DNA of 64,000 nucleotides from Dipetalonema caudispina (taxonomy: Eukaryota > Nematoda > Chromadorea > Rhabditida > Onchocercidae). The stretch covers positions 34,938 to 98,937 of the forward strand of contig JABVXV010000239.1 of NCBI GenBank assembly GCA_013365325.1, given 5' to 3'. Made by a program: the position numbers and the translations under genes. Every line of letters begins with the position of its first letter. Within the stretch, counting starts at the first letter, position 1. This document shows positions 1 through 64,000 of this stretch, in pieces. The notes below the pieces were generated by a model. The model was not told the origin of the DNA. It saw only the letters and a program-made list of their open reading frames with translations, and ran no database searches.

Positions 1-839
1 TAACAATTAAAAACTTACGATGACAATGATATATTTATTATATGTCAAAACTAACAGAAAATTTTATATGAATGAAAAGAAGAAAATTAAAATTTGTGAT
101 TAAAATTTTCGAAAGTCCAAACAATTTTTGGAATAAAACAGAAATGGAAAAAAAATGAATAGACATTTCAAAAGTATAGTTTATATATACTGTGACAAAT
201 CTCGAAATGATTTATGCTCTTTGGGTTTTTTTTTTTCTATTTGATTTTTTCACCAATATGAATATATCATTTTGTTTGTTGTTTAATTATTTCAAATCCA
301 GCATAAATATAATTTATGTTTTCGTATAATTAAAATATATAGTAAGCTTAATAAATATGCATATTTCTCTTTCTGTTTGTTTTCAATTAAATAATTATTC
401 ATTCAATCAGTATTAAATTTCATTATGAACAAATAAATTTATCTTCCCACGTATCCATTTTCGGCTTTTAGCTGTAACATTTTCATTCATTTGCATTTTA
501 AATAAAATGAAGTAAAAAAAGAAAAGAAAAAAAAAGACAAAATATTTCTTTTCATCACATGCATATACTTATATTCATTCATTTCTCTGTTTCGATTTAA
601 AAACAAAAAACACAAAAAAAAAAAGAATTGAATTGAAAAATGTTTGAATAATGATTTAAATTGTATGGAAATGTATCTATCGTTTATAGACGGCGGAAAA
701 TGAATGGAACATATAAATAATGCATGTCGCATATCGTAAAATTTGTTCGCAATTGGAAGCTATAATGGTGACATTTCATAAACGCTTAAATGTATAAATT
801 TGTAAAATTTTTTAATGGACAAAAAAGAAAAAGAAAGTT

Positions 840-1250
840 AAGAAAATGAAATCTCAATTATGTTCGTTTTTTTTTTAGAAAATATTTAAAATTTTGAAAA
901 GATGAGAAAAAAGAAAAAAGGAAAATCGCAAGAATGAAATGTCAATTATCTTCATTTTTTTTTTTAAACAATATTTATAATTTTTGAAGGATGAAAAAAA
1001 AAAAGAAAAAAGAGAATCAAAAGAATGAAATGTCAATTATGTTCATTTTTTCTGAAAACAATATTATAATTTTTGAAGGATGAAAAAAAAAAAAGAAAGA
1101 AAAAAGAAAATGGAAAGAATGTAATGTCAATTATATTCATTTTTTTTTTTTTTTTAAAACAATATTTATAATTTTTAAAGGATGAAAAAAAAGAAGAGAG
1201 AAAATTGAAAGAATGAAATTTCAATTATGTTCAATTTTTTTCTCTTTATT
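840..1250. repeat. Tandem array, about 5 units of 88-94 bp
   Basis: The phrase AATGAAATGTCAATTAT recurs with variation at about 845, 933, 1024, 1118 and 1212. Each copy is followed by a T-tract, then AACAATATTTATAATTTTTGAAG, written here as the core AATATTTATAATTTT, then a purine-rich A/G tract. Units differ mainly in the lengths of the T and A/G tracts. No coding role is seen. Confidence 0.85.
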
Positions 1251-4200
1251 ATTCTTTTTTTTTCTGGGAGTATTTTAAAAATATTTTCTAATTTACCATT
1301 GAAATTATGCATAATGAAAGCTTAAATGATAATGTATTTGCACGAAATAAGCACTATTCTGAATTATGTAAAGAAAGAAATTTATAATTTCCAGAAAGCA
1401 TTTCTATAAAATTCATTGCAGAAATAATTTGGATGAAAAAAGTAATTGCTAACATGATGATAGGTGGCAATTGGTAGTAATTCAGATGACTGAAGTGAAT
1501 TAGTTAGGAATTGTAAGGATAAGTAGTAATTAACAGCCATTATTTTAAACTATATAACAGTGATAGTGATAAATTATAGCTTTCACAAACGATGTAAAAG
1601 AAATAATTATCAGCAGCAGTGATAAGTGATAATTAGTAATCAATAATTTTGTAACGCTGTGAGAAGTACCAATGCATTTTGTTAGAGAATGTTAATTTTA
1701 ATCATCTTATTACACAGAAAATCAGGCAACAAATTTTGTTGCTGCCGAAATTTTAACCAAACAATTCGAATTACTAGATAAATGTAAAAATTGAAGTAGA
1801 AAGTAAAATAATTTGATGAGTTTTCGTAAAAAATTTTTTTTCATTTGATCATATTTAATAATGTAGGAGCATTATTGTCAATAAATGCAAAACTTTGATT
1901 AGTAATGGATCAGATGTTAATCATAACATTTCAAAATTAAGGGATTAATTAAAAATTAAGCAATAGTAATTTACGATGTAAAATAAAAATGAACAAAATG
2001 AAATATAAGGAAAAATTTTCCAGTATCAGCGTAATGTTTGCGAATGCATCTTTCGATCAAACACATTGATTGCTATTTCATCAGAATTATTTCTTTCATT
2101 TCTGCTTTGTAGAAAAGCATATCCAAATTACAATCCGTTTAACTGGATTAATATTCCGATTATATTTAAATAAATCAAATAATGATTTTTAGCTTGTTTA
2201 AGATTTTTGGGAATATATATTTTACCATCACTTCAAAATGGCTTAATTTCGTAAAATAAAAATGTTCAGTAATATTGCAGTACAAATAATTGTTAGGAAA
2301 TATGAATTTAAAAAGCAGTAATTAAAATGATAGTATCAGATTATTACTAATCGCTAATCGTCTTTACGAATTAAACTTTTGATATTATTTCTGCGAGCAT
2401 TTGAAGCATAGATTCAAACTTCATTATTTTATGAAAAAATGAAAACTGAAGAATAAAATGGAACTGAATCTGCTAAAAGAGTTAAATTTCATTATTTTAT
2501 ATTAGCTATAAAGTCTAACTTATCTGATATTTAAAGTTATTCGTAACAATTTTAAACTAAAATTTGCAGCAAAATTTGAAAGCAAATTCTTCTAAGTGTT
2601 ATGAAATTCGATGGAAATTTAAAAGCAGAAAAGAAATTAACAACATCTATTGCGTATAAAAATAACTTTTAAACTTTTAAACAATGATATATTGAAAACT
2701 TTTGAAACTCTGAAACTTGCATGCTTGTATTATAAAATGAATGAAAATTTCATTTTTCCCTTTAATTTCAAGTTTTAGTGGAAAATTTTTTATGTGCTAA
2801 ATTTAGCTATTACATGACTTATTGTAACGTTTGATATTGTCAGCATTTCTTTAAAAATTAATCTTCGGATATGTCAAAGAACAGTTGAAACAATCAAATT
2901 GACATCAACAAGTGTATGAAGAATTAATTCTAATGTTAACTTTGTTTTTGTCAAATGTTAGCAAAAATAAAAAAGTGAAGTGAAGTGGACTTTTAAAATG
3001 ATGAACATACAAATAAAATCAAATATTTACAAAATGATTATTTTGATTGATTTGGGCAAATAAAATGGCGTACGTATTTGATGAAGAGAAATTGTGCTTG
3101 AAGTAGCCGATCATAAAGAAACTGATAACGTATCACTTCATATCATAATAACATCAAATACTATGCTAATTGTTTCAAAATAAATTATTACTAAAATTAT
3201 TCTTGCATTAATGCTTCCGTAATTGTTAATTGTTGAATGTATTTCAATAAAGAAATTGTAAAAAATTTTGCAAAATTATTTTCTTTTCTCCCTAAATAAA
3301 TCCTGTGACAGTGATAAAAACACTTAGCTAGTAAAGATAGGACAAAAATTGTTAGATTTAAAATAAATTTATTGAAGAAAAAACAAAAAAAAAGATAAAA
3401 TAGTTTAGTTTGATGAAAAAGTACAGCATCTTTTCAATTTAATATGTGTGAATATGCTTCGTTATATGGTTGGGTATATCTGCGAACGGATACATGAAAC
3501 AGGTATGTACAAAAACCGGTAATAATTACCTGTGTGAAACAAAGTGGAACAACGAATCAATGAATGTTACAAAGATTTAGTGATGCCTATTTCTGACAAT
3601 TGTAAATTTCAAACAATAGCCATAAAATTGCAAAATCTTTAGTTCGAAAATTTTAAAATTTTAAACTTATGAAATCATAAAATAAACATTAATAAAAACA
3701 CTGTGATAATGAAATGAGTATGCAGAAAATATTATGGATAACATTTTAATGAAATTAATTTTATCTCCGTTTATAAATGTATGATGGATGATAACAGGAT
3801 TTCTGGCCAAATTAAATTGACCAAAGTATTAGTCTAAAATACTGCTGGCTATGCTATCTTAGTGTAAGAGTTGTTTATCTTTTAATCTTATGCAAAAAAA
3901 AAAAAAACTGGCTTACGATAAGAATTCAAAAAAAAAAAAAAGTTTCGAAAATGCTAATAATTTTGACTAACATTATAACATTATATATTTATTCCTTTAT
4001 TATCTTTCAGTTTTTTTCTATAGTATTAATTAAATTACAGAGAAAAAAATATTAAAATTGGCTGTCAATCGCTAATTAACGAATAAATATAGAGGGGAAG
4101 GAAAAAGTATCCTATTCTTAAAACTGATGAATTTATAATTCGTCAATGATAAAATTACAAAAATATTAATTAGAAGTGTTATTAGATGAGTAATTTGAGC

Positions 4201-6299
4201 CAAGTTAAGCAAATTTAAATAATATTAAACAATTCAAAGCATTGAGGAAGTGTCAAGTAAATACAAAAGTAAAAATAGGAATGTAAACTTTGGTTAAAAT
4301 GAATTTTTTTTTTAGGGAAAGGAAGTTCGAAAAAGGGAATTGTTAAACTTGTTTTTTAAATTACCCACTTGGAGCATGCCACCCAACATACATGTAATGG
4401 AAAAACGCATGAAATTCAATCTGGTTAGAAAAAAAAAAAAAAAAAACTGTCGTTTTTAAACTTGTTAATTGTACACAGTTCAAAGGTAAAAGGAAAAAAA
4501 CAAAAAAAAAAGAAGAAAAAAACCTGATTTGCATATGAATGACTTAAAATAGATAAACATATATATATATACGTATATTTCATGTAGTGAAAATTATTGA
4601 ATTTCGAATATATATTTTACTCGAGAAAATTGAAAGGAAAAAAGCTGACATCATTGCTCTTACTTTGATAAAGATGATATTAAATTATAAAATTAAAAAT
4701 GGTATTACAAGAACATATAATATTTTCAGTATTCGAATTTGCAATAAAAATTTCAAAATTTAATTACGATTTGCAGATGCAAATTTATTTGTACATGAAA
4801 AATTCATTTATTTTGTACCATTTTACTTTTCATGCACCGTAAAATATTGCAATTGTTCTGTAATTCAAAGGCTATTTTGATGATTTTAATTGTCTCGGAA
4901 AAAAAAAGAACATTTCTTGAAGAATCTGAAATCTTATTTACCGATAGATGAATCATTTGTAATGATTAGCGTTAATAATTCTGAAGAAAAAATTTCGATA
5001 TAATTCTAGACCAAATGGCATTATTTTGATGAAAAGAAAAACTCTAATTTAACGATGGAATTTGACTACTGCATAGTTGAAGTGGACGCAAGTTTGTGAT
5101 ATTTCACTAATTACATTATTAAATTTTTGACTCAAACGAAACTGTGGATTGAAATAATTTATAATATCTCTTATAACAAATTCATATTGCCAAATTAAAA
5201 AATGAAAATAAAAAAAAAAGCATAATATTTGGATTGAAAAAAGATTATAAAGCATAGTTGCATAACATAATACTGCCTAATTTTGCATGGATACTCGTGA
5301 AAACAAGAGAAACGTAAGCTTGATAACGTATGATACGTCATTATTCCGGTAACAACAAATGCACGTATCACTTTTAGAAAGTAAAGCGGATGAAAAAAAG
5401 GAAGTGTTGTTTGATTGAAATTCAATCTTTGGAAAAATTAGATTTATATGAATGGACGTAGTGGAAAAGTGATAAATACTAACAGTATTTGAATATTTAT
5501 CAGTGATAGAGTTTGGAATAGTATAAAACATTAAGATTTAGATAATCTGATAAAATCTCAATGAAATCTTCTACGAAGACTAAAATAAAAGAGTCATATT
5601 TTACGTACGTTCCATTATTTCTTCTTCTGAACTTTCGCCACAATTAATTATCTTTCAAAGATAAATTTACTACTTTTTGTTGATATTTATTTCCATTTTA
5701 ATCAAATCTTTTTTCAGATAAATGTTAATCAAATAAATCTTTTGTCATTACCATTTAGTAACACATAATATTTTTGACAAAAAAAAAAAATTGGATCATT
5801 TTATTATCGTTTCATTTTTGTTAATAAACCAATCAGTGATACAAATGATGCCATTTATTTCGATACTCTTTCATGACGAAATTTCATTTCAATTTGATGA
5901 TTAGAATTGGGATCTTCCGGCGACCCAAATGCCAAATAATTTTAATTTGGTAGAAGTAGGAAGAGCACTTCTACATTTTCTATTGCATCATATTTCCGAC
6001 TAACACTCTCTCTTTTTTTTCCTCCCTTTTTTTTTCCTGTTCGTTCAGCATGATGAATAAAAATTTGTCATCAAGCAAACGCTAACAGAAAATTTTCAAG
6101 AAATTTTTAAGGTCATCATTGATTGTCATTTTTTTTTTTTTTTGTGCATTAAAATAATAATAACAATGCTTACTATCATAATATTTGTTTTTTTGCTACT
6201 ATCAATTACGAACTAACTTTTATTCCATGTTGTATTATCATGATTATTAGCAAGTTGGCATTATGATGATGAAAGTGATAATTTATGAAACTCTTAAGA

Positions 6300-6765
6300 A
6301 TGTAGTATTATTATGATTATTAACTAGTTACTATTATATATTTAAATGATGATAAAAATGATGATTTGTTTGACTTTCAAAAATATGATATTATCATGAT
6401 TACTAGCTAGTTACTATTATTTATCTAGATAGTAATGAAAATGATGATTTGCTTGACTTTCAAAAATATGATATTATCATGATTACTATCTAGTTACTAT
6501 TATTTATCTAAATAGCAATGAAAATGATGATTTGCTTGACTTTCAAAAATATGATATTATCATGATTACTAGCTAGTTACTATTATTTATCTGAATAGTA
6601 ATGAAAATGATGTGATATTATCATGATTACTAGCTAGTTACTATTATTTATCTAAATATTAATGAAAATGATGATTTGTTTGACTTTAAAAAATATGATA
6701 TTATCATGATTACTAGCTAGTTATTACTATTTATCTAAATAGTGATGAAAATAATGATTTAATTT
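6300..6765. repeat. Tandem array, about 6 units of 83 bp
   Basis: Units begin GATATTATCATGATTACTAG at 6387, 6470, 6553, 6614 and 6697, with a diverged first unit from about 6300. The period is exactly 83 except for the unit at 6553, which has lost 22 bases at its end. Each unit contains TAGCTAGTTACTATTATTTA, and the full-length ones end with a GACTTTCAAAAATAT-type segment. Confidence 0.9.
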
Positions 6766-8669
6766 GCTATTACAACAACTATTCATATTTTTTACTACTA
6801 TTAGTTCTGTCATTGATTAAGTACCAATACTTTTTGATATGTATACTTAATGATAAAATCTTGAAATATCATAAAATATATTATCATAAGTTGAAAAATT
6901 ATTGGAAAGTAAAAAAAAAAGAAATAGTCATCAAAATCAATTGAAATATTATTGCAGCTGAAAAATAGTTACCATTCAATAAAGTTTGATGAGATGAAAT
7001 TTCGTTCCTTCATCAAACCGATCAACTTTACAATGTTAAATAGAACGCATAAATTATCTTATCGTTGTTATTGCTATCAATAATGGCATTATTTTGCTAG
7101 CAAATTTCAGTTAGTTTAAAGTTTCATCACTTTTCGCTTCTCTTTTTTTTTTTTTTTTTTGTTGTGTTTCAAATTTGCAATCACTTTTCAACTCTTTGAA
7201 TATATTTGTATTCAAATTATATTCTCTGAATTATGGTATCAATCAAACTTGAAAAGAAAAAAAAGATGCAATGAAAAAATCATTAATGGTATGTGTTGCT
7301 CAAAGTGGATGAAGGAAATTTTCATCATTTGGCTCCTTCATCAGAAGGGGTCACTTGTCCAATTGGCCTTGATGACAGCGACAACAACGACCAATACAGC
7401 AGCATCACCGTTTTATTATTTTCAAGGTTTACACATTGTACGATCATAAATTCAACATTTGTTTTAGTGTTACATTCAACTAGTTAAGAAACAAGAATTG
7501 TATGGTTTACAATTTTGTAAGTCAATAAAATTATCGAAATTAAACATAAAATACGTTTCTGCAACGTTTAAAAGTACGTGTAAAATAATTTTGATAAAAC
7601 AAATCCAAATTACCACTTATTTTTTAGGAGATTAAAACTTCGGTAATGCGATTAGCTGGTAAATTTGTTTTAGAATAAATGGAAGAAAAAAAACAAACTA
7701 CGCCATTTTTTGTAATGAACAATTTTAGAACTTCCTGCTGACCCTTTTTTCTCTCGTCGTTTCGGAAATTTCATATGGAAAAAAGAAAATTTCAGCTACT
7801 AAGCTATTATTAAGCCGATGAAGTTTGATCACGAATAAAGTAAATGATAATGTTGAATACTTTACCTAGATTGTTTTAAATTTTCCAGTAAATATATTTC
7901 GTTATACTTTTACATTGTCTAGCTAAATCATATTCCGCTTTCTTCGCTCAATTTTATTTCTTAAAATACAAATATCTTAACAAATTTTTTTTATATTTCT
8001 CACAATCTAAGTAATTTCTAATTATCCAATATTTCCTTTTTTTTTTTTTTTTTTTTTTTTTTTGCACATTACGATTGTTTGCAATGAAAAAAAAAAGAAC
8101 CAAAAATTAAAAACTGATAAATTTGGATGACGATAAAATTTGGCACCATTCAATTTTGTTTAATCTGTTCTTTTAAAATAAATCAATTTTTTCACGTTAT
8201 TTATGAACATTTTTTCTCAAATTATACATCATGTTATTCCTCAAATTTTATTTAATTTTTTCCCTAACTTCACAAAAAAAAAAAAAAAAAAAGTCAAATT
8301 ATTAAACAAATATTAGCTAATACACCTGTACAAATTTTCTTCCTCTCCTCAAATTGCAGAAATAATATAGGTTAGTTAATTAATTAACCAATTAATCATA
8401 ATAATAAAACAATATTGCTGTTTTAATTGTTTACTATTAATATTGAATTAAGTATAATTTGCTTTTAATTATATTTCCTTTTTTTTCATTATCGCAATAT
8501 ATTTGTTATTATTAATTCTTATCATAGTAAGTAAAACAAAAGTCCAATGAAATAATTGTTGTTGTTTGTTATTATTTGCCATTGTTGCAAACAATTTCAA
8601 TTTATATCCATAAAAAAAAAAAAAAAAAAAAAAAAAAATTAAAATTATTCCTCAATCTTTTATCCATTC

Positions 8670-8708
8670 ATCTATCCATTCATTCATTCATTCATTCAAT
8701 CATTCAAC
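8670..8708. repeat. CATT microsatellite
   Basis: A short run of CATT/CATC tetranucleotides lies next to poly-A tracts (about 8612-8638 and 8730-8746). It is simple sequence with no other signal. Confidence 0.7.
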
Positions 8709-9365
8709 CAAAACTATTCAATTTTCGATGAAAAAAAAAAAAAAAAGAATGCATTATTTGTTTGTTCATTTCTGTGTTACGGGAACAAAACGATCTAAAC
8801 CATTTAAATACAAATTTTTTGCCATCTTCATTTTGTCCCGTTTATTCGTTATTGTTTAAATTTTCTTTTTTCTTTTCCTTCTTTTTTTTTTTCTTTTCTT
8901 TCGAATTAAATTTAATTTTATTATTTGTCTTAAATTTTAGTAAGTTTAATAATTTTGGAAAATTTTCAAATAGATAAGAAATATACTTGAAAATAGTAAT
9001 AATTACTTCTTTAATGTTAACTTTTTTTTTTTAAATTTTTTTTTTAGTGCTTTTTCCTTCTCTCCCTCTCCCTCTCTCTCTCTCTCTTTTATTTTATTTC
9101 ATTATAATAAGGTAAAATTTGTAGTGTAATAAAATATACTTTAGATTAAGAGGACAATTAATCAAAATATTATAAAACCTGTAAAAAGCCAATAATTAAA
9201 TGAAATTATAATAAGATAGTCGGATTTATTCCATTTCACAACGTAGACAGTATCATCATTAAATGAATTCAACCATGTAATATTACAACCGCTACTACAC
9301 CTGTAAATACATTCCAATGCCATTATGATGATACCTGAATAAGTAGGAGGCGGGATTATGAGGAG

Positions 9366-9368
9366 TAG

Positions 9369-9402
<34 letters not shown>
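9366..9402. repeat. GA dinucleotide microsatellite
   Basis: An uninterrupted GA run. A purine-only GGA/GAA stretch follows at about 9470-9560, so much of 9366-9560 has a strong purine/pyrimidine strand bias. The open frame across it on the minus strand is a translation of this bias, not a gene. Confidence 0.9.
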
Positions 9403-9406
<4 letters not shown>

Positions 9407-10729
9407 GATATAAAATAGAAACAAATCAAATTATATTCTTCATTTAAATGACAAAAGTAATAAAAAGATAAGAAGAAGAAGAAGAGGAGGAGGAGGAGGA
9501 GGAAAAGAAGGAGGAAGAAGAGGATGAAAGAGGTGAATGATAAGGAGGAGAAGATAGTAGTAGTAGTAATAGTATAGGCTGATTTGGAGGACAATCCAAT
9601 CATTTCCAACATTCCTTTTCCTCCTCCACCCACCGATCCTACGTTTTTCTTCTCTATCCTCCTATTTTCTCCTCCCTTGTCATATCATCTTGATCGTTTT
9701 CATCGATGATAATAAATGGTACTCAAATATGAAGCAATCATTAAAAGTACCATTGCTTTATTGTTTGTTACCTTTTAATATTTCTCTCAATTTTACATTT
9801 TTTTTTTTTTGTTTTCTTTCACGTACTATCTTTCATATTTTTTCCTAATATATTGCTAATATAATATATCACTCTGGTCGAATTAATTTTTTGCATAAGC
9901 ATAATCTAATTAATCTAATTGATACAAAAAAAAAAAAAAAAAGAAAAAAAAAGAAACGAATAGTTGACATAATAATTTCTCTTCATTTTCTTGTTATCGT
10001 TTTTATTGCATTAATTAAAATACTGGATCAAACACAACATTATCCAATTATCATTTAATTTATTATCAAACTTAAATTTAGACTGGACAGAAGTTATTCA
10101 GTTTAAAATTAAACTTAAGTTTAATTAAGCGTAATTTCCTATTTATTACTTAATTTATGATTAAAAATTGAACTTGTACTGAGCATGTGTGTCCAATTAT
10201 TATTTAATTTCTATTAAACCTAAACAGTAAAATTTTATTTAATTGAAATTCGATTTTATTCTTTGTGTTATTATTTAAAAGTGAAAAGAAGAAATAAAAA
10301 ATTTTAGCTGATAAATCAGAGGAATTTTTGCTATTCTGCTTTATAATTATCATTCATTTTTGGTTAATACTTTATGATTTAATTACTACCTGATAAATCG
10401 TAACATTCATAAAATCTAATCTTAATCTTAAAATTGGTACTTTTAAGATTAAATTTTATGATTATTATGTATGATTTATGAATAATAAATGTAAATATAC
10501 AAAATCCTCTGAACATATTTAAAATGGTTAACAAATTCCATTTGCATGAACTTTATTATCAACAGCATTAACTTTAATGGATCGTTATCAGCTAAATCTA
10601 ATTTACTAGCATTTATCATACGAAATAATCAAATACTATTACTCATTTCATCATCATTCTATCATATTTCATCTTTTTCTTCGTTGATCAAAAAATCCCT
10701 CACATTTCAATCTATCCATTTCACTTTTA

Positions 10730-10761
10730 GTTCATCATCATCATCATCATCATCATCATTT
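10730..10761. repeat. TCA trinucleotide microsatellite
   Basis: About nine TCA repeats. They read as polyserine in one frame, which creates a spurious open frame. Confidence 0.85.
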
Positions 10762-11974
10762 TACCACACATTCTTCCTCTTTCTCTTTGCCCAATAAAAT
10801 TTGTCCTTACGGCAACTATCTATAAATTTGCCAATATTACATATACCTCTAATATTCTTTATTTCTTCGATATTACAAAAATTAGCAAATTTTTGATTGA
10901 AAAAAATTTTCAATCTTTTCCTTCTTTCCTTTCTTTCATCCTCTTTTTTTTTTTTTTCCTCCTTTTCCTTCTCTTTTCCTGTCCTATCTCACTTCATTCT
11001 TTTTTTTTTTTTTTCTTTTTTTTCATAATTTTACATTACAAGATACATGCTGTATCCATCCTTTTTTTTTTCTTCCTTTTCATTCTTCAAATTTTTTTTT
11101 TCATTTTGTAAATCCTGAAATTAACGTCATCCTCCCACTTTTTTTCTCTCTTTACCTTTTCCGTTCATTTTGTTGATATGAAATTTTTGCAGTTTCCGAA
11201 AATACTTGCTATATTTTCCGATATTTTTATTCTGAAATTACAATGTAAATTTAATTTCATTAACACTAGCAATCATTTACAGACAGATAGACAGATACAC
11301 ATATACATTTATGTGTGTCTGTTTGTGTACACCTAATTTTTTTTCATTGACATACTTTTTCTTCAATATTGATGATGATACCATGTTCGACATTTGTTGA
11401 ATAACTAAATAAATTACTTTTGATAATTGTAATGATGAGTTTTAGCTAAATGGATAGATCATTTCTTAAAATGGTATTAAATTTTCAGCAAATCATTTTG
11501 TTTCTTGCAAACTTTTTTTCGATGTTTTATTTTCCTTTTAAATGATCTTAACGTCCTTGTTTTGTTCTTTCCAATTGAATTTGTTAATGGAGCATAGTTT
11601 TTAAATCATTATGCATTCTATTTTAAATATTACAAGTTTAATTAATTTTCAATAAACAATTCCATCTTGCTAAAAATCACTATTTAATATTCCGTGTGAA
11701 ATTTACGTGTCATTCATTTGAATGGATTTACATTCCAAAACTGATTTAGTTTTCCACTCGATTGATCGTCAGTTGGCGTAAATAAATTAAAGTGTGAAAA
11801 ATCACACATCGAAGAGAAATGCATTTTGAATGGTTTTGTTAATTGAAGGAAAAAAAGTGAGAAAAAAAGACGCAACAGAGAAGACGAAAAAAAAAAAATA
11901 ATAATTTGCTATGATAATATGGGAAATTTAAAATAATAGAGTAATTTTGGTGTAGTTGAATGAGAATGAAAGGA

Positions 11975-12150
11975 TTTGTTGACCTTCAGATGACCGAAGT
12001 GGACTATAAAAAAGTATGCATCATTCGCTTTGTTTGACACACTTCAAGGACATTTAACCTTTCACCCGGTCACCCAAGTAGTGGTTGAAGAATTGCCTTT
12101 TGTTAATAAACGCCGTTACCACTGAAGGTTAGAAGATCTAGTTTAATAGT
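11975..12150 (+). promoter_or_regulatory. Possible promoter region of the DOMON gene
   Basis: This is a more complex, less AT-rich island in an AT-rich flank, about 0.55-0.7 kb before the start codon of the large gene. It holds a TATA-like CTATAAAAAAG at about 12005 and the short motifs TTCAGATGACCGAAG and TTTCACCCGGTCACCC. The assignment rests only on position and composition. Confidence 0.3.
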
Positions 12151-12445
12151 ATATACAAAACTAAACAATTTTTTTTTCAATTTGATATTTTTTACATTTA
12201 ATAAAGACACAGGTGATAAGTGATATGTAATGATATCATCTCATCTTCATGATTTTATGATATAATTTCGATCAGAAATTGAAATATATTTTGATTTAAT
12301 GGTCAGAGTTTTATTGTAATAATCTCAAAAATTTCAATTTTTTATACTGATAAAATTCGATCTGATGTAGAACCACGGTAATGATTAGATATAAATGAAG
12401 CATATTAAAAGTATATGTCACTCACTGAAGTATCAGGAGTGCTAT

Positions 12446-12474
12446 CATAGTATCCGGTCTAACCGGTTACTATG
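12446..12474. other. Tight hairpin upstream of the DOMON gene
   Basis: Two 13-base arms, CATAGTATCCGGT and ACCGGTTACTATG, are separated by only three bases and pair at 12 of 13 positions. It lies about 210 bases before the start codon, in the likely outron or 5' leader. Its role is unknown; it could be an RNA stem or a protein-binding palindrome. Confidence 0.7.
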
Positions 12475-12659
12475 AAGTTAAATCGTTTGACGATTGATAT
12501 TACAGTCGTGTTTTCTTTTTTCGAAAATTATTAAATATATTAGATGAGCAAAAAATCTTTTCTTTATCACTGTTCTAATGATTATCACTTCTAGTACTTT
12601 CAATTTCAAACTTCGTCTCTCGAATTTATTCCCTAATTTTTTCAAATTTTAAAACATTA

Positions 12660-12686
12660 AAATTATCATTTATTCTAGGGAGGAGT
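12660..12686 (+). promoter_or_regulatory. Probable spliced-leader acceptor before the DOMON gene
   Basis: A U-rich tract ends in TTATTCTAG at 12678, eight bases before the ATG at 12687. In nematodes an acceptor this close to the start codon usually receives the SL1 leader. The alternative is a cis acceptor from an upstream coding exon: the frame stays open through the acceptor, and an extra exon would lengthen the unusually short leader peptide. Confidence 0.55.
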
Positions 12687-15674
12687 ATGATATGGGCATT
12701 ACTGCTGCTACCATTAATTGCAGCACATATCAGGCTAATATATCCACCAACCCGGTATCCATTCCTGAATTATTCCATCGATAGCGGAAAAAGCCAAGAA
12801 CCATGTGGTATACCCAAAGATCCAAAAGGTTAACTAATTCATTATTTTTTATTTCGTTGTGCTACGTTAAATAATTTAATTTATTTATTACTTCTTCTTT
12901 CTTTTTAGCCTTCAACAAATTTAAATATTATGGAACTTTCTTGGAAATTTTCAAGTTTTGAACCTTTGTTTGCAAGAAGAGCAAGCCAATTATAAATAAT
13001 AATACAATTCTACAATTAATAAATAGAAAAAAAAAAGAGAATTGATGATGATAGGATCAAATTAATTCCAAAATTTTTTTGTGAAATACTTGGAAAAATA
13101 TGCTCTGCAATACTACCAACTACTTCCTTACTTCCACTGCATCAATTTTAAAATTGAATCAAGAAAATAAATAAGGAAATTAAAAAAAAATCATCTAAAT
13201 TCATCTATGAGATAGTTTTTCCTTTTGCAATTTTTTTTTTTTTTTTGTAATGGTTGTTTGCCTCGTCCTCATTTCATACCTCATGTCTTTCCTAATTTTT
13301 CCTTTCAGTGCCATTACAACTTTTTGATGTATGTAAAACCAGTACTGATTAAAAACTACCGTTGTAATTTGGTTGGAATCAAAGTGAAGTAAGATCTGGC
13401 AGCAATTAATAAATTAGAAAGTGGTTGCAATTTCAAAATTAGAGCTAATTAAAATCGTTGAGTAAAAATATTCTGAAATAATATTTCAGTCGAGGGGAAG
13501 AGAACAACGGAACAGAAGTTTTCGAAGTTTTGAAAATTCGTAATTTTGATTTTTTATGAAACTGGATTTTCAAAATAGTCTTATTAACTAGTTTTTTTTT
13601 CATATTTACTTTTCTTTACTTTACAAAATGGTAATGAGTTATTTAAATCTCAGATACATTTTTTTTTTTTCTTGAAGAAGTCGATCAGAATTAAATAATT
13701 TCGGACAACCTATATTTCACTTCATTCATAACAAAATTATTTCACCAATTCGATAATTTTATGTAGGACTATTTTTTTAAATTATAAATATTGGGAAATT
13801 TATGCATGGCAAAAAATTTGTCATTTTTTCATCCCTTTTTTCGTCATAATTCTTCCACGAAAAAAAATGAAATCTATAAATCGAAATCTACATTTTTTTA
13901 CTAAAGCAGAAACTTTTATCTTCGATTTAAAAAAATACCTTGAAATTTCAAAGCCGCAAATTGCAATATAATAGTAGGAAATTCCTTTTTCTTTGATATA
14001 TATCTCGAAAAAAAATGCTTTAAAATTATATACATGTTAAGCATTTGTTGAAAATTCACGCATAAATGACCTTGAGTTGAATGAAACAAAATCCAAGGGC
14101 ATATATAACGCATAAATTTCATTTCGTTCAAAAAGTTGAAAGGATAAGATAAGAGGTTAAAGAAGTTCGGTCACTCAATTGGAAATCACAGAAATGTCGC
14201 ATGTTACACATTGTCATTCTCCTCATCATCATCATTATCATCATCAATAACAACAATATTATATGTTATTGTAGCGGAGCTCATAATTTTCAATAAAAAG
14301 CGCATTGCGCTTTTTTTTACATTTGAAGAAATACGATTAACATATAATAAATGAAAGGAAAAAAATAGCAAGATTTTTCCAAAAAAATTACTATGTTGCT
14401 GGAATAATAATTTTTACGAAATAATTACTATTTTCCACACATTTGAAAAATAAATATCTATCAAATACACCTATTTAAAATATTGAATATGTCTAAATAA
14501 TGACATCATAATTACCTGTAATATTATTAGCACTACTATCCCAACAATAATATTTTGCATTACTTTGAGAAATTGTTTATTAATTAGATAGTAATGGTCA
14601 CTATAAACTAATACTTTCTATAATCATTTTTTCATGCAATATAATATGTTCGCTTCTATTAAGAAATTACGATAATGCGTACTGTGCATTTACAGTACCC
14701 TGTTATCCTAAAAATTTGTTTAGTACAGTATCAATCCTGAAATTAATTCATTTAATTAATTCAGTTCTAGTTATACTAGTAAATAAACAATTGCTGGGCA
14801 TATGAATATTTACTTTATCAATTAAATTATTGATACTACTACCATGAAATTTGAATTTATATCATATTTATTCATTCCGTTATAGGTATCGTAACATGGC
14901 TACGATCCGGCGAAGATGTTAATATCACTTGGTTTCAGTCGATATCTCATAATGTACGGTTTCGCTTATTCATCAAATGCCTTCGTTCGTAATTTTAATG
15001 AAATTTGACATGGATAAAAAAGAATTCAGTTGCTCACAATCTATCATTTCTTTTTTCTCTCGTTTTTCTTTTTGTAAAATGAACAATTTAAATGAGTAGG
15101 TCGAAAGAATTAATTCAAATTGTCATCATTGTTAAAGATTAAATTTAAGGGAAATTTGAAATTAGAGTTATTGAACGAAATGGATCAAATGATTGCAGTC
15201 TTGTCACCAATTACAAATATTAACACCGATGATAGAGCATCGTAATTTTTTCAAATTAACTTCTTTTATATATCTGACAAAATTTTCATAGCGAAAGTCA
15301 ATAGAAAATGAATTTTTCTTCTTTACTCAATAAGTAAAAGTTTATTTAGCAAGTGAACATTTTATATTCAGTATTTTAGTCTTTGATTGATAATATTAAT
15401 ATTTTCTTGGAAATTCATTAAACAATTCAGATTTACTAGGATTACTTCATACGATATAGCTCCTTGTTGCAATATTAAATTTGATAAAATAATAATTTAA
15501 TCTCAACAATTTTTCCAAAAATTCCATGTTATTTCAGGAAAACAACAGCGACAATAATGTTACCGAAAAATTACGAATGCTACAATTGTGTAATACGAAT
15601 TATCCGACAAGCTACTGAAATCGGGAAAATTAATTTATCCTATTACACATGTGCTGATGTGAACATTGTCAATG
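12687..15674 (+). CDS. Exons 1-3: leader and N-terminal His / LPMO-like (X325-type) domain
   Basis: Residues 1-127. A hydrophobic leader (residues 2-13) ends Ala-Ala and is followed by His14, so signal peptidase cleavage would leave histidine at the mature N-terminus. Next come PPTR (20-23), PCGIP (39-43), a TW...H segment with His69, and paired cysteines C96-x2-C99 with C120 in a CADV motif. An N-terminal His, a second His and a PCG-type motif resemble copper-binding LPMO-like, BIM1-like or X325 domains. The leader is short (13 residues), so either the start is upstream in an unseen exon or cleavage lies elsewhere. Catalytic activity is not implied. Confidence 0.55.
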
Positions 15675-18600
15675 GTAAGTGTCAGGAGATAATGAAATAA
15701 CATCAGGACGGAAATATCCGGTTCTTCGAACAATTTCAATCAATTCATTCACTTCATAAACGAATTGATCCATCATTAGGATTAATTCAATTTCGAGATT
15801 TCTGCCTTGTTACTTAGAAATGGCACAAAAATGGAAAAAAATCTCTTTACGCATCAAAATATTAAAAAAGAAGAAAGGAACTTTACTGTTGACTAAAATT
15901 GATTGAAATTTACACACCTTACAAAAAAGAAAGAAATGTGACCTATGTAACTAACAAATATTTCCAAAATGTTATATCCTTTCAAGCAAAAAAAGCTTCT
16001 TTTTTCTTTTTTCTGAACTTTAAATTGAAGAATAGATTTTTTTTTTCAAAAAAAAATCTATAAAAATTGGTAAGATTTAAAAGTGTATAGATGAATAATA
16101 ATTAATAGAAATAAAGAAGAAATATCATTATTTATTGATTGGAAAACCTTCACGTCAGCTGTTTTTTTTTTTCCTTTCTTCGATTTGATAAATTTGAAGT
16201 ACAAATTTATCTCATTTTATTTCAACGTTCCGGTTTTTCCTGTTTTTGGATATATGAGTATTTTAGCTAATGTTAAGATGAATGCTTTTTTTAAACGTGG
16301 AAGAGAAATTACTCAATGGCATAAAAATTTAACAAGGATAAGTGCGAAATTAACCATTTCAATTTAATGATTTATTGAATTTTTAGAAATCCCAGATGGT
16401 GATACATGTCTGGGTAATGGAAACAGGAAACACGGAATATGTGAATGTAATTCGCATTCATCCGGTGACAATTGCCAATATCACGGTACTGTAATGCAGT
16501 CAATTTTTTTTTTCTTTCGTTTGCAATTATTTAATCAATTTTTATAATTTTAATATTGAAACTACAGACTTATTGGTAGCAAATTTGGATGAATTGACGA
16601 CAAATTTAGAAACGTTTTTAAGATAACTAACTACATTACTTAATCAAAATCTTTTAGCAATAACCTTTCACAAAGAATAATAGAACAACAATGTGGTAAT
16701 TATCTAAAGATAGGAATAGTTTAATTATCTAAAGATAGGAATAGTTTTTTTTTTTTTTTTTATAAGTTTTCAAAATTTTATACAATCAGAAAATTAACAA
16801 GTTATCGGATTCAGGTTGTTTCATTATTGATGTGTTGATACAATACAGATCACAACGAGTTTTTTCATTAATTTAATAAAGCTAACTTATTGCTAAAAAT
16901 GTACGTAATTAATCGAAATGTTTTTTCGATTAAGTTTTTAAATTTTTTTGTAACTCTCAAAATCGAGTTGTCTAACTATTTATATATTGATATAGAAATG
17001 GCTCTGACGAGTTAATTGATTGGTTTAAAATAGTTGAGGCTATTTATCAGTTAAACAAATATTATCAGAGTATTAATAATATTATGACAGTATGATTGTT
17101 ATGTTATAATAATATTACTACCGAATTTTGCAAATTAGTTAATGACCATATTTAAATTAATTTTGCACATGATATTATATTTAAATTAGCCAAGTAATAT
17201 CATAATATTAGTATCCTAGTATTAAATAACATAATATTTGTTCCCTATCAATTAATTAGCCAAATCTTGGCTAGTCTTTCGCTTTATGATATCATTTGAT
17301 TTTAATGATTTTTTAAGAAAAGGATACAAATCATTCAATGCTGACATGCAAATAACATTATCCAACTTTAATTCATGCTTGAAATTTTTACTACAATATC
17401 TAAACAAATATTTACGTAACATATCATTAGCAGCATAAAACTGCATGCATTTTTATGAAAATGCATGCAAATTTCATGTTTTTAAAAAACATTTGATAGC
17501 AAAGCAATGTCTTATAATTTATGTTTAATTGCAAAGCAATTTCTGATATATTCTTCTTATTTGGAATAATTGCCATAAGATATATTTGACAAATTTTAAC
17601 ATTTTTTTTTTTTGATGTTCACATTTAATCATTATATTTTATATTAAATTGTGTTAGAATTGTTAAATTTTTTCAAATTCTGTCAATTATTTCATTCAAA
17701 CTATCACATTTTAATTGCATTGATCAGATTGTAGATTAATTATGGTATAGTTTTTGATTTTTTCTCATTCAGATTAATTATTTAATTAGATTAATTATGA
17801 TATAATTGGGGGATTTCTTTTTTTTTTTTTTTACAGATGAATGTACAGATGACAATGATTGTAATAGCCACGGAAAATGTGTTGTAATTCCGAATGATCC
17901 GATAACAATGAAGCAATGCTTTTGTCAACGAGGTTATTTTGGGCGAATGTGTCAACAAGGTATCATTTTTCTGTTTCTTTTCAATTATTTTACCGTTTAC
18001 AGTAATCTGGACGATATTCCATATAACTGTTTTTCCGTAAATGTATTTTCATACAAAAAATGTATGATTTTGAGAAATTTCCGATACATATGAATTAGTA
18101 AACGTAATTTGATGGATTAAAATATATTATTATAATATTATTTACATTAAATTCCTATCATTATAAAGTTTGTTCACGTTTAAAACGTGATTTTTTTCGA
18201 AACGTATTATTTAACTCCTGGACGGATGTTTGGAATAAAAATCCTGAAATGTCTATATTTGAAACTTAATGCAAAATATGAGAAGTCCATGTAGTATTGC
18301 TACTATTAAAGAATTTGATCACAATAACTTTTTGCGGCCCACTACGTATCGGAAACTTAAATTAATTAATATGGTCAGATAATCATTCACCAGAATATAA
18401 TTTTGAAATCCTTAATTTATTAAACCTAAAATAACTAATTTGTTACCTATAAAAAGTTAATAATCAGCCCAACGAAAATCTCCTCATGCAACATGCAATT
18501 TTATTGAAAAATAATTTGTAAATTATTTTTAAAATAGTTTGAAACACTAAGTTTCAGTAATTTTCGACTATTATTGTTATTATTATTATTTATTATTATT

Positions 18601-21600
18601 ACTATTATTATTCATTATCATGCATTATTATTACGAAAGGTATTCCATCAGCAATGTAACATTCAAATCTCATTGTTATTACGAATGAATATTTCATTAA
18701 TAATGCAATATTCCAATATGAACCGGTTAAAATTTGCATGTCCGAATTTTGTTTGATACATAAAATATATGGTTAAATTCCTAAAATTTTAATTATGCAA
18801 TTTCGTATTCTGTATGAAATATTCTATTAATAATTAAATATATTTTTAGTGTCAAAAAGTTTTACGGATGATTCAGAATTTCTTCCATCATTATATCATA
18901 TGCATCAAGTTGGACAAGATAATGATAAAATTTATTGGAGGATATTACAGGTTAGATGTTACCTTAACATTCAATAACTACTAACTTATCAATTAATCGT
19001 ATCGATAATGTATAAGCAGTGTTATTTCTCAGACTATAATTGATAGATTAATATTAAGCAAGTCTGTAAAATAGGTAACTTATATTCGCGATGAATCAAT
19101 ATAAATCAATAAAATTGAACTACTATAATTATAAACTAATTGTCACTCTGTTTTTTTTTTTGTTCAATCATTCAATGTATCAGATTGCCTTTTAATTTAT
19201 TTCCCTTTTATAGGTTGTAATGAGGGAAATTTTTTTTTTGTTCTTTTTTCTAAATAATAACTATTAAGCTGTTTACATATTTAGTCCTTTTTACAGTCAT
19301 AATTTTAAAAAAAGAAGAAAATTTCATCTGAAAAAAAGAATGCATCATTTGAAAGTTTTATTGAGACTATATTATTTCATTCAAAAAAATGATTGGAAAG
19401 AAAAAAAGAAATATTACATCAATCAAAATTTCGAAACAAGTTATTAAATTCCACCAAATATATTTGTTAATTTTTCTCACAATAAATTCTATCAACTTTT
19501 TATAAGATGAATGAAAAATGAATGTCTATTCAATAAATTATTGTTGATCTGATCAGGAAATAATACTAATTGATTCCAATAATATTTGAAAGAGTTATGT
19601 AATTTATATTAATTATTTACAGGGAGACTCTTGGATAATTTAACAACTTTATAATTTCGCAAAATTTTTCAATTTCAAGAATAATCGCTTTTTATTTTTA
19701 CTTATTTATTTACCTTTTTTAATATTATTTAAAACAAATTTAGAAGAAAGCTTTCTTCATTATATCCAATTTAAAATATACGTTATATTAAATGAACAAT
19801 TAAGGTTAGCAGTCCATAAATAATTTAATGTTTGTATTTTCACATGTTCAAATTTCAATTTCAATTTTATCCTTTTTTTTTGGATTATTTGTGTTTCTGA
19901 ATGGAATGAATTTATCTTTGAATAATTGAATTGTTTATTTACCTTCCAATATCAATCAAAATATTAATTTCTTTCAATATTTTTGTTTATAACCTTTTCA
20001 TAAAGATATATTTTTATTTCATTCAATAAATACGACATTTAAATTAAATTGTCATTAGATAAAACAATTTCTTTGCTCTCAGATTTGATGGAATAGTTAA
20101 ATTTCAAATCGTATATAAAAGAAATTTACTATATTGAATGTGTGGTAATGTAATAGTAGTATTAGTAGTAGTATTAAGCAATTTGTTATTTCCGATAGTA
20201 TAAATTAAGATGGTTGTAGAAATTGGAAACCTTGACCGATATATCATCAATGCAACCAATGTTGAAGTAATGATATAAATACTTTCCTTATCTGACCTTT
20301 TCTTTTCTTCTTTTTTACTTTTTATTGCACATCTTTTCCGATACACATACAATTTCGTCGTCTTTCTGTCATCTTCTACATCTTTAACAAAATATTATTA
20401 ATTTAGATAGTACACATAGAGATACTTTTCGTTGTCATATTATCAACAATATTAAGAAATGGTTCATTCATTGTCTGAAACTAATTAACCATAGAATGAA
20501 AGTAATTTAATTGAATAGGATATAAAAGATTTGCGTTGACAAATATACTTTTATGAAATATGCCGAATATAATTTTAGATATTAAATGAAATTAAAATTA
20601 ATTTTTTCAAATATTTTATGTCATCTGAACGATATAATTTTTGGAAAATTTTAATGCTCATTCTACGAATTATTTAATTACAAGTGAATAGCTATGTTTT
20701 CTAACTTTAATTTATATTTTACATTTTCATCTGATTCAAAATTCTGGGAAATTCTCTTCCTTTCGTATACACACTAATAATTACACTAATTGATACATAA
20801 ATTCGAAATAAAATTAAAAAATATCCAATAAACAGATAATCTCAACCTGAAATATTAATAGCATTTTTTTTCATCAGAGATAAAATGAAACAATTGAAAA
20901 TTATTGTTTGAGTATCAATTATTTAAAACTTCAAAAGATTCATTTTCATTTCAATTGATTCATTTCAATTACTTGTCTTAAAAAGTTCGAAGAATTTTAC
21001 GAATTAAATGATGCAAAATATTATTCTTCACTTATTAGTTAATTTACTGATTTCTATTATCTTCGTTTTAGGATGAAATTGAATTTGTATTAAAATTCAA
21101 AACTGATTCTTGGATTGGTATTGGTTGGAAACCAAAAAGTTCCGATGAATACTGCCTTTCATCGCAGAACACTGCAAATTCACAAGAGAAATTTTCGGAA
21201 GATTCATTGACCACATCATCATGGTGGACATCTCAAACAGTTACTAATAAACAAAACAAAATTGTTACAAATGAAATGCTTCCATCTGAACCGATTAGCG
21301 ATAGTTATTCTTCACCTACGGAAAGTGCTAAAATTGAAAGTGAGGTTTTGAATTAAAAAAAAAAAAAAGAATCAATTCACAAATGCTCTTTAGAATGAAT
21401 TCTTAATTTGAATGGATGGAGTAAAGTTGAAATTTTCAAAATTTGAAATCATAGCAATAAATTTTTTTTCGCAGCATTTTCTCTATTAATTACAAAATTT
21501 TTCGAAAATATACAAGCCTGAGCTTTTTACCATTTTTGTAATTTAAAATATTTAAATGTTTCTATTGATTATTTCGTTTTTTTTTTCTTTTTTGTTTGAT

Positions 21601-24600
21601 TGCCAGATAAATCGTAATAATGCAACAGAATCATGTAGTAATTTATACATTGATTTGTAGAAATTTGTAATGAAAATGAGGAATTTTCTCATTGTCCGGA
21701 ATTCACTCGCCAATGTGAAGCATCTTGCGATTGGACAAAATTTCCGGAAACAATACCAAATTGTCCACGTACTTGTGGTATACCAAAATGCGTCTGTAAA
21801 GAAGGCTTTGTTCGATCAGCAAATGATAATAATACCTGTGTAGCATTTCACTTTTGTTCTGATGAGGTAAACAATGAAGAAAATAAATTTCGATTTCAAT
21901 TTTTTTTTTTTACCTTTCTTTTCCCTGAAGGATAAATCATTTTTCATTTTTAATTATTTTGTGTTTTGTTTCGTAAAATATTTTATGAAATATTAAGCAG
22001 ATTTTTTTTTTTTTCGCTAAACATAAAATAATTTCAAATTTATTTTATATTAATTATTTTATTCATTTGTAACAGGCTGAAATAGAATGTCCAATTAATT
22101 CAACTTGGGCAAAATGTGGTATTGCTTGTGAGCCAACATGTGAAAATATGTATGATACATCACCATGTCCAGCAAGTTGTGATGAACCAGCTTGTACATG
22201 TGCTGATAATTATGTTAGGTACAAAGGAAATTGCATCTTTTGGGGAGATTGTCCAAGTAAGTGCCAAAAAAAAAACCATTATCATTATCATTATCATTAT
22301 CTTTGCTTTATCTGTATAACACAAAATATCTTTGAAATATTTGTAATATCAAATATTTTTTAATCATTAATTAGAGTGTGAAATATTTCTAGTATCAAAT
22401 GATTTTTATTCATTAATTTAATAAAAACATAATGCTAAATAGTATTAAACAATAATTTTCAAAATTAATAATTCAAACTTTGATTGAAATTCCAAAAATA
22501 CTAAAACGATAAAAGATTATAAATAATGCTTACTTTAGATCTTGAACAACGCTTTGCATCTGATTTTACTACTTCAACACCAACAAAAATAACTGAAGCA
22601 GGAGGATCGGTTTCCGAACAAATGGAATTCAATTCTGCTAATATCGATAATCAGACGAAAATACCAACCGTAACAGCAATAACAACAACTGTTGAAAGTG
22701 AAGTAGTATCCGGTAGCTTAACTTGTGGTATCAATGAAACAATTAACGAATGTGGTCGAGCCTGTGAAGCAAATTGTAAAAATGTAAGTTTGGTTTAATT
22801 AATTTAATATCGATTTCTAACAAGCGATATTTCTGATTCCTACACTGTATAATTCAGTAATACTATGCAATACCCAACGATCATTGTTAGCATCTAGTTT
22901 TGCCGAATCTAAAATCCAAATTTGATAATAGCCATTGAAATTAATTTCATTCTAGGCTGTTGCATTCTTTCATCAAAGAAATCGGAATTTGAATTGGAAG
23001 AAAAGAAAAAGGAAATAGATTGTAATTTAGGATTTAATTTTGTTAGCTGATAACTTTTAACTCTTCTGTTATTTCATTTGAAGAAGAAAAAAAATTAATT
23101 CAGGTTATTCAATGAATTTCAGGTATATTCTCGGGAAAAATGTACGCAATGTTATCGACCTGCATGTGCATGCATCCATGGTTATGCTCGAACTGATGAT
23201 CGATGTGTTCATTGGACTGATTGTCCACGTGAAAGTAAATTTGAACGAAAAATAAAAATATGAAATGAAATTTCGAAAAGATTTCAAATTAAAAAAAAAA
23301 CCAGAATACCTTGACAATAAAAATCTTTAAACTTTCAAATTTTTAATGTTTGGATAGCTTTTTTTAATTTTTTTCGAAAATTTTTGTTGCTTAAATAAGC
23401 CTCTTTTTAAATTTTTATTTTTTAAATTTTTTTTTCTTTTTTTGTAGAAAAGTGTTTTTTTTTCTTTTTTTTCAGATCGTCGTTCATCACATGATCGGCA
23501 ACATAATCCTTCGTTGCGATCACCAAAAACATTGGTGAAAAATGTCGCGGAATATCAAAATGGAACAGAAGCAATGAATTCATCTGTTAAGCCATCAAAT
23601 AATAACGGGAATGAAATACGTGAATTGAATTTGGCGGACGTTGAAGCAGCCGTAAATGATGCAAATCTCGAATCACAAAATATATCCAATGCTAGATCTG
23701 TACCCGTATTGGAATCTGGTATTTTTATTCATTTTTTTTTTTTTTGTAATTTATAATAATTTTCTTGATTAACTGAAACTGAAATCGATACATATATAGC
23801 AGTTAAAATTATTTTAGCATTTAATTTAAAAAAAAAACTAATCATATCTACCTTATTTACCATTTAATTCGAAAAAATTTAGCATTTTAAAAAGATGAAC
23901 AAATAAAACTTCAAAAAAAAAGAGTAAGAAATTAATGATTTTTGCTATATTTGATAATTACAGATTTGTTCATCTTATTTTTTTCCCCTCTCTCTCTCTT
24001 TCTTTCTTTAAATTAAAATTCTCTATTAGATATGGGTGTTTCAGGAGTTGCTGGTGATGTTTGTTACGGTGATTGGCGTTGGCCACCTGGATGTCGTGAT
24101 TGTGATTATCGCATTTCATGGAATTATTTGGATGATACTGATGAGATTGAATTTTCAATCGAAACACGTGCACCATCAAATTGGTGGACAGGTGTTGGTT
24201 TTTCACCTACCGGCACAATGGTAAATTTTCATTGACCCTTTTTTTCCACTGAGATTAAATCTGATAATTCGTTTATCGTTATCATTTATATAAAAGTAAC
24301 ACTACAAAATCACAAATTACCAAAAGTTTTAAATTTTAGCCTAAAAATTTTAGGAAAAGTTTAAATTTTACTGTTTTATTTGAATGATAGATTATGATGA
24401 ACAATAAGGTTCTTTCAGGTAGAAGCTGATATTATTGTTGTAAAAAGTCGAAATGGTGAATTATCCTTACATGATATGTATAGCACGGAATATGGCATAC
24501 CACGTGAAGATAGTAAACAAGATGTTTATACGCCAACCGTAATCGGAACACATGTTAATGGCGTACTAAGGGTACAGTTTACTCGGAAACGTGATACTGG

Positions 24601-27600
24601 TGATCGAAAAGCTGATCATCATTTTTCGGAAACCAACTGTTACAAATTTTTATTTCCGGTTTCTGGTGGACGATTAGAACCGGTTCGTATTCACTTGCTA
24701 TTCTATTGTTTTCTTTTAAGTTATACATATAAATAGATCATTTTATTCATAAAATTCATGAATTCGAGATATTTCGACATTAAACATTTGCTGCTTCATT
24801 TAAAAGGAAAGCAAATAGATTATTTAAAGGTTTCATTCATTTAATCTTGAAAATTTAAATCATACTGAAAGTAATGCTATTATAATAGCAAAATATTTTA
24901 CAAAAGGGTTATCTAAATTACAAATTATCACCATCTGTCCATTTTTCGAGCGGTTTCAAAATTGAACTTGAAGTTGATCATTATGAACTCTCCCAATGCA
25001 TTATTTATCATTACACCATTGTTATCAGGAAAAGTTGCAAGTGGAAAAAATTTATTAAAATTTTTGAAAAAATTTCCTTCTTTGAAATAAAAAATTTATT
25101 TTGTATAATATTTTACTTTAGAATGGCGAACTATCAAAACATATCAATATACCGCATGTGTCAGAAAATAAAATTTGCATCCAAAGTTGTACTGCTCCAC
25201 AAAATCTTCTTTGTAAGATTTTTTGTTTATTTATAATTTTGGTAATTTACAATGTATTTGGTTATTTAATACCAACAATGCTGAATAATTAAGTGTAAAA
25301 TTGCCATAAGTAAATATTGTGCAGAAATTTTTTTTTCCTAATTTCGAATAGCAAAAGATGAAAAGATGAAAAAGTGTTGAGGAATTGAAAGAAGAAGCTA
25401 AATCATACTTTCGAATAAAATGAAAAATTTGATTAATACTAAAGTAACACTAAGCAATTGAATTAAAAAGATTTAATTAACTCTAATTAAAATATAATTT
25501 TAGCTACAAATTCATGCGAAAACGAATATCGTTATCCAACTGGCTGTAGTGGTACTACATGTGATTATATTGCTAAATGGGAATATAGTATGGCTAGGAA
25601 AGATGTAAAATTTGAAATTTCATCAAGAGAATTAGGTCGTTGGACCGGAATCGGTTTCTCGCGGGATGGTCAAATGGCAAACTCAGATATATATACTGGT
25701 TGGGTGTTTGACGGAAAAGCATATGTTACGGATCGATTTGCATATGGTCGTCAACTTCCAGCAATTGATCCAGCTGATCGTCAAGATATTTATGAAATTA
25801 GTGGCAAAGCAGAAGATGACATTCAGGTTTTATCTATTCGTTTATTCAATTTATTGTTTTATTTATCTATAGCAAGTAAAATCTCAATGAATGAATAAAA
25901 GTATTAATTAAAAAAAATATTTCAAAAGTTATTTACCATACGTTTGTAGACAATAACATTCCGTCGAAAGGTACTACCAGCTGATACAATTACCGATTTT
26001 CCACTCAATATGTGCTACTATTTCCTATTCCCAGTCGGTGGCGGACGAGTATTAGCACGGAAGAGTCAAGATTTCCAGAATGCTAAAACGCCGATCGGTT
26101 ATCATGATCTTTATCAGCCCAAAGTTTCACGTACGAAAATTTGCATTTGTGACCAGGTAATTACTTACTTAAATTATCTAATTTCTGTAATATAGTATAT
26201 AATTTGTTCAGTATTATTCGAATTTAATACTTATCAAGATTTGAAAGACTTCCGTGAGCTGAATTATTCTTCATCGATCATTCTTTAGAATTATACTTCA
26301 CTAAATTATCCTTCAGAATCATACTTTAATGAATCATTCTTAGGAATCATGCTTTACTGAATCATTCTTGGAAAAGATATAAGAAAAGAAGGAGAAAGAT
26401 GAGAGAATGTAATCTATTATAAAATATGATTCCATTGATATCGTGTCAATAATATCGTGGATAAGTCAAGCATAAACCATTCTGCAAGCATTGATAAGAC
26501 AATTTAAATGAATTAGAATGAAATGATTAAAAATTTTACAGAATGGAGTGTCAATTGCTTCCAATGATGGACCGCCAGCAGTTCGAAATCGTCGTCGAAT
26601 AAATCAAATGAATATGCCACTTCGTCTAAAGCGACAATTACAAGATCCGTTCGAAGTTCAAATTGATCCCTTTGCAGGAATTGATAAAGGCATACATATT
26701 CGTATCATCATATCATAAATATATTAGATTATATTTGAACAGCTTGAATTAAATGAAAAAATGAAATATGAAGCAAACAGAAGTTTGCATTAATTAAATG
26801 CATAAAGTCACAATGAAAGGAATTTAATAACTGGAAAATAGAACTTATACTCCTTATATCACATCTAACAATGTATTAATTTCTGTTGCAAACATAAATG
26901 CAATATTTTGGAATAAATTTAAATTTGATAGTATTATTATGAAGATACAGAATAGATATATTTTAGGAATTGAAAAGTAAGATTTTTTTTTTTCAAAGAA
27001 GCTAGAATTTTTAGTATCAGAGCAAGATTTTCCAAATGAGGAAAAGATCTCGAAATTGGAAGGTGGAAAATCACCAGCCCATTTATCACTTGAAATCAAA
27101 CAACTTGTTACCGTGGCTGATACTTCAACGACGGCAAGCTCAATCGATCATTCGATAATTGAAGAAAGTAATATCTCTTCACTAACTTCATTAAGTAATA
27201 CTTCATAATTGATTCTAATATTTATTCCAGTGAATGCATCAATTCCGTCAGAAATTATGAAATTGAAATCAGAACCAGAACCAGAGCCATCAACTTCTCT
27301 TTCTTTTGATACAACTACTCCTATAGATGTATCCAAACCGGATTCAGAATCATGGGCTGTATCCGTAACGGAGGAACCAAAACGGAAATCAGAATCAATT
27401 CTAAAGAAATCTCAGGAAGAAGGAAATGAAAAAGGTATTTTACAACTGCTTGCCATTAATCTTTTTAAAAATTCAAATCTGTTAGTATGTTGAAATGATT
27501 TACAAAATTTTTTTTAATAAAAATTTGCAGTGGAAAATCCAATAGATTGTCTTGATATGGTGATAGGAATTTTGATCGATGGTGTGTCACAAGTACGCGA

Positions 27601-29448
27601 TTATTATTCCTTTTCACAAATTGCACCACAACCGGATGAATTTTTCGGTGGACACAATTCACTAACTTCAGCAACTGCCTATCAACAGGATGACATTACT
27701 ACGGTCATTTTTCGGAAACCTTTAAAAGGTAGAAGTTATCAGTGCAAATTGAGTAGTTCACATCAAAATATTACATTTCTATCATTTATTCAAAGAAAAA
27801 AGAAAAAATTGAATTCAATAGGTAATAAATATTTTTATATGTTATATTTGTGGAAAATTTCTTCAAAGATATGTTTTTTTTTTTTTAAGCATCTGATCGA
27901 GCCGATCGAACAATATCATCAAAAGAGACTACAGTAATCTGGGTAAAAGGTATAAAATCTGCGCCAATATCTGAAGAATCTGTTTTTCAGGTAAAATTTT
28001 GCTTTTTTGATCTTTTTTTTTCGTGATATTTTTCTCAGTCATTTTCAGATATATTATCCGCGAAATAGAATACTAATTGGTTTCACTTAATTTATCTACT
28101 TATTATTAAGCTTGCAAGTTTTCTATTCAAAATAAATTTAAGGATACTTGGGAGAAAGCAATAACTTTGTTTCTGGATGGTGAAAGTACTCAAGGACAGC
28201 TAGTTATCAATTTCTTCGGTTTGTATCTTATCAGCTTTTGATTCAAATTTTAATGAATTGAGAATTTTTTCATTTTTTTTAAAATTACCTGAACTGTTTG
28301 ATAATTAAACGAAGCAACTTCTCTTCTTGTATGTTGAGTATTTATATACATACTTATGTACTCCTAATAGTTTTAATCGATATCTAATAATGATTTGAAA
28401 CAATTCGGAAAAAAAAGAAGAAGTTACAGATGATGAACAAGATGAATCAAAACAACTGCAAAAACTAGGCCATAAAAACGAATGTTCCGGTAATTATGCA
28501 TATCCTACAAATTGTACAAATGAGAAATGTGTTTATACGGTAAATTGGTGGACTGATGGGAAGAAAATTTCATTCTCATTAACTGCAGTAATTTCAACAT
28601 ATCATTGGACTGGAATAGGCTTTTCGCTTGATGGATCAATGGCACATTCCGATATTATTTCTGTCAATGTAATGGATGTAAGTTTTAATTAGAACTAAAT
28701 TTAGAATAAATTTTTGCCAACTAATTTCTATAATTTTAAGAATTAAGCAAGCTATAGATGTATTACAATCGTATTTTTTCTTTTTTTGACCGATATTTAA
28801 AATATTAGCAGAATTTTGAATCTAATAACTTTTAGTAGCGTAAAAAGTACCCTTTTAAATCTTTCCAAACGATAATTATAAGTATTAATTAAATGCGACA
28901 CACGGAAATTATTACTATAAATATTGTTGTATAAAATAATTTTTTTGAACTTTAATATATTTAATGCATTAAAATTTTCAATACAATTTATGCCATAATA
29001 TTTTATAAATATTTTTTTATATAGCAATTTACAATCAGTACTATTCTAATTAACTTCCAAAATAACTTATATTTTATTTTATTCATACTTTACAAAAATT
29101 TTGCAATGAAAAAAAGGAAGAAGTTAATCTTGAAATGAAATTAAAATTAATTACAGGAAGGAATGATAAAAGTTTTGGATATGTTTTCACCAAGTTATAG
29201 TCGTCCAAAATTAGATAATGAACAAAACTTATTTGATATTCGGACATTATATGATCAAGGTCGAGTATATGCTAATTTCTCGCGTTATTTAATTTCCAAC
29301 GATGAGAATGATATTTCCATTGATCAATGTATTTATTTCATATATCCAATTAATGGAGGCGTATTAGATATGGGTAAATTTTTCTAATTTTTTTTTTCCT
29401 ATTATTTCTGTTAAAAGTAGTAGTTTGTTTTTTTTTTAATTTATTTGC

Positions 29449-29490
<42 letters not shown>

Positions 29491-32412
29491 TATTAATTTG
29501 TCAACTTTTTTTATGCATAATATTTGCAAATTTGTTCAAGTTATTATTGAATTTTTCTCTTTTTTTTAAAATTACTATATTAAATATTTTTAGAAACGAA
29601 TGAAATACATAAACATAAGGAAGCACCAATTCCATCCGGAACGAAAATTTGTCCAATGTTATGTGTTAATAATTTGGCAGCTAAAAAAATGCCACAAAAT
29701 GAACCACTTCATAAAGCATCTATCTTACCGGAAGAATCGATTATCACTGAAAGTGTAAGTCTGTTGAAATTTCCATTAATTTTAAAGATATGAATTATTA
29801 TAATTTATATACCAAAGGTATATGTACTAATATTCTATTTCTTTTTCTTAATTTTCATTCAAAAACGACGTTAAGAAAAAAATTAGTAAATATTCATCTG
29901 TAGAATTATAATTCCGGTTATATTTTTATGCAAAACTGAAATTGAACAGTGGATTGGAAAAAAAATGGAAGGACTTTAAAATGATAAAACGATAGAATGG
30001 AATGTTACTTTTAAAAAAAAGTGTATTGATTTCGAAATTTGGAGTATTTCTAGGTTACATTTGATGTGGTACTACGTATTTTGAATCGTGAATGGAATCC
30101 ATATTTTGCAAACCGAAATACTCGAGAATTTCATCAATTAGCTACTGAAGTAATCAATGAGGTTAGTTTCTTCTTCGCAATCTATTAATTTTCTTTTTTT
30201 AAATTCTCATTTGAAAATGTGAATTATGAATTAAAAAATTTCAGGTTAATGCAATGGTAAAAATGGAATATCCACAAATGAGAGTAATTGAAATTAAAAA
30301 ATTCAAGTAAGTAGTTATTAAAATAGGTAAATGCCATAAAAAAGATTAAAAGGGATAATTTTGGAATTAAAGTGGATTAGTATTGTTACTGAGTATAAAA
30401 GATGTATTTGCCAAGTTTAACTTCTAATTATATGTGACGATAAGTTGTTCCATTAAAATCCAATGAATAAGATAATACGAGGTAATTAATAAATTTGATG
30501 TTTATTTCAATAATTAATTTGAACTTTTTTTCTTTGCATTAAATATTCAAATTATTAACTAAAATTGCTCTATCTTCTTTAATAAATTAGAAATGGAGGA
30601 AAAAAAAGGCATCGATTAATTCCCCTGCAAATAAACAAGCAATATATTTAAATTCCAGAAAAGGTAGTATATTAGCCTTCATGACACTTTTCTCAGAAGA
30701 TGACCCAACACCAAACGAACGTGAAGTGAAGGAATATTTAAATAAGGTTGAATTTATGATTCATTTGCATGCTATATATTATTCTTTTAATTCAAGTTTT
30801 GTAAAAAATAAAACAAAATATGTTCATTTGAGAGTACAATTTCTTTCTTTTAGAATAAAAGGAAGAAAAAATTTGCTATAATTTCATTTTAAAATAAGAA
30901 GTTTTATTTCAGCAAATTAAACTTCAATCATCAGAAGTATTAAATATGGAAATAGCATCAGTAATCTTAAGAAAAATGGAGAAAGGTTAATTATTTCATT
31001 TTTTATTTCAATCATTTTTATAAATTTGTTATTTATCTTTAAACATCTTGGAATGTCAATTTTTTTTTTTTTTTGTTCATACATATATAAGTATCAACCG
31101 TATCATTCCCTGATTATCTCATGCAGTTTACAGAATCATCAAATAAATTAGATAAAATTCAAAATTGGATTGTTCTAAGTGTTGGCGTATCGCTGTTTCT
31201 TATTGCAACATTTCTTGTTTGTTGTATCATTAGCCGTTCACGAAAGGTGCGATCGGATAATTGCGTAAGCTAATCGTTTTTTCTTTCTTCCTTTTTTTTT
31301 AAGTGTCGATCTGTGATAAGAAGTATTCGATATGTATTTCTACAATCAATAATTAGTAATAATTATAAAATCAGTAAGTAATTTGTGTTGTGAAATAATA
31401 ACATAAACATTGATAATTTAATTAGAAGGAATGGAATTGTTAATTAGTCATTAAAAATAAACTTTTATAAATATAATAATATTCGTTAATATATGACAAT
31501 GTGATTTTACGTTTCCATTAGTAAATCAATTCTTATTTTAATATCATTTTCATTCATTATCTTCATTGGTCTCTTTTTTTTTTTTTTTTTTTTCAGAATA
31601 ATTACAATGTACATTATCCAATGAATGGATATGGATGCAATAATAATCGTATGTTTTAATAAAATAAATGATTATATTTTATAATATTAGACGTTACAAC
31701 TATTAAAACATTTATCTTTCTAAATGATTATAAATTGAATAATTAAATATAAAAAAAAAAGAAAAAAATTTCTTGTATAATTTTATTATTTTGAAAGAAA
31801 AAAAAAAATGTCATTTTATGATATATTTAGTTGCTGTTTCACCATTGAATAGCAAAAAAAGTGGTTTCGAAAATGCAGCATATCATGCAACACATAGCAG
31901 GCAATTTTCGCAAGCAACAACAGCTTCTCAAAATGGTACCAGTAAAGGATCACCCAATACTTTGGAAGAAATCCCAAAAGGTGTTGGTGAAACTACTTAT
32001 CAGGAATGGTTCTCTAAGGTGCAATAATCACTTTTTTTTTTTTTTTTTGTTTTTTGTTCAATAATTATTTTTGGTAGTTATCAAAATAAAAAAACTTCCT
32101 TCATCTAAATTTAATTAAATCTAATTAATTTTAAGTTTTCTGCTTAAGTAATGTTGCATAAATGATACTAATATAATTAAATTTCTAATTAATTTTTTTT
32201 TAATTAATTTTGCAAATTTCTTTCAGTAATTCATTTAGGTTGCCTCAAAACCTGGTGCACAACAGCACGAAGAATTATCATCACCATCCGTTCGACATCC
32301 AGTTTCTCGGCGATCTTTTAGTGGACCATCTTATATGTCACATGCTCAGGATGCTAACAATTTTTATGGTGAAATTAGATTAGGGCCACCAGGATATTAT
32401 CGACCTTACTAG
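12687..32412 (+). CDS. Large multidomain DOMON/EGF/TIL/SEA type I membrane protein (34 exons)
   Basis: Modelled as 34 exons: 12687-12828, 14886-14988, 15538-15674, 16387-16485, 17837-17959, 18850-18950, 21072-21339, 21661-21866, 22076-22256, 22539-22783, 23123-23234, 23476-23718, 24030-24220, 24419-24682, 25122-25212, 25504-25826, 25950-26156, 26542-26701, 27015-27167, 27231-27434, 27531-27728, 27890-27990, 28143-28218, 28430-28677, 29157-29373, 29594-29754, 30054-30161, 30245-30306, 30659-30746, 30913-30985, 31092-31264, 31597-31648, 31831-32018, 32239-32412. Phases join without a stop, giving 1,823 residues. DOMON domains bind heme or sugars in known families, EGF and TIL modules are extracellular cysteine folds, and SEA is a membrane-proximal autocleaving domain. 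The protein is therefore expected at the cell surface or in cuticle-facing matrix, which is inference. Weakest junctions: the GTATCA donor at 26702, and the exon at 31092, which may instead start at 31134 (both in frame). I do not recognise a named orthologue. Confidence 0.85.
12829..14885 (+). other. Intron 1 (2.06 kb)
   Basis: A long AT-rich intron after the leader exon. It holds poly-T tracts, an ATC microsatellite at about 14222-14248 and no supported exon. A promoter for a shorter isoform could lie here, but nothing specific is seen. Confidence 0.6.
16387..17959 (+). CDS. Exons 4-5: two EGF-like modules
   Basis: Residues about 128-201, one module per exon. The second is classical: DECTDDNDC, then HGKC, then CFC, ending GYFGRMC. 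The first is shorter, with C-x-GNG, GICEC and SSGDNC, so it is laminin-type or a truncated EGF. The two exons have the same phase-1 boundaries, as expected for duplicable EGF modules. They probably act as extracellular spacers or adhesion modules. Confidence 0.8.
18850..21339 (+). CDS. Exons 6-7: truncated DOMON plus Ser/Thr-rich linker
   Basis: Residues about 202-324. The N-terminal half of a DOMON fold is visible: KIYWRILQ, then EIEFVLKFKT, then SWIGIGWKPK. The expected C-terminal half is missing and is replaced by a Ser/Thr/Asn/Gln-rich linker of about 65 residues. Exon 7 ends at a GTGAGG donor at 21340. The reading frame would stop 17 bases further on if that intron were retained. Confidence 0.7.
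18951..21071 (+). other. Intron 6 (2.12 kb)
   Basis: This is the longest intron of the gene. It splits the truncated DOMON between its first and second visible strands. It is AT-rich, with no coding signal, and any missing DOMON sequence is not found in it. Confidence 0.6.
21661..23234 (+). CDS. Exons 8-11: three TIL-type cysteine-rich modules
   Basis: Residues about 326-572. Three cysteine-dense modules follow the trypsin-inhibitor-like (TIL) pattern. Module 1 is in exon 8 (CPRTCGIPKCVCKEGFVR), module 2 in exon 9 (CPASCDEPACTC), and module 3 is split across exons 10-11 (TCGINETINECGRAC; CACIHGYAR). A 60-residue Thr/Ser-rich linker in exon 10 separates modules 2 and 3. TIL domains often inhibit proteases in nematodes. 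Here they are embedded in a membrane protein, so adhesion or a structural role is equally possible. Confidence 0.75.
22271..22303. repeat. ATTATC microsatellite beside a donor site
   Basis: About four ATTATC repeats start roughly 15 bases after the exon 9 donor (22257). The tract could vary in length between individuals without changing the protein. Confidence 0.8.
23476..23718 (+). CDS. Exon 12: hydrophilic linker
   Basis: Residues about 573-653, rich in Asn, Ser, Glu and Arg, with no recognisable domain. It connects the TIL modules to the first complete DOMON. Both flanking splice sites keep phase (in after TTTTTTTCAG, out at a GTATTT donor). Confidence 0.7.
24030..25212 (+). CDS. Exons 13-15: complete DOMON domain
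   Basis: Residues about 654-835. It starts with a cysteine cap (CYGDWRWPPGCRDCDY) and continues with the beta-rich DOMON core: SWNYLDDTDEIEFSIE, WWTGVGFSPTGTM, EADIIVV. It closes with NCYKFLFPVSGGRLEP and a KICIQSC cysteine pair. The same cap and ending recur in the two other complete DOMON units, so they are internal duplications. Heme or sugar binding is known for other DOMON families; the ligand here is unknown. Confidence 0.85.
25504..26156 (+). CDS. Exons 16-17: complete DOMON domain
   Basis: Residues about 836-1012. The cap is CENEYRYPTGCSGTTCDY, the core has RWTGIGFSRDGQMANSDIY and TDRFAYGRQLP, and it closes with MCYYFLFPVGGGRVL and KICICDQ. Length and motif order match the preceding DOMON. 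Confidence 0.85.
26542..27434 (+). CDS. Exons 18-20: low-complexity linker with furin-like site
   Basis: Residues about 1013-1184. The segment is basic at first (RNRRR; RLKR at about 1040-1043, a furin-type consensus) and then acidic and Pro/Ser/Thr-rich, with an EPEPEP run. No fold is recognised. Exon 18 uses a GTATCA donor at 26702. If it is not spliced, the frame ends at TAA 26716-26718, and an AATAAA lies at 26912, which suggests a possible secreted short isoform. Confidence 0.6.
27531..28218 (+). CDS. Exons 21-23: Skeletor-like half domain
   Basis: Residues about 1185-1309. The series CLDMVIGILIDG, VRDYYSF, FFGGHNSLTSA and TTVIFRKPL is characteristic of the DOMON-related region of Skeletor-type proteins. 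A VIWVKG strand and a C-terminal strand follow. It lacks the cysteine cap of the other DOMON units, so it is a different subfamily. Confidence 0.75.
28430..29754 (+). CDS. Exons 24-26: complete DOMON domain
   Basis: Residues about 1310-1518. It has the cysteine cap CSGNYAYPTNCTNEKCVY, the core YHWTGIGFSLDGSMAHSDII, the closing QCIYFIYPINGGVLDM, and KICPMLC. It has the same architecture as the domains in exons 13-17. Exon 25 carries the variable middle (YSRPKLDNEQNLFD), typical of the more freely evolving face of the domain. Confidence 0.85.
29452..29485. repeat. 34-base poly-T tract in intron 25
   Basis: An uninterrupted run of T, the longest homopolymer in the gene. The length may be imprecise in an assembly. 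Confidence 0.85.
30054..30985 (+). CDS. Exons 27-30: SEA domain
   Basis: Residues about 1519-1628. VTFDVVLRILNREWNP, then a helix ending ATEVINEVNAMV, then MRVIEIKKFKKGSILAF fits the alternating strand/helix order of SEA domains. It lies directly before the membrane span, the usual place. Gly1577-Ser1578 sits where SEA domains self-cleave (G|S), so the receptor may be a non-covalent two-chain protein. Confidence 0.75.
31092..32412 (+). CDS. Exons 31-34: membrane span and cytoplasmic tail
   Basis: A single hydrophobic span (about 1654-1675, WIVLSVGVSLFLIATFLVCC) is followed by the stop-transfer run SRSRK. The 148-residue tail is rich in Ser, Asn and Tyr. It has FENAAY, which resembles a tyrosine-based endocytic or phosphotyrosine motif, and ends in GPPGYYRPY. 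Exon 33 ends at a GTGCAA donor (32019); intron retention would add Val-Gln and stop. Exon 31 could start at 31134 (TTTACAG), shortening the stalk by 14 residues in frame. Confidence 0.75.
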
Positions 32413-35400
32413 AAAAAAAAAAAGTAAAAGAGGGAAGAAAAAACCAAAAAAGGATGATTTCATTAATAATTTTCTAAGTATTCTATTTATTGTTATCATA
32501 TATGATAATGAAATATTTTTGAAAATTATCTTCTCACAATATTTGAATTTCGCAATTGTTAAGATCTCGAAATATTGAATGAATGAATTTAAAAAAAAAA
32601 AAAAACAGAAATTTGAATTTGCTAATGCTAACTTTAGGATGTTGACATAATAATTTGTTAATTATATTAAAACAAAGTAAATTTTATTGTTCAGAACGAT
32701 TGATAAGAAATCTAAAATATTTCTCTCAATAGTTTTTTGATTTCAATAATATTAAATTCCCATACTTTTACTTTGAAATTTCCAAAATTGCATACCAAAC
32801 GCATGTTTTAATTCGTGCATTTATCGTGTGTATATGATATAATTTATTAAAATTTCTCATTCTTTTCTTGTGTTTTCCTCATAAAGTTGCAATTAGATCA
32901 TTTAATTGTAATTATTATATTGATCTAATGAATAAGCAGTTTGTATTGATTGAAAATTTTTCGTTTTTTCTTTTTTTTTTCTGACCCATTTCTATCAACC
33001 TAAAATGTGAAATGATCTAATTAAGAGAAATGAAAAAAAACTTCATCAGAATTTTGAAAGTTTGAAGAAGCCCTAATATCAATTATATTGCATCTTTCAG
33101 CGATACATATTATTGCATAAATGAAAAATCAAAAGCTAAATTTCAATCTTTGAAATTATTTTGAAGTAATTTTTCAAAATGATCCAATTAAAAAACTTTC
33201 AATTCATTGATTTTTGTTTCATAACAAAATTTGAAGGAATGATATGTTTTCGAAATTTTCTTTGTTTTTAATTTTAATTAACTATTAGTTTTGTTCGTTG
33301 TTATATTTGCCCATCAATATAAGCTAATTTATACATTTTATTTTTCTTTCCTTTTTTTTTTTATTCGGTTTTATTATCATTCCATATGAAAATAGAATCA
33401 ATGAAATTTTAATGCATTTCAACAATTGATGGTTGTTTTGATTTAGTTGCTTTTTTTTGCTTCAATTTACATTTCAATGTCTATTAAAAACTTTCATGCA
33501 CTTTTCTTTTTCTCTGAAATATTTAAAAATGAAGAATAAAAAAATAGTCAAATGTTAAAACTAAAATCGTTTGCAATACTTCACAAAATTTTTTTTTACT
33601 ATTCTTTTCACATTTCTTAGTCATAAAAAATTTTTAAATCAAATTATGCCTTTTTTTTTCTTTCTTTTTAGCTATAAATTTCTTTTTAAGAAAGATATTT
33701 TGTTGAATTTGAATATTTTCAAGCAACATTTTTTCTGTATTGTATTCTATTGATTGATGCCATTCGCATTTTATTTTTAATTATTGTTTCTAATTAATTC
33801 TATTACTATTGTTATTGAAATACATGCAAATAATGCAGTAAATGGAAAAAAACTTACTATTTCATAATTGTTTGTTTACATTTGTTGAATGATTTTCAAT
33901 TTTTTCAATTCATTCATATCATTCATATCATTTGGAGACTAGAAATGCTATACTTTTTGAAGTCAATTTTTGAAAATATCAATCATTTTAATTTATTTAT
34001 TTTTCATTTAACCTTTATCGATGAGATAGTGTGAAAAAAGAGAAGGAAAAAATGATAAATGATAAAATTTATAAAAATTTTCAGAAGAAAAACGTATTTT
34101 TTTCAATGCTAATTGTATTAAAATAGTTTTTCGAGCTTAGCTTACAGAGATTATGTGAAAGGTTATATTTATGTGAATTCTATGCTTTCTTTTTTTATGC
34201 CATTAAAACAATTTTTTTCGAATAAAAATTACTACAAAAATTAATAATGCTTAATTTAATTAAAATAAAATAACGGTTGCTAGCACTATTCTATTTTCAT
34301 TCAACTGTTCAAATTTTTACCATAATTTTCTCCGAAACTTTTAAGTTTTAGAATTTTCATGCCAAAAATAAAATTGGTCGTTACCAAGTAGAGAGAGGAA
34401 GGAGGGAATCAGGCAAGAATAACTTATGAATTAACTAAACTAATTAATCCTGCAAAAATTATAACTCTATCAAAAATTAATGTTATTTATCATCGAGAAC
34501 TATACCATTACTATTTCTTTGAAATTGCAAATTAACGCATTGATTTAGCAAAATTTCAATAGATTAAAAAAAAAAGAAAAAAATATTATAAAACTTTAAT
34601 TGCATATTAAATTTATAAAAACCTATGAATTGACAAATTTTTTCAATTTCAATTATCGAGGACAGCAAAGAAGAATTCTTCATGAAAAAAATTTGCAACT
34701 ATTTAATCAATACAATTTTTGGATGTGGTACTTCGTTATTGATATTGAGTTGAAGATATAGGGTTTTAATTTTAATTTTTTGTGCATTTGTTACGATTTT
34801 TAAAATGCATATTTCTTGTAATTTCACAAATGATCATTCATATGGTTACCGTGGAAATGATTGAATATAACTTTTTTTTAGTATTTTGCGCTAATTTTTA
34901 CGCGATAGTATATCGTAAGTGTTTTGTAATAAAGCTTGAAGTTGATCAAAAAAAAAAAAAAAGGAAATTATTCTTTTCAAAATAACCAATGTTCCAACAA
35001 CGTGGCATACACGGTCAATCTTACACGTACGTCGTATTACGTTAAAATCATTATTACTTCTAGCTGCTTTTTTGCTTCTTGCTTACTTTAATCATTTGTA
35101 TTATAAATACTTCACCGAATTCACCAATCGATATGCTTATTACCAGTGCAATTATTTTTTGAACATTAAGAAATTCGATTTGTTAACTTTTTTTTTTCAA
35201 ATATACAATCACTTCTTTTTCTCTTTTCTAATTTTTTTTTTTTTTTAAAAAAACTGATATATTATCATATTAATGATAATATATCTGTCTCATGCAATAT
35301 TTTTTGTGCAATCATAAAATGGAAATCCCAAATATTACCTGTTTAACCTCATTTTCCTATCTTACTAACCTGTTCATTTCAGCGGATTTCCACAGATGGA

Positions 35401-36901
35401 TAGTTGAATTGATGGAACTCTTTGATTAATAAGTACCCTTTTCTATTAAATTCCCTCTCTTTCACTTAATCTTCTCTCCTTCCTTGTCGAAATCTTTTTA
35501 TCTGTTCATATCTTTCTCTCTCCAATTCTCTTTTATTATTCTTTTTTCCCTTTTATTTTTTGGCTCATTTCTTGATGTGTCCAAACTGTAAACAATTTTT
35601 TGGCGGCTAAATATTTGACATATGCGTAAACAACATATTTCTTAATTGCTACATCTAACATAAAAATGACGAAAAAAGTAGAAACATTTCAAAAAATTTC
35701 CAAAATATCTTTTAATGAATATAATATGAATGTCATACTAATAAAAAGATCAAATTTTAATAAATTAATTTAATTGCTTGCAAAACTTATATCATGCTTA
35801 CAACACGTACTGATACATTCAGTGTAATACAATTATTGTTAATAGCAAAAATAAAGTTAGAAATAAGCCTAATGAGTAAAATTCTTGAATATCAATGCTT
35901 TAATCTCTTCCTGTTGATTTATTTGTTATTGAAATTTTTTATACATCTTCAAAACTATAAAAATGGAAAAAAGAAAAATGATAGCCAAGAAGAAAGTTAG
36001 GAAGAAAATATTTGCTAGTATAAATATGTTGAAAATTCATAATTATAAAGGATCAAATTCAAATTTGAATTTATCATTTTATTTTTTAGCAGCAATATAG
36101 TTGAGAATCAATTAAATACATTTGTATAACACTGGAAATGATGCAAACAAAAAGTGATAAATTAAATTAAACAAAAATTTTTTTTTTTAAATTTCTTGGG
36201 AATTTTTGAAAACTAATGATAATGGAAAGTAATTGAAATCATATCGAAACATGCATATTTTGAGTATTTTTTCACATTTTCTAATATACTCAATTGTTTG
36301 CAAAACTTAACGTGCTATGGTAATTATTTAGGATTGATTAAAATTAATTTGTATCTTTTTCCATATTTTTAAAAAATGTTTTTTACTTCAAATTATTTAA
36401 TTAATACCAAAGTTATCGAGAAAACAAGTAAATTTTACTTATTTTTCATCTTATTTTATCATTGTTACTCACTTTTTCTTTTTTTTTTTTTGAAGAAAAG
36501 ATTGTACTAAAAATGTTTGTTAGGTAAAGTGTACGAGAAAATAAAATCTAGGATTATTTTAAGTTATTTAATTGATAAATATCTCTATTATAATAATTCC
36601 ATCGTTTCCTTAATTACCAAATATTTTTGTGAATTTTGATGTTCACGGAAGTATTCGTGTAGTTAATGAAATGATAAACAACAATTAATTAGTCCTTGTT
36701 GTTCAAATTATTAATTAGACAAACACATTTAATTAAGATGAATGGAATTAATAAAAGTATGTTTTGTGATAATTATCACTGCATAATTATTTACTTTAAC
36801 CACACACAAAAAAAAAGAACATACATATATTTGTTTTATCATAATTATATACTTATTATTAACTTTTATTCTTTCATTTCTTTGTCATTTCAATTAACTT
36901 T
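32413..36901. other. Intergenic region between convergent genes
   Basis: It contains the 3' ends of the DOMON gene (plus strand) and the small gene (minus strand). No exon is supported. A less AT-rich island at about 34985-35045 and a TTTTGGCGG-containing motif at about 35587-35640 are the only parts that stand out. Confidence 0.55.
35584..35640. repeat. Dispersed GTAAACAAT-TTTTGGCGG motif, copy 1
   Basis: GTAAACAATTTTTTGGCGG is followed by a second GTAAACAAC about 35 bases on. The same arrangement recurs at 37828-37895, inside the intron of the small minus-strand gene. Confidence 0.5.
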
Positions 36902-38494
36902 TTAGAGAATGTTGTGTCGATTTGCAAAAGGTGACGGAGTTCGAAATCTTGATGGTGATCGAGGACGAGAACGTGAACGTCGATTTCTCGAGCTATCAGT
37001 CAATTGTTGTTGCTGCCACCACCTTAATCGTGAATGATCAATTCTCATCTGATATTCTTCATCCATATCCTGGAAGAGAAAAATAGATTTAATAAAAATT
37101 GACGAAAATTTTTTAAAAACTTATTCGTCTACTTTTTCAAAAATTTATTCCTTTTATATTGCGGGGAGAAAAAAAAAAGAAAGAAAAAATTTATCGATAA
37201 TGATAAAAACTTCTATATAGTACAATATTTACTTGTTTAAATGAATTTTCTTTTTTTTTCTCTTCTTAGAAGCTAAAACAGACTGCTGTAAATTACAATA
37301 TTTATCAGCAACAAAATCATCTTTTTTCCTTGCTTAATTTAATTTCTCACACAAAAATTAAAAAATAAAAATTGACAATTACGAAATTTTTCCTTTTCTT
37401 TATATTTTATTTGTTCGGATGAAAAATTTAATTATTAGCAATATCAACAGATAATAATTTCTTTATTTGGATAAAAATTTAAATTAATAAAGGATTATAA
37501 ATATTATATATAAGGACTTTAAATATTTTGCTGATTTCGTATTTGTTGTATTTTCATTTGTTGGAGCCTTTTTTTTTTGATCAAATAAATGCTTATCAAT
37601 TCATATAAGTAAGAGAAATTAAGCGAGCAATTTGGGAATATATCAAAGATCAACTTTATGTTAATTAGTTGTAATAGTTGTAGTGTATTACTTTACTCAG
37701 TGTGTGGTATTTCCTTTCTTCTGTGTGTGGTACTTAGAAAAAACAATATTGAATGTAAGAAATGACGAGAAGTGATGAGAAGAGGGATATTTCATCATTG
37801 TGTATTACGCAATCCCGCGGTACGTCCATCGGTAAACAATATTTTGGCGGTAAGGTCAAAAGGGCATTTGCTGACCAGTAAACAACTCTTACTGTCTGCA
37901 TGAAGATGTTGAAAAAGATGAAAACAAGTGTATCCGATATTTCTAATCATGTAAAACAAGTACTTCTGATCTTTCATCTTTTGAAAAGTTAGAATTTTTT
38001 CCAAAATTCACGACTTGCTTTTCTCGTACCGAATGAACTCAATTTAAAATTCTAATTTGAATTCAGATTAGATTATAGTCTGAAAATGAAATGATTCGGT
38101 AAATAATTTTTATTGTCAGCATAGAACTTTTCTGCTTTTTCTTCTTTCTTTGTTAAAAATTATAATTGGATGATGGAAGAAATGTGAAGATATGAAATGA
38201 TTCAGATGATATTTATTTTCTCAAAATTTTTATCACTAAAACTTTAGACTGAAATCATTTAAATTATCAATAACAAAATATACTCCTTCTATTGTCTTTT
38301 TTTTTGTAGCAAAATGTTTTCGGAATAAAATAAATATGTATAATACTTAATTGCAAAATTAATTAATTGCAACTTACATTATAATCGAGTGGTTCGGGTT
38401 GCCCGTCACCCTTTCCATTTAAAATTAAATTCCCACATTGTATCATTTTCACCTCGTAATTCATTATCATTATTATCATCATCAATAAGATCAT
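36902..38494 (-). CDS. Two-exon gene, 94-residue basic RS-rich protein
   Basis: Minus strand: exon 1 is 38494-38378 (39 codons), the donor is GTAAGTT, the acceptor is CTCTTCCAG, and exon 2 is 37069-36902 (55 codons and TAA). I do not recognise the family. The N-terminus is hydrophobic (residues 2-11, Met/Ile/Leu), then comes a segment with CGNLILNGKGDGQPEPLDY, an acidic stretch DMDEEY, a WW pair with four Gln, and an Arg/Ser/Pro-rich tail. It could be a secreted basic peptide. However, the hydrophobic run is encoded by a TGA/TAA-type microsatellite, so translation may start at Met17, giving a small intracellular protein. An AAATAG acceptor five bases before the ATG fits trans-splicing. The gene is convergent with the DOMON gene. 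The phase-0 junction and good splice sites are the main support. Confidence 0.6.
37828..37895. repeat. Dispersed GTAAACAAT-TTTTGGCGG motif, copy 2
   Basis: GTAAACAATATTTTGGCGG is followed by AGTAAACAAC about 45 bases later, matching the copy near 35.6 kb. It lies in a less AT-rich island of the small gene's intron and may be an old mobile-element remnant or a regulatory site (TTTTGGCGG resembles an E2F site). Confidence 0.5.
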
Positions 38495-38512
38495 CGTTGC
38501 TATTTCGAGTAG
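38495..38512 (-). promoter_or_regulatory. Probable spliced-leader acceptor of the small gene
   Basis: On the minus strand a pyrimidine-rich stretch (CTTCCTATACCGCTCCTACT) leads to GAAATAG just before CAACG-ATG. The distance of five bases is typical for SL1 addition. A cis acceptor from an unseen exon is the alternative, because the frame stays open upstream. Confidence 0.4.
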
Positions 38513-39624
38513 GAGCGGTATAGGAAGCAGTAGAAGTGTCAGTGTTAATTTAAATTAAGTATATATGTTAATATGTCTCCTAAAGAATTATCCCTATAAG
38601 TCCCAAAAGTTAGTTTTTAAACAAGCTTAAAGAGGATTAGCGAAAGTGTCCACCTTGCTTCTTCAATTTTCGATAAAATGGAAAATGGAATTTGTAAGAA
38701 ACAGTTTAAATTAATTTTAAAATTGCCATAGAATTTATTATTATGCAAACCTATAAAGGTATTAGTTTTTATTTTATGCAAATTTTGGCACATGAAATTT
38801 TTTTCTTTTCTTAACCGTACAAAAATTCGACTTTTTTAGGCTTTTTTTTTTTAGTGAAGGAGAGGAAATTAAAATGGCATGTAATGAGGAAAAAAGAATA
38901 AAAATAATGTTTTCAACGATAATTGCAATAAATCTTATTTTCAATAGCCGAACAAAATTTTTTATCGAAATCACCGAGATTTCCGCCTCAAATATCCATG
39001 AAAAAAATTTTTAACAATGATTATCATCGTGATAACATTCAAAATTAATGTGCATGATGTCAAAATAAATGTGTATCTTATCAATTAAACAATCATTTCT
39101 GCAATGACAAAATCTGAATTCTCATTTTCAGTTAAATTAAATGTTCTGAAAAATACAATTCAGGATTTTTCATATTTTGATAATCCAACTGTATATTAAA
39201 TAACTGTTCAAACTAGTGATACGATGATATCAACAAAAGTATTGTGCACATAAGATATTGCAAGAATGTTATGTTCCTTTTAATTTTTTTTTTTTTATTC
39301 CAATCAGAACAAAATTCGTTAGATAATTTAACGAACGCTTTTAATTTAAATATTCAGTATTTTGATTGTGAAATGAGTGAAATTGTTAAATTATTTTCAT
39401 ATTCGAATACATTATTTTTGTTTTTGTGGTCTTTTTTTTTTCATTCGTTGAATGGAATAGCAACAATGGATGACAAAGTAACGGATAAATAGTACATAGC
39501 AGAATGAAGAAGTTAAATAATTGGTCACTTAATTTCTAATGCATACTGGTCAGTGAGAGAGAGAGAGTCATGTTAGGGTTGGAGTTGAGTGAATAGTTTT
39601 TTGTTTACTCGTTCACTGATCTGA

Positions 39625-39692
39625 TACTTGGAGGCGGTATGGAATATCGCGCCACTTTTCGGCAACGCCCAGAAATCTAAGTATAAAAGGAT
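39625..39692 (+). promoter_or_regulatory. Promoter-like module before stem-loop A1
   Basis: GGAGGCGGT at 39631, ATATCGCGCC about 15 bases on, and TATAAAAGGATC from 39682. The same order recurs before the stem-loops at 42.2, 43.8 and 47.4 kb and, on the other strand, at 54.8 and 60.4 kb. The CCAAT box present in other copies is degenerate here. Confidence 0.6.
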
Positions 39693-39785
39693 CTTACTTT
39701 TGATATTCAAGTTATTCAATTGCCGAATTGTAACTTTTCTCACTTCCTTCAATCTTCTCATTGGGCCAACAAATCTTGGAAGCGT

Positions 39786-39865
39786 AAGAAGCAGCAGTTG
39801 TATCGTCTGTGATATGTTGTATGATTGCTTCTCACATCACAGACCCGATGCAGCCAGCTGTTCTT
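39786..39865 (+). ncRNA. MicroRNA-like stem-loop A1
   Basis: The 5' arm has GTATCGTCTGTGATATG, the loop is about 15 bases, and the 3' arm has CATCACAGACCCGATGCAGC. Lower-stem AGAA/TTCT pairing extends it to about 80 nt, a normal pre-miRNA size. The 3' arm carries AUCACAG, the miR-2 family seed. It lies about 100 bases after a TATA box. Nearly identical to A3. Confidence 0.65.
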
Positions 39866-41559
39866 ATGCCATATCCGGGATATTTCGTAAAAACCCTCAC
39901 TTCAGTATATATCCATACGGGATAATCTCTCACGGTAGAGCTTCAGAACAATCGATCGCTCACCGGAGACATTGTTCCACATGGGTACAGCACAGCTTAT
40001 CCCAACTTCTTGAAACATTAGATTTGAAAGTAACCGAAGAAATCAGATTGACTATTGTAACCATAATAAACAATATTTCCATATCACGAAACGCTTATCA
40101 TTGATACTATTCGCGTGAAACTGATGACGTTTAACCTCATTCCAATCATTTCTCACTCCATGGAAAGTTATTTGTTCTACATACTGCAGGATTGTTGCAA
40201 CATGTTAAGTTTGTGTAATGCTGTTGATGATCAGACTGTAAATCGTTCCAGTTGCAAAAGAAAACTGACATCCTGAGAAAGCCGGATATCTTGAATGAAA
40301 ACAACCGGATCTGCTCATTGTTTCATCTATCAATACTACACAAATGCAAAGTTGCTAGGCGCAAACTCAATAAAATATTGAAAATTGTTGATGAAAATAG
40401 CAAACATACAAACAAGTAAACTACGGTATTGAATAAAACAAATGTGTGTTATTTGTCGGTTCGTGGATAGACGGTTTAGACAAATTCTACAACAACAGAC
40501 GAAATTGTCCTTTATTCTCTCCCTGGTTGTTGCAGGATACTTTCACTAGCCAATGAACATATAGAAGATCGATCGAATGACCAATCCGCTATCTGTTTTT
40601 TTCTGAACAACAATACCTAATTTTATTTTCTGTCTAAAGCTTGTTTAAAATCTTCAATTAAAAATATAAAGTGAGCATAGAAATAGAAATTCAAAATGAT
40701 ATAACCAAAGTAAAAAAAAAAAATTATCGACTGATCCGTTAAAAGAGTAGAAAGTTTGGAGTTCATTCATTCTTCAGATGCATCATTTTTGTATTGGAAA
40801 TTTTGAGTTTAAAATAAATTTGAAAATGGACTTGAAAAAAGTTAGTAAAATTGAAACACTTTCACAGAAATTTTTAAATTCAGCGATTTCTGTACTTCCA
40901 TTGAGAATAACATGAGTTGATAAATATCAATGTTTTTATCATGAGGAATAATTATTGCTTACTCTTTCACATCTGTACTGCAATTGACATTTCGGATTCT
41001 GATGAATAGGCATCATTACAAGCATGCTAGAGATCGTTACGTAACTTGTTACTGATAACGTAACTTTTTATAGGTCAAGTTATGTAATTTGTTATTAACG
41101 TGTAGTAGAATGAATCTGCTACCCCCTGGAATTAGATTATTTTGTCCAGAAAGTAAAATAAGATCAGATCAGATTGAGAAACAACAGATCTTACTCAGAA
41201 GATTACTGAATGAAATATGAGAAGAAAAATTATTTTAAAAGGATTCTGATCAATCGAAGACTGAAAGAATCATCCTCGATACTCAAACTAATCAGTAATT
41301 ATTGAATTCAACTCAATGAAACAAGAATGTTTTTTCAGGTGAAAATTTAATTAACCTTATGATATGAGCAGTATTCATTATAAATCTGTCAGGTTTTTCA
41401 ACGCTAAATCAATTAGGTTTATCTTTTCCTTTTTTCTCTCATTCAAAACTTTTTTCAAATACTCAATAATTGGGGCATTAATCGATATAATTGTTGGCAA
41501 GGGACCATCTGATTAAAGAAGGAAATTTTTCCGATTGAAATATATTAAGTTTTATCAGA

Positions 41560-41802
41560 GTGATTTAGCAACAATCATTGATTTTCTGAAATATTATTTA
41601 ATAAATATTCGTAATAATGTATGTTTGCATTATGTGAATTGATTATTTCCGTTTAATTTTAATATTTCATTCATTATCACTGAAACAATTATTGATTTTT
41701 CTGAAGTATTTGATAAATACTCATGGTAACGTATATTTGCATTTGTAAATTGACTATTTCTGTTTGATTTTAATATTTTATTTCAATATCGATGAAATGA
41801 AT
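41560..41802 (+). repeat. Diverged tandem duplication, two units of about 120 bp
   Basis: ATTGATTTT-CTGAA, AATA(A)T(A/T)C, TTTGCAT, then ATTTCYGTTTRATTTTAATA occur twice in the same order. The copies start at about 41.56 and 41.69 kb. No other feature is seen. Confidence 0.65.
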
Positions 41803-42062
41803 AAAATTCTCTTCGGGCTAATTCGATACAATGATATTTTAAATCTACAATTGTGAGAACGATGATTGAGTTGAAGAGAGAATGAAACCGAAAGATGAAC
41901 AATTCAGAGGAATTGGTCACTCTATCTCTAATATCTTCGACTACAAAATGGTCAATGAGAGAGATTATAGGAGAAATAGTATGAAGAAATGACGCTAAGT
42001 GCTTACCACTGTTTTTAATGAATTTTTTCCGCTCGTTGATATGCGTACCAATCATTTCACTT

Positions 42063-42141
42063 CAATGCAATACTTGGAGGCGGTACCCAAAAAATCGCGC
42101 TTTTTTTGTTTAGTAACACCTCCAAAATCAGTGTATAAAAA
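42063..42141 (+). promoter_or_regulatory. Promoter-like module before stem-loop A2
   Basis: CAATGCAATACTTGGAGGCGG, written here as CAATGCAA then GGAGGCGGT at 42077, followed by ATCGCGC and TATAAAA at 42134. Spacing to the stem-loop is about 100 bases, as in the other copies. Confidence 0.55.
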
Positions 42142-42236
42142 TACCCGATTTCTGGTATTCAATTTATTTGGAGTTCCGAGGTTTTAAGTTATATCCCAAA
42201 TTTTCTGCTTTTATTATATCTCCTAAATGTGCCAGT

Positions 42237-42305
42237 TACAGCAGTTGTATCGACTGTGATATATTGTTTATCTCATATATCGCAGTCCCGATGCAGCACA
42301 CTGTA
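42237..42305 (+). ncRNA. MicroRNA-like stem-loop A2
   Basis: 5' GTATCGACTGTGATATA pairs with 3' TATATCGCAGTCCCGATGC. Compared with A1, a U-A pair has become A-U (CGUCUG/CAGACCCG to CGACUG/CAGUCCCG), which keeps the stem. The 3' arm seed region reads AUCGCAG. Confidence 0.6.
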
Positions 42306-42530
42306 CTTGTACTACACTGGAGTATATTGACTCAAACTATCGTCTATAAAGTTATTGTTACGTTACGCATAACATGTGAGAATCTTTAGTGTAATGGAAA
42401 ACAGTATTTGACGATTAAATTACAGATGTATGAAATGTCCATAAAAAAGGATATTATGTTTTGAAAAAGTAACTAATCAGTTCATTATGTGAATTTTCAA
42501 ATCAAAATGAATATCATTTATTATCATAAA

Positions 42531-42614
42531 CTGCTGCCACAAAGGATAGTATTCCACGGTTGCGCTTGAAATTTATGAAATGCCCACTGGGAGTACTATT
42601 CTTTTTAGTAGTAG
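42531..42614 (+). ncRNA. Stem-loop D1
   Basis: 5' CTGCTGCCACAAAGGATAG pairs with 3' CTATTCTTTTTAGTAGTAG, and TATTCC with GGGAGTA. The stem of about 25 pairs includes several G-U pairs, and the total is 84 nt. The inner part has CTTGAAATTTATGAAATG, and similar segments occur near 53.79 kb, 50.45 kb and (minus) 51.34 kb. The strand is tentative. Confidence 0.5.
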
Positions 42615-43629
42615 TGTTGGTCAAGTTTATCGTTCCCGTAAATCTGCCATCCAAGGAATTCCCTGAAGCTCTGAATCTTCGTTAAAATTTGATCAAAAAA
42701 CATCAACTGCTATAAAAATGATTTGTAGAAAATGACATAAACATATGAAGAGAACAAACATTAGAATCCAAAAAAATACTGCTGATGAATCAGTTGTGTT
42801 GTAGCATTCAAAATTTTCCAAATAATACAGATTTGCATTCCGGTTACCTAAATAACACTTATCTATATTCCGGTAACCCTGTAAGCAATTATGCTCTCTT
42901 TTACACACAAAAAAAAAAGCGGTGCTCGGAATAATTTGGATCGAGTCTGAGTAATAAATTCCTAACGGACAATTTCAATGTTTAAAATTTAGAAATCGTA
43001 TTTTCTCATGGAATTCTAATTCATCAGTATACATTAAAATTTTGTATACCATTCTAATCAATATTTTGCAATTTCTAAAGTTCAAATTTTTCATAAACAC
43101 CACAATCGTTGCAATATACTTTCAGTAAATTGTCATATGAATCAAAGTTTGCAAATTAAATGTTCTTTCTTAGAAAATAACAACTCGAACAACGTTATCA
43201 TACCTTCATTAGGAAGGATAATAATCAAGAAATGATCATTTTATCTTCTAGTGTTGACTTTCGATTAAAAAAGAGGAACTTTCCCACTTTTTTACGTTTT
43301 GAAGTTGAATCATTAAAATAATCCATTTTTTTTACTATATCAATTTTAACTTAACTTTGTTAATTTTAAAATAAATTAGAGAGCGAAATTTTTATTCGAG
43401 GATAAATTTCAAATTTGTTATCTCTGGTTAGGTATTTTCATACACTGTACTGAATTTCGTCCCTCTATTTTCGTCCCTTTCTGAATGTTGAGTTTCAGGT
43501 TAAATCATTTACAGGTAATTTTGAGGATTGGCCACTTGCCGCCAATATTTTGGACCTTCATCAGTTATCGATTGAAGAAAACCAATGAATGGATTGCCCC
43601 GCCCGGTGATCCATTGACCGATAGATCTG

Positions 43630-43708
43630 ATCCAATGCAATTCTTGGAGGCGGTATGAAATATCGCGCCTTTTTTCTGGCAACGCCCAGAAATCTACTTA
43701 TAAAAGGA
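43630..43708 (+). promoter_or_regulatory. Promoter-like module before stem-loop A3
   Basis: A clear CCAAT box (GATCCAATGC), GGAGGCGGT at 43647, ATATCGCGCC and TATAAAAGGATC from 43699. This is the best-preserved copy of the module. Confidence 0.6.
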
Positions 43709-43797
43709 TCTTACCTTCGAAGTTATTCAGTTGTCGAATTGTAACTTTTCTCACTTCCTTCAATCTTCTCATTGGGCCAACAAATCTTGGAAGCGTC

Positions 43798-43875
43798 AGA
43801 AGCAGCAGTTGTATCGTCTGTGATATGTTGTATGATTGCTTCTCATATCACAGACCCGATGCAGCCAGCTGTTCT
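43798..43875 (+). ncRNA. MicroRNA-like stem-loop A3
   Basis: 5' GTATCGTCTGTGATATG pairs with 3' CATATCACAGACCCGATGC, with a 15-base loop. It contains UAUCACAG in the 3' arm, identical to the first eight bases of miR-2 family members. It differs from A1 at one base in the arms, so the duplication is recent. Confidence 0.7.
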
Positions 43876-44019
43876 TATGCCATATCCGGGATATTTCGTA
43901 AAAACTCCCACTTGAATACATATCCATGCGGGATAATCTCTCACGGTAGAGCTTCAGAACAATAGATCGCTCACCGGAGACATTGTTCCGCTTGGATACA
44001 GCATTTCTCATCTCAACTT

Positions 44020-46870
44020 TCTGAAATGTTAAAACTCTGAAGTAACTGAAGAGATCAGATTTACTACTGTAACCATAATAATATTTGTTCAATGGCTGAA
44101 GAAATTCTTCAAACAAATGCTATTAAGAATTCTTTACTAAATTGTACAGAAGTTATGTTCAATAGAAATTAGTCCGATATTTATGTTTTTTTTTTTTTTT
44201 TACCTAATGATTTGAAAATATAGTTTGTTTTTTTTTTTTTCGGTATGTCCATATGAACTTGCCTATAACCATTTGTTAACTTTGAAGAAATCTCTTGTCC
44301 GTAAGATGAAAGCATTGTAATAATTGACAAAATGTTGTGTATTTTTATAATTTCATCTCATCTTCACTAAAGAATTATCTCATGAAAATAAGTAATCATT
44401 TCATTTTAATAAAAGGGGAAACACTGCTGTACACATTTGCTGTTGTTGCACATTGTACAACGATAACATACATTGATCTTGATATCAATTATCAGAATAG
44501 AAGTAGAACATTACTCTCTATAATGATCAACAGTATGAAATAATTTTGAGTAGATTATAGCTGAATGGTATCTTGGATCATCATATTGATCTATTTACAA
44601 GTTAAGCATGGGGTAATTTCCTTTTGTAAATAAAAAAAAGTCTTTTTGAATAAGTCAAGGATTTTGTTGATTTATTGGCAGAGTTTAAATAACAATTCAA
44701 TATATATGTTAAATACACTTAGACATGTGAATTCAATTTTGTTTGTGAATTCTAATATGCAATTAAGATTTCGTTACGTTGTGATAGGACTTAAGGATTC
44801 ATCGTGGATTCTATCAAATATATAAATACTTGCCAAAGAGGAAAATGTAACACGTTAACTTCAAAAGTTATAGTTGTTATAGTTGATCGTTTTGAAATTT
44901 GCTTCTCTAAGGATGATTCAATGTAATAAGTAGTTGATTCTTTCAGTATATCAGTTATTCATTTCAAGCTCGTTGCATTTCTGTACAAAATAAAAAGAAA
45001 AATAAAAGATTCACTTAATAAAACAAAACAATACAATTTCTCACACTGTTCGCTAGGATTAGCGTTATCAGTAAAAGAACCTTGGAATAATATTAGCATT
45101 TCCCAAAATTTTAGCGAACTTATCGTTTTTGCAAAAATTTTATTTGCAGGTAATCTATAGATAATGCTTTTAGCTTTGGTTGAAAATTCGGATTTTCCGG
45201 ACATAAAACTTTGTGCATTACGGTAGCTTGTGCAAAAAATGACATCAGTGATTATTTGTTTTCTTATTACTTTTAAACTAATTTCATAATTCTTAGAGTT
45301 ATCGTTGTTTCTGAAGTTGCATTTGGAGAATATTTGGAAAGGACGAAAAGAAGTTTTTAATTATAAACTAAGAATGGCGATACATAGGGATGTTTTTGGG
45401 ATTTTAAAATGCATAGATTCAGTCAGAAGTGGAAAGAGTAATACGGTATGCTACACTGCTTTTTACTATGCACGGTATGCTACACTGCTTTTTATTATGA
45501 AGATGCGCTACTTCTCCATTTGGAGAAAGCGGAGAGAGGTTAAAGGAATTTTGAAGGGCAAAAACACGGGAGAAGAAAAATGGAGGAAAAGGAAGGGATG
45601 AGGAAAATGGATGAGGGATCGACAATTTAGGAAGCGAAATTTGATGTATCGAAGATAACAAAGCAACCAAATAGTGCAAACGGATGCGAGTGATATTAAA
45701 AAAAACCGGAATAAATAACCGTAAAACTCGCCGCACTGTTAGTTTGTTCGTTTTTTTTTTCCTTTTGTTTTTATTTTTATTTTTTAACAAGTCTAAAACA
45801 TTGCAATATGTACATCATTTAAATTATTTTCAATTTTTTAATCAATGAGAGTATAATTGCAATATGATGGAATGCAAGAAGCATTGATATTTCCATACAT
45901 ATATCAGTTGTTGATCAAGTAAGTGATTTACTGGTATGATTCCCAGAATAGATGATCAATCAATAGGATGAATTATTTAAAAAAGGAGAGATTTTATGGC
46001 TGCAAATATCACCTATGAAATATTCAATAACATCTGATGCATTTCTTTTTTAATTAAATCGTAATAAATTGTCGTTTATGCATTTAATTCGCTTTGTCTT
46101 CAAGTGATATTGCACTATAGCAATATAAGATAACAGTGAAAAATTTTTCAAGAAGTTGTTTTTGTTAGAAATTTCGGATTTACAATGAAAGAAACGACAC
46201 TATGAAATGGTTTTTTAAAAAAATTAAGCTTCTAAATTCACGGCGCTGATGAAATTTAGTTTTTTTGACTATCATTTGCCAGTTGAAAAAATATTCCTTG
46301 GTTTTGTTGAAAATGCTGGTGACACTTTCAATTAAATTCTCCAAAGAATTGCAAATCATTTATTTTCATACCAATTTCTTTGCGGAATAATTTTTATTTT
46401 TTGGCACTTTGATGAAAAGTAATTTAGTATTGAAATTGAACAGTTAATTTGCACAAAAAATAGTCCACGATTAAATATGTAAATAAGGATGGGTTTAAAA
46501 GTGAAATTGGAAAAGGTATAATTTCCAACCTAATTTTACCAATAACAATATGGTTAGATTAATAACTGAGACGGGTCAGAGGTCGGGTCAAATTTAAAAG
46601 AGTCATAATTAATCGATAAAAAGCAATTCATACAATGCCTTTGTACAATAAATTTAATATATATCCAAATCTTGGAAGTCTACGGAATGATTTATCTCAT
46701 TTTTGAAATTGATCTAAAGGTTATCTTTAGGAAACGTATAATTTAATTTTAGCAAAATATACTTTAACTCTATAATTTTTTGAATTCTCGATCTTGAAAA
46801 ACAGAATTCAGTACTTCTCACTTATAACAATCGCTTCTTTCATCTAATTGCATTACCATAAAAGGTGAAA
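44020..46870. other. Non-coding AT-rich interval
   Basis: I see no exon or stem-loop that matches the families here. It holds a perfect-start 29 bp tandem duplication at 45443-45500 (ACGGTATGCTACACTGC) and a less AT-rich purine-rich island at about 45500-45740. Open frames over that island have no splice or composition support. Confidence 0.5.
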
Positions 46871-47284
46871 CAAATAAGATATTGCAAGAATGTTCCTTTT
46901 AGTCATCTGACGAAAAACCTCATTCACTTTTCTCATTCATTTCGATCAAAACAAAATGTGTTAGGTAATTTAACGAACGCTTTTAATTTAAATAATTCAG
47001 TATTTTGATTGTGAAATGAGTGAAATTGTTAAATTATTTTTGTATTCGAATACATTATTTTTGTTTTTGTGGTCTTTTCTTCATTTGTTGAATGGAATAG
47101 CAACAATAGATGACAAAGTAATGGATAAATGGAACTTAGATGACTGGTCATTCCATCTCTAATGCATACTGGTCAGTGAAAGAAAGAGTCATGTTAGGGT
47201 TGGAATAGAGTGAACAGTTTTTGTTTATCGATAAATGGATTACTCCGCCTGCTAATTCACTGACCAATAGAATAGATTTATTTG

Positions 47285-47364
47285 ATCCAATGGAATTCTT
47301 GAAGGCGGAGTGTAATATCGCGCCTTTTTTCTGATCAACATTCCCAAATCTCTCTATAAAAGGA
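47285..47364 (+). promoter_or_regulatory. Promoter-like module before stem-loop A4
   Basis: CCAAT (GATCCAATGG), GAAGGCGGA at 47301, AATATCGCGCC and TATAAAAGGATC from 47355. A4 follows after about 80 bases. A5 and A6 further downstream have no module of their own, so they may share this transcript. Confidence 0.6.
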
Positions 47365-47436
47365 TCCAACTTTTGATATTCAAGTCATTCAGTTGTTCTT
47401 CTCTTCCTCTCCTGATTGGTTACAAATCCTGAAAGT

Positions 47437-47522
47437 GCAAGAAACAGCAGTTGTATTGGCTGTGATCTGCTGTATGATTACCCCTCATATCACAGACCCA
47501 ATGCGACTAGCTGTACTTGTGC
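47437..47522 (+). ncRNA. MicroRNA-like stem-loop A4
   Basis: 5' GTATTGGCTGTGATCTG pairs with 3' CATATCACAGACCCAATGC. The change UCG to UUGG is matched by CGA to CCAA in the other arm. It has UAUCACAG in the 3' arm. Confidence 0.65.
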
Positions 47523-47816
47523 CATTTATAGGATGTTCCATTCCAAACCACAAATGAAGTAAAAACTTTTCCGGAAATCTATGTCAATCGGTTTGTTCAT
47601 CGAAGAAATTGTTCCGCAATCGATACCGTATCATTCTTAATCATCATCCCAATTTCTTCAAAGTTCTAAACTCGTAACCGAAGAGATCAAGTTAACTGTG
47701 ACCATAATGAATAGTATTTTATGGTTGAGCTTGATATTCTTGTGATGCTCACCGTTAATACTATTCGACTGGAAGCAGTGCTATTTAGCCTCATTCTTAA
47801 ATTTCAAAGTCCAAGA

Positions 47817-47909
47817 AACAGCACCAGCGACAGTCGCTGAGTCGGTTGCGGTATGTTGTTGTTAATTGTTTTGCATATCGCAGGACCGATTCAGCATACT
47901 GCGCTGTGT
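47817..47909 (+). ncRNA. MicroRNA-like stem-loop A5
   Basis: 5' GCTGAGTCGGTTGCGGTATG pairs with 3' CATATCGCAGGACCGATTCAGC almost throughout (longer string split: GCTGAGTCGG with CCGATTCAGC, TGCGGTATG with CATATCGCA). AACAGC/GCTGTGTT extends the base. The seed-position sequence is AUCGCAG. Confidence 0.6.
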
Positions 47910-48504
47910 TCGCACGCACATCAGAAATGACCAGAACGTTCTTTATTGCAATATTAATTTAGTCAAAGTCGGTATGTTGCTGCACTTCAAGCCATAAATG
48001 CCAATGCTAGCTAACTACCGATCGTTTAGCATATAAAATAAAACGCTAACTGCTTTGTAGAACATCTTGGATTCCAAATTTCTTGTGTGCTATAAGTGAT
48101 CCCTACCGAATAAAGCCTAACATTCCGGCAAATGAGCTGTGCTGCATATCCGGAAATCCAAAAGTGGATAAAGCTATAGCTATAATGAGCAATATTTTAA
48201 ATAAGAAAATAAAACAAATCAAGATGGGCGAATTTTAGGATGCAGAAGTTATTAAAAGGGTTATCATATTGTAATACTTCAGTCCTAATTTCTTAACGAG
48301 AAAATAACAGAGATTGGTTCTTGAAGGACGGCGTTGTTATTCAACACCACCCGTTGATCTAAAAGTAGATGATATATTTGAATCAGTGCTACATATGATC
48401 AGTTATGGTCAGGACAAGAAGATCTCTGGGTAAAACTGAGTTCATTTTGCACCGAAATCATTCCGATGCGTAATTATAACACAGCCCATAAACCGAAAGT
48501 GCTA

Positions 48505-48579
48505 GTGCGACGGTCGTATCGGCTGTAATATGTTGTTCGATTATTTCACAAATTGCAGATCTGATGCGGCAAGTTGCAT
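48505..48579 (+). ncRNA. MicroRNA-like stem-loop A6 (diverged)
   Basis: 5' GTATCGGCTGTAATATG pairs with 3' AATTGCAGATCTGATGC, and the loop TTGTTCGATTATTTC is identical to that of A8. Lower-stem TGCGAC/GTTGCA pairs. It is more diverged in the 3' arm, so function is less certain. Confidence 0.5.
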
Positions 48580-49164
48580 TTATGTACCCGAGTTATATCG
48601 GTTAGACTATTTCTAATATGAAAAGCAATATTCAAACAAGAACTCAAAAGAAAAACATATGGTCGTGAAAATGTCAAGAACTTCCGACGACAACGTTCCA
48701 AATGAAGCGATTTAGACTCAACGAATATGCCAGAATTTCAGTGTTACCAAAATTTATTTTCCGTTTAATTGGTACGAAAGGAAAGAAGCAAGTGAAAAGA
48801 GAGGGATTCATAAAATATTCCGGAAAAAAGCATGTGACACATCCATGAAAATTAAACGACATTTGCAATCATGAAAAATAGTTTGACCGGTAGATACATA
48901 TTTGTTCAGCTAAGATGGTCAGAGAAAGGACAAAATTGCTAAAAAGAGAAAATCAAAAACTGAAAAGAAAATCAGGAATGAATAATTTAAAACATAAAAG
49001 ACGAGAATTAAAGTTTTTCATTTTATCCAACTAAAGAATTCAGTTGTTATTTTACTGATTATAAGATATTCATCAGTCTCTTATTTTAATTACAAATAAA
49101 AAAGGAAATATTAGAAAAGAGTCAGAAATCATAACTTCCTCATCAAAGACTACTTAATTTTCAG

Positions 49165-49925
49165 TTCAAAAAAAAGTATTTTTTCATATTGGTCTGCAAC
49201 TTTTTTGTCATTGGGATTGATTCATTTTTGGGTTTGATCTGCTTGCGTTTCATAACCAACGTTATCAAACTCAATAACCTTTCCATTATTGTTCTGTTCA
49301 TCAAAAAATGCATCATTTCATATTTGACCTTACTTTTAACTGACAAACAGATTCGGGTCATTCAATTCCCAATAAATCATAAAGAAACCATCATTGAATG
49401 TCAACAATCTTTCAAATTTAGATTTGCTTTATCTTTCTCTCTCCTCATATGATAAACTATTTCATTAAGCACTTAACCCAAACGTTTCATTCAAAATTCG
49501 AAACTAAGATTCCAAGAAAATATTTCTCTGTCAGATAATTTGGTCATTTTCAATAGGTAATACATTGCTTTTTGAGAAAGAAATATCGCGTGAGAAGTAC
49601 CGTAATCCACACTTTCATAATTTACAATTTGCATGGAAGAAACAATTCTTTTTATGATAAAATAAGTAAAAGCAAATCTTTATGTGGTAGTTTTATGACT
49701 GAAATTTAAAAAAATTCATTTGTGTTAGATTATAAAAATGCAACGAACTTTGTTTACTAATGTACTCAAACTTCAAATATAACGCAATTTTATTTTCATA
49801 TAGCAACAGAATCATTCATATTGATAAATCCTTTGATGAGAGAGTGAATAAAAGTTTCATCGAATTGATAAATCCACTGATGATATTAAAGTATCTGCCT
49901 GGCAATAATAACTGTTGTTTTGCTA
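49165..49925 (+). repeat. Inverted duplication, left copy
   Basis: It is nearly identical to the reverse complement of 61448-62238, apart from an indel of about 30 bases near the inner end. The high identity compared with the diverged stem-loop units means this duplication is recent. Confidence 0.9.
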
Positions 49926-49980
49926 TTGATCTCTGCGGATGCAAAGAATTTGAGGTGTTATCCCGGTTACTGGTAGATCT

Positions 49981-50046
49981 AATCCGGTAGGGCAAAAATA
50001 CCGCACCTTATCATAAATTTCTTCGGCAATTTGTTATAAAAGGATC
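49981..50046 (+). promoter_or_regulatory. Promoter-like module before stem-loop B1
   Basis: CCGGTAGGGC, TACCGCACCTT, then TATAAAAGGATC from 50035. The order and the TATAAAAGGATC core match the family A modules, so it is a diverged version of the same promoter. Confidence 0.5.
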
Positions 50047-50124
50047 TTTCTTCTGTCATTCACGTCACTCGATGTGTTTCTTCATACCTCTATGCTTCTA
50101 CTGATATTCGAAATTCAAAAAGGA

Positions 50125-50164
50125 AGTGTTATTGCTTCTGTTCAACTTTTCAAGCAATAATACT
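50125..50164 (+). ncRNA. Stem-loop B1
   Basis: AGTGTTATTGCTT pairs with AAGCAATAATACT over 13 positions (one G-U), with a 14-base loop. It lies 90 bases after TATAAAA. The visible stem (40 nt) is short for a pre-miRNA, so this could be another small RNA or a foldback. Confidence 0.5.
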
Positions 50165-51924
50165 AACGAAAAGCTGAGATTCTTTGACGCTGAATTCGTA
50201 TGAGCTTTGTTCATTAGATGAGATTTACTAAATATTCGCCTAATGACACTGTTCCGAATGGAAGTAGTGTAATCCAGAATCGTCGATACCTGTCTGAAAT
50301 CATTGTTTAAACTGAAGGTCCTTCTATTAACTTATCATAGATTATTTTGGTTGTTTTGCAACACATTAGGAATATGTATGTACTGGCATTTCGGAAAATT
50401 TTGATGCGAAAAACCGTAAAATCGTGTAAAGTACTGTCATACATGAGGTTTATGAAATGTTCACCAGTTGAACACGGTGTATACGCATGCAGAAACATAT
50501 GAATCGCAGAGCATAGGAACTCTATTTTTGATGAATTTTCGAAGCGAAATTAGAATCCGTTTTAGCTGATCTACATTTACTTATTTGTGTCACTGCATTT
50601 CTTATGGTGTTCTGTACAAAGAAGCAACGTGGAGGGAGTTCTTACGCAGACAGCTTTCGGTTTTCTTTAGTAATGTTGTCTCGACATGTTGTCTTTTTCG
50701 GTGAAGAGCGAGAGAGAGAAAGGCACAGTTCCGGCATTCAGATGATTGATACAGTAATCCATAAGTGATACAGTAGTCCATTCAATCTAATCATTTAATT
50801 TAACACGAAATGACTTTATTGATGATCAAGGTGCATCTTCACGCCGATTACGACAGATTCGATAGCATAACGTATTGGCGGCACAACTTGGCAGCAGTGA
50901 TTTTTCACCACGAAATTAAGCATTTGCACTTTTTTAATTTCTGTAAATTCTTGAACTGACATTTGTACTGAATTAATTAACACGTACAGTTCACTGATAC
51001 TGAAGAAAATGTTAAATTCGATATCTAATGTATAATTATTTGCATAAGTGCTGCAGCAACAAAAAAAGTTTCATAGAGCGCTGATGGGATTTTTGTAATC
51101 TTCCATTTCCTGATTACTTAATATTGAAGGATTTTCAAAATGGAATTACGGTCTGCGCTATGAGAATTCAAACCCTATTTCATCAAGTTTTATAAAACTC
51201 GCAGAAAATTGCATGCACTATGCTACTACAAATTCGCCGTAGTGAATTTCGCATAGAAACGTTTCAATCTTTTATTTATTAGTGTTTTTGATAATCATCA
51301 GCGAATTTTGGCGCTTTCACCGTATTCGCTGTAAACACTTCATAAATTTTAAGCCTAGCGATGATATGTAATTTTGATGAGAAATATCTTACAGTGATCT
51401 TTGATTTCACGAGTGTCTAGAAATTAATAAAATCTGTCCAAAGCAGTGGGATATAATTCCGTTATGACGCAAGTCAGTTTGCGTCGCATAGCTTGTTACA
51501 TGATGCAACCATAAAAACGAATGATACCTTAGTACTACGTATTATGAACAGAATAGCTGACTTAGCTAGCCCAACTACGCTGAAGTTCCATTACGTTTTC
51601 AGTTGAAAAACGCCTCTTGTTGAGTGAGAATTTTATCATTTGCTAAGATTTTTTAAGCGACTTTGCTAATAATATAGTGGTTGGAAGGACTTTGTAGTTG
51701 AGAAATTAAGGACTCGGATAGATTGTCTCAACACCGGTGTAATTTTGAAAAACTTTATTCAACAAGAGCATAGTGACCATCAATGTTTGAGATACAACAG
51801 CTTTTGCTTGTCATTAGACGATTATTTTCATTTAGAACAATGTCATTACGATTATTTAAAAAAAAAACTCATCCAAAGAACAAAGCTCATACGAATTTAG
51901 CGTCAATAAATCTCAACTTTTTGT

Positions 51925-51959
51925 TGGTATCGCTTGAAAGTTAAGCAGAAGCAATAACA
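51925..51959 (-). ncRNA. Stem-loop B2
   Basis: Minus strand: TGTTATTGCTT pairs with AAGCGATACCA (nine Watson-Crick pairs, one G-U, one mismatch). Compared with B1 the stem is kept despite substitutions. It is downstream of a TATA module on the same strand. Confidence 0.45.
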
Positions 51960-52040
51960 GTTCCTTTTTGAATTTCGAATATTACTAGAAGCATAGAGGT
52001 ATGAAGAAACACATCGAGTGACGTAAATGACAGAAGAAAG

Positions 52041-52105
52041 ATCCTTTTATAACAAATTGTCGAAGAAATTTATCACAAGGCGCGGTGTTTTTGCCCTACC
52101 GGATT
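52041..52105 (-). promoter_or_regulatory. Promoter-like module before stem-loop B2
   Basis: Read on the minus strand: CCGGTAGGGC, ACACCGCGCCTT, then TATAAAAGGATC (TATA at 52051-52045). The CGCGCCTT element is closer to the family A module than the B1 copy is. Confidence 0.5.
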
Positions 52106-53744
52106 AGACTTACCAGTAACCGGGATAATACCTCAAATTCTTTACATCCATAGAGATCAATAGTTGAGCGTTATCGATCTCTTCGACTTTTCATGGAACG
52201 GTACAAACTATCGTCCTGTTAAGGTTTACAGTTGATAGTAATATTGCATGGATCATAAAGGATAATTAACATGGTTCTTTTTCTGTATTTTTTTTTTTTT
52301 TTTGGAAACACTTTTGTACACAATGTGTGTTGTAGATTTAGTACGAACACTGTTGAAATGTTTTGTTAATTTAGACTGCCAACACTTTCAGCATCTATCT
52401 CCGATGGAATACCGTGGTGTCGAATGAAAGAGAACACCATAATCGCAAAATCTATTCTCGTAAGTGTAGATTTCCTGTCTCACAACTAAATTTGGATATA
52501 AATTAACAACAGTTTAATCTTGTGAAATATCAAAAAGACTCTTTTGATGTCCAATAATTCGATTTTTGGTTGTGATATTAGCAAACCACTTGGTTAATAG
52601 CATAATTTGACAATAAAATGATTCTAAGAATTTCATACTTTCTGTCAGTAACAGTATGGTACCAAAAAAAAAAGTTCATAATTCTGTAATGGATGCCGTA
52701 CGACAGCGTATCAACATTGTGGTCGCGTTACTGAGAGGGAAGTATCTGACAGGATTAAAATTCCAAAATGACCCTTTCTTCAACTTCTCGAAAAAAATAG
52801 AATTTTTTGTGATGCACAAATTATTAACTTTTTGCTTTTAAATTTAAAAAGATGTTGCGTTTTATGTTCGAGAATGCATTGTGTTGCTTATTCAAGTGTA
52901 TGAATATTTTGCTAAATGATATTACTTCTATAGTGTTAACTGTGATCGGTTTGAGATTCTTGACGATAATCACCATTTGAATCTTTTTTTCTTTCTCCTC
53001 TGCTAAGTGAGGACATGAGTTTAAATGATGACAATGGTGTAATTATTCTATCGATGAGCTAAAATTGATACAATGTATTTCTGATGAAGGTAACATTTCT
53101 TGGCATTATCACCTTTGCGAACCTTTTCACATCTCGACCTCTTTCACAGTACGATGAAATACATGGAATATTCATTCAAGCATTCAGTAATAGCAATGAT
53201 TTTCATTCAGAAATGCGAGAAAAGCTACTAAATATAATTCTAAGAAATAATATACGGAATGAATGCTGTACTGAATGCTTTCTGCGGTCGAATATCGAGT
53301 CTGAATCTTGCAGCATTCGAAACATTCGCCATAACTGTGATTCTTTGCGTCCAGTTTGTAAAATTCTTAGCATCTAATAACTTTCGACACTCTCCCACGT
53401 CCAATTCAATAACACACTGAAGCATTGCCGAATGTTTGTAAAGGCCTTATGTGGAATCAGAATCTAGGATCAGTGTAACATTCAGCATGACTATAGTTCT
53501 CTGAATCTAGTCCTTTCAGAATTTCAGAAATTCTGCATAATCTCACGGTAGAAGTTTAAGGAGAGAGGTCGCAAAACAAAAGTGAGAAAGAATGTATAGC
53601 ACTTTACTGAGGATACGGTAGTTTTCATTATTCTTCATGATGATAGCAGCATCATTTTTACCTTTCATTCTACCTCCCACTGTAATTATTAACTGCTCCA
53701 ACCTAAAAACTTTTCATTCCTTTCACAGGTACGAAATCTACAAC

Positions 53745-53826
53745 ATTTCAATTACATAGGATAGTGTTTTTCGGTGTAACTTGAAGTCTATGAAGTGTTG
53801 GTGATGAAACAATTTGTAATGAAAAT
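53745..53826 (+). ncRNA. Stem-loop D2
   Basis: ATTTCAATTACA pairs with TGTAATGAAAAT at the base, and GTTTTTC with TGAAAC inside, for 82 nt in total. The inner CTTGAAGTCTATGAAGTG matches D1's CTTGAAATTTATGAAATG. Base pairing is interrupted, so this is tentative. Confidence 0.4.
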
Positions 53827-54361
53827 AGATTTTATGCAAATATGGATATTTCGCTTATTATTTATACTTGCATCATTTTGCTGAAATTTTAATATGTTCT
53901 CCTTCACATATCCATTTATTTCAATTGATTTTACATAGATGCAATGCCTAATTTTTTTCTTAACTCATTACAGTTTCGGAAAGATTTTCTGTTCAAAGAA
54001 AACAGTGTGATAGAGAATGATACAAATCTAGCTGTATCCGTCTGTGTTTTGCAAAACAATTAAACATCATAATACAGAAGATATAACTGCCTTTCAAATG
54101 CCATTCTCGTAACTTTCAGCTTTTTTTGTTACTGTAGTAATATTACTTTTGTTAAGAATGAAGTTCATCTTTCTCAGCATAATCTACAGAAATGATAGAT
54201 GTGACAAATCTCGTCTTTAGTGTGGAAACTAGGGTTGTTAAATTTGAAAGTGCCAAATTAAATCTCTTTCCAGCATCTTTCAATATCATCAATTTCTGGT
54301 TTTCTTTGTATGGGATAATTTTTGCATAGAATATTTAAGGATAAAGAGATGTTGTTGCGAA

Positions 54362-54446
54362 AGTGCAGTACACTGTATTGGTTCTGCGATATGTAAAAAG
54401 AATAACAACATATCATCACAGCCAATACAATGACTGCCACAGTGCT
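54362..54446 (-). ncRNA. MicroRNA-like stem-loop A7
   Basis: Minus strand: 5' GTATTGGCTGTGATGATATG pairs with 3' CATATCGCAGAACCAATAC, with GGCAGT/ACTGC and AGCACT/AGTGC-type pairs outside. The loop starts TTGTTATTC. The seed-position sequence is AUCGCAG. No own TATA module was seen; it may share a transcript with A8. Confidence 0.6.
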
Positions 54447-54760
54447 ATTTTCATGTGGATCAGAATTTAAAGCGCAGAGAATAAGTAGTAGGATGAGAAA
54501 CTGGACGATATTGCTTCTATATGAGTAGTCTTAACGAGAATTGGCTTGAGATTCTGACTTCCGGTCAATTAGTATGACATTCTACAAATGCTTTCCATTT
54601 GGAGCAATGCCTTCGGTAAGAATTTTTACTCAGGCACAACCGTAAGTTATTGTTTGTTATGGTTGAGCTTCGAGACACTATATTTTTCAGGTAGATTACT
54701 ATTAGAATATTGCTGTTCGCACGAGTAGTAGTTTGACCGATATATCCCGGATATTGCACG

Positions 54761-54845
54761 AGTGCAGCTCGCCGTATTGGGCTTGTGATATGAGAAATAA
54801 TCGAACAACATCTCAACAACCGATACGGCTGCTGCTACTAGCACT
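54761..54845 (-). ncRNA. MicroRNA-like stem-loop A8
   Basis: Minus strand: 5' GCCGTATCGGTTGT pairs with 3' ACAAGCCCAATACGGC. GCAGC/GCTGC and AGTGC/GCACT extend the base. The 3' arm has UAUCACAA, one base off the miR-2-type start. It lies about 80 bases after a TATA module on the same strand. Confidence 0.6.
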
Positions 54846-54919
54846 TTCGGAAATATATCCAGATGAGTGAAGTGTGTTGTGATTACTTGTTGGAATGATT
54901 TGGATTACAAAAGAAGCTT

Positions 54920-54988
54920 TCTTTTATACACAGATTTGATGTTGTTGAATGGAACATTTTGTCCCACCTCCATGTATCACATTGGTTC
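54920..54988 (-). promoter_or_regulatory. Promoter-like module before stem-loop A8
   Basis: Minus strand: GAACCAATGTGATACATGG, then GGAGGTGGGAC, then TATAAAAG (TATA at 54928-54922). Same CCAAT, G-rich and TATA order as the plus-strand units. Confidence 0.5.
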
Positions 54989-55418
54989 ATTTTTTGTATC
55001 TTCGGGCGGGTGACCATTAAGTAACGCCCTTTTTCAACTACCTCTTTCTGCACTAGAAGATAATGACCTCAAAAGTATTTAAGTAAGAAAACCACTCCTC
55101 CAACTTCCCTAAATCCTATAATTTACCTAAATTGATTCCGTTTTCTTTTTTTTTCTCTTTTCATATTACACAAAGTATTGCTCCTTGTGGCCATAATTCG
55201 AATGAGATTTCAGCTGATAAATTTTTGTTACTGCTCAATTTTCTGGAAATGTAGAAGATAAAGAAGAAATCATAAATAAAAGGTCACGAATGATTTTGCA
55301 GATCAAAAATTAAATGTCAATGTATAATCTGTAAAAATGGAGAAAATTCAGGAATTACTTTATTGAAACATATGGTTTGGGACAGGAATTTCGAAAATAT
55401 ACTTTGCTATCGCCCGAA

Positions 55419-55455
55419 TATTCAGCTATTCGCAAATATTCCGAATAGCTGAATA
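55419..55455. other. Perfect short inverted repeat
   Basis: TATTCAGCTATTCG and CGAATAGCTGAATA form a perfect 14-pair stem with a 9-base loop. It is shorter than a typical pre-miRNA and has no TATA module nearby. It may be a terminator-like or foldback structure. Confidence 0.7.
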
Positions 55456-55499
55456 CTTGCTCAGTTCAGTCGTAATATTACAAACCATTTCTATTATTT

Positions 55500-56868
55500 G
55501 AATTGATATATTTGGGTTATCGCATGAGTTTTTTTATATGTTAGCGATTTAAAATGTAATCAATAAACACATAATATCCGACATGATACAATTATTTCCA
55601 TTAATATATTCGTTATATCGTTGATATATAAAAAGAAGAAGATGTGATATGAATTAGATGATGAATGATGCAATTTATCTAAAATCAATGTTGTTTTTAA
55701 TTTACTCTGTTTTAGTGGATTTGACTGATGAAAATTCTCCGCAATTTTGTAGAAAATGGCTGTAATTATTGATCGTTTATAAAGTGATTTCTATCTTCTA
55801 ACAAATAGAAATATTAGAAAGATATTATTAAAATTACTGGTATTAATAGAAGTAAAGAAAAAGGCAAAAGTAAATGTTGAATTTTAAAATGGGAACAAAT
55901 CCGTTGGCCAAGCTTAAATGCTCAGAAATAGTATTTTGTTCCGATTTTTTGAGCATATTTTTTATGCCATTGCAATATGAATTCGATATCGATAAATTTT
56001 ATTGCAAAAGACTTATAATTGAATCTAATTTAATTTTTTATAAGTGATCAACTCAAATGCACTTTTTTTCAAATGAAATATTTTAAAATGCTAATAATAT
56101 AAATTGAATAAAAAAGACATTATGCAGTTCCTTTAAGTTCTTTTGTACCTAAAAATTATCGTAAGAGGTAAGTAAGCAATTTAGTTCATTGATTTTTTCA
56201 TATTAATTATCCGTCATTTATCCACTCTTTCTTATTTCATACAAACAGTACTAATGCATAAGTTCCATTTGCATTAATTGCAAAAACAATTTAGGTGTGA
56301 AAATAATCCTAAATAATCATTCATCTACCGATAATTATCTCTTCACATACACTCAACATGATGTTTATCTGCTAGTGACGATATTTATTTTCAACGGTTC
56401 ATATATCTGCCGAATCATCATCCATCATGGTAAATCCTATAATGAAGGGATGCAAGAAAATATGTTAGCATTTATCTAATAGTGATAAATGCTGCAATAA
56501 AGTCGAAAAAAAAAGTGCAGTATTATGGTTTTCTTCAAGTCTGATCAGGTTAATTAAATTATAGCGATAGAAAAAAGATTTCCACCATCTTTCATTTCTT
56601 CTAATTCACAATTAAACAGATCAAGTATTAACATCATATTTAATGAAATTATTCTAAAAAATGATCGGTCAAAAATTAATAGATGCATGCAATGACTATT
56701 ATGTAACTTACTTCATTGGATAATAAATTTCCTCTACCCTTACATTTCGATGAATTTCAAATAATTCATTATTGAAAAAATAAACATTAAAATAAATATG
56801 GTTGAAAAGATTATTATTAGTACTTTTCATGATTATTATGATGAAATGAGGAATTCAAATGAAAAAAC

Positions 56869-56900
<32 letters not shown>

Positions 56901-59100
56901 GAAAATAAATATTCGGTAGAAAAAAGATTATATGATCATTATCGTAAGATTTCACTTTTTGAGAACAAAACCAGATGATATCTGCTAAAAAAATTCTCAT
57001 CATTGTCGTTATTATTCTTCAATAGCATACGACAATAAGGAAAAATATGGAATGATGAGAAAGAGAGAGAATCTAATATCTGAGAAATTCAGAATACTCA
57101 ATTATTTGAAAACTTGTCAAGGATATGTTTTAGGGATAATTAAATGACCTAAATCTGTTTACCTACCATTATTTTCATATATGCTTCAAGTCATTAAGGC
57201 AAAAAATCAAGCAATAATCGATTTTCAATGATAGAAATATTTGAAGGGATTAGTTAATTTTTCTAATATTAATTGGGGATTGATACATTCACAAAAGTTT
57301 ACATCATATAAAAAAGCAATAATAATTAAAGATCGAATGATAGGATCAAAATTTATATTTCAATTCATTATGCGAGATAATTTAATCAGCGCTAAATATG
57401 AATGAGTAAATTTGAACAAAGCAAAAGAAAACAAACTTTTTTTTTTGTTAATTCCGAAATTTTCTCTTCAAAATAGTAACAATTATGAATGGCAGAGAAG
57501 AAAATCTTCCATGATCATATCTAAATCTTTGGTATCATCCTGCATCCCTTCATTATCGGCTAATCACCAGACATGATAAATTTATTTCAATCATTATGCA
57601 AAGGACATAATGGCAACAATGAAAGAAGTTTATAATATTAATAGTAGACGAATAATACACTACAAAATTAAAATCTAAAAATAATTTTAAGAAAACTTTT
57701 TGAATAGCTTTAAATTTTTAATAAAAATTACTAACGAAAATTTGCATTTTCGAATTTAAAATATTTGAAAAAATTTGCAAACATGAAATTCAAGCATTAA
57801 ATGTTCTGCTTCTTACTGAACAAAACTTCTTTAATAGGTACATTTCCGGGATATAAATAATTGAAATCTTCACCATAACTCTTGCTACGCAACGAGAGTA
57901 ATAAAACGATGGATACTTCATCCAAATTTATTCCGAAACGAAAAGTATTACTTCGTATCGTTGAAATTACAATCATAAAAACATGATGTTCACACTGAAT
58001 CTTTCATATCAAATATATTCTCATGATATGAAATTCTTCAAAATTTAAAGATGTTTAATTGTTTAGCATAAATTCATCATTTTCCACATGTAGCACTTTA
58101 ATATAAATTAATTAAGTAATTTACTTTTACAAAATTTTCATTACTGTCACTGCATTTCATTTGTTACTTCCAGAAAAAAGAATTATAACAAAGTATAAAC
58201 AAAACTGAATGACTTTTTTTCTGATGCCCAGTTTGATCTCAAATATTCCTGCAAAATGATATGAAATACAAATTTATCTGTTGATACAGTGAATTCATTA
58301 AATTGTACTTCAATTATACTTTAATAAAAATCCATTCGACCGAATGATATTTATGATAGTAATTGAACAAAAAAAAAAAAAATCAAAAAAAAAAATCCAA
58401 AAAGATCTTCTTGTGATGAATTTCATGATAAATTTCAAATTTATGCAAGATTTTTATAATATTTCCAATATTATGACACTTCTTCATCAATATAGTGTAA
58501 CAAAACTTGCAGGAGGTCGTCTTTTAGGATGTTATTGTTGTGAGTGATAGTGAATTTTTGATTCTGGAAGAAGTCCGATTGGATTTTCAAAAATATTTCA
58601 CAGGTCAAAATAAAAAAGGAAATACTTTCTCATAGCATTATTTGAGTCAAAAACGAAATATTCTTCTATTAGATGAAATTAATTAAATGAATATAATAAC
58701 TGGATTGCTTTTTCTCCCTTTTTTTCACAATTATACTGACATTTTTGGAGATGATCATTAACATTAATGGAACGGGATCAAATGAACGATATCAAATTTT
58801 CCGGTCGAAACTATCACTCATATTTTTTTAATGGAAAGAAATTAAGATTATTTGATCTTTTTACCGAAGAAGTAATTCCTGAAAATTTGACTATTCCTTG
58901 TGCGGAAATATTAATGTCGGATCATAGATAAATCTCACTTTTCTGCAGAAAATTTACTTTCCACAATTATCTTTGATCTAAACATCGATTATTGCCATCT
59001 CTTTCTCCTTCAATTGAGACTTTCTTGCAAGAATCTTCTTTTTCCTTTCACTGATCGATATTATGAGCCTAAATGGATCGGAGAATTGATGGAAGAACGA
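55500..59100. other. Non-coding AT-rich interval
   Basis: AT-rich sequence with a 28-base poly-A at 56869-56896. No exon, repeat unit or family stem-loop is recognised. Confidence 0.5.
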
Positions 59101-59146
59101 AGATTTAGATCGCAATTAACTGTAATGATACGGATTCTATCGAAAC

Positions 59147-59209
59147 ACTGCTTCCATTGGGAGTAATAATAACTTGCGATGTTAGGTTATTATTCCCAAT
59201 ACAGACAGT
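59147..59209. ncRNA. Stem-loop C
   Basis: ATTGGGA-GTAATAATAAC pairs with GTTATTATTCCCAAT, with a three-base bulge and an 11-base loop. ACTG/CAGT closes the base, giving 63 nt. The strand is not determined, and no TATA module lies next to it on either side. Confidence 0.5.
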
Positions 59210-60200
59210 ATTTTTCTCGCTGTCATCATTTCTGCAAACCTTCCTACAAACTCAAAATTAAAGATTTTAAAGAAACATCGCAATCAAAGACTATTTGCAT
59301 TTCAAGTGTCTAGTAATTCGAAGAAGATTTTAGATTTCCGTTCAAAAATGTGACAAAAAGTAGTTGAATAAATGATTTTAACTCAAACTCGTAAAATTTT
59401 CTAAATTGAACTAGAAAGAATGTAACCAAAATGTCACTATCCTAATATCATTCTGAATCAATACCATGCTAAATGTTTCTTAGAGTTATATGTCAGATTA
59501 GAGCTAGTATAATTTGCGGAATATTCAGCATTGTTATGATTCTATCAATCTACTTCTTTTAGAATTTCAGAAATCCTATGAGATTTATTTCAATTGGTCA
59601 ACCGTCTCATAATTTAATATTTTCTCATTCGTTGCTTCAATTTTACCATATTCAAGAAAACTTTTACGTATTCTTCATGGTAGTGTAACTGTTTTAAAAT
59701 GTATCATAATTTCTACTGCAAAAGATAATAGAAAAAGCATCATAAATTAAAGGACAAGAAAGAATGGATAGGTCAATAATTATTGATCAGAGATGGAGCA
59801 GTTTCCGGAATCACTCATTGTATACTACTGAAGCTCGGAAATGATCACTAAAACATTTGCTGCGTCAGAAAATGAGAAAATTCATTTTCATACTGCTGTT
59901 AATTAATTCAACAAAATCCAAACAATCTTAGTCCTTAATCAAGGAATGTTTGAATTGCTTTTTCACCATTTACCGTTTATATAATGATTCTCAGATAGAA
60001 GCTTGAAATTCTGGATTCTGATAATATTATGATTGTGTGAAAACTTTTCTGATGAACAGAGTGCTCAATTGCTTTTAATAAATCGATGTTATGAAGTTCA
60101 ATTTCAATGTGGCGATAAAAGTTCCAAGCGAAGGATTTGCCACTTGAAATATTGTAACGGCTTTCTATCAAAAGGACTCGATGATCATTCATAGTGTTGC

Positions 60201-60292
60201 AGAAGCTCAATCAGCTGTATCAGTTGTACCACATGCCAAACATATAGCAACAACATATCACAACTGATACAGCAACTGTCGCTAATGCTTCT
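60201..60292 (-). ncRNA. MicroRNA-like stem-loop A9
   Basis: Minus strand: 5' GCTGTATCAGTTGT pairs perfectly with 3' ACAACTGATACAGC, and AGAAGC/GCTTCT closes the base. The loop side has GATATGTTGTT as in the other family A members. The 3' arm no longer has AUCACAG, so any mature RNA from it would have different targets. Confidence 0.6.
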
Positions 60293-60375
60293 TTCAGAGG
60301 AGGGAGAATTTTAGGTAAGAGGTAAATAATGGTAGAGATGAGATTAGGTTTGTCATACAAGAAACCAGCAGATCA

Positions 60376-60412
60376 CAGCCACCGATACGACTGCTATATC
60401 AAGCACTTTCAG
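60376..60412 (-). ncRNA. Decayed family A stem-loop (5' arm only)
   Basis: Minus strand: GCAGTCGTATCGGTGGCTGTG, here as GTCGTATCGG and CTGTGATCTG, matches the family 5' arm. The expected 3' partner is degenerate (GTATGACAAACCTAAT). It sits at the usual distance after a TATA module, so the promoter may now serve A9 downstream. Confidence 0.4.
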
Positions 60413-60487
60413 TTTACAGGAATAGGTAGGAGAGTTGACAGTATTATAACTCCGTATCCAAATGATTTGAGTTGCAAAAGGAACTTT

Positions 60488-60540
60488 CTTTTATACGATG
60501 ATCTGATATTCCGTTCCGCCTTTGTGCACTACATTGGTTT
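60488..60540 (-). promoter_or_regulatory. Promoter-like module before A9 and the decayed copy
   Basis: Minus strand: AAACCAATGTAGTG, AAAGGCGGAAC, then TATAAAAG (TATA at 60495-60489). CCAAT, GGCGG and TATA are all present. Confidence 0.5.
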
Positions 60541-61447
60541 AAATCTATCATCAACTTTTAGATCAATAGATTGAAATTGTTATGCAACGCTCTTCTCTTC
60601 AATTACCTCTTTGCTTTCTAGGATCTTAAATACTACAGTTTCTAGGATCTTAAGTACCACTCTTCTTCTAACTTCTCCATCCTACAATTCACCTATTTTA
60701 ATTCAGTTTCTTGTCTCATATATACATTATATAATCTATCGTTTATGCTATAAAATGCTTCCATTATAATCCAAAAATGAAACGAATAATGTGATAGAAG
60801 AAATGGAAAAAAAATCAAAAAATACAAATGAGAGAATTAAATAATAATTGTTATTTTCATGATATGGGCAATCGAAGTCTCTTATCCTTCAAATTTTTAT
60901 AAAATCATTAAATATAAATTACTAATGAATACAAAAAAAAATTCAACAATGTATACTATAAAACAATTAATTGCTATCACATAAGAATTTAACTGTGAAA
61001 ATTCACTGATATAAACTGTTTTTACATAGAAAATTGAAATAGCAAGCCAATGCAATATTAATTAGCAATAAAAAGGAGAACTAATGAAATTAATAATCGT
61101 TCAAAATTTTTCAGTACCTATGATTGAATAAAAATGAAGAGCAACAAATGTCTAAAAAAATGATGCACACAAACTTTTCACTTCACCGACCACTTGTTGA
61201 ATTATTCCATTTAAATTTGTTAAATTAATACCATTATTAATTAATCATATTTACATATGCATATAGAAGTTCATTCCGCCAAATTAGTTAATATAATTTA
61301 AGAAGATGGTGAATGATAACATTTTGTAGAAACCTGTCTTTTAAATTCGTGAGAGATGAAATTCAAACTGTTTTTGCAAATATTTCTTACAAAAGAATTA
61401 TTCTTTCTACCATAAATGCTCTCATTTTCGACAATTATTTTCGTCAA

Positions 61448-62238
61448 CAAAACAACAATTATTATTGCTAGGCAGTACTTTCTTCAATTATCTTATCATC
61501 GATTGGATATTGGTACTTTAATATCATTAGTGGATTTATCAATTCGATGAAACTTTTATCCACTCTCTCATCAAAGGATTTATCAATATGAATGATTCTG
61601 TTGCTATATGAAAATAAAATTGTGTTATATTTGAAATTTGAGTACATTAGTAAACAAAGTTCGTTGCATTTTTATAATCTAACACAAATGAATTTTTTTA
61701 AATTTCAGTCGTAAAACTACCACATAAAGATTTGCTTTTACTTATTTTATCATCAAAAGAATTGTTTCTTCCATGCAAATTGTAAATTGTGAAAGTGTGG
61801 ATTACGGTACTTCTCACGCGATATTTCTTTCTCAAAAAGCAATGTATTACCTATTGAAAATGACCAAATTATCTGACAGAGAAATATTTTCTTGGAATCT
61901 TAGTTTCGAATTTTGAATGAAACGTTTGGGTTAAGTGCTTAATGAAATAGTTTATCATATGAGGAGAGAGAAAGATAAAGCAAATCTAAATTTGAAAGAT
62001 TGTTGACATTCAATGATGGTTTCTTTATGATTTATTGGGAATTGAATGACCCGAATCTGTTTGTCAGCTAAAAGAAGGTCAAATATGAAATGATGCATTT
62101 TTTGATGAGCAGAACAATAATGGAAAGGTTATTGAGCTTGATAACGTTGGTTATGAAACGCAAGCAGATCAAACCCAAAAATGAACCAATCTCAATGACA
62201 AAAAAGTTGCAGACCAATATGCAAAAATACTTTTTTTA
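61448..62238 (-). repeat. Inverted duplication, right copy
   Basis: Near-identical reverse complement of 49165-49925. With its partner it brackets all minus-oriented stem-loop units. It has about 30 extra bases near its inner end. Confidence 0.9.
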
Positions 62239-64000
62239 AAAAAAATAAATTCATTCTGCTATAACAGTTTCAGCGATAAAAGCTATTGCAAGAAAATCAC
62301 ATTTAATAAAATCAAAAATAATCATAAAAGAGAGGCGATTTCTGAAATAGCTTTCCAAGACATTTGATAATTGCATATAAAAAATTTTAATAAATTAATA
62401 GATTAATAAGTATAATTCCAATAAGATAACAGCTAAAATAACATTGATTTCAATAAATTTCACAATTAATTATTACCCTCTGATGGCCATAATTGTCTTT
62501 CACCAAAAGAATTATTTTCAAATGAAGCTAATGTTGGTTGAAAAGCATCAATTTTTGATCAAATAAATCAAAATTTTTTTTTATTTAAAAGGTTTGTAAT
62601 GAAAGTTTTGCAGTTCTCCTCAGCACAAGTACATTCATCTGAGAAATTGATCGTTGCATCCCTTTGATTCTGTAGTGATTTTCATTTTAGATTTGATGAT
62701 CATAGGCATTTATTACATATGTGAGGAAAATGATTCGATGATAGAAGTGTAACTAAATTATGCATAAAATAAAATTAAATGGCAATTTTGTAGTTAAAAT
62801 TTAAAATAATCTATTGTTATTAAGATTGTTGATGAAGCAATTAGAGAAGAAATATTATGAAAAACAAAAGCCTAAAACAAAAAATGGGAAATATTTTGCA
62901 AAATTCTCGTACTAATCATCATTTCTTCCAGTAATTGGCGAAGATTCATTTTAGTTACAAATTGTTGTAAACATCTATCCATTCGTAGGAGAAAACTGAT
63001 ATCGCATGAATTCAGTTGAATACTGATTAATATTTTTTTTTTCTTTGCTGTTGTATTTACAATTGTTAAGCTATACTGTTTTATTTCTGTATTTCAATAT
63101 TAAGTTAAAATGATCAGAATAAGGTCACATCTAACATAGTTCACTAAATAGTTCTTTTTGATTTGCTGATAATATTTGTCGATTAAAATTTGAAGCAGCT
63201 AAAAGCTAAAGTCACTTAAAATTGGAAGTAGCTAAAATTTTACTCATTCACTTTTTTTTTTTTTTTTTTTTTTTGTTCGTTTGTTGCTTGTTTTATTATG
63301 CACTTAATTCTCATTATCATCATCTTAATTAATCGTATCTGTTGCATACTTTATGATCGTTTGCATTTATTTTATGGCTTTATATTTACCATATTTAAAG
63401 AATATTTTTCAATTAAATACATTCATTGGACAATTTTTTTTCACAGTTTTCTTTAGTACTTGCACGCTTTTTTACAACTTTATTTATTGCATAATTTTTT
63501 TTTTTTTGTAACTTTATTTAATGCAGAATTTTTTTTTTTTGCTTTAAAATGTTATATTACGAACAATTGTAACAAAATTATAACTTTATTTACTACGTAA
63601 TTTCTTTTTATATTGCTAATAATTACACATCTTGCATGCTTTTTTCTTAATTTTATTTGTCATATGCATTTTTGTCAGATTTTGTTTATCATATATTTTT
63701 TTTGCCGTTACTTCTACCTAATGCATTTCAATTAATTACGGTCCTTTTTTGGCAATAAAATAAGAATTTTACTGCTGAATTTACAGCTGATGAATTTATG
63801 TTGGTATTGGTTTGAGCAATTTAATCATTTTAAACAGATTATGAATGTTTTCGCAATAATTTCAAATGTTGATTACATTTGTCGGAAACCCGAAATCATT
63901 CTTAACTAAACATCTCCGCTTTCCCATTCCGTTCTCATTCTAATTTCATCTGATTATTGTTCAACCTAATTAAATATTCTTTAAGCTTAGCTTTCTCACC
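62239..64000. other. AT-rich flank
   Basis: No gene or structured element is seen. Several T-tracts occur between 63250 and 63720, some in a short repeated context (AACTTTATTTA followed by poly-T at about 63478-63600). Confidence 0.5.

Follow-up and report, generated by a model that had tools for sequence, protein, structure and literature searches.

The window, that is, the whole 64,000-nucleotide stretch of Dipetalonema caudispina DNA analysed here, contains nine related miR-2-like hairpins (A1–A9) between 39.6 and 60.5 kb, together with at least four miR-36-like hairpins beside them and eight promoter modules (Table 1). The labels A1–A9, B1 and B2 are taken to correspond to those of the first-pass annotation, which lists no separate coordinates for them. 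A model built from the nine (R1) places A1–A6 on the forward strand and A7–A9 on the reverse strand; its scores of 79–104 bits are high by construction, and the opposite strand reaches at most 27.4 bits where that strand is listed. Compared with 200 shuffles each (18 stretches were folded in total), the nine stem-loops have fold z values of −3.57 to −6.89, with A8 equalled by one shuffle of its 200. Their alignment shows two-sided change in 14 of 29 consensus pairs, and 95.0% of its 260 cells pair, a level reached by none of 500 shuffles; the pair-type count is less striking (17 of 500 shuffles), and the tool itself cautions that rows of kin easily beat shuffles. Folding and covariation thus describe long imperfect hairpins with compensatory change, as in microRNA genes, and the first-pass annotation's count of at least nine related stem-loops in about 21 kb is borne out. 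The additional R1 match at 54011–54105 is a decayed miR-2-like copy, and the first hairpin of B2 has lost its fold (z 0.47). The A1/C1 and A3/C3 stretches are 89.5% identical over 449 columns; this close likeness could reflect recent conversion. The absence of protein genes holds for the frames tested, as none of nine stop-to-stop open reading frames of at least 90 aa passes its Pfam cut-off; the region has 13 such frames, and the other four overlap hairpin units.

Table 1. Features of the array, in window positions (z, fold z against shuffles)
Feature	Position	Strand	Remarks
Promoter module A1	39624..39714	+	GGAGGCGG, ATCGCGCC, TATAAAA 39682-39688, TTA at initiator place
A1 miR-2-like hairpin	39782..39869	+	3p seed ATCACAG; z -6.52; lsi-miR-2b-5p 3 mismatches
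C1 miR-36-like hairpin	39910..39987	+	3p TCACCGGAGACATTG; z -6.96; lsi-miR-36b-5p 19/24
Promoter module A2	42062..42166	+	TCAATG, GGAGGCGG, ATCGCGC, TATAAAA 42134-42140
A2 miR-2-like hairpin	42229..42312	+	3p seed ATCGCAG; z -6.88
C2 miR-36-like hairpin	42530..42615	+	Altered seed CCACTGG; z -5.91
Promoter module A3	43632..43725	+	CCAATG, GGAGGCGG, ATCGCGCC, TATAAAA 43699-43705; 6-base deletion downstream
A3 miR-2-like hairpin	43793..43880	+	3p seed ATCACAG; z -6.89
C3 miR-36-like hairpin	43921..43998	+	3p TCACCGGAGACATTG; z -7.34; lsi-miR-36b-5p 19/24
Promoter module A4	47287..47387	+	CCAATG, AGGCGG, ATCGCGCC, TATAAAA 47355-47361, TCA 47385-47387
A4 miR-2-like hairpin	47435..47522	+	3p seed ATCACAG; z -6.62; lsi-miR-2b-5p 2 mismatches
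C4a decayed miR-36-like copy	47560..47645, ends approximate	+	5' arm shortened; unit alignment; missed by model R2
C4b miR-36-like hairpin	47695..47779	+	3p TCACCGTTAATAC; 5p arm like bma-miR-5839; z -6.45
A5 miR-2-like hairpin	47821..47909	+	Predicted seed ATCGCAG; z -6.66; no module seen
A6 miR-2-like hairpin	48499..48587	+	Predicted seed ATTGCAG; z -4.74; no module seen
Promoter module B1, upstream part diverged	49988..50067	+	TATAAAA 50035-50041, TCA 50065-50067
B1 first hairpin	50115..50172	+	z -3.70; no R1 match, not recognised as miR-2-like
Promoter module B2	52019..52098	-	TATAAAA 52051-52045, TCA 52021-52019
Promoter module A8	54896..54985	-	CCAATG, GGAGGTGG, TATAAAA 54928-54922, TCA 54898-54896
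A8 miR-2-like hairpin	54756..54844	-	Predicted seed ATCACAA; z -3.57
C8 weak decayed miR-36-like stretch	54587..54669	-	R2 18.1 bits, E 0.012; z -1.78
A7 miR-2-like hairpin	54356..54441	-	Predicted seed ATCGCAG; z -5.59; no module seen
Decayed miR-2-like copy	54011..54105	-	R1 37.5 bits; z -1.05
Promoter module A9	60463..60537	-	CCAATG, AGGCGG, TATAAAA 60495-60489, TCA 60465-60463
A9b decayed miR-2-like 5' arm	60366..60412	-	83% to A4, 47 columns
A9 miR-2-like hairpin	60199..60288	-	3p seed not kept; z -4.96

With respect to family identity, the nine hairpins A1–A9 are, as read from their sequence, microRNA precursors of an expanded filarial miR-2 group. Specifically, the published Litomosoides lsi-miR-2b-5p matches A4, A1 and A3 with two to three mismatches where no match is expected, and lsi-miR-36b-5p matches C1 and C3 better than the best of 60 random windows (17). 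Setting the register by the position of lsi-miR-2b-5p and a 2-base overhang predicts a miR-2 seed on the other arm, and this seed is present in seven of the nine hairpins, as ATCACA in A1, A3, A4 and A8 and as ATCGCA (the form of bma-miR-2h/2i) in A2, A5 and A7; A6 (ATTGCAG) lacks it, and A9 has lost its 3p seed. Both forms are described for Brugia miR-2 (Poole et al. 2014, PMC4019659). Among the partners, C1 and C3 (TCACCGG) and C4b (TCACCGT) have the miR-36 3p start TCACCG, which is absent from C2, and the unit accordingly consists of a promoter, then a miR-2-like and then a miR-36-like hairpin. Likeness to sequenced filarial mature RNAs, seeds and covariation all support the earlier call of a microRNA locus. 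As the best array score against Rfam mir-2 (RF00047) is 29.2 bits, below the gathering cut-off of 45.5, the hairpins are filed as a diverged filarial miR-2 group and not as Rfam mir-2; for comparison, 63.8 bits were obtained for a canonical mir-2 copy at another genomic site (C749:93019), with scoring applied to 60 out of 22,031 first-look candidates. Rfam gives zero matches at gathering scores, and matches to mir-44, mir-994, MIR1444 and snoRNAs (E up to 10) fall under the cut-off and were taken as chance. The literature searched contains no text match to the full mature sequences of the array, and shorter pieces match text in PMC6903752 and in three papers on unrelated subjects. A filarial origin of the DNA is also seen in an exact match to bma-miR-5866 and in Onchocerca ochengi as the best named protein match (86%; three of 15 matches carry a name). 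For bma-miR-5839, an 18-base piece was not found with up to three mismatches; ranked ungapped, the sequence falls on C4b and C2 at 18/25, which equals the maximum of 60 random windows, so that the placement is notable only for the shared register. The B. pahangi entry for the mir-5839 hairpin is DS237141.1:12185-12289.

The promoter modules precede A1–A4, A8, A9, B1 and B2, and each contains TATAAAA, a motif uninformative by itself (71 in the window, 24 of them within 39000–61500). Alignments between modules (28 pairs) have a median z of 5.7 and a minimum of 2.0, versus a median of 0.3, a 95th percentile of 2.3 and a maximum of 3.9 for 160 pairs of modules with control TATAAAA sites (62 sites; one of 63, close to an end of the window, was left out). 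In a leave-one-out matrix covering 42 bases from the TATA, seven of eight held-out modules outrank all of the roughly 128,000 non-module positions, A2 by a narrow margin (17.8 versus 14.7), while A3 is missed (rank 44) because of its 6-base deletion. A TCA lies 31–33 bases from the TATA start in five of eight modules and at one of 62 control sites. Among 24 distant pairs, 58% score above the 95th percentile of the controls with the upstream part alone, and 75% with the downstream part. Two module-derived patterns have exact matches in the array only (4/4 and 3/3) across 78 Mb, where the reversed patterns gave none; a single CGCGCC-plus-TATA pattern proved too strict, with zero matches. Elsewhere in the genome (C44), miR-36a copies are duplicated together with flanks of about 1 kb and match neither promoter pattern; a third miR-36a match (C742) is a poor hairpin.

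These results retain most of the first-pass description of the modules and adjust its parts. The eight align mutually and not with control sites, but of the G-rich/CGCGCC element proposed for all of them, CGCGC occurs only in A1–A4 and B2 and is absent in A8, A9 and B1. Of the CCAAT-like or GGCGG-type element assigned to seven modules, the GGCGG type is present in six and lacking in B1 and B2. All eight predicted placements were found, including the diverged ones before B1 and B2, although the first hairpin of B2 no longer folds. The proposed spacing of about 75–105 bases agrees with the 80–100 bases separating TATA and first hairpin in the seven modules measured (A1 100, A2 95, A3 94, A4 80, A8 84, A9b 83, B1 87); the intact A9 hairpin lies 207 bases from its TATA. 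No module was detected by the matrix before A5, A6 or A7, where one with a deletion could escape, given that A3 is also missed. A TATAAAA at 48032 (+), preceded by CCAATG and 467 bases ahead of A6, is unlike the modules and outside the matrix top 20. Finally, one-mismatch matches to CTCCGCCC, a nematode motif described upstream of microRNAs that are transcribed independently (Ohler et al. 2004, cited by PMC2613404 and PMC551538), lie upstream of A3 (43597–43604) and A4 (47243–47250) and, reversed, in the A4 module (47303–47310). Exact matches are absent from the window, three of its six one-mismatch matches are not in the array and an equal number occurs in one of 100 shuffles; these sites may serve as a lead only.

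Comparison of diverged units reveals a double footprint. The promoter block is retained (z of 9.4 for A1–A2, 9.7 for A2–A3 and 8.9 for A4–A8), as is the hairpin block (12.6, 13.1 and 13.8, respectively), whereas the spacer between them is lost (0.8, 0.1 and 1.9), with the qualification that a spacer block of 35–65 bases makes for a less powerful test than a promoter block of 120. Close unit pairs still align in the spacer (z 5.7–17.9). Similarity is also lost in the 90 bases starting 40 past the hairpin (z 0–1.7 in 12 pairs outside A1/A3/A4). Between A2 and A9 the promoter block aligns weakly (z 1.3), and conservation is not sharply limited to the module, since three of 12 distant pairs also align 75–200 bases upstream (A2–A4 4.2, A3–A8 3.9, A8–A9 8.0). 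The footprint supports the earlier suggestion that promoter and hairpin were copied as a unit, except that the unit also includes a miR-36-like hairpin and three of nine miR-2-like hairpins show no module and look polycistronic. The description of the locus as expanding is only partly right, as A9b, C4a, C8, 54011–54105 and B2 are decaying.

Overall, we consider it probable that filarial miR-2-like and miR-36-like microRNA genes form a multi-promoter array at this locus; at the level of sequence, eight promoter modules lie inside the array. With hairpins on two strands, no single transcript could yield all of them in the correct orientation. The ancestral promoter would have been compact and of RNA polymerase II type, with CCAAT and GGCGG elements, a TATA and an initiator about 32 bases on, followed by a leader of about 50–70 bases, one hairpin of the miR-2-like type and one or two of the miR-36-like type. 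Units would have been duplicated whole, with hairpins later gained in some (A5, A6, A7) or lost, and the reverse-strand half may have been inverted via flanking 98% inverted repeats; this copying history is our reconstruction. Each module would have a separate transcription start and most likely its own short primary transcript, and the hairpins would be processed in D. caudispina by Drosha and Dicer. A4–C4b–A5–A6 and A8–A7 are probable small polycistronic units, with A5, A6 and A7 probably riding on the A4 and A8 promoters. By analogy with relatives, expression may be expected in the female germline or embryo, but the evidence is mixed: microfilarial products are enriched for Litomosoides miR-2b-5p, which counts against a simple female-germline picture.

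The hairpins could instead be real microRNAs made from one long polycistron per strand, driven by a distant or first promoter, with the modules as relics of copying. According to PMC3763532, the majority of animal clusters are believed to be transcribed as one unit, and both the lack of a visible module at A5, A6 and A7 and the common descent of all copies fit this account. Against it, most units are kilobases apart. Relic modules should moreover decay like the adjoining spacer, yet they have not, and the TCA spacing persists in five of eight; we regard this account as improbable. Somewhat less improbable, though still unlikely, is an array that is mostly dying, in which only A1, A3, A4 and their partners are active and alike through conversion, the remaining modules being inert. 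The A1/C1–A3/C3 identity, the decayed copies and the seed drift among hairpins all point that way, against strong folds in A2, A5 and A7 (z −5.59 to −6.88), two-sided changes across the family and promoter similarity retained in A2, A8 and A9. This possibility overlaps with the multi-promoter array, and the two are not exclusive.

The fixed-place TATA with an upstream element presumably resembles type 3 RNA polymerase III promoters, and units of this U6 type would suit A4, A8 and A9, which have no TTTT from the expected start to the first hairpin. A TTTT run is a polymerase III stop, and such runs precede the hairpin in A1 and A3, 16–22 bases past the expected start, and in A2, where they lie 17, 36 and 44 bases past it; with no tRNA genes found in the window, we deem polymerase III units very improbable. 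Hardly credible, finally, is a repeat or transposon family in place of microRNAs: copies are repeated, some inverted, and large inverted repeats lie nearby, but unit DNA is confined to the array locus in the genome (4/4 matches) and sequenced mature RNAs match the hairpins.

The usual account of animal microRNA clusters has one promoter, with hairpins copied or born within a single transcript. In this array the promoter seems to have been copied along with the hairpins, so that new members would begin with their own control, and the worm may rely on many small copies of a single gene unit and not on one long cluster. This offers a testable case for the evolution of dosage and seed diversity, and relatives of the array microRNAs are released by filarial worms. 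Of the promoter-plus-hairpin array first proposed, the hairpins and modules are upheld, and the sequence further shows their families and two strands, but the filarial miR-2 family and its miR-2/miR-36 clustering were already known from Brugia (2014, without promoters), as was a multi-promoter array from fish miR-430. Tentatively, and with more doubt than confidence, the locus may be an independently evolved nematode counterpart of miR-430, in which eight independently firing TATA promoters give high miR-2-like and miR-36-like output in the female germline and in early embryos and leave seeds free to change per unit. As a corollary, the filarial-specific bma-miR-5839 would be re-read as a miR-36 relative that comes from the 5' arm of a diverged array hairpin in the miR-36 family.

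The zebrafish miR-430 locus consists of many near-identical units, and arrays of its type have separate transcription starts and an early zygotic burst. As described in PMC10417697, these are tandem microRNA units with the promoter repeated within the array, as here, whereas their microRNAs are unrelated to those of the worm, whose eight modules are old, diverged and on both strands. C. elegans mir-35-41 shares the miR-36 seed family and is clustered and gonad-expressed, but comprises seven hairpins within 800 nt, described without a repeated miR-2 unit; on the miR-2 side, the one exception given is miR-43, which adjoins miR-42 (PMC4019659). A close likeness is to the Brugia malayi miR-2/miR-36 clusters A–C, which Poole et al. 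(2014, PMC4019659) assign to a single 23-kb scaffold, given as data not shown. These hold miR-2 and miR-36 copies within 205–221 bases (206 here for A1–C1 and A3–C3), share the seeds ATCACA and ATCGCA and likewise comprise two near-identical clusters plus another that has diverged further and carries an additional miR-2. The word promoter occurs zero times in the main text of that report, whereas the array here has eight modules, and miR-5839, treated there as a separate filarial-specific family, is resembled here by the 5p arm of C4b.

Nine miR-2-like hairpins were located in the array, A1–A6 on the forward strand and A7–A9 on the reverse, and all nine fold well beyond shuffled sequence (z = -3.57 to -6.89), with A8 equalled by one of 200 shuffles and the other eight by none. 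The fold test covered 18 stretches, 200 shuffles each, of which four were weaker than z -3.5: the two marked in the table, a decayed miR-36-like stretch (C8, -1.78) and the diverged unit B2 (0.47). When the nine are aligned, pairing holds in 95.0% of 260 cells, and two-sided changes occur at 14 of 29 pairs versus a mean of 5.6 in 500 shuffles, none of which was as high; with slid partners, at most 6 pairs carry such changes. The number of pair types (33 versus 29.5; 17 of 500 shuffles) is a weaker sign. Mean pairwise identity is highest in the 5p arm (0.71), compared with 0.65 for the 3p arm, 0.61 for the loop, and 0.56 and 0.60 for the flanks. The first-pass annotation's claim of at least nine related stem-loops, for which it had proposed folding each unit, is borne out by these folds and two-sided changes.

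Absent from that annotation were second hairpins within the units, namely C1, C2, C3 and C4b, with fold z of -6.96, -5.91, -7.34 and -6.45, respectively. These four share one common structure (91.3% of 104 cells paired) with two-sided change at 7 of 26 pairs, a value reached by 4 of 500 shuffles; pair types lie within the shuffle range (234 of 500). Their 3′ arms start with TCACCGG (C1 and C3), TCACCGT (C4b) and CCACTGG (C2), the miR-36 seed or changed forms of it. The spans A1–C1 and A3–C3 are both 206 bases.

Among mature filarial RNAs, Litomosoides miR-2b-5p, as listed in PMC6903752, shows 2 mismatches to A4 and 3 each to A1 and A3 (shuffle mean 0.00 matches, n = 100), the listed miR-36b-5p matches 19 of 24 on C1 and C3 (best among 60 random windows, 17), and bma-miR-2h* matches 17 of 20 on A1, A2, A3 and A6 (random maximum 16). 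With the 3p register derived from the miR-2b-5p 5p end and a 2-base overhang, the predicted 3p RNA would start with TATCACAG in A3 and A4 and with CATCACAG in A1; the remaining predicted seeds are ATCGCAG (A2, A5, A7), ATTGCAG (A6), ATCACAA (A8) and GTGGTAC (A9). The seed played no part in setting this register, which makes the agreement informative.

TATAAAA itself is frequent: the window has 71 copies, of which 24 fall in the array region. What sets the eight modules apart is the sequence around it. Compared with one another, the blocks from -75 to +45 give a median z of 5.7 (28 pairs), versus 0.3 for 160 pairs with other TATAAAA sites (20 controls per module, drawn from 62). With close pairs dropped and fresh shuffles, 24 module pairs retain a median z of 5.3 (minimum 1.5), and the signal is larger in the downstream half, where 75% of distant pairs exceed the control 95th percentile versus 58% upstream. 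TCA lies 31–33 bases from the first T of TATA in A4, B1, B2, A8 and A9 (controls 1/62; at a looser position, 6/8 versus 8/62), an arrangement that fits a TATA–initiator pair at its expected spacing. Exact matches genome-wide number four for CCAATGNNNTNCNNNNAGGYGG (A3, A4, A8, A9) and three for ATWCTTGGAGGCGGTAY (A1, A2, A3), all in modules, with none for either control; as both patterns were derived from modules, their absence elsewhere is the informative part.

The strongest sign of module use is a double footprint. For the six units with a recognizable miR-2-like hairpin (15 pairs, mononucleotide shuffles), setting aside the close trio A1, A3 and A4 leaves 12 distant pairs. These align in the promoter block (z 1.3 to 10.8, A2–A9 being weak at 1.3) and the hairpin (5.2 to 13.8), versus -0.6 to 2.5 in the spacer, a short block cut at 110 for A9, whose intact hairpin is at 207, and 0.0 to 1.7 in a 90-base block that starts 40 bases past the hairpin. 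Three of the 12 also align in the stretch farther upstream, from -200 to -75 (A2–A4, 4.2; A3–A8, 3.9; A8–A9, 8.0). Spacer and post-hairpin sequence were presumably copied with the unit and then lost, with promoter and hairpin kept.

The distance from TATA to the first hairpin is 80–100 bases in the seven measured modules, in line with the roughly 75–105 first reported. A matrix scan, which could miss a module with a deletion, found none for A5, A6 or A7, hairpins that are probably carried on transcripts led by A4 and A8. With units on both strands, a single transcript cannot serve the whole array. A1 is a mosaic, closest to A3 and, upstream, to A4 (table), which suggests conversion or unit-sized copying. 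The minus-strand half lies between inverted repeats (table), which could have turned it round. The window reaches the end of its 98,937-base contig in an assembly of 78.06 Mb and 764 contigs, so the array may run on.

Coordinates of features in and beyond the array
Feature	Position	Strand	Remark
Window	C154:34938-98937
Tandem repeat	6306-6756		83/61-base, >90% matches
Exons	17800-28700	+	DOMON, TIL and EGF domains
A1, upstream part	39286-39872		72.7% to A4 region 46928-47525
A1 mosaic	39624-40069		89.5% to A3
Inverted repeat, 725 bases	49169-49893, 61514-62237		98% identical; no further genome matches found
B units	49923-50266, 51823-52163		inverted pair, 87%; TATA module in each; B1 first hairpin not miR-2-like by model, B2 first hairpin fold lost
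Folded stretch	50187-50270		z -2.61; by eye may be decayed miR-36-like hairpin; no match to miR-36-like model R2
Folded stretch	54011-54105		z -1.05
Canonical mir-2 (L012), distant from array	C749:93019-93089		63.8 bits, exceeds Rfam cut-off
Canonical miR-36a-like copies (L023, L024)	C44:494827, C44:497401		2.6 kb apart; ~1 kb of flank copied too, at 92%, a second case of unit-sized copy; none of the array's promoter patterns

An exact occurrence of the 22-base bma-miR-5866 in the genome, together with a neighboring DOMON exon whose closest named relative is Onchocerca ochengi (86%), identifies the source worm as filarial. Brugia malayi, as described by Poole et al. (2014, PMC4019659), has eleven miR-2 members, six by recent expansion, and three miR-2 plus miR-36 clusters of 205–221 bases, two of them 94% identical. 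Given there as data not shown are two groups on one 23-kb scaffold, with a fourth cluster of miR-2h-2, miR-5839 and miR-2f. The present array follows this plan. The Brugia filarial-specific miR-5839 has its top score among 127,952 window positions on the C4b 5′ arm (18 of 25), a score that random windows also attain (maximum 18) and that by itself does not exceed chance; at the same register C2 scores 16 (17 positions reach 16) and C1 and C3 score 14 (262 reach 14). The C4b/C2 register and the Brugia place between two miR-2 copies make miR-5839 a likely 5′ arm of a miR-36-like hairpin.

With respect to expression, PMC4019659 describes Brugia miR-2b and partners as raised in adults, females in particular, and cites the miR-35 family of C. 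elegans as gonadal and required in embryos. In the Litomosoides product data of PMC6903752, miR-36b-5p has a median of 17 reads in gravid females and 0 in males and microfilariae, and miR-2b-5p is enriched in microfilariae relative to both adult sexes. The latter disagrees with the Brugia miR-2b pattern, so germline or embryo use of the array RNAs would be a guess with mixed support.

Taken together, the first-pass observation of a promoter-plus-hairpin array stands and its reading mostly holds, with miR-36 partners added and with one promoter per unit rather than per hairpin. The miR-2/miR-36 family and its clustering are already known; the main text of the Brugia cluster paper does not contain the word "promoter", and in the literature searched we found no nematode description of a repeated promoter inside this family. 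In design, not in descent, the array resembles a small, old and diverged counterpart of the fish miR-430 array, and it may work like one.
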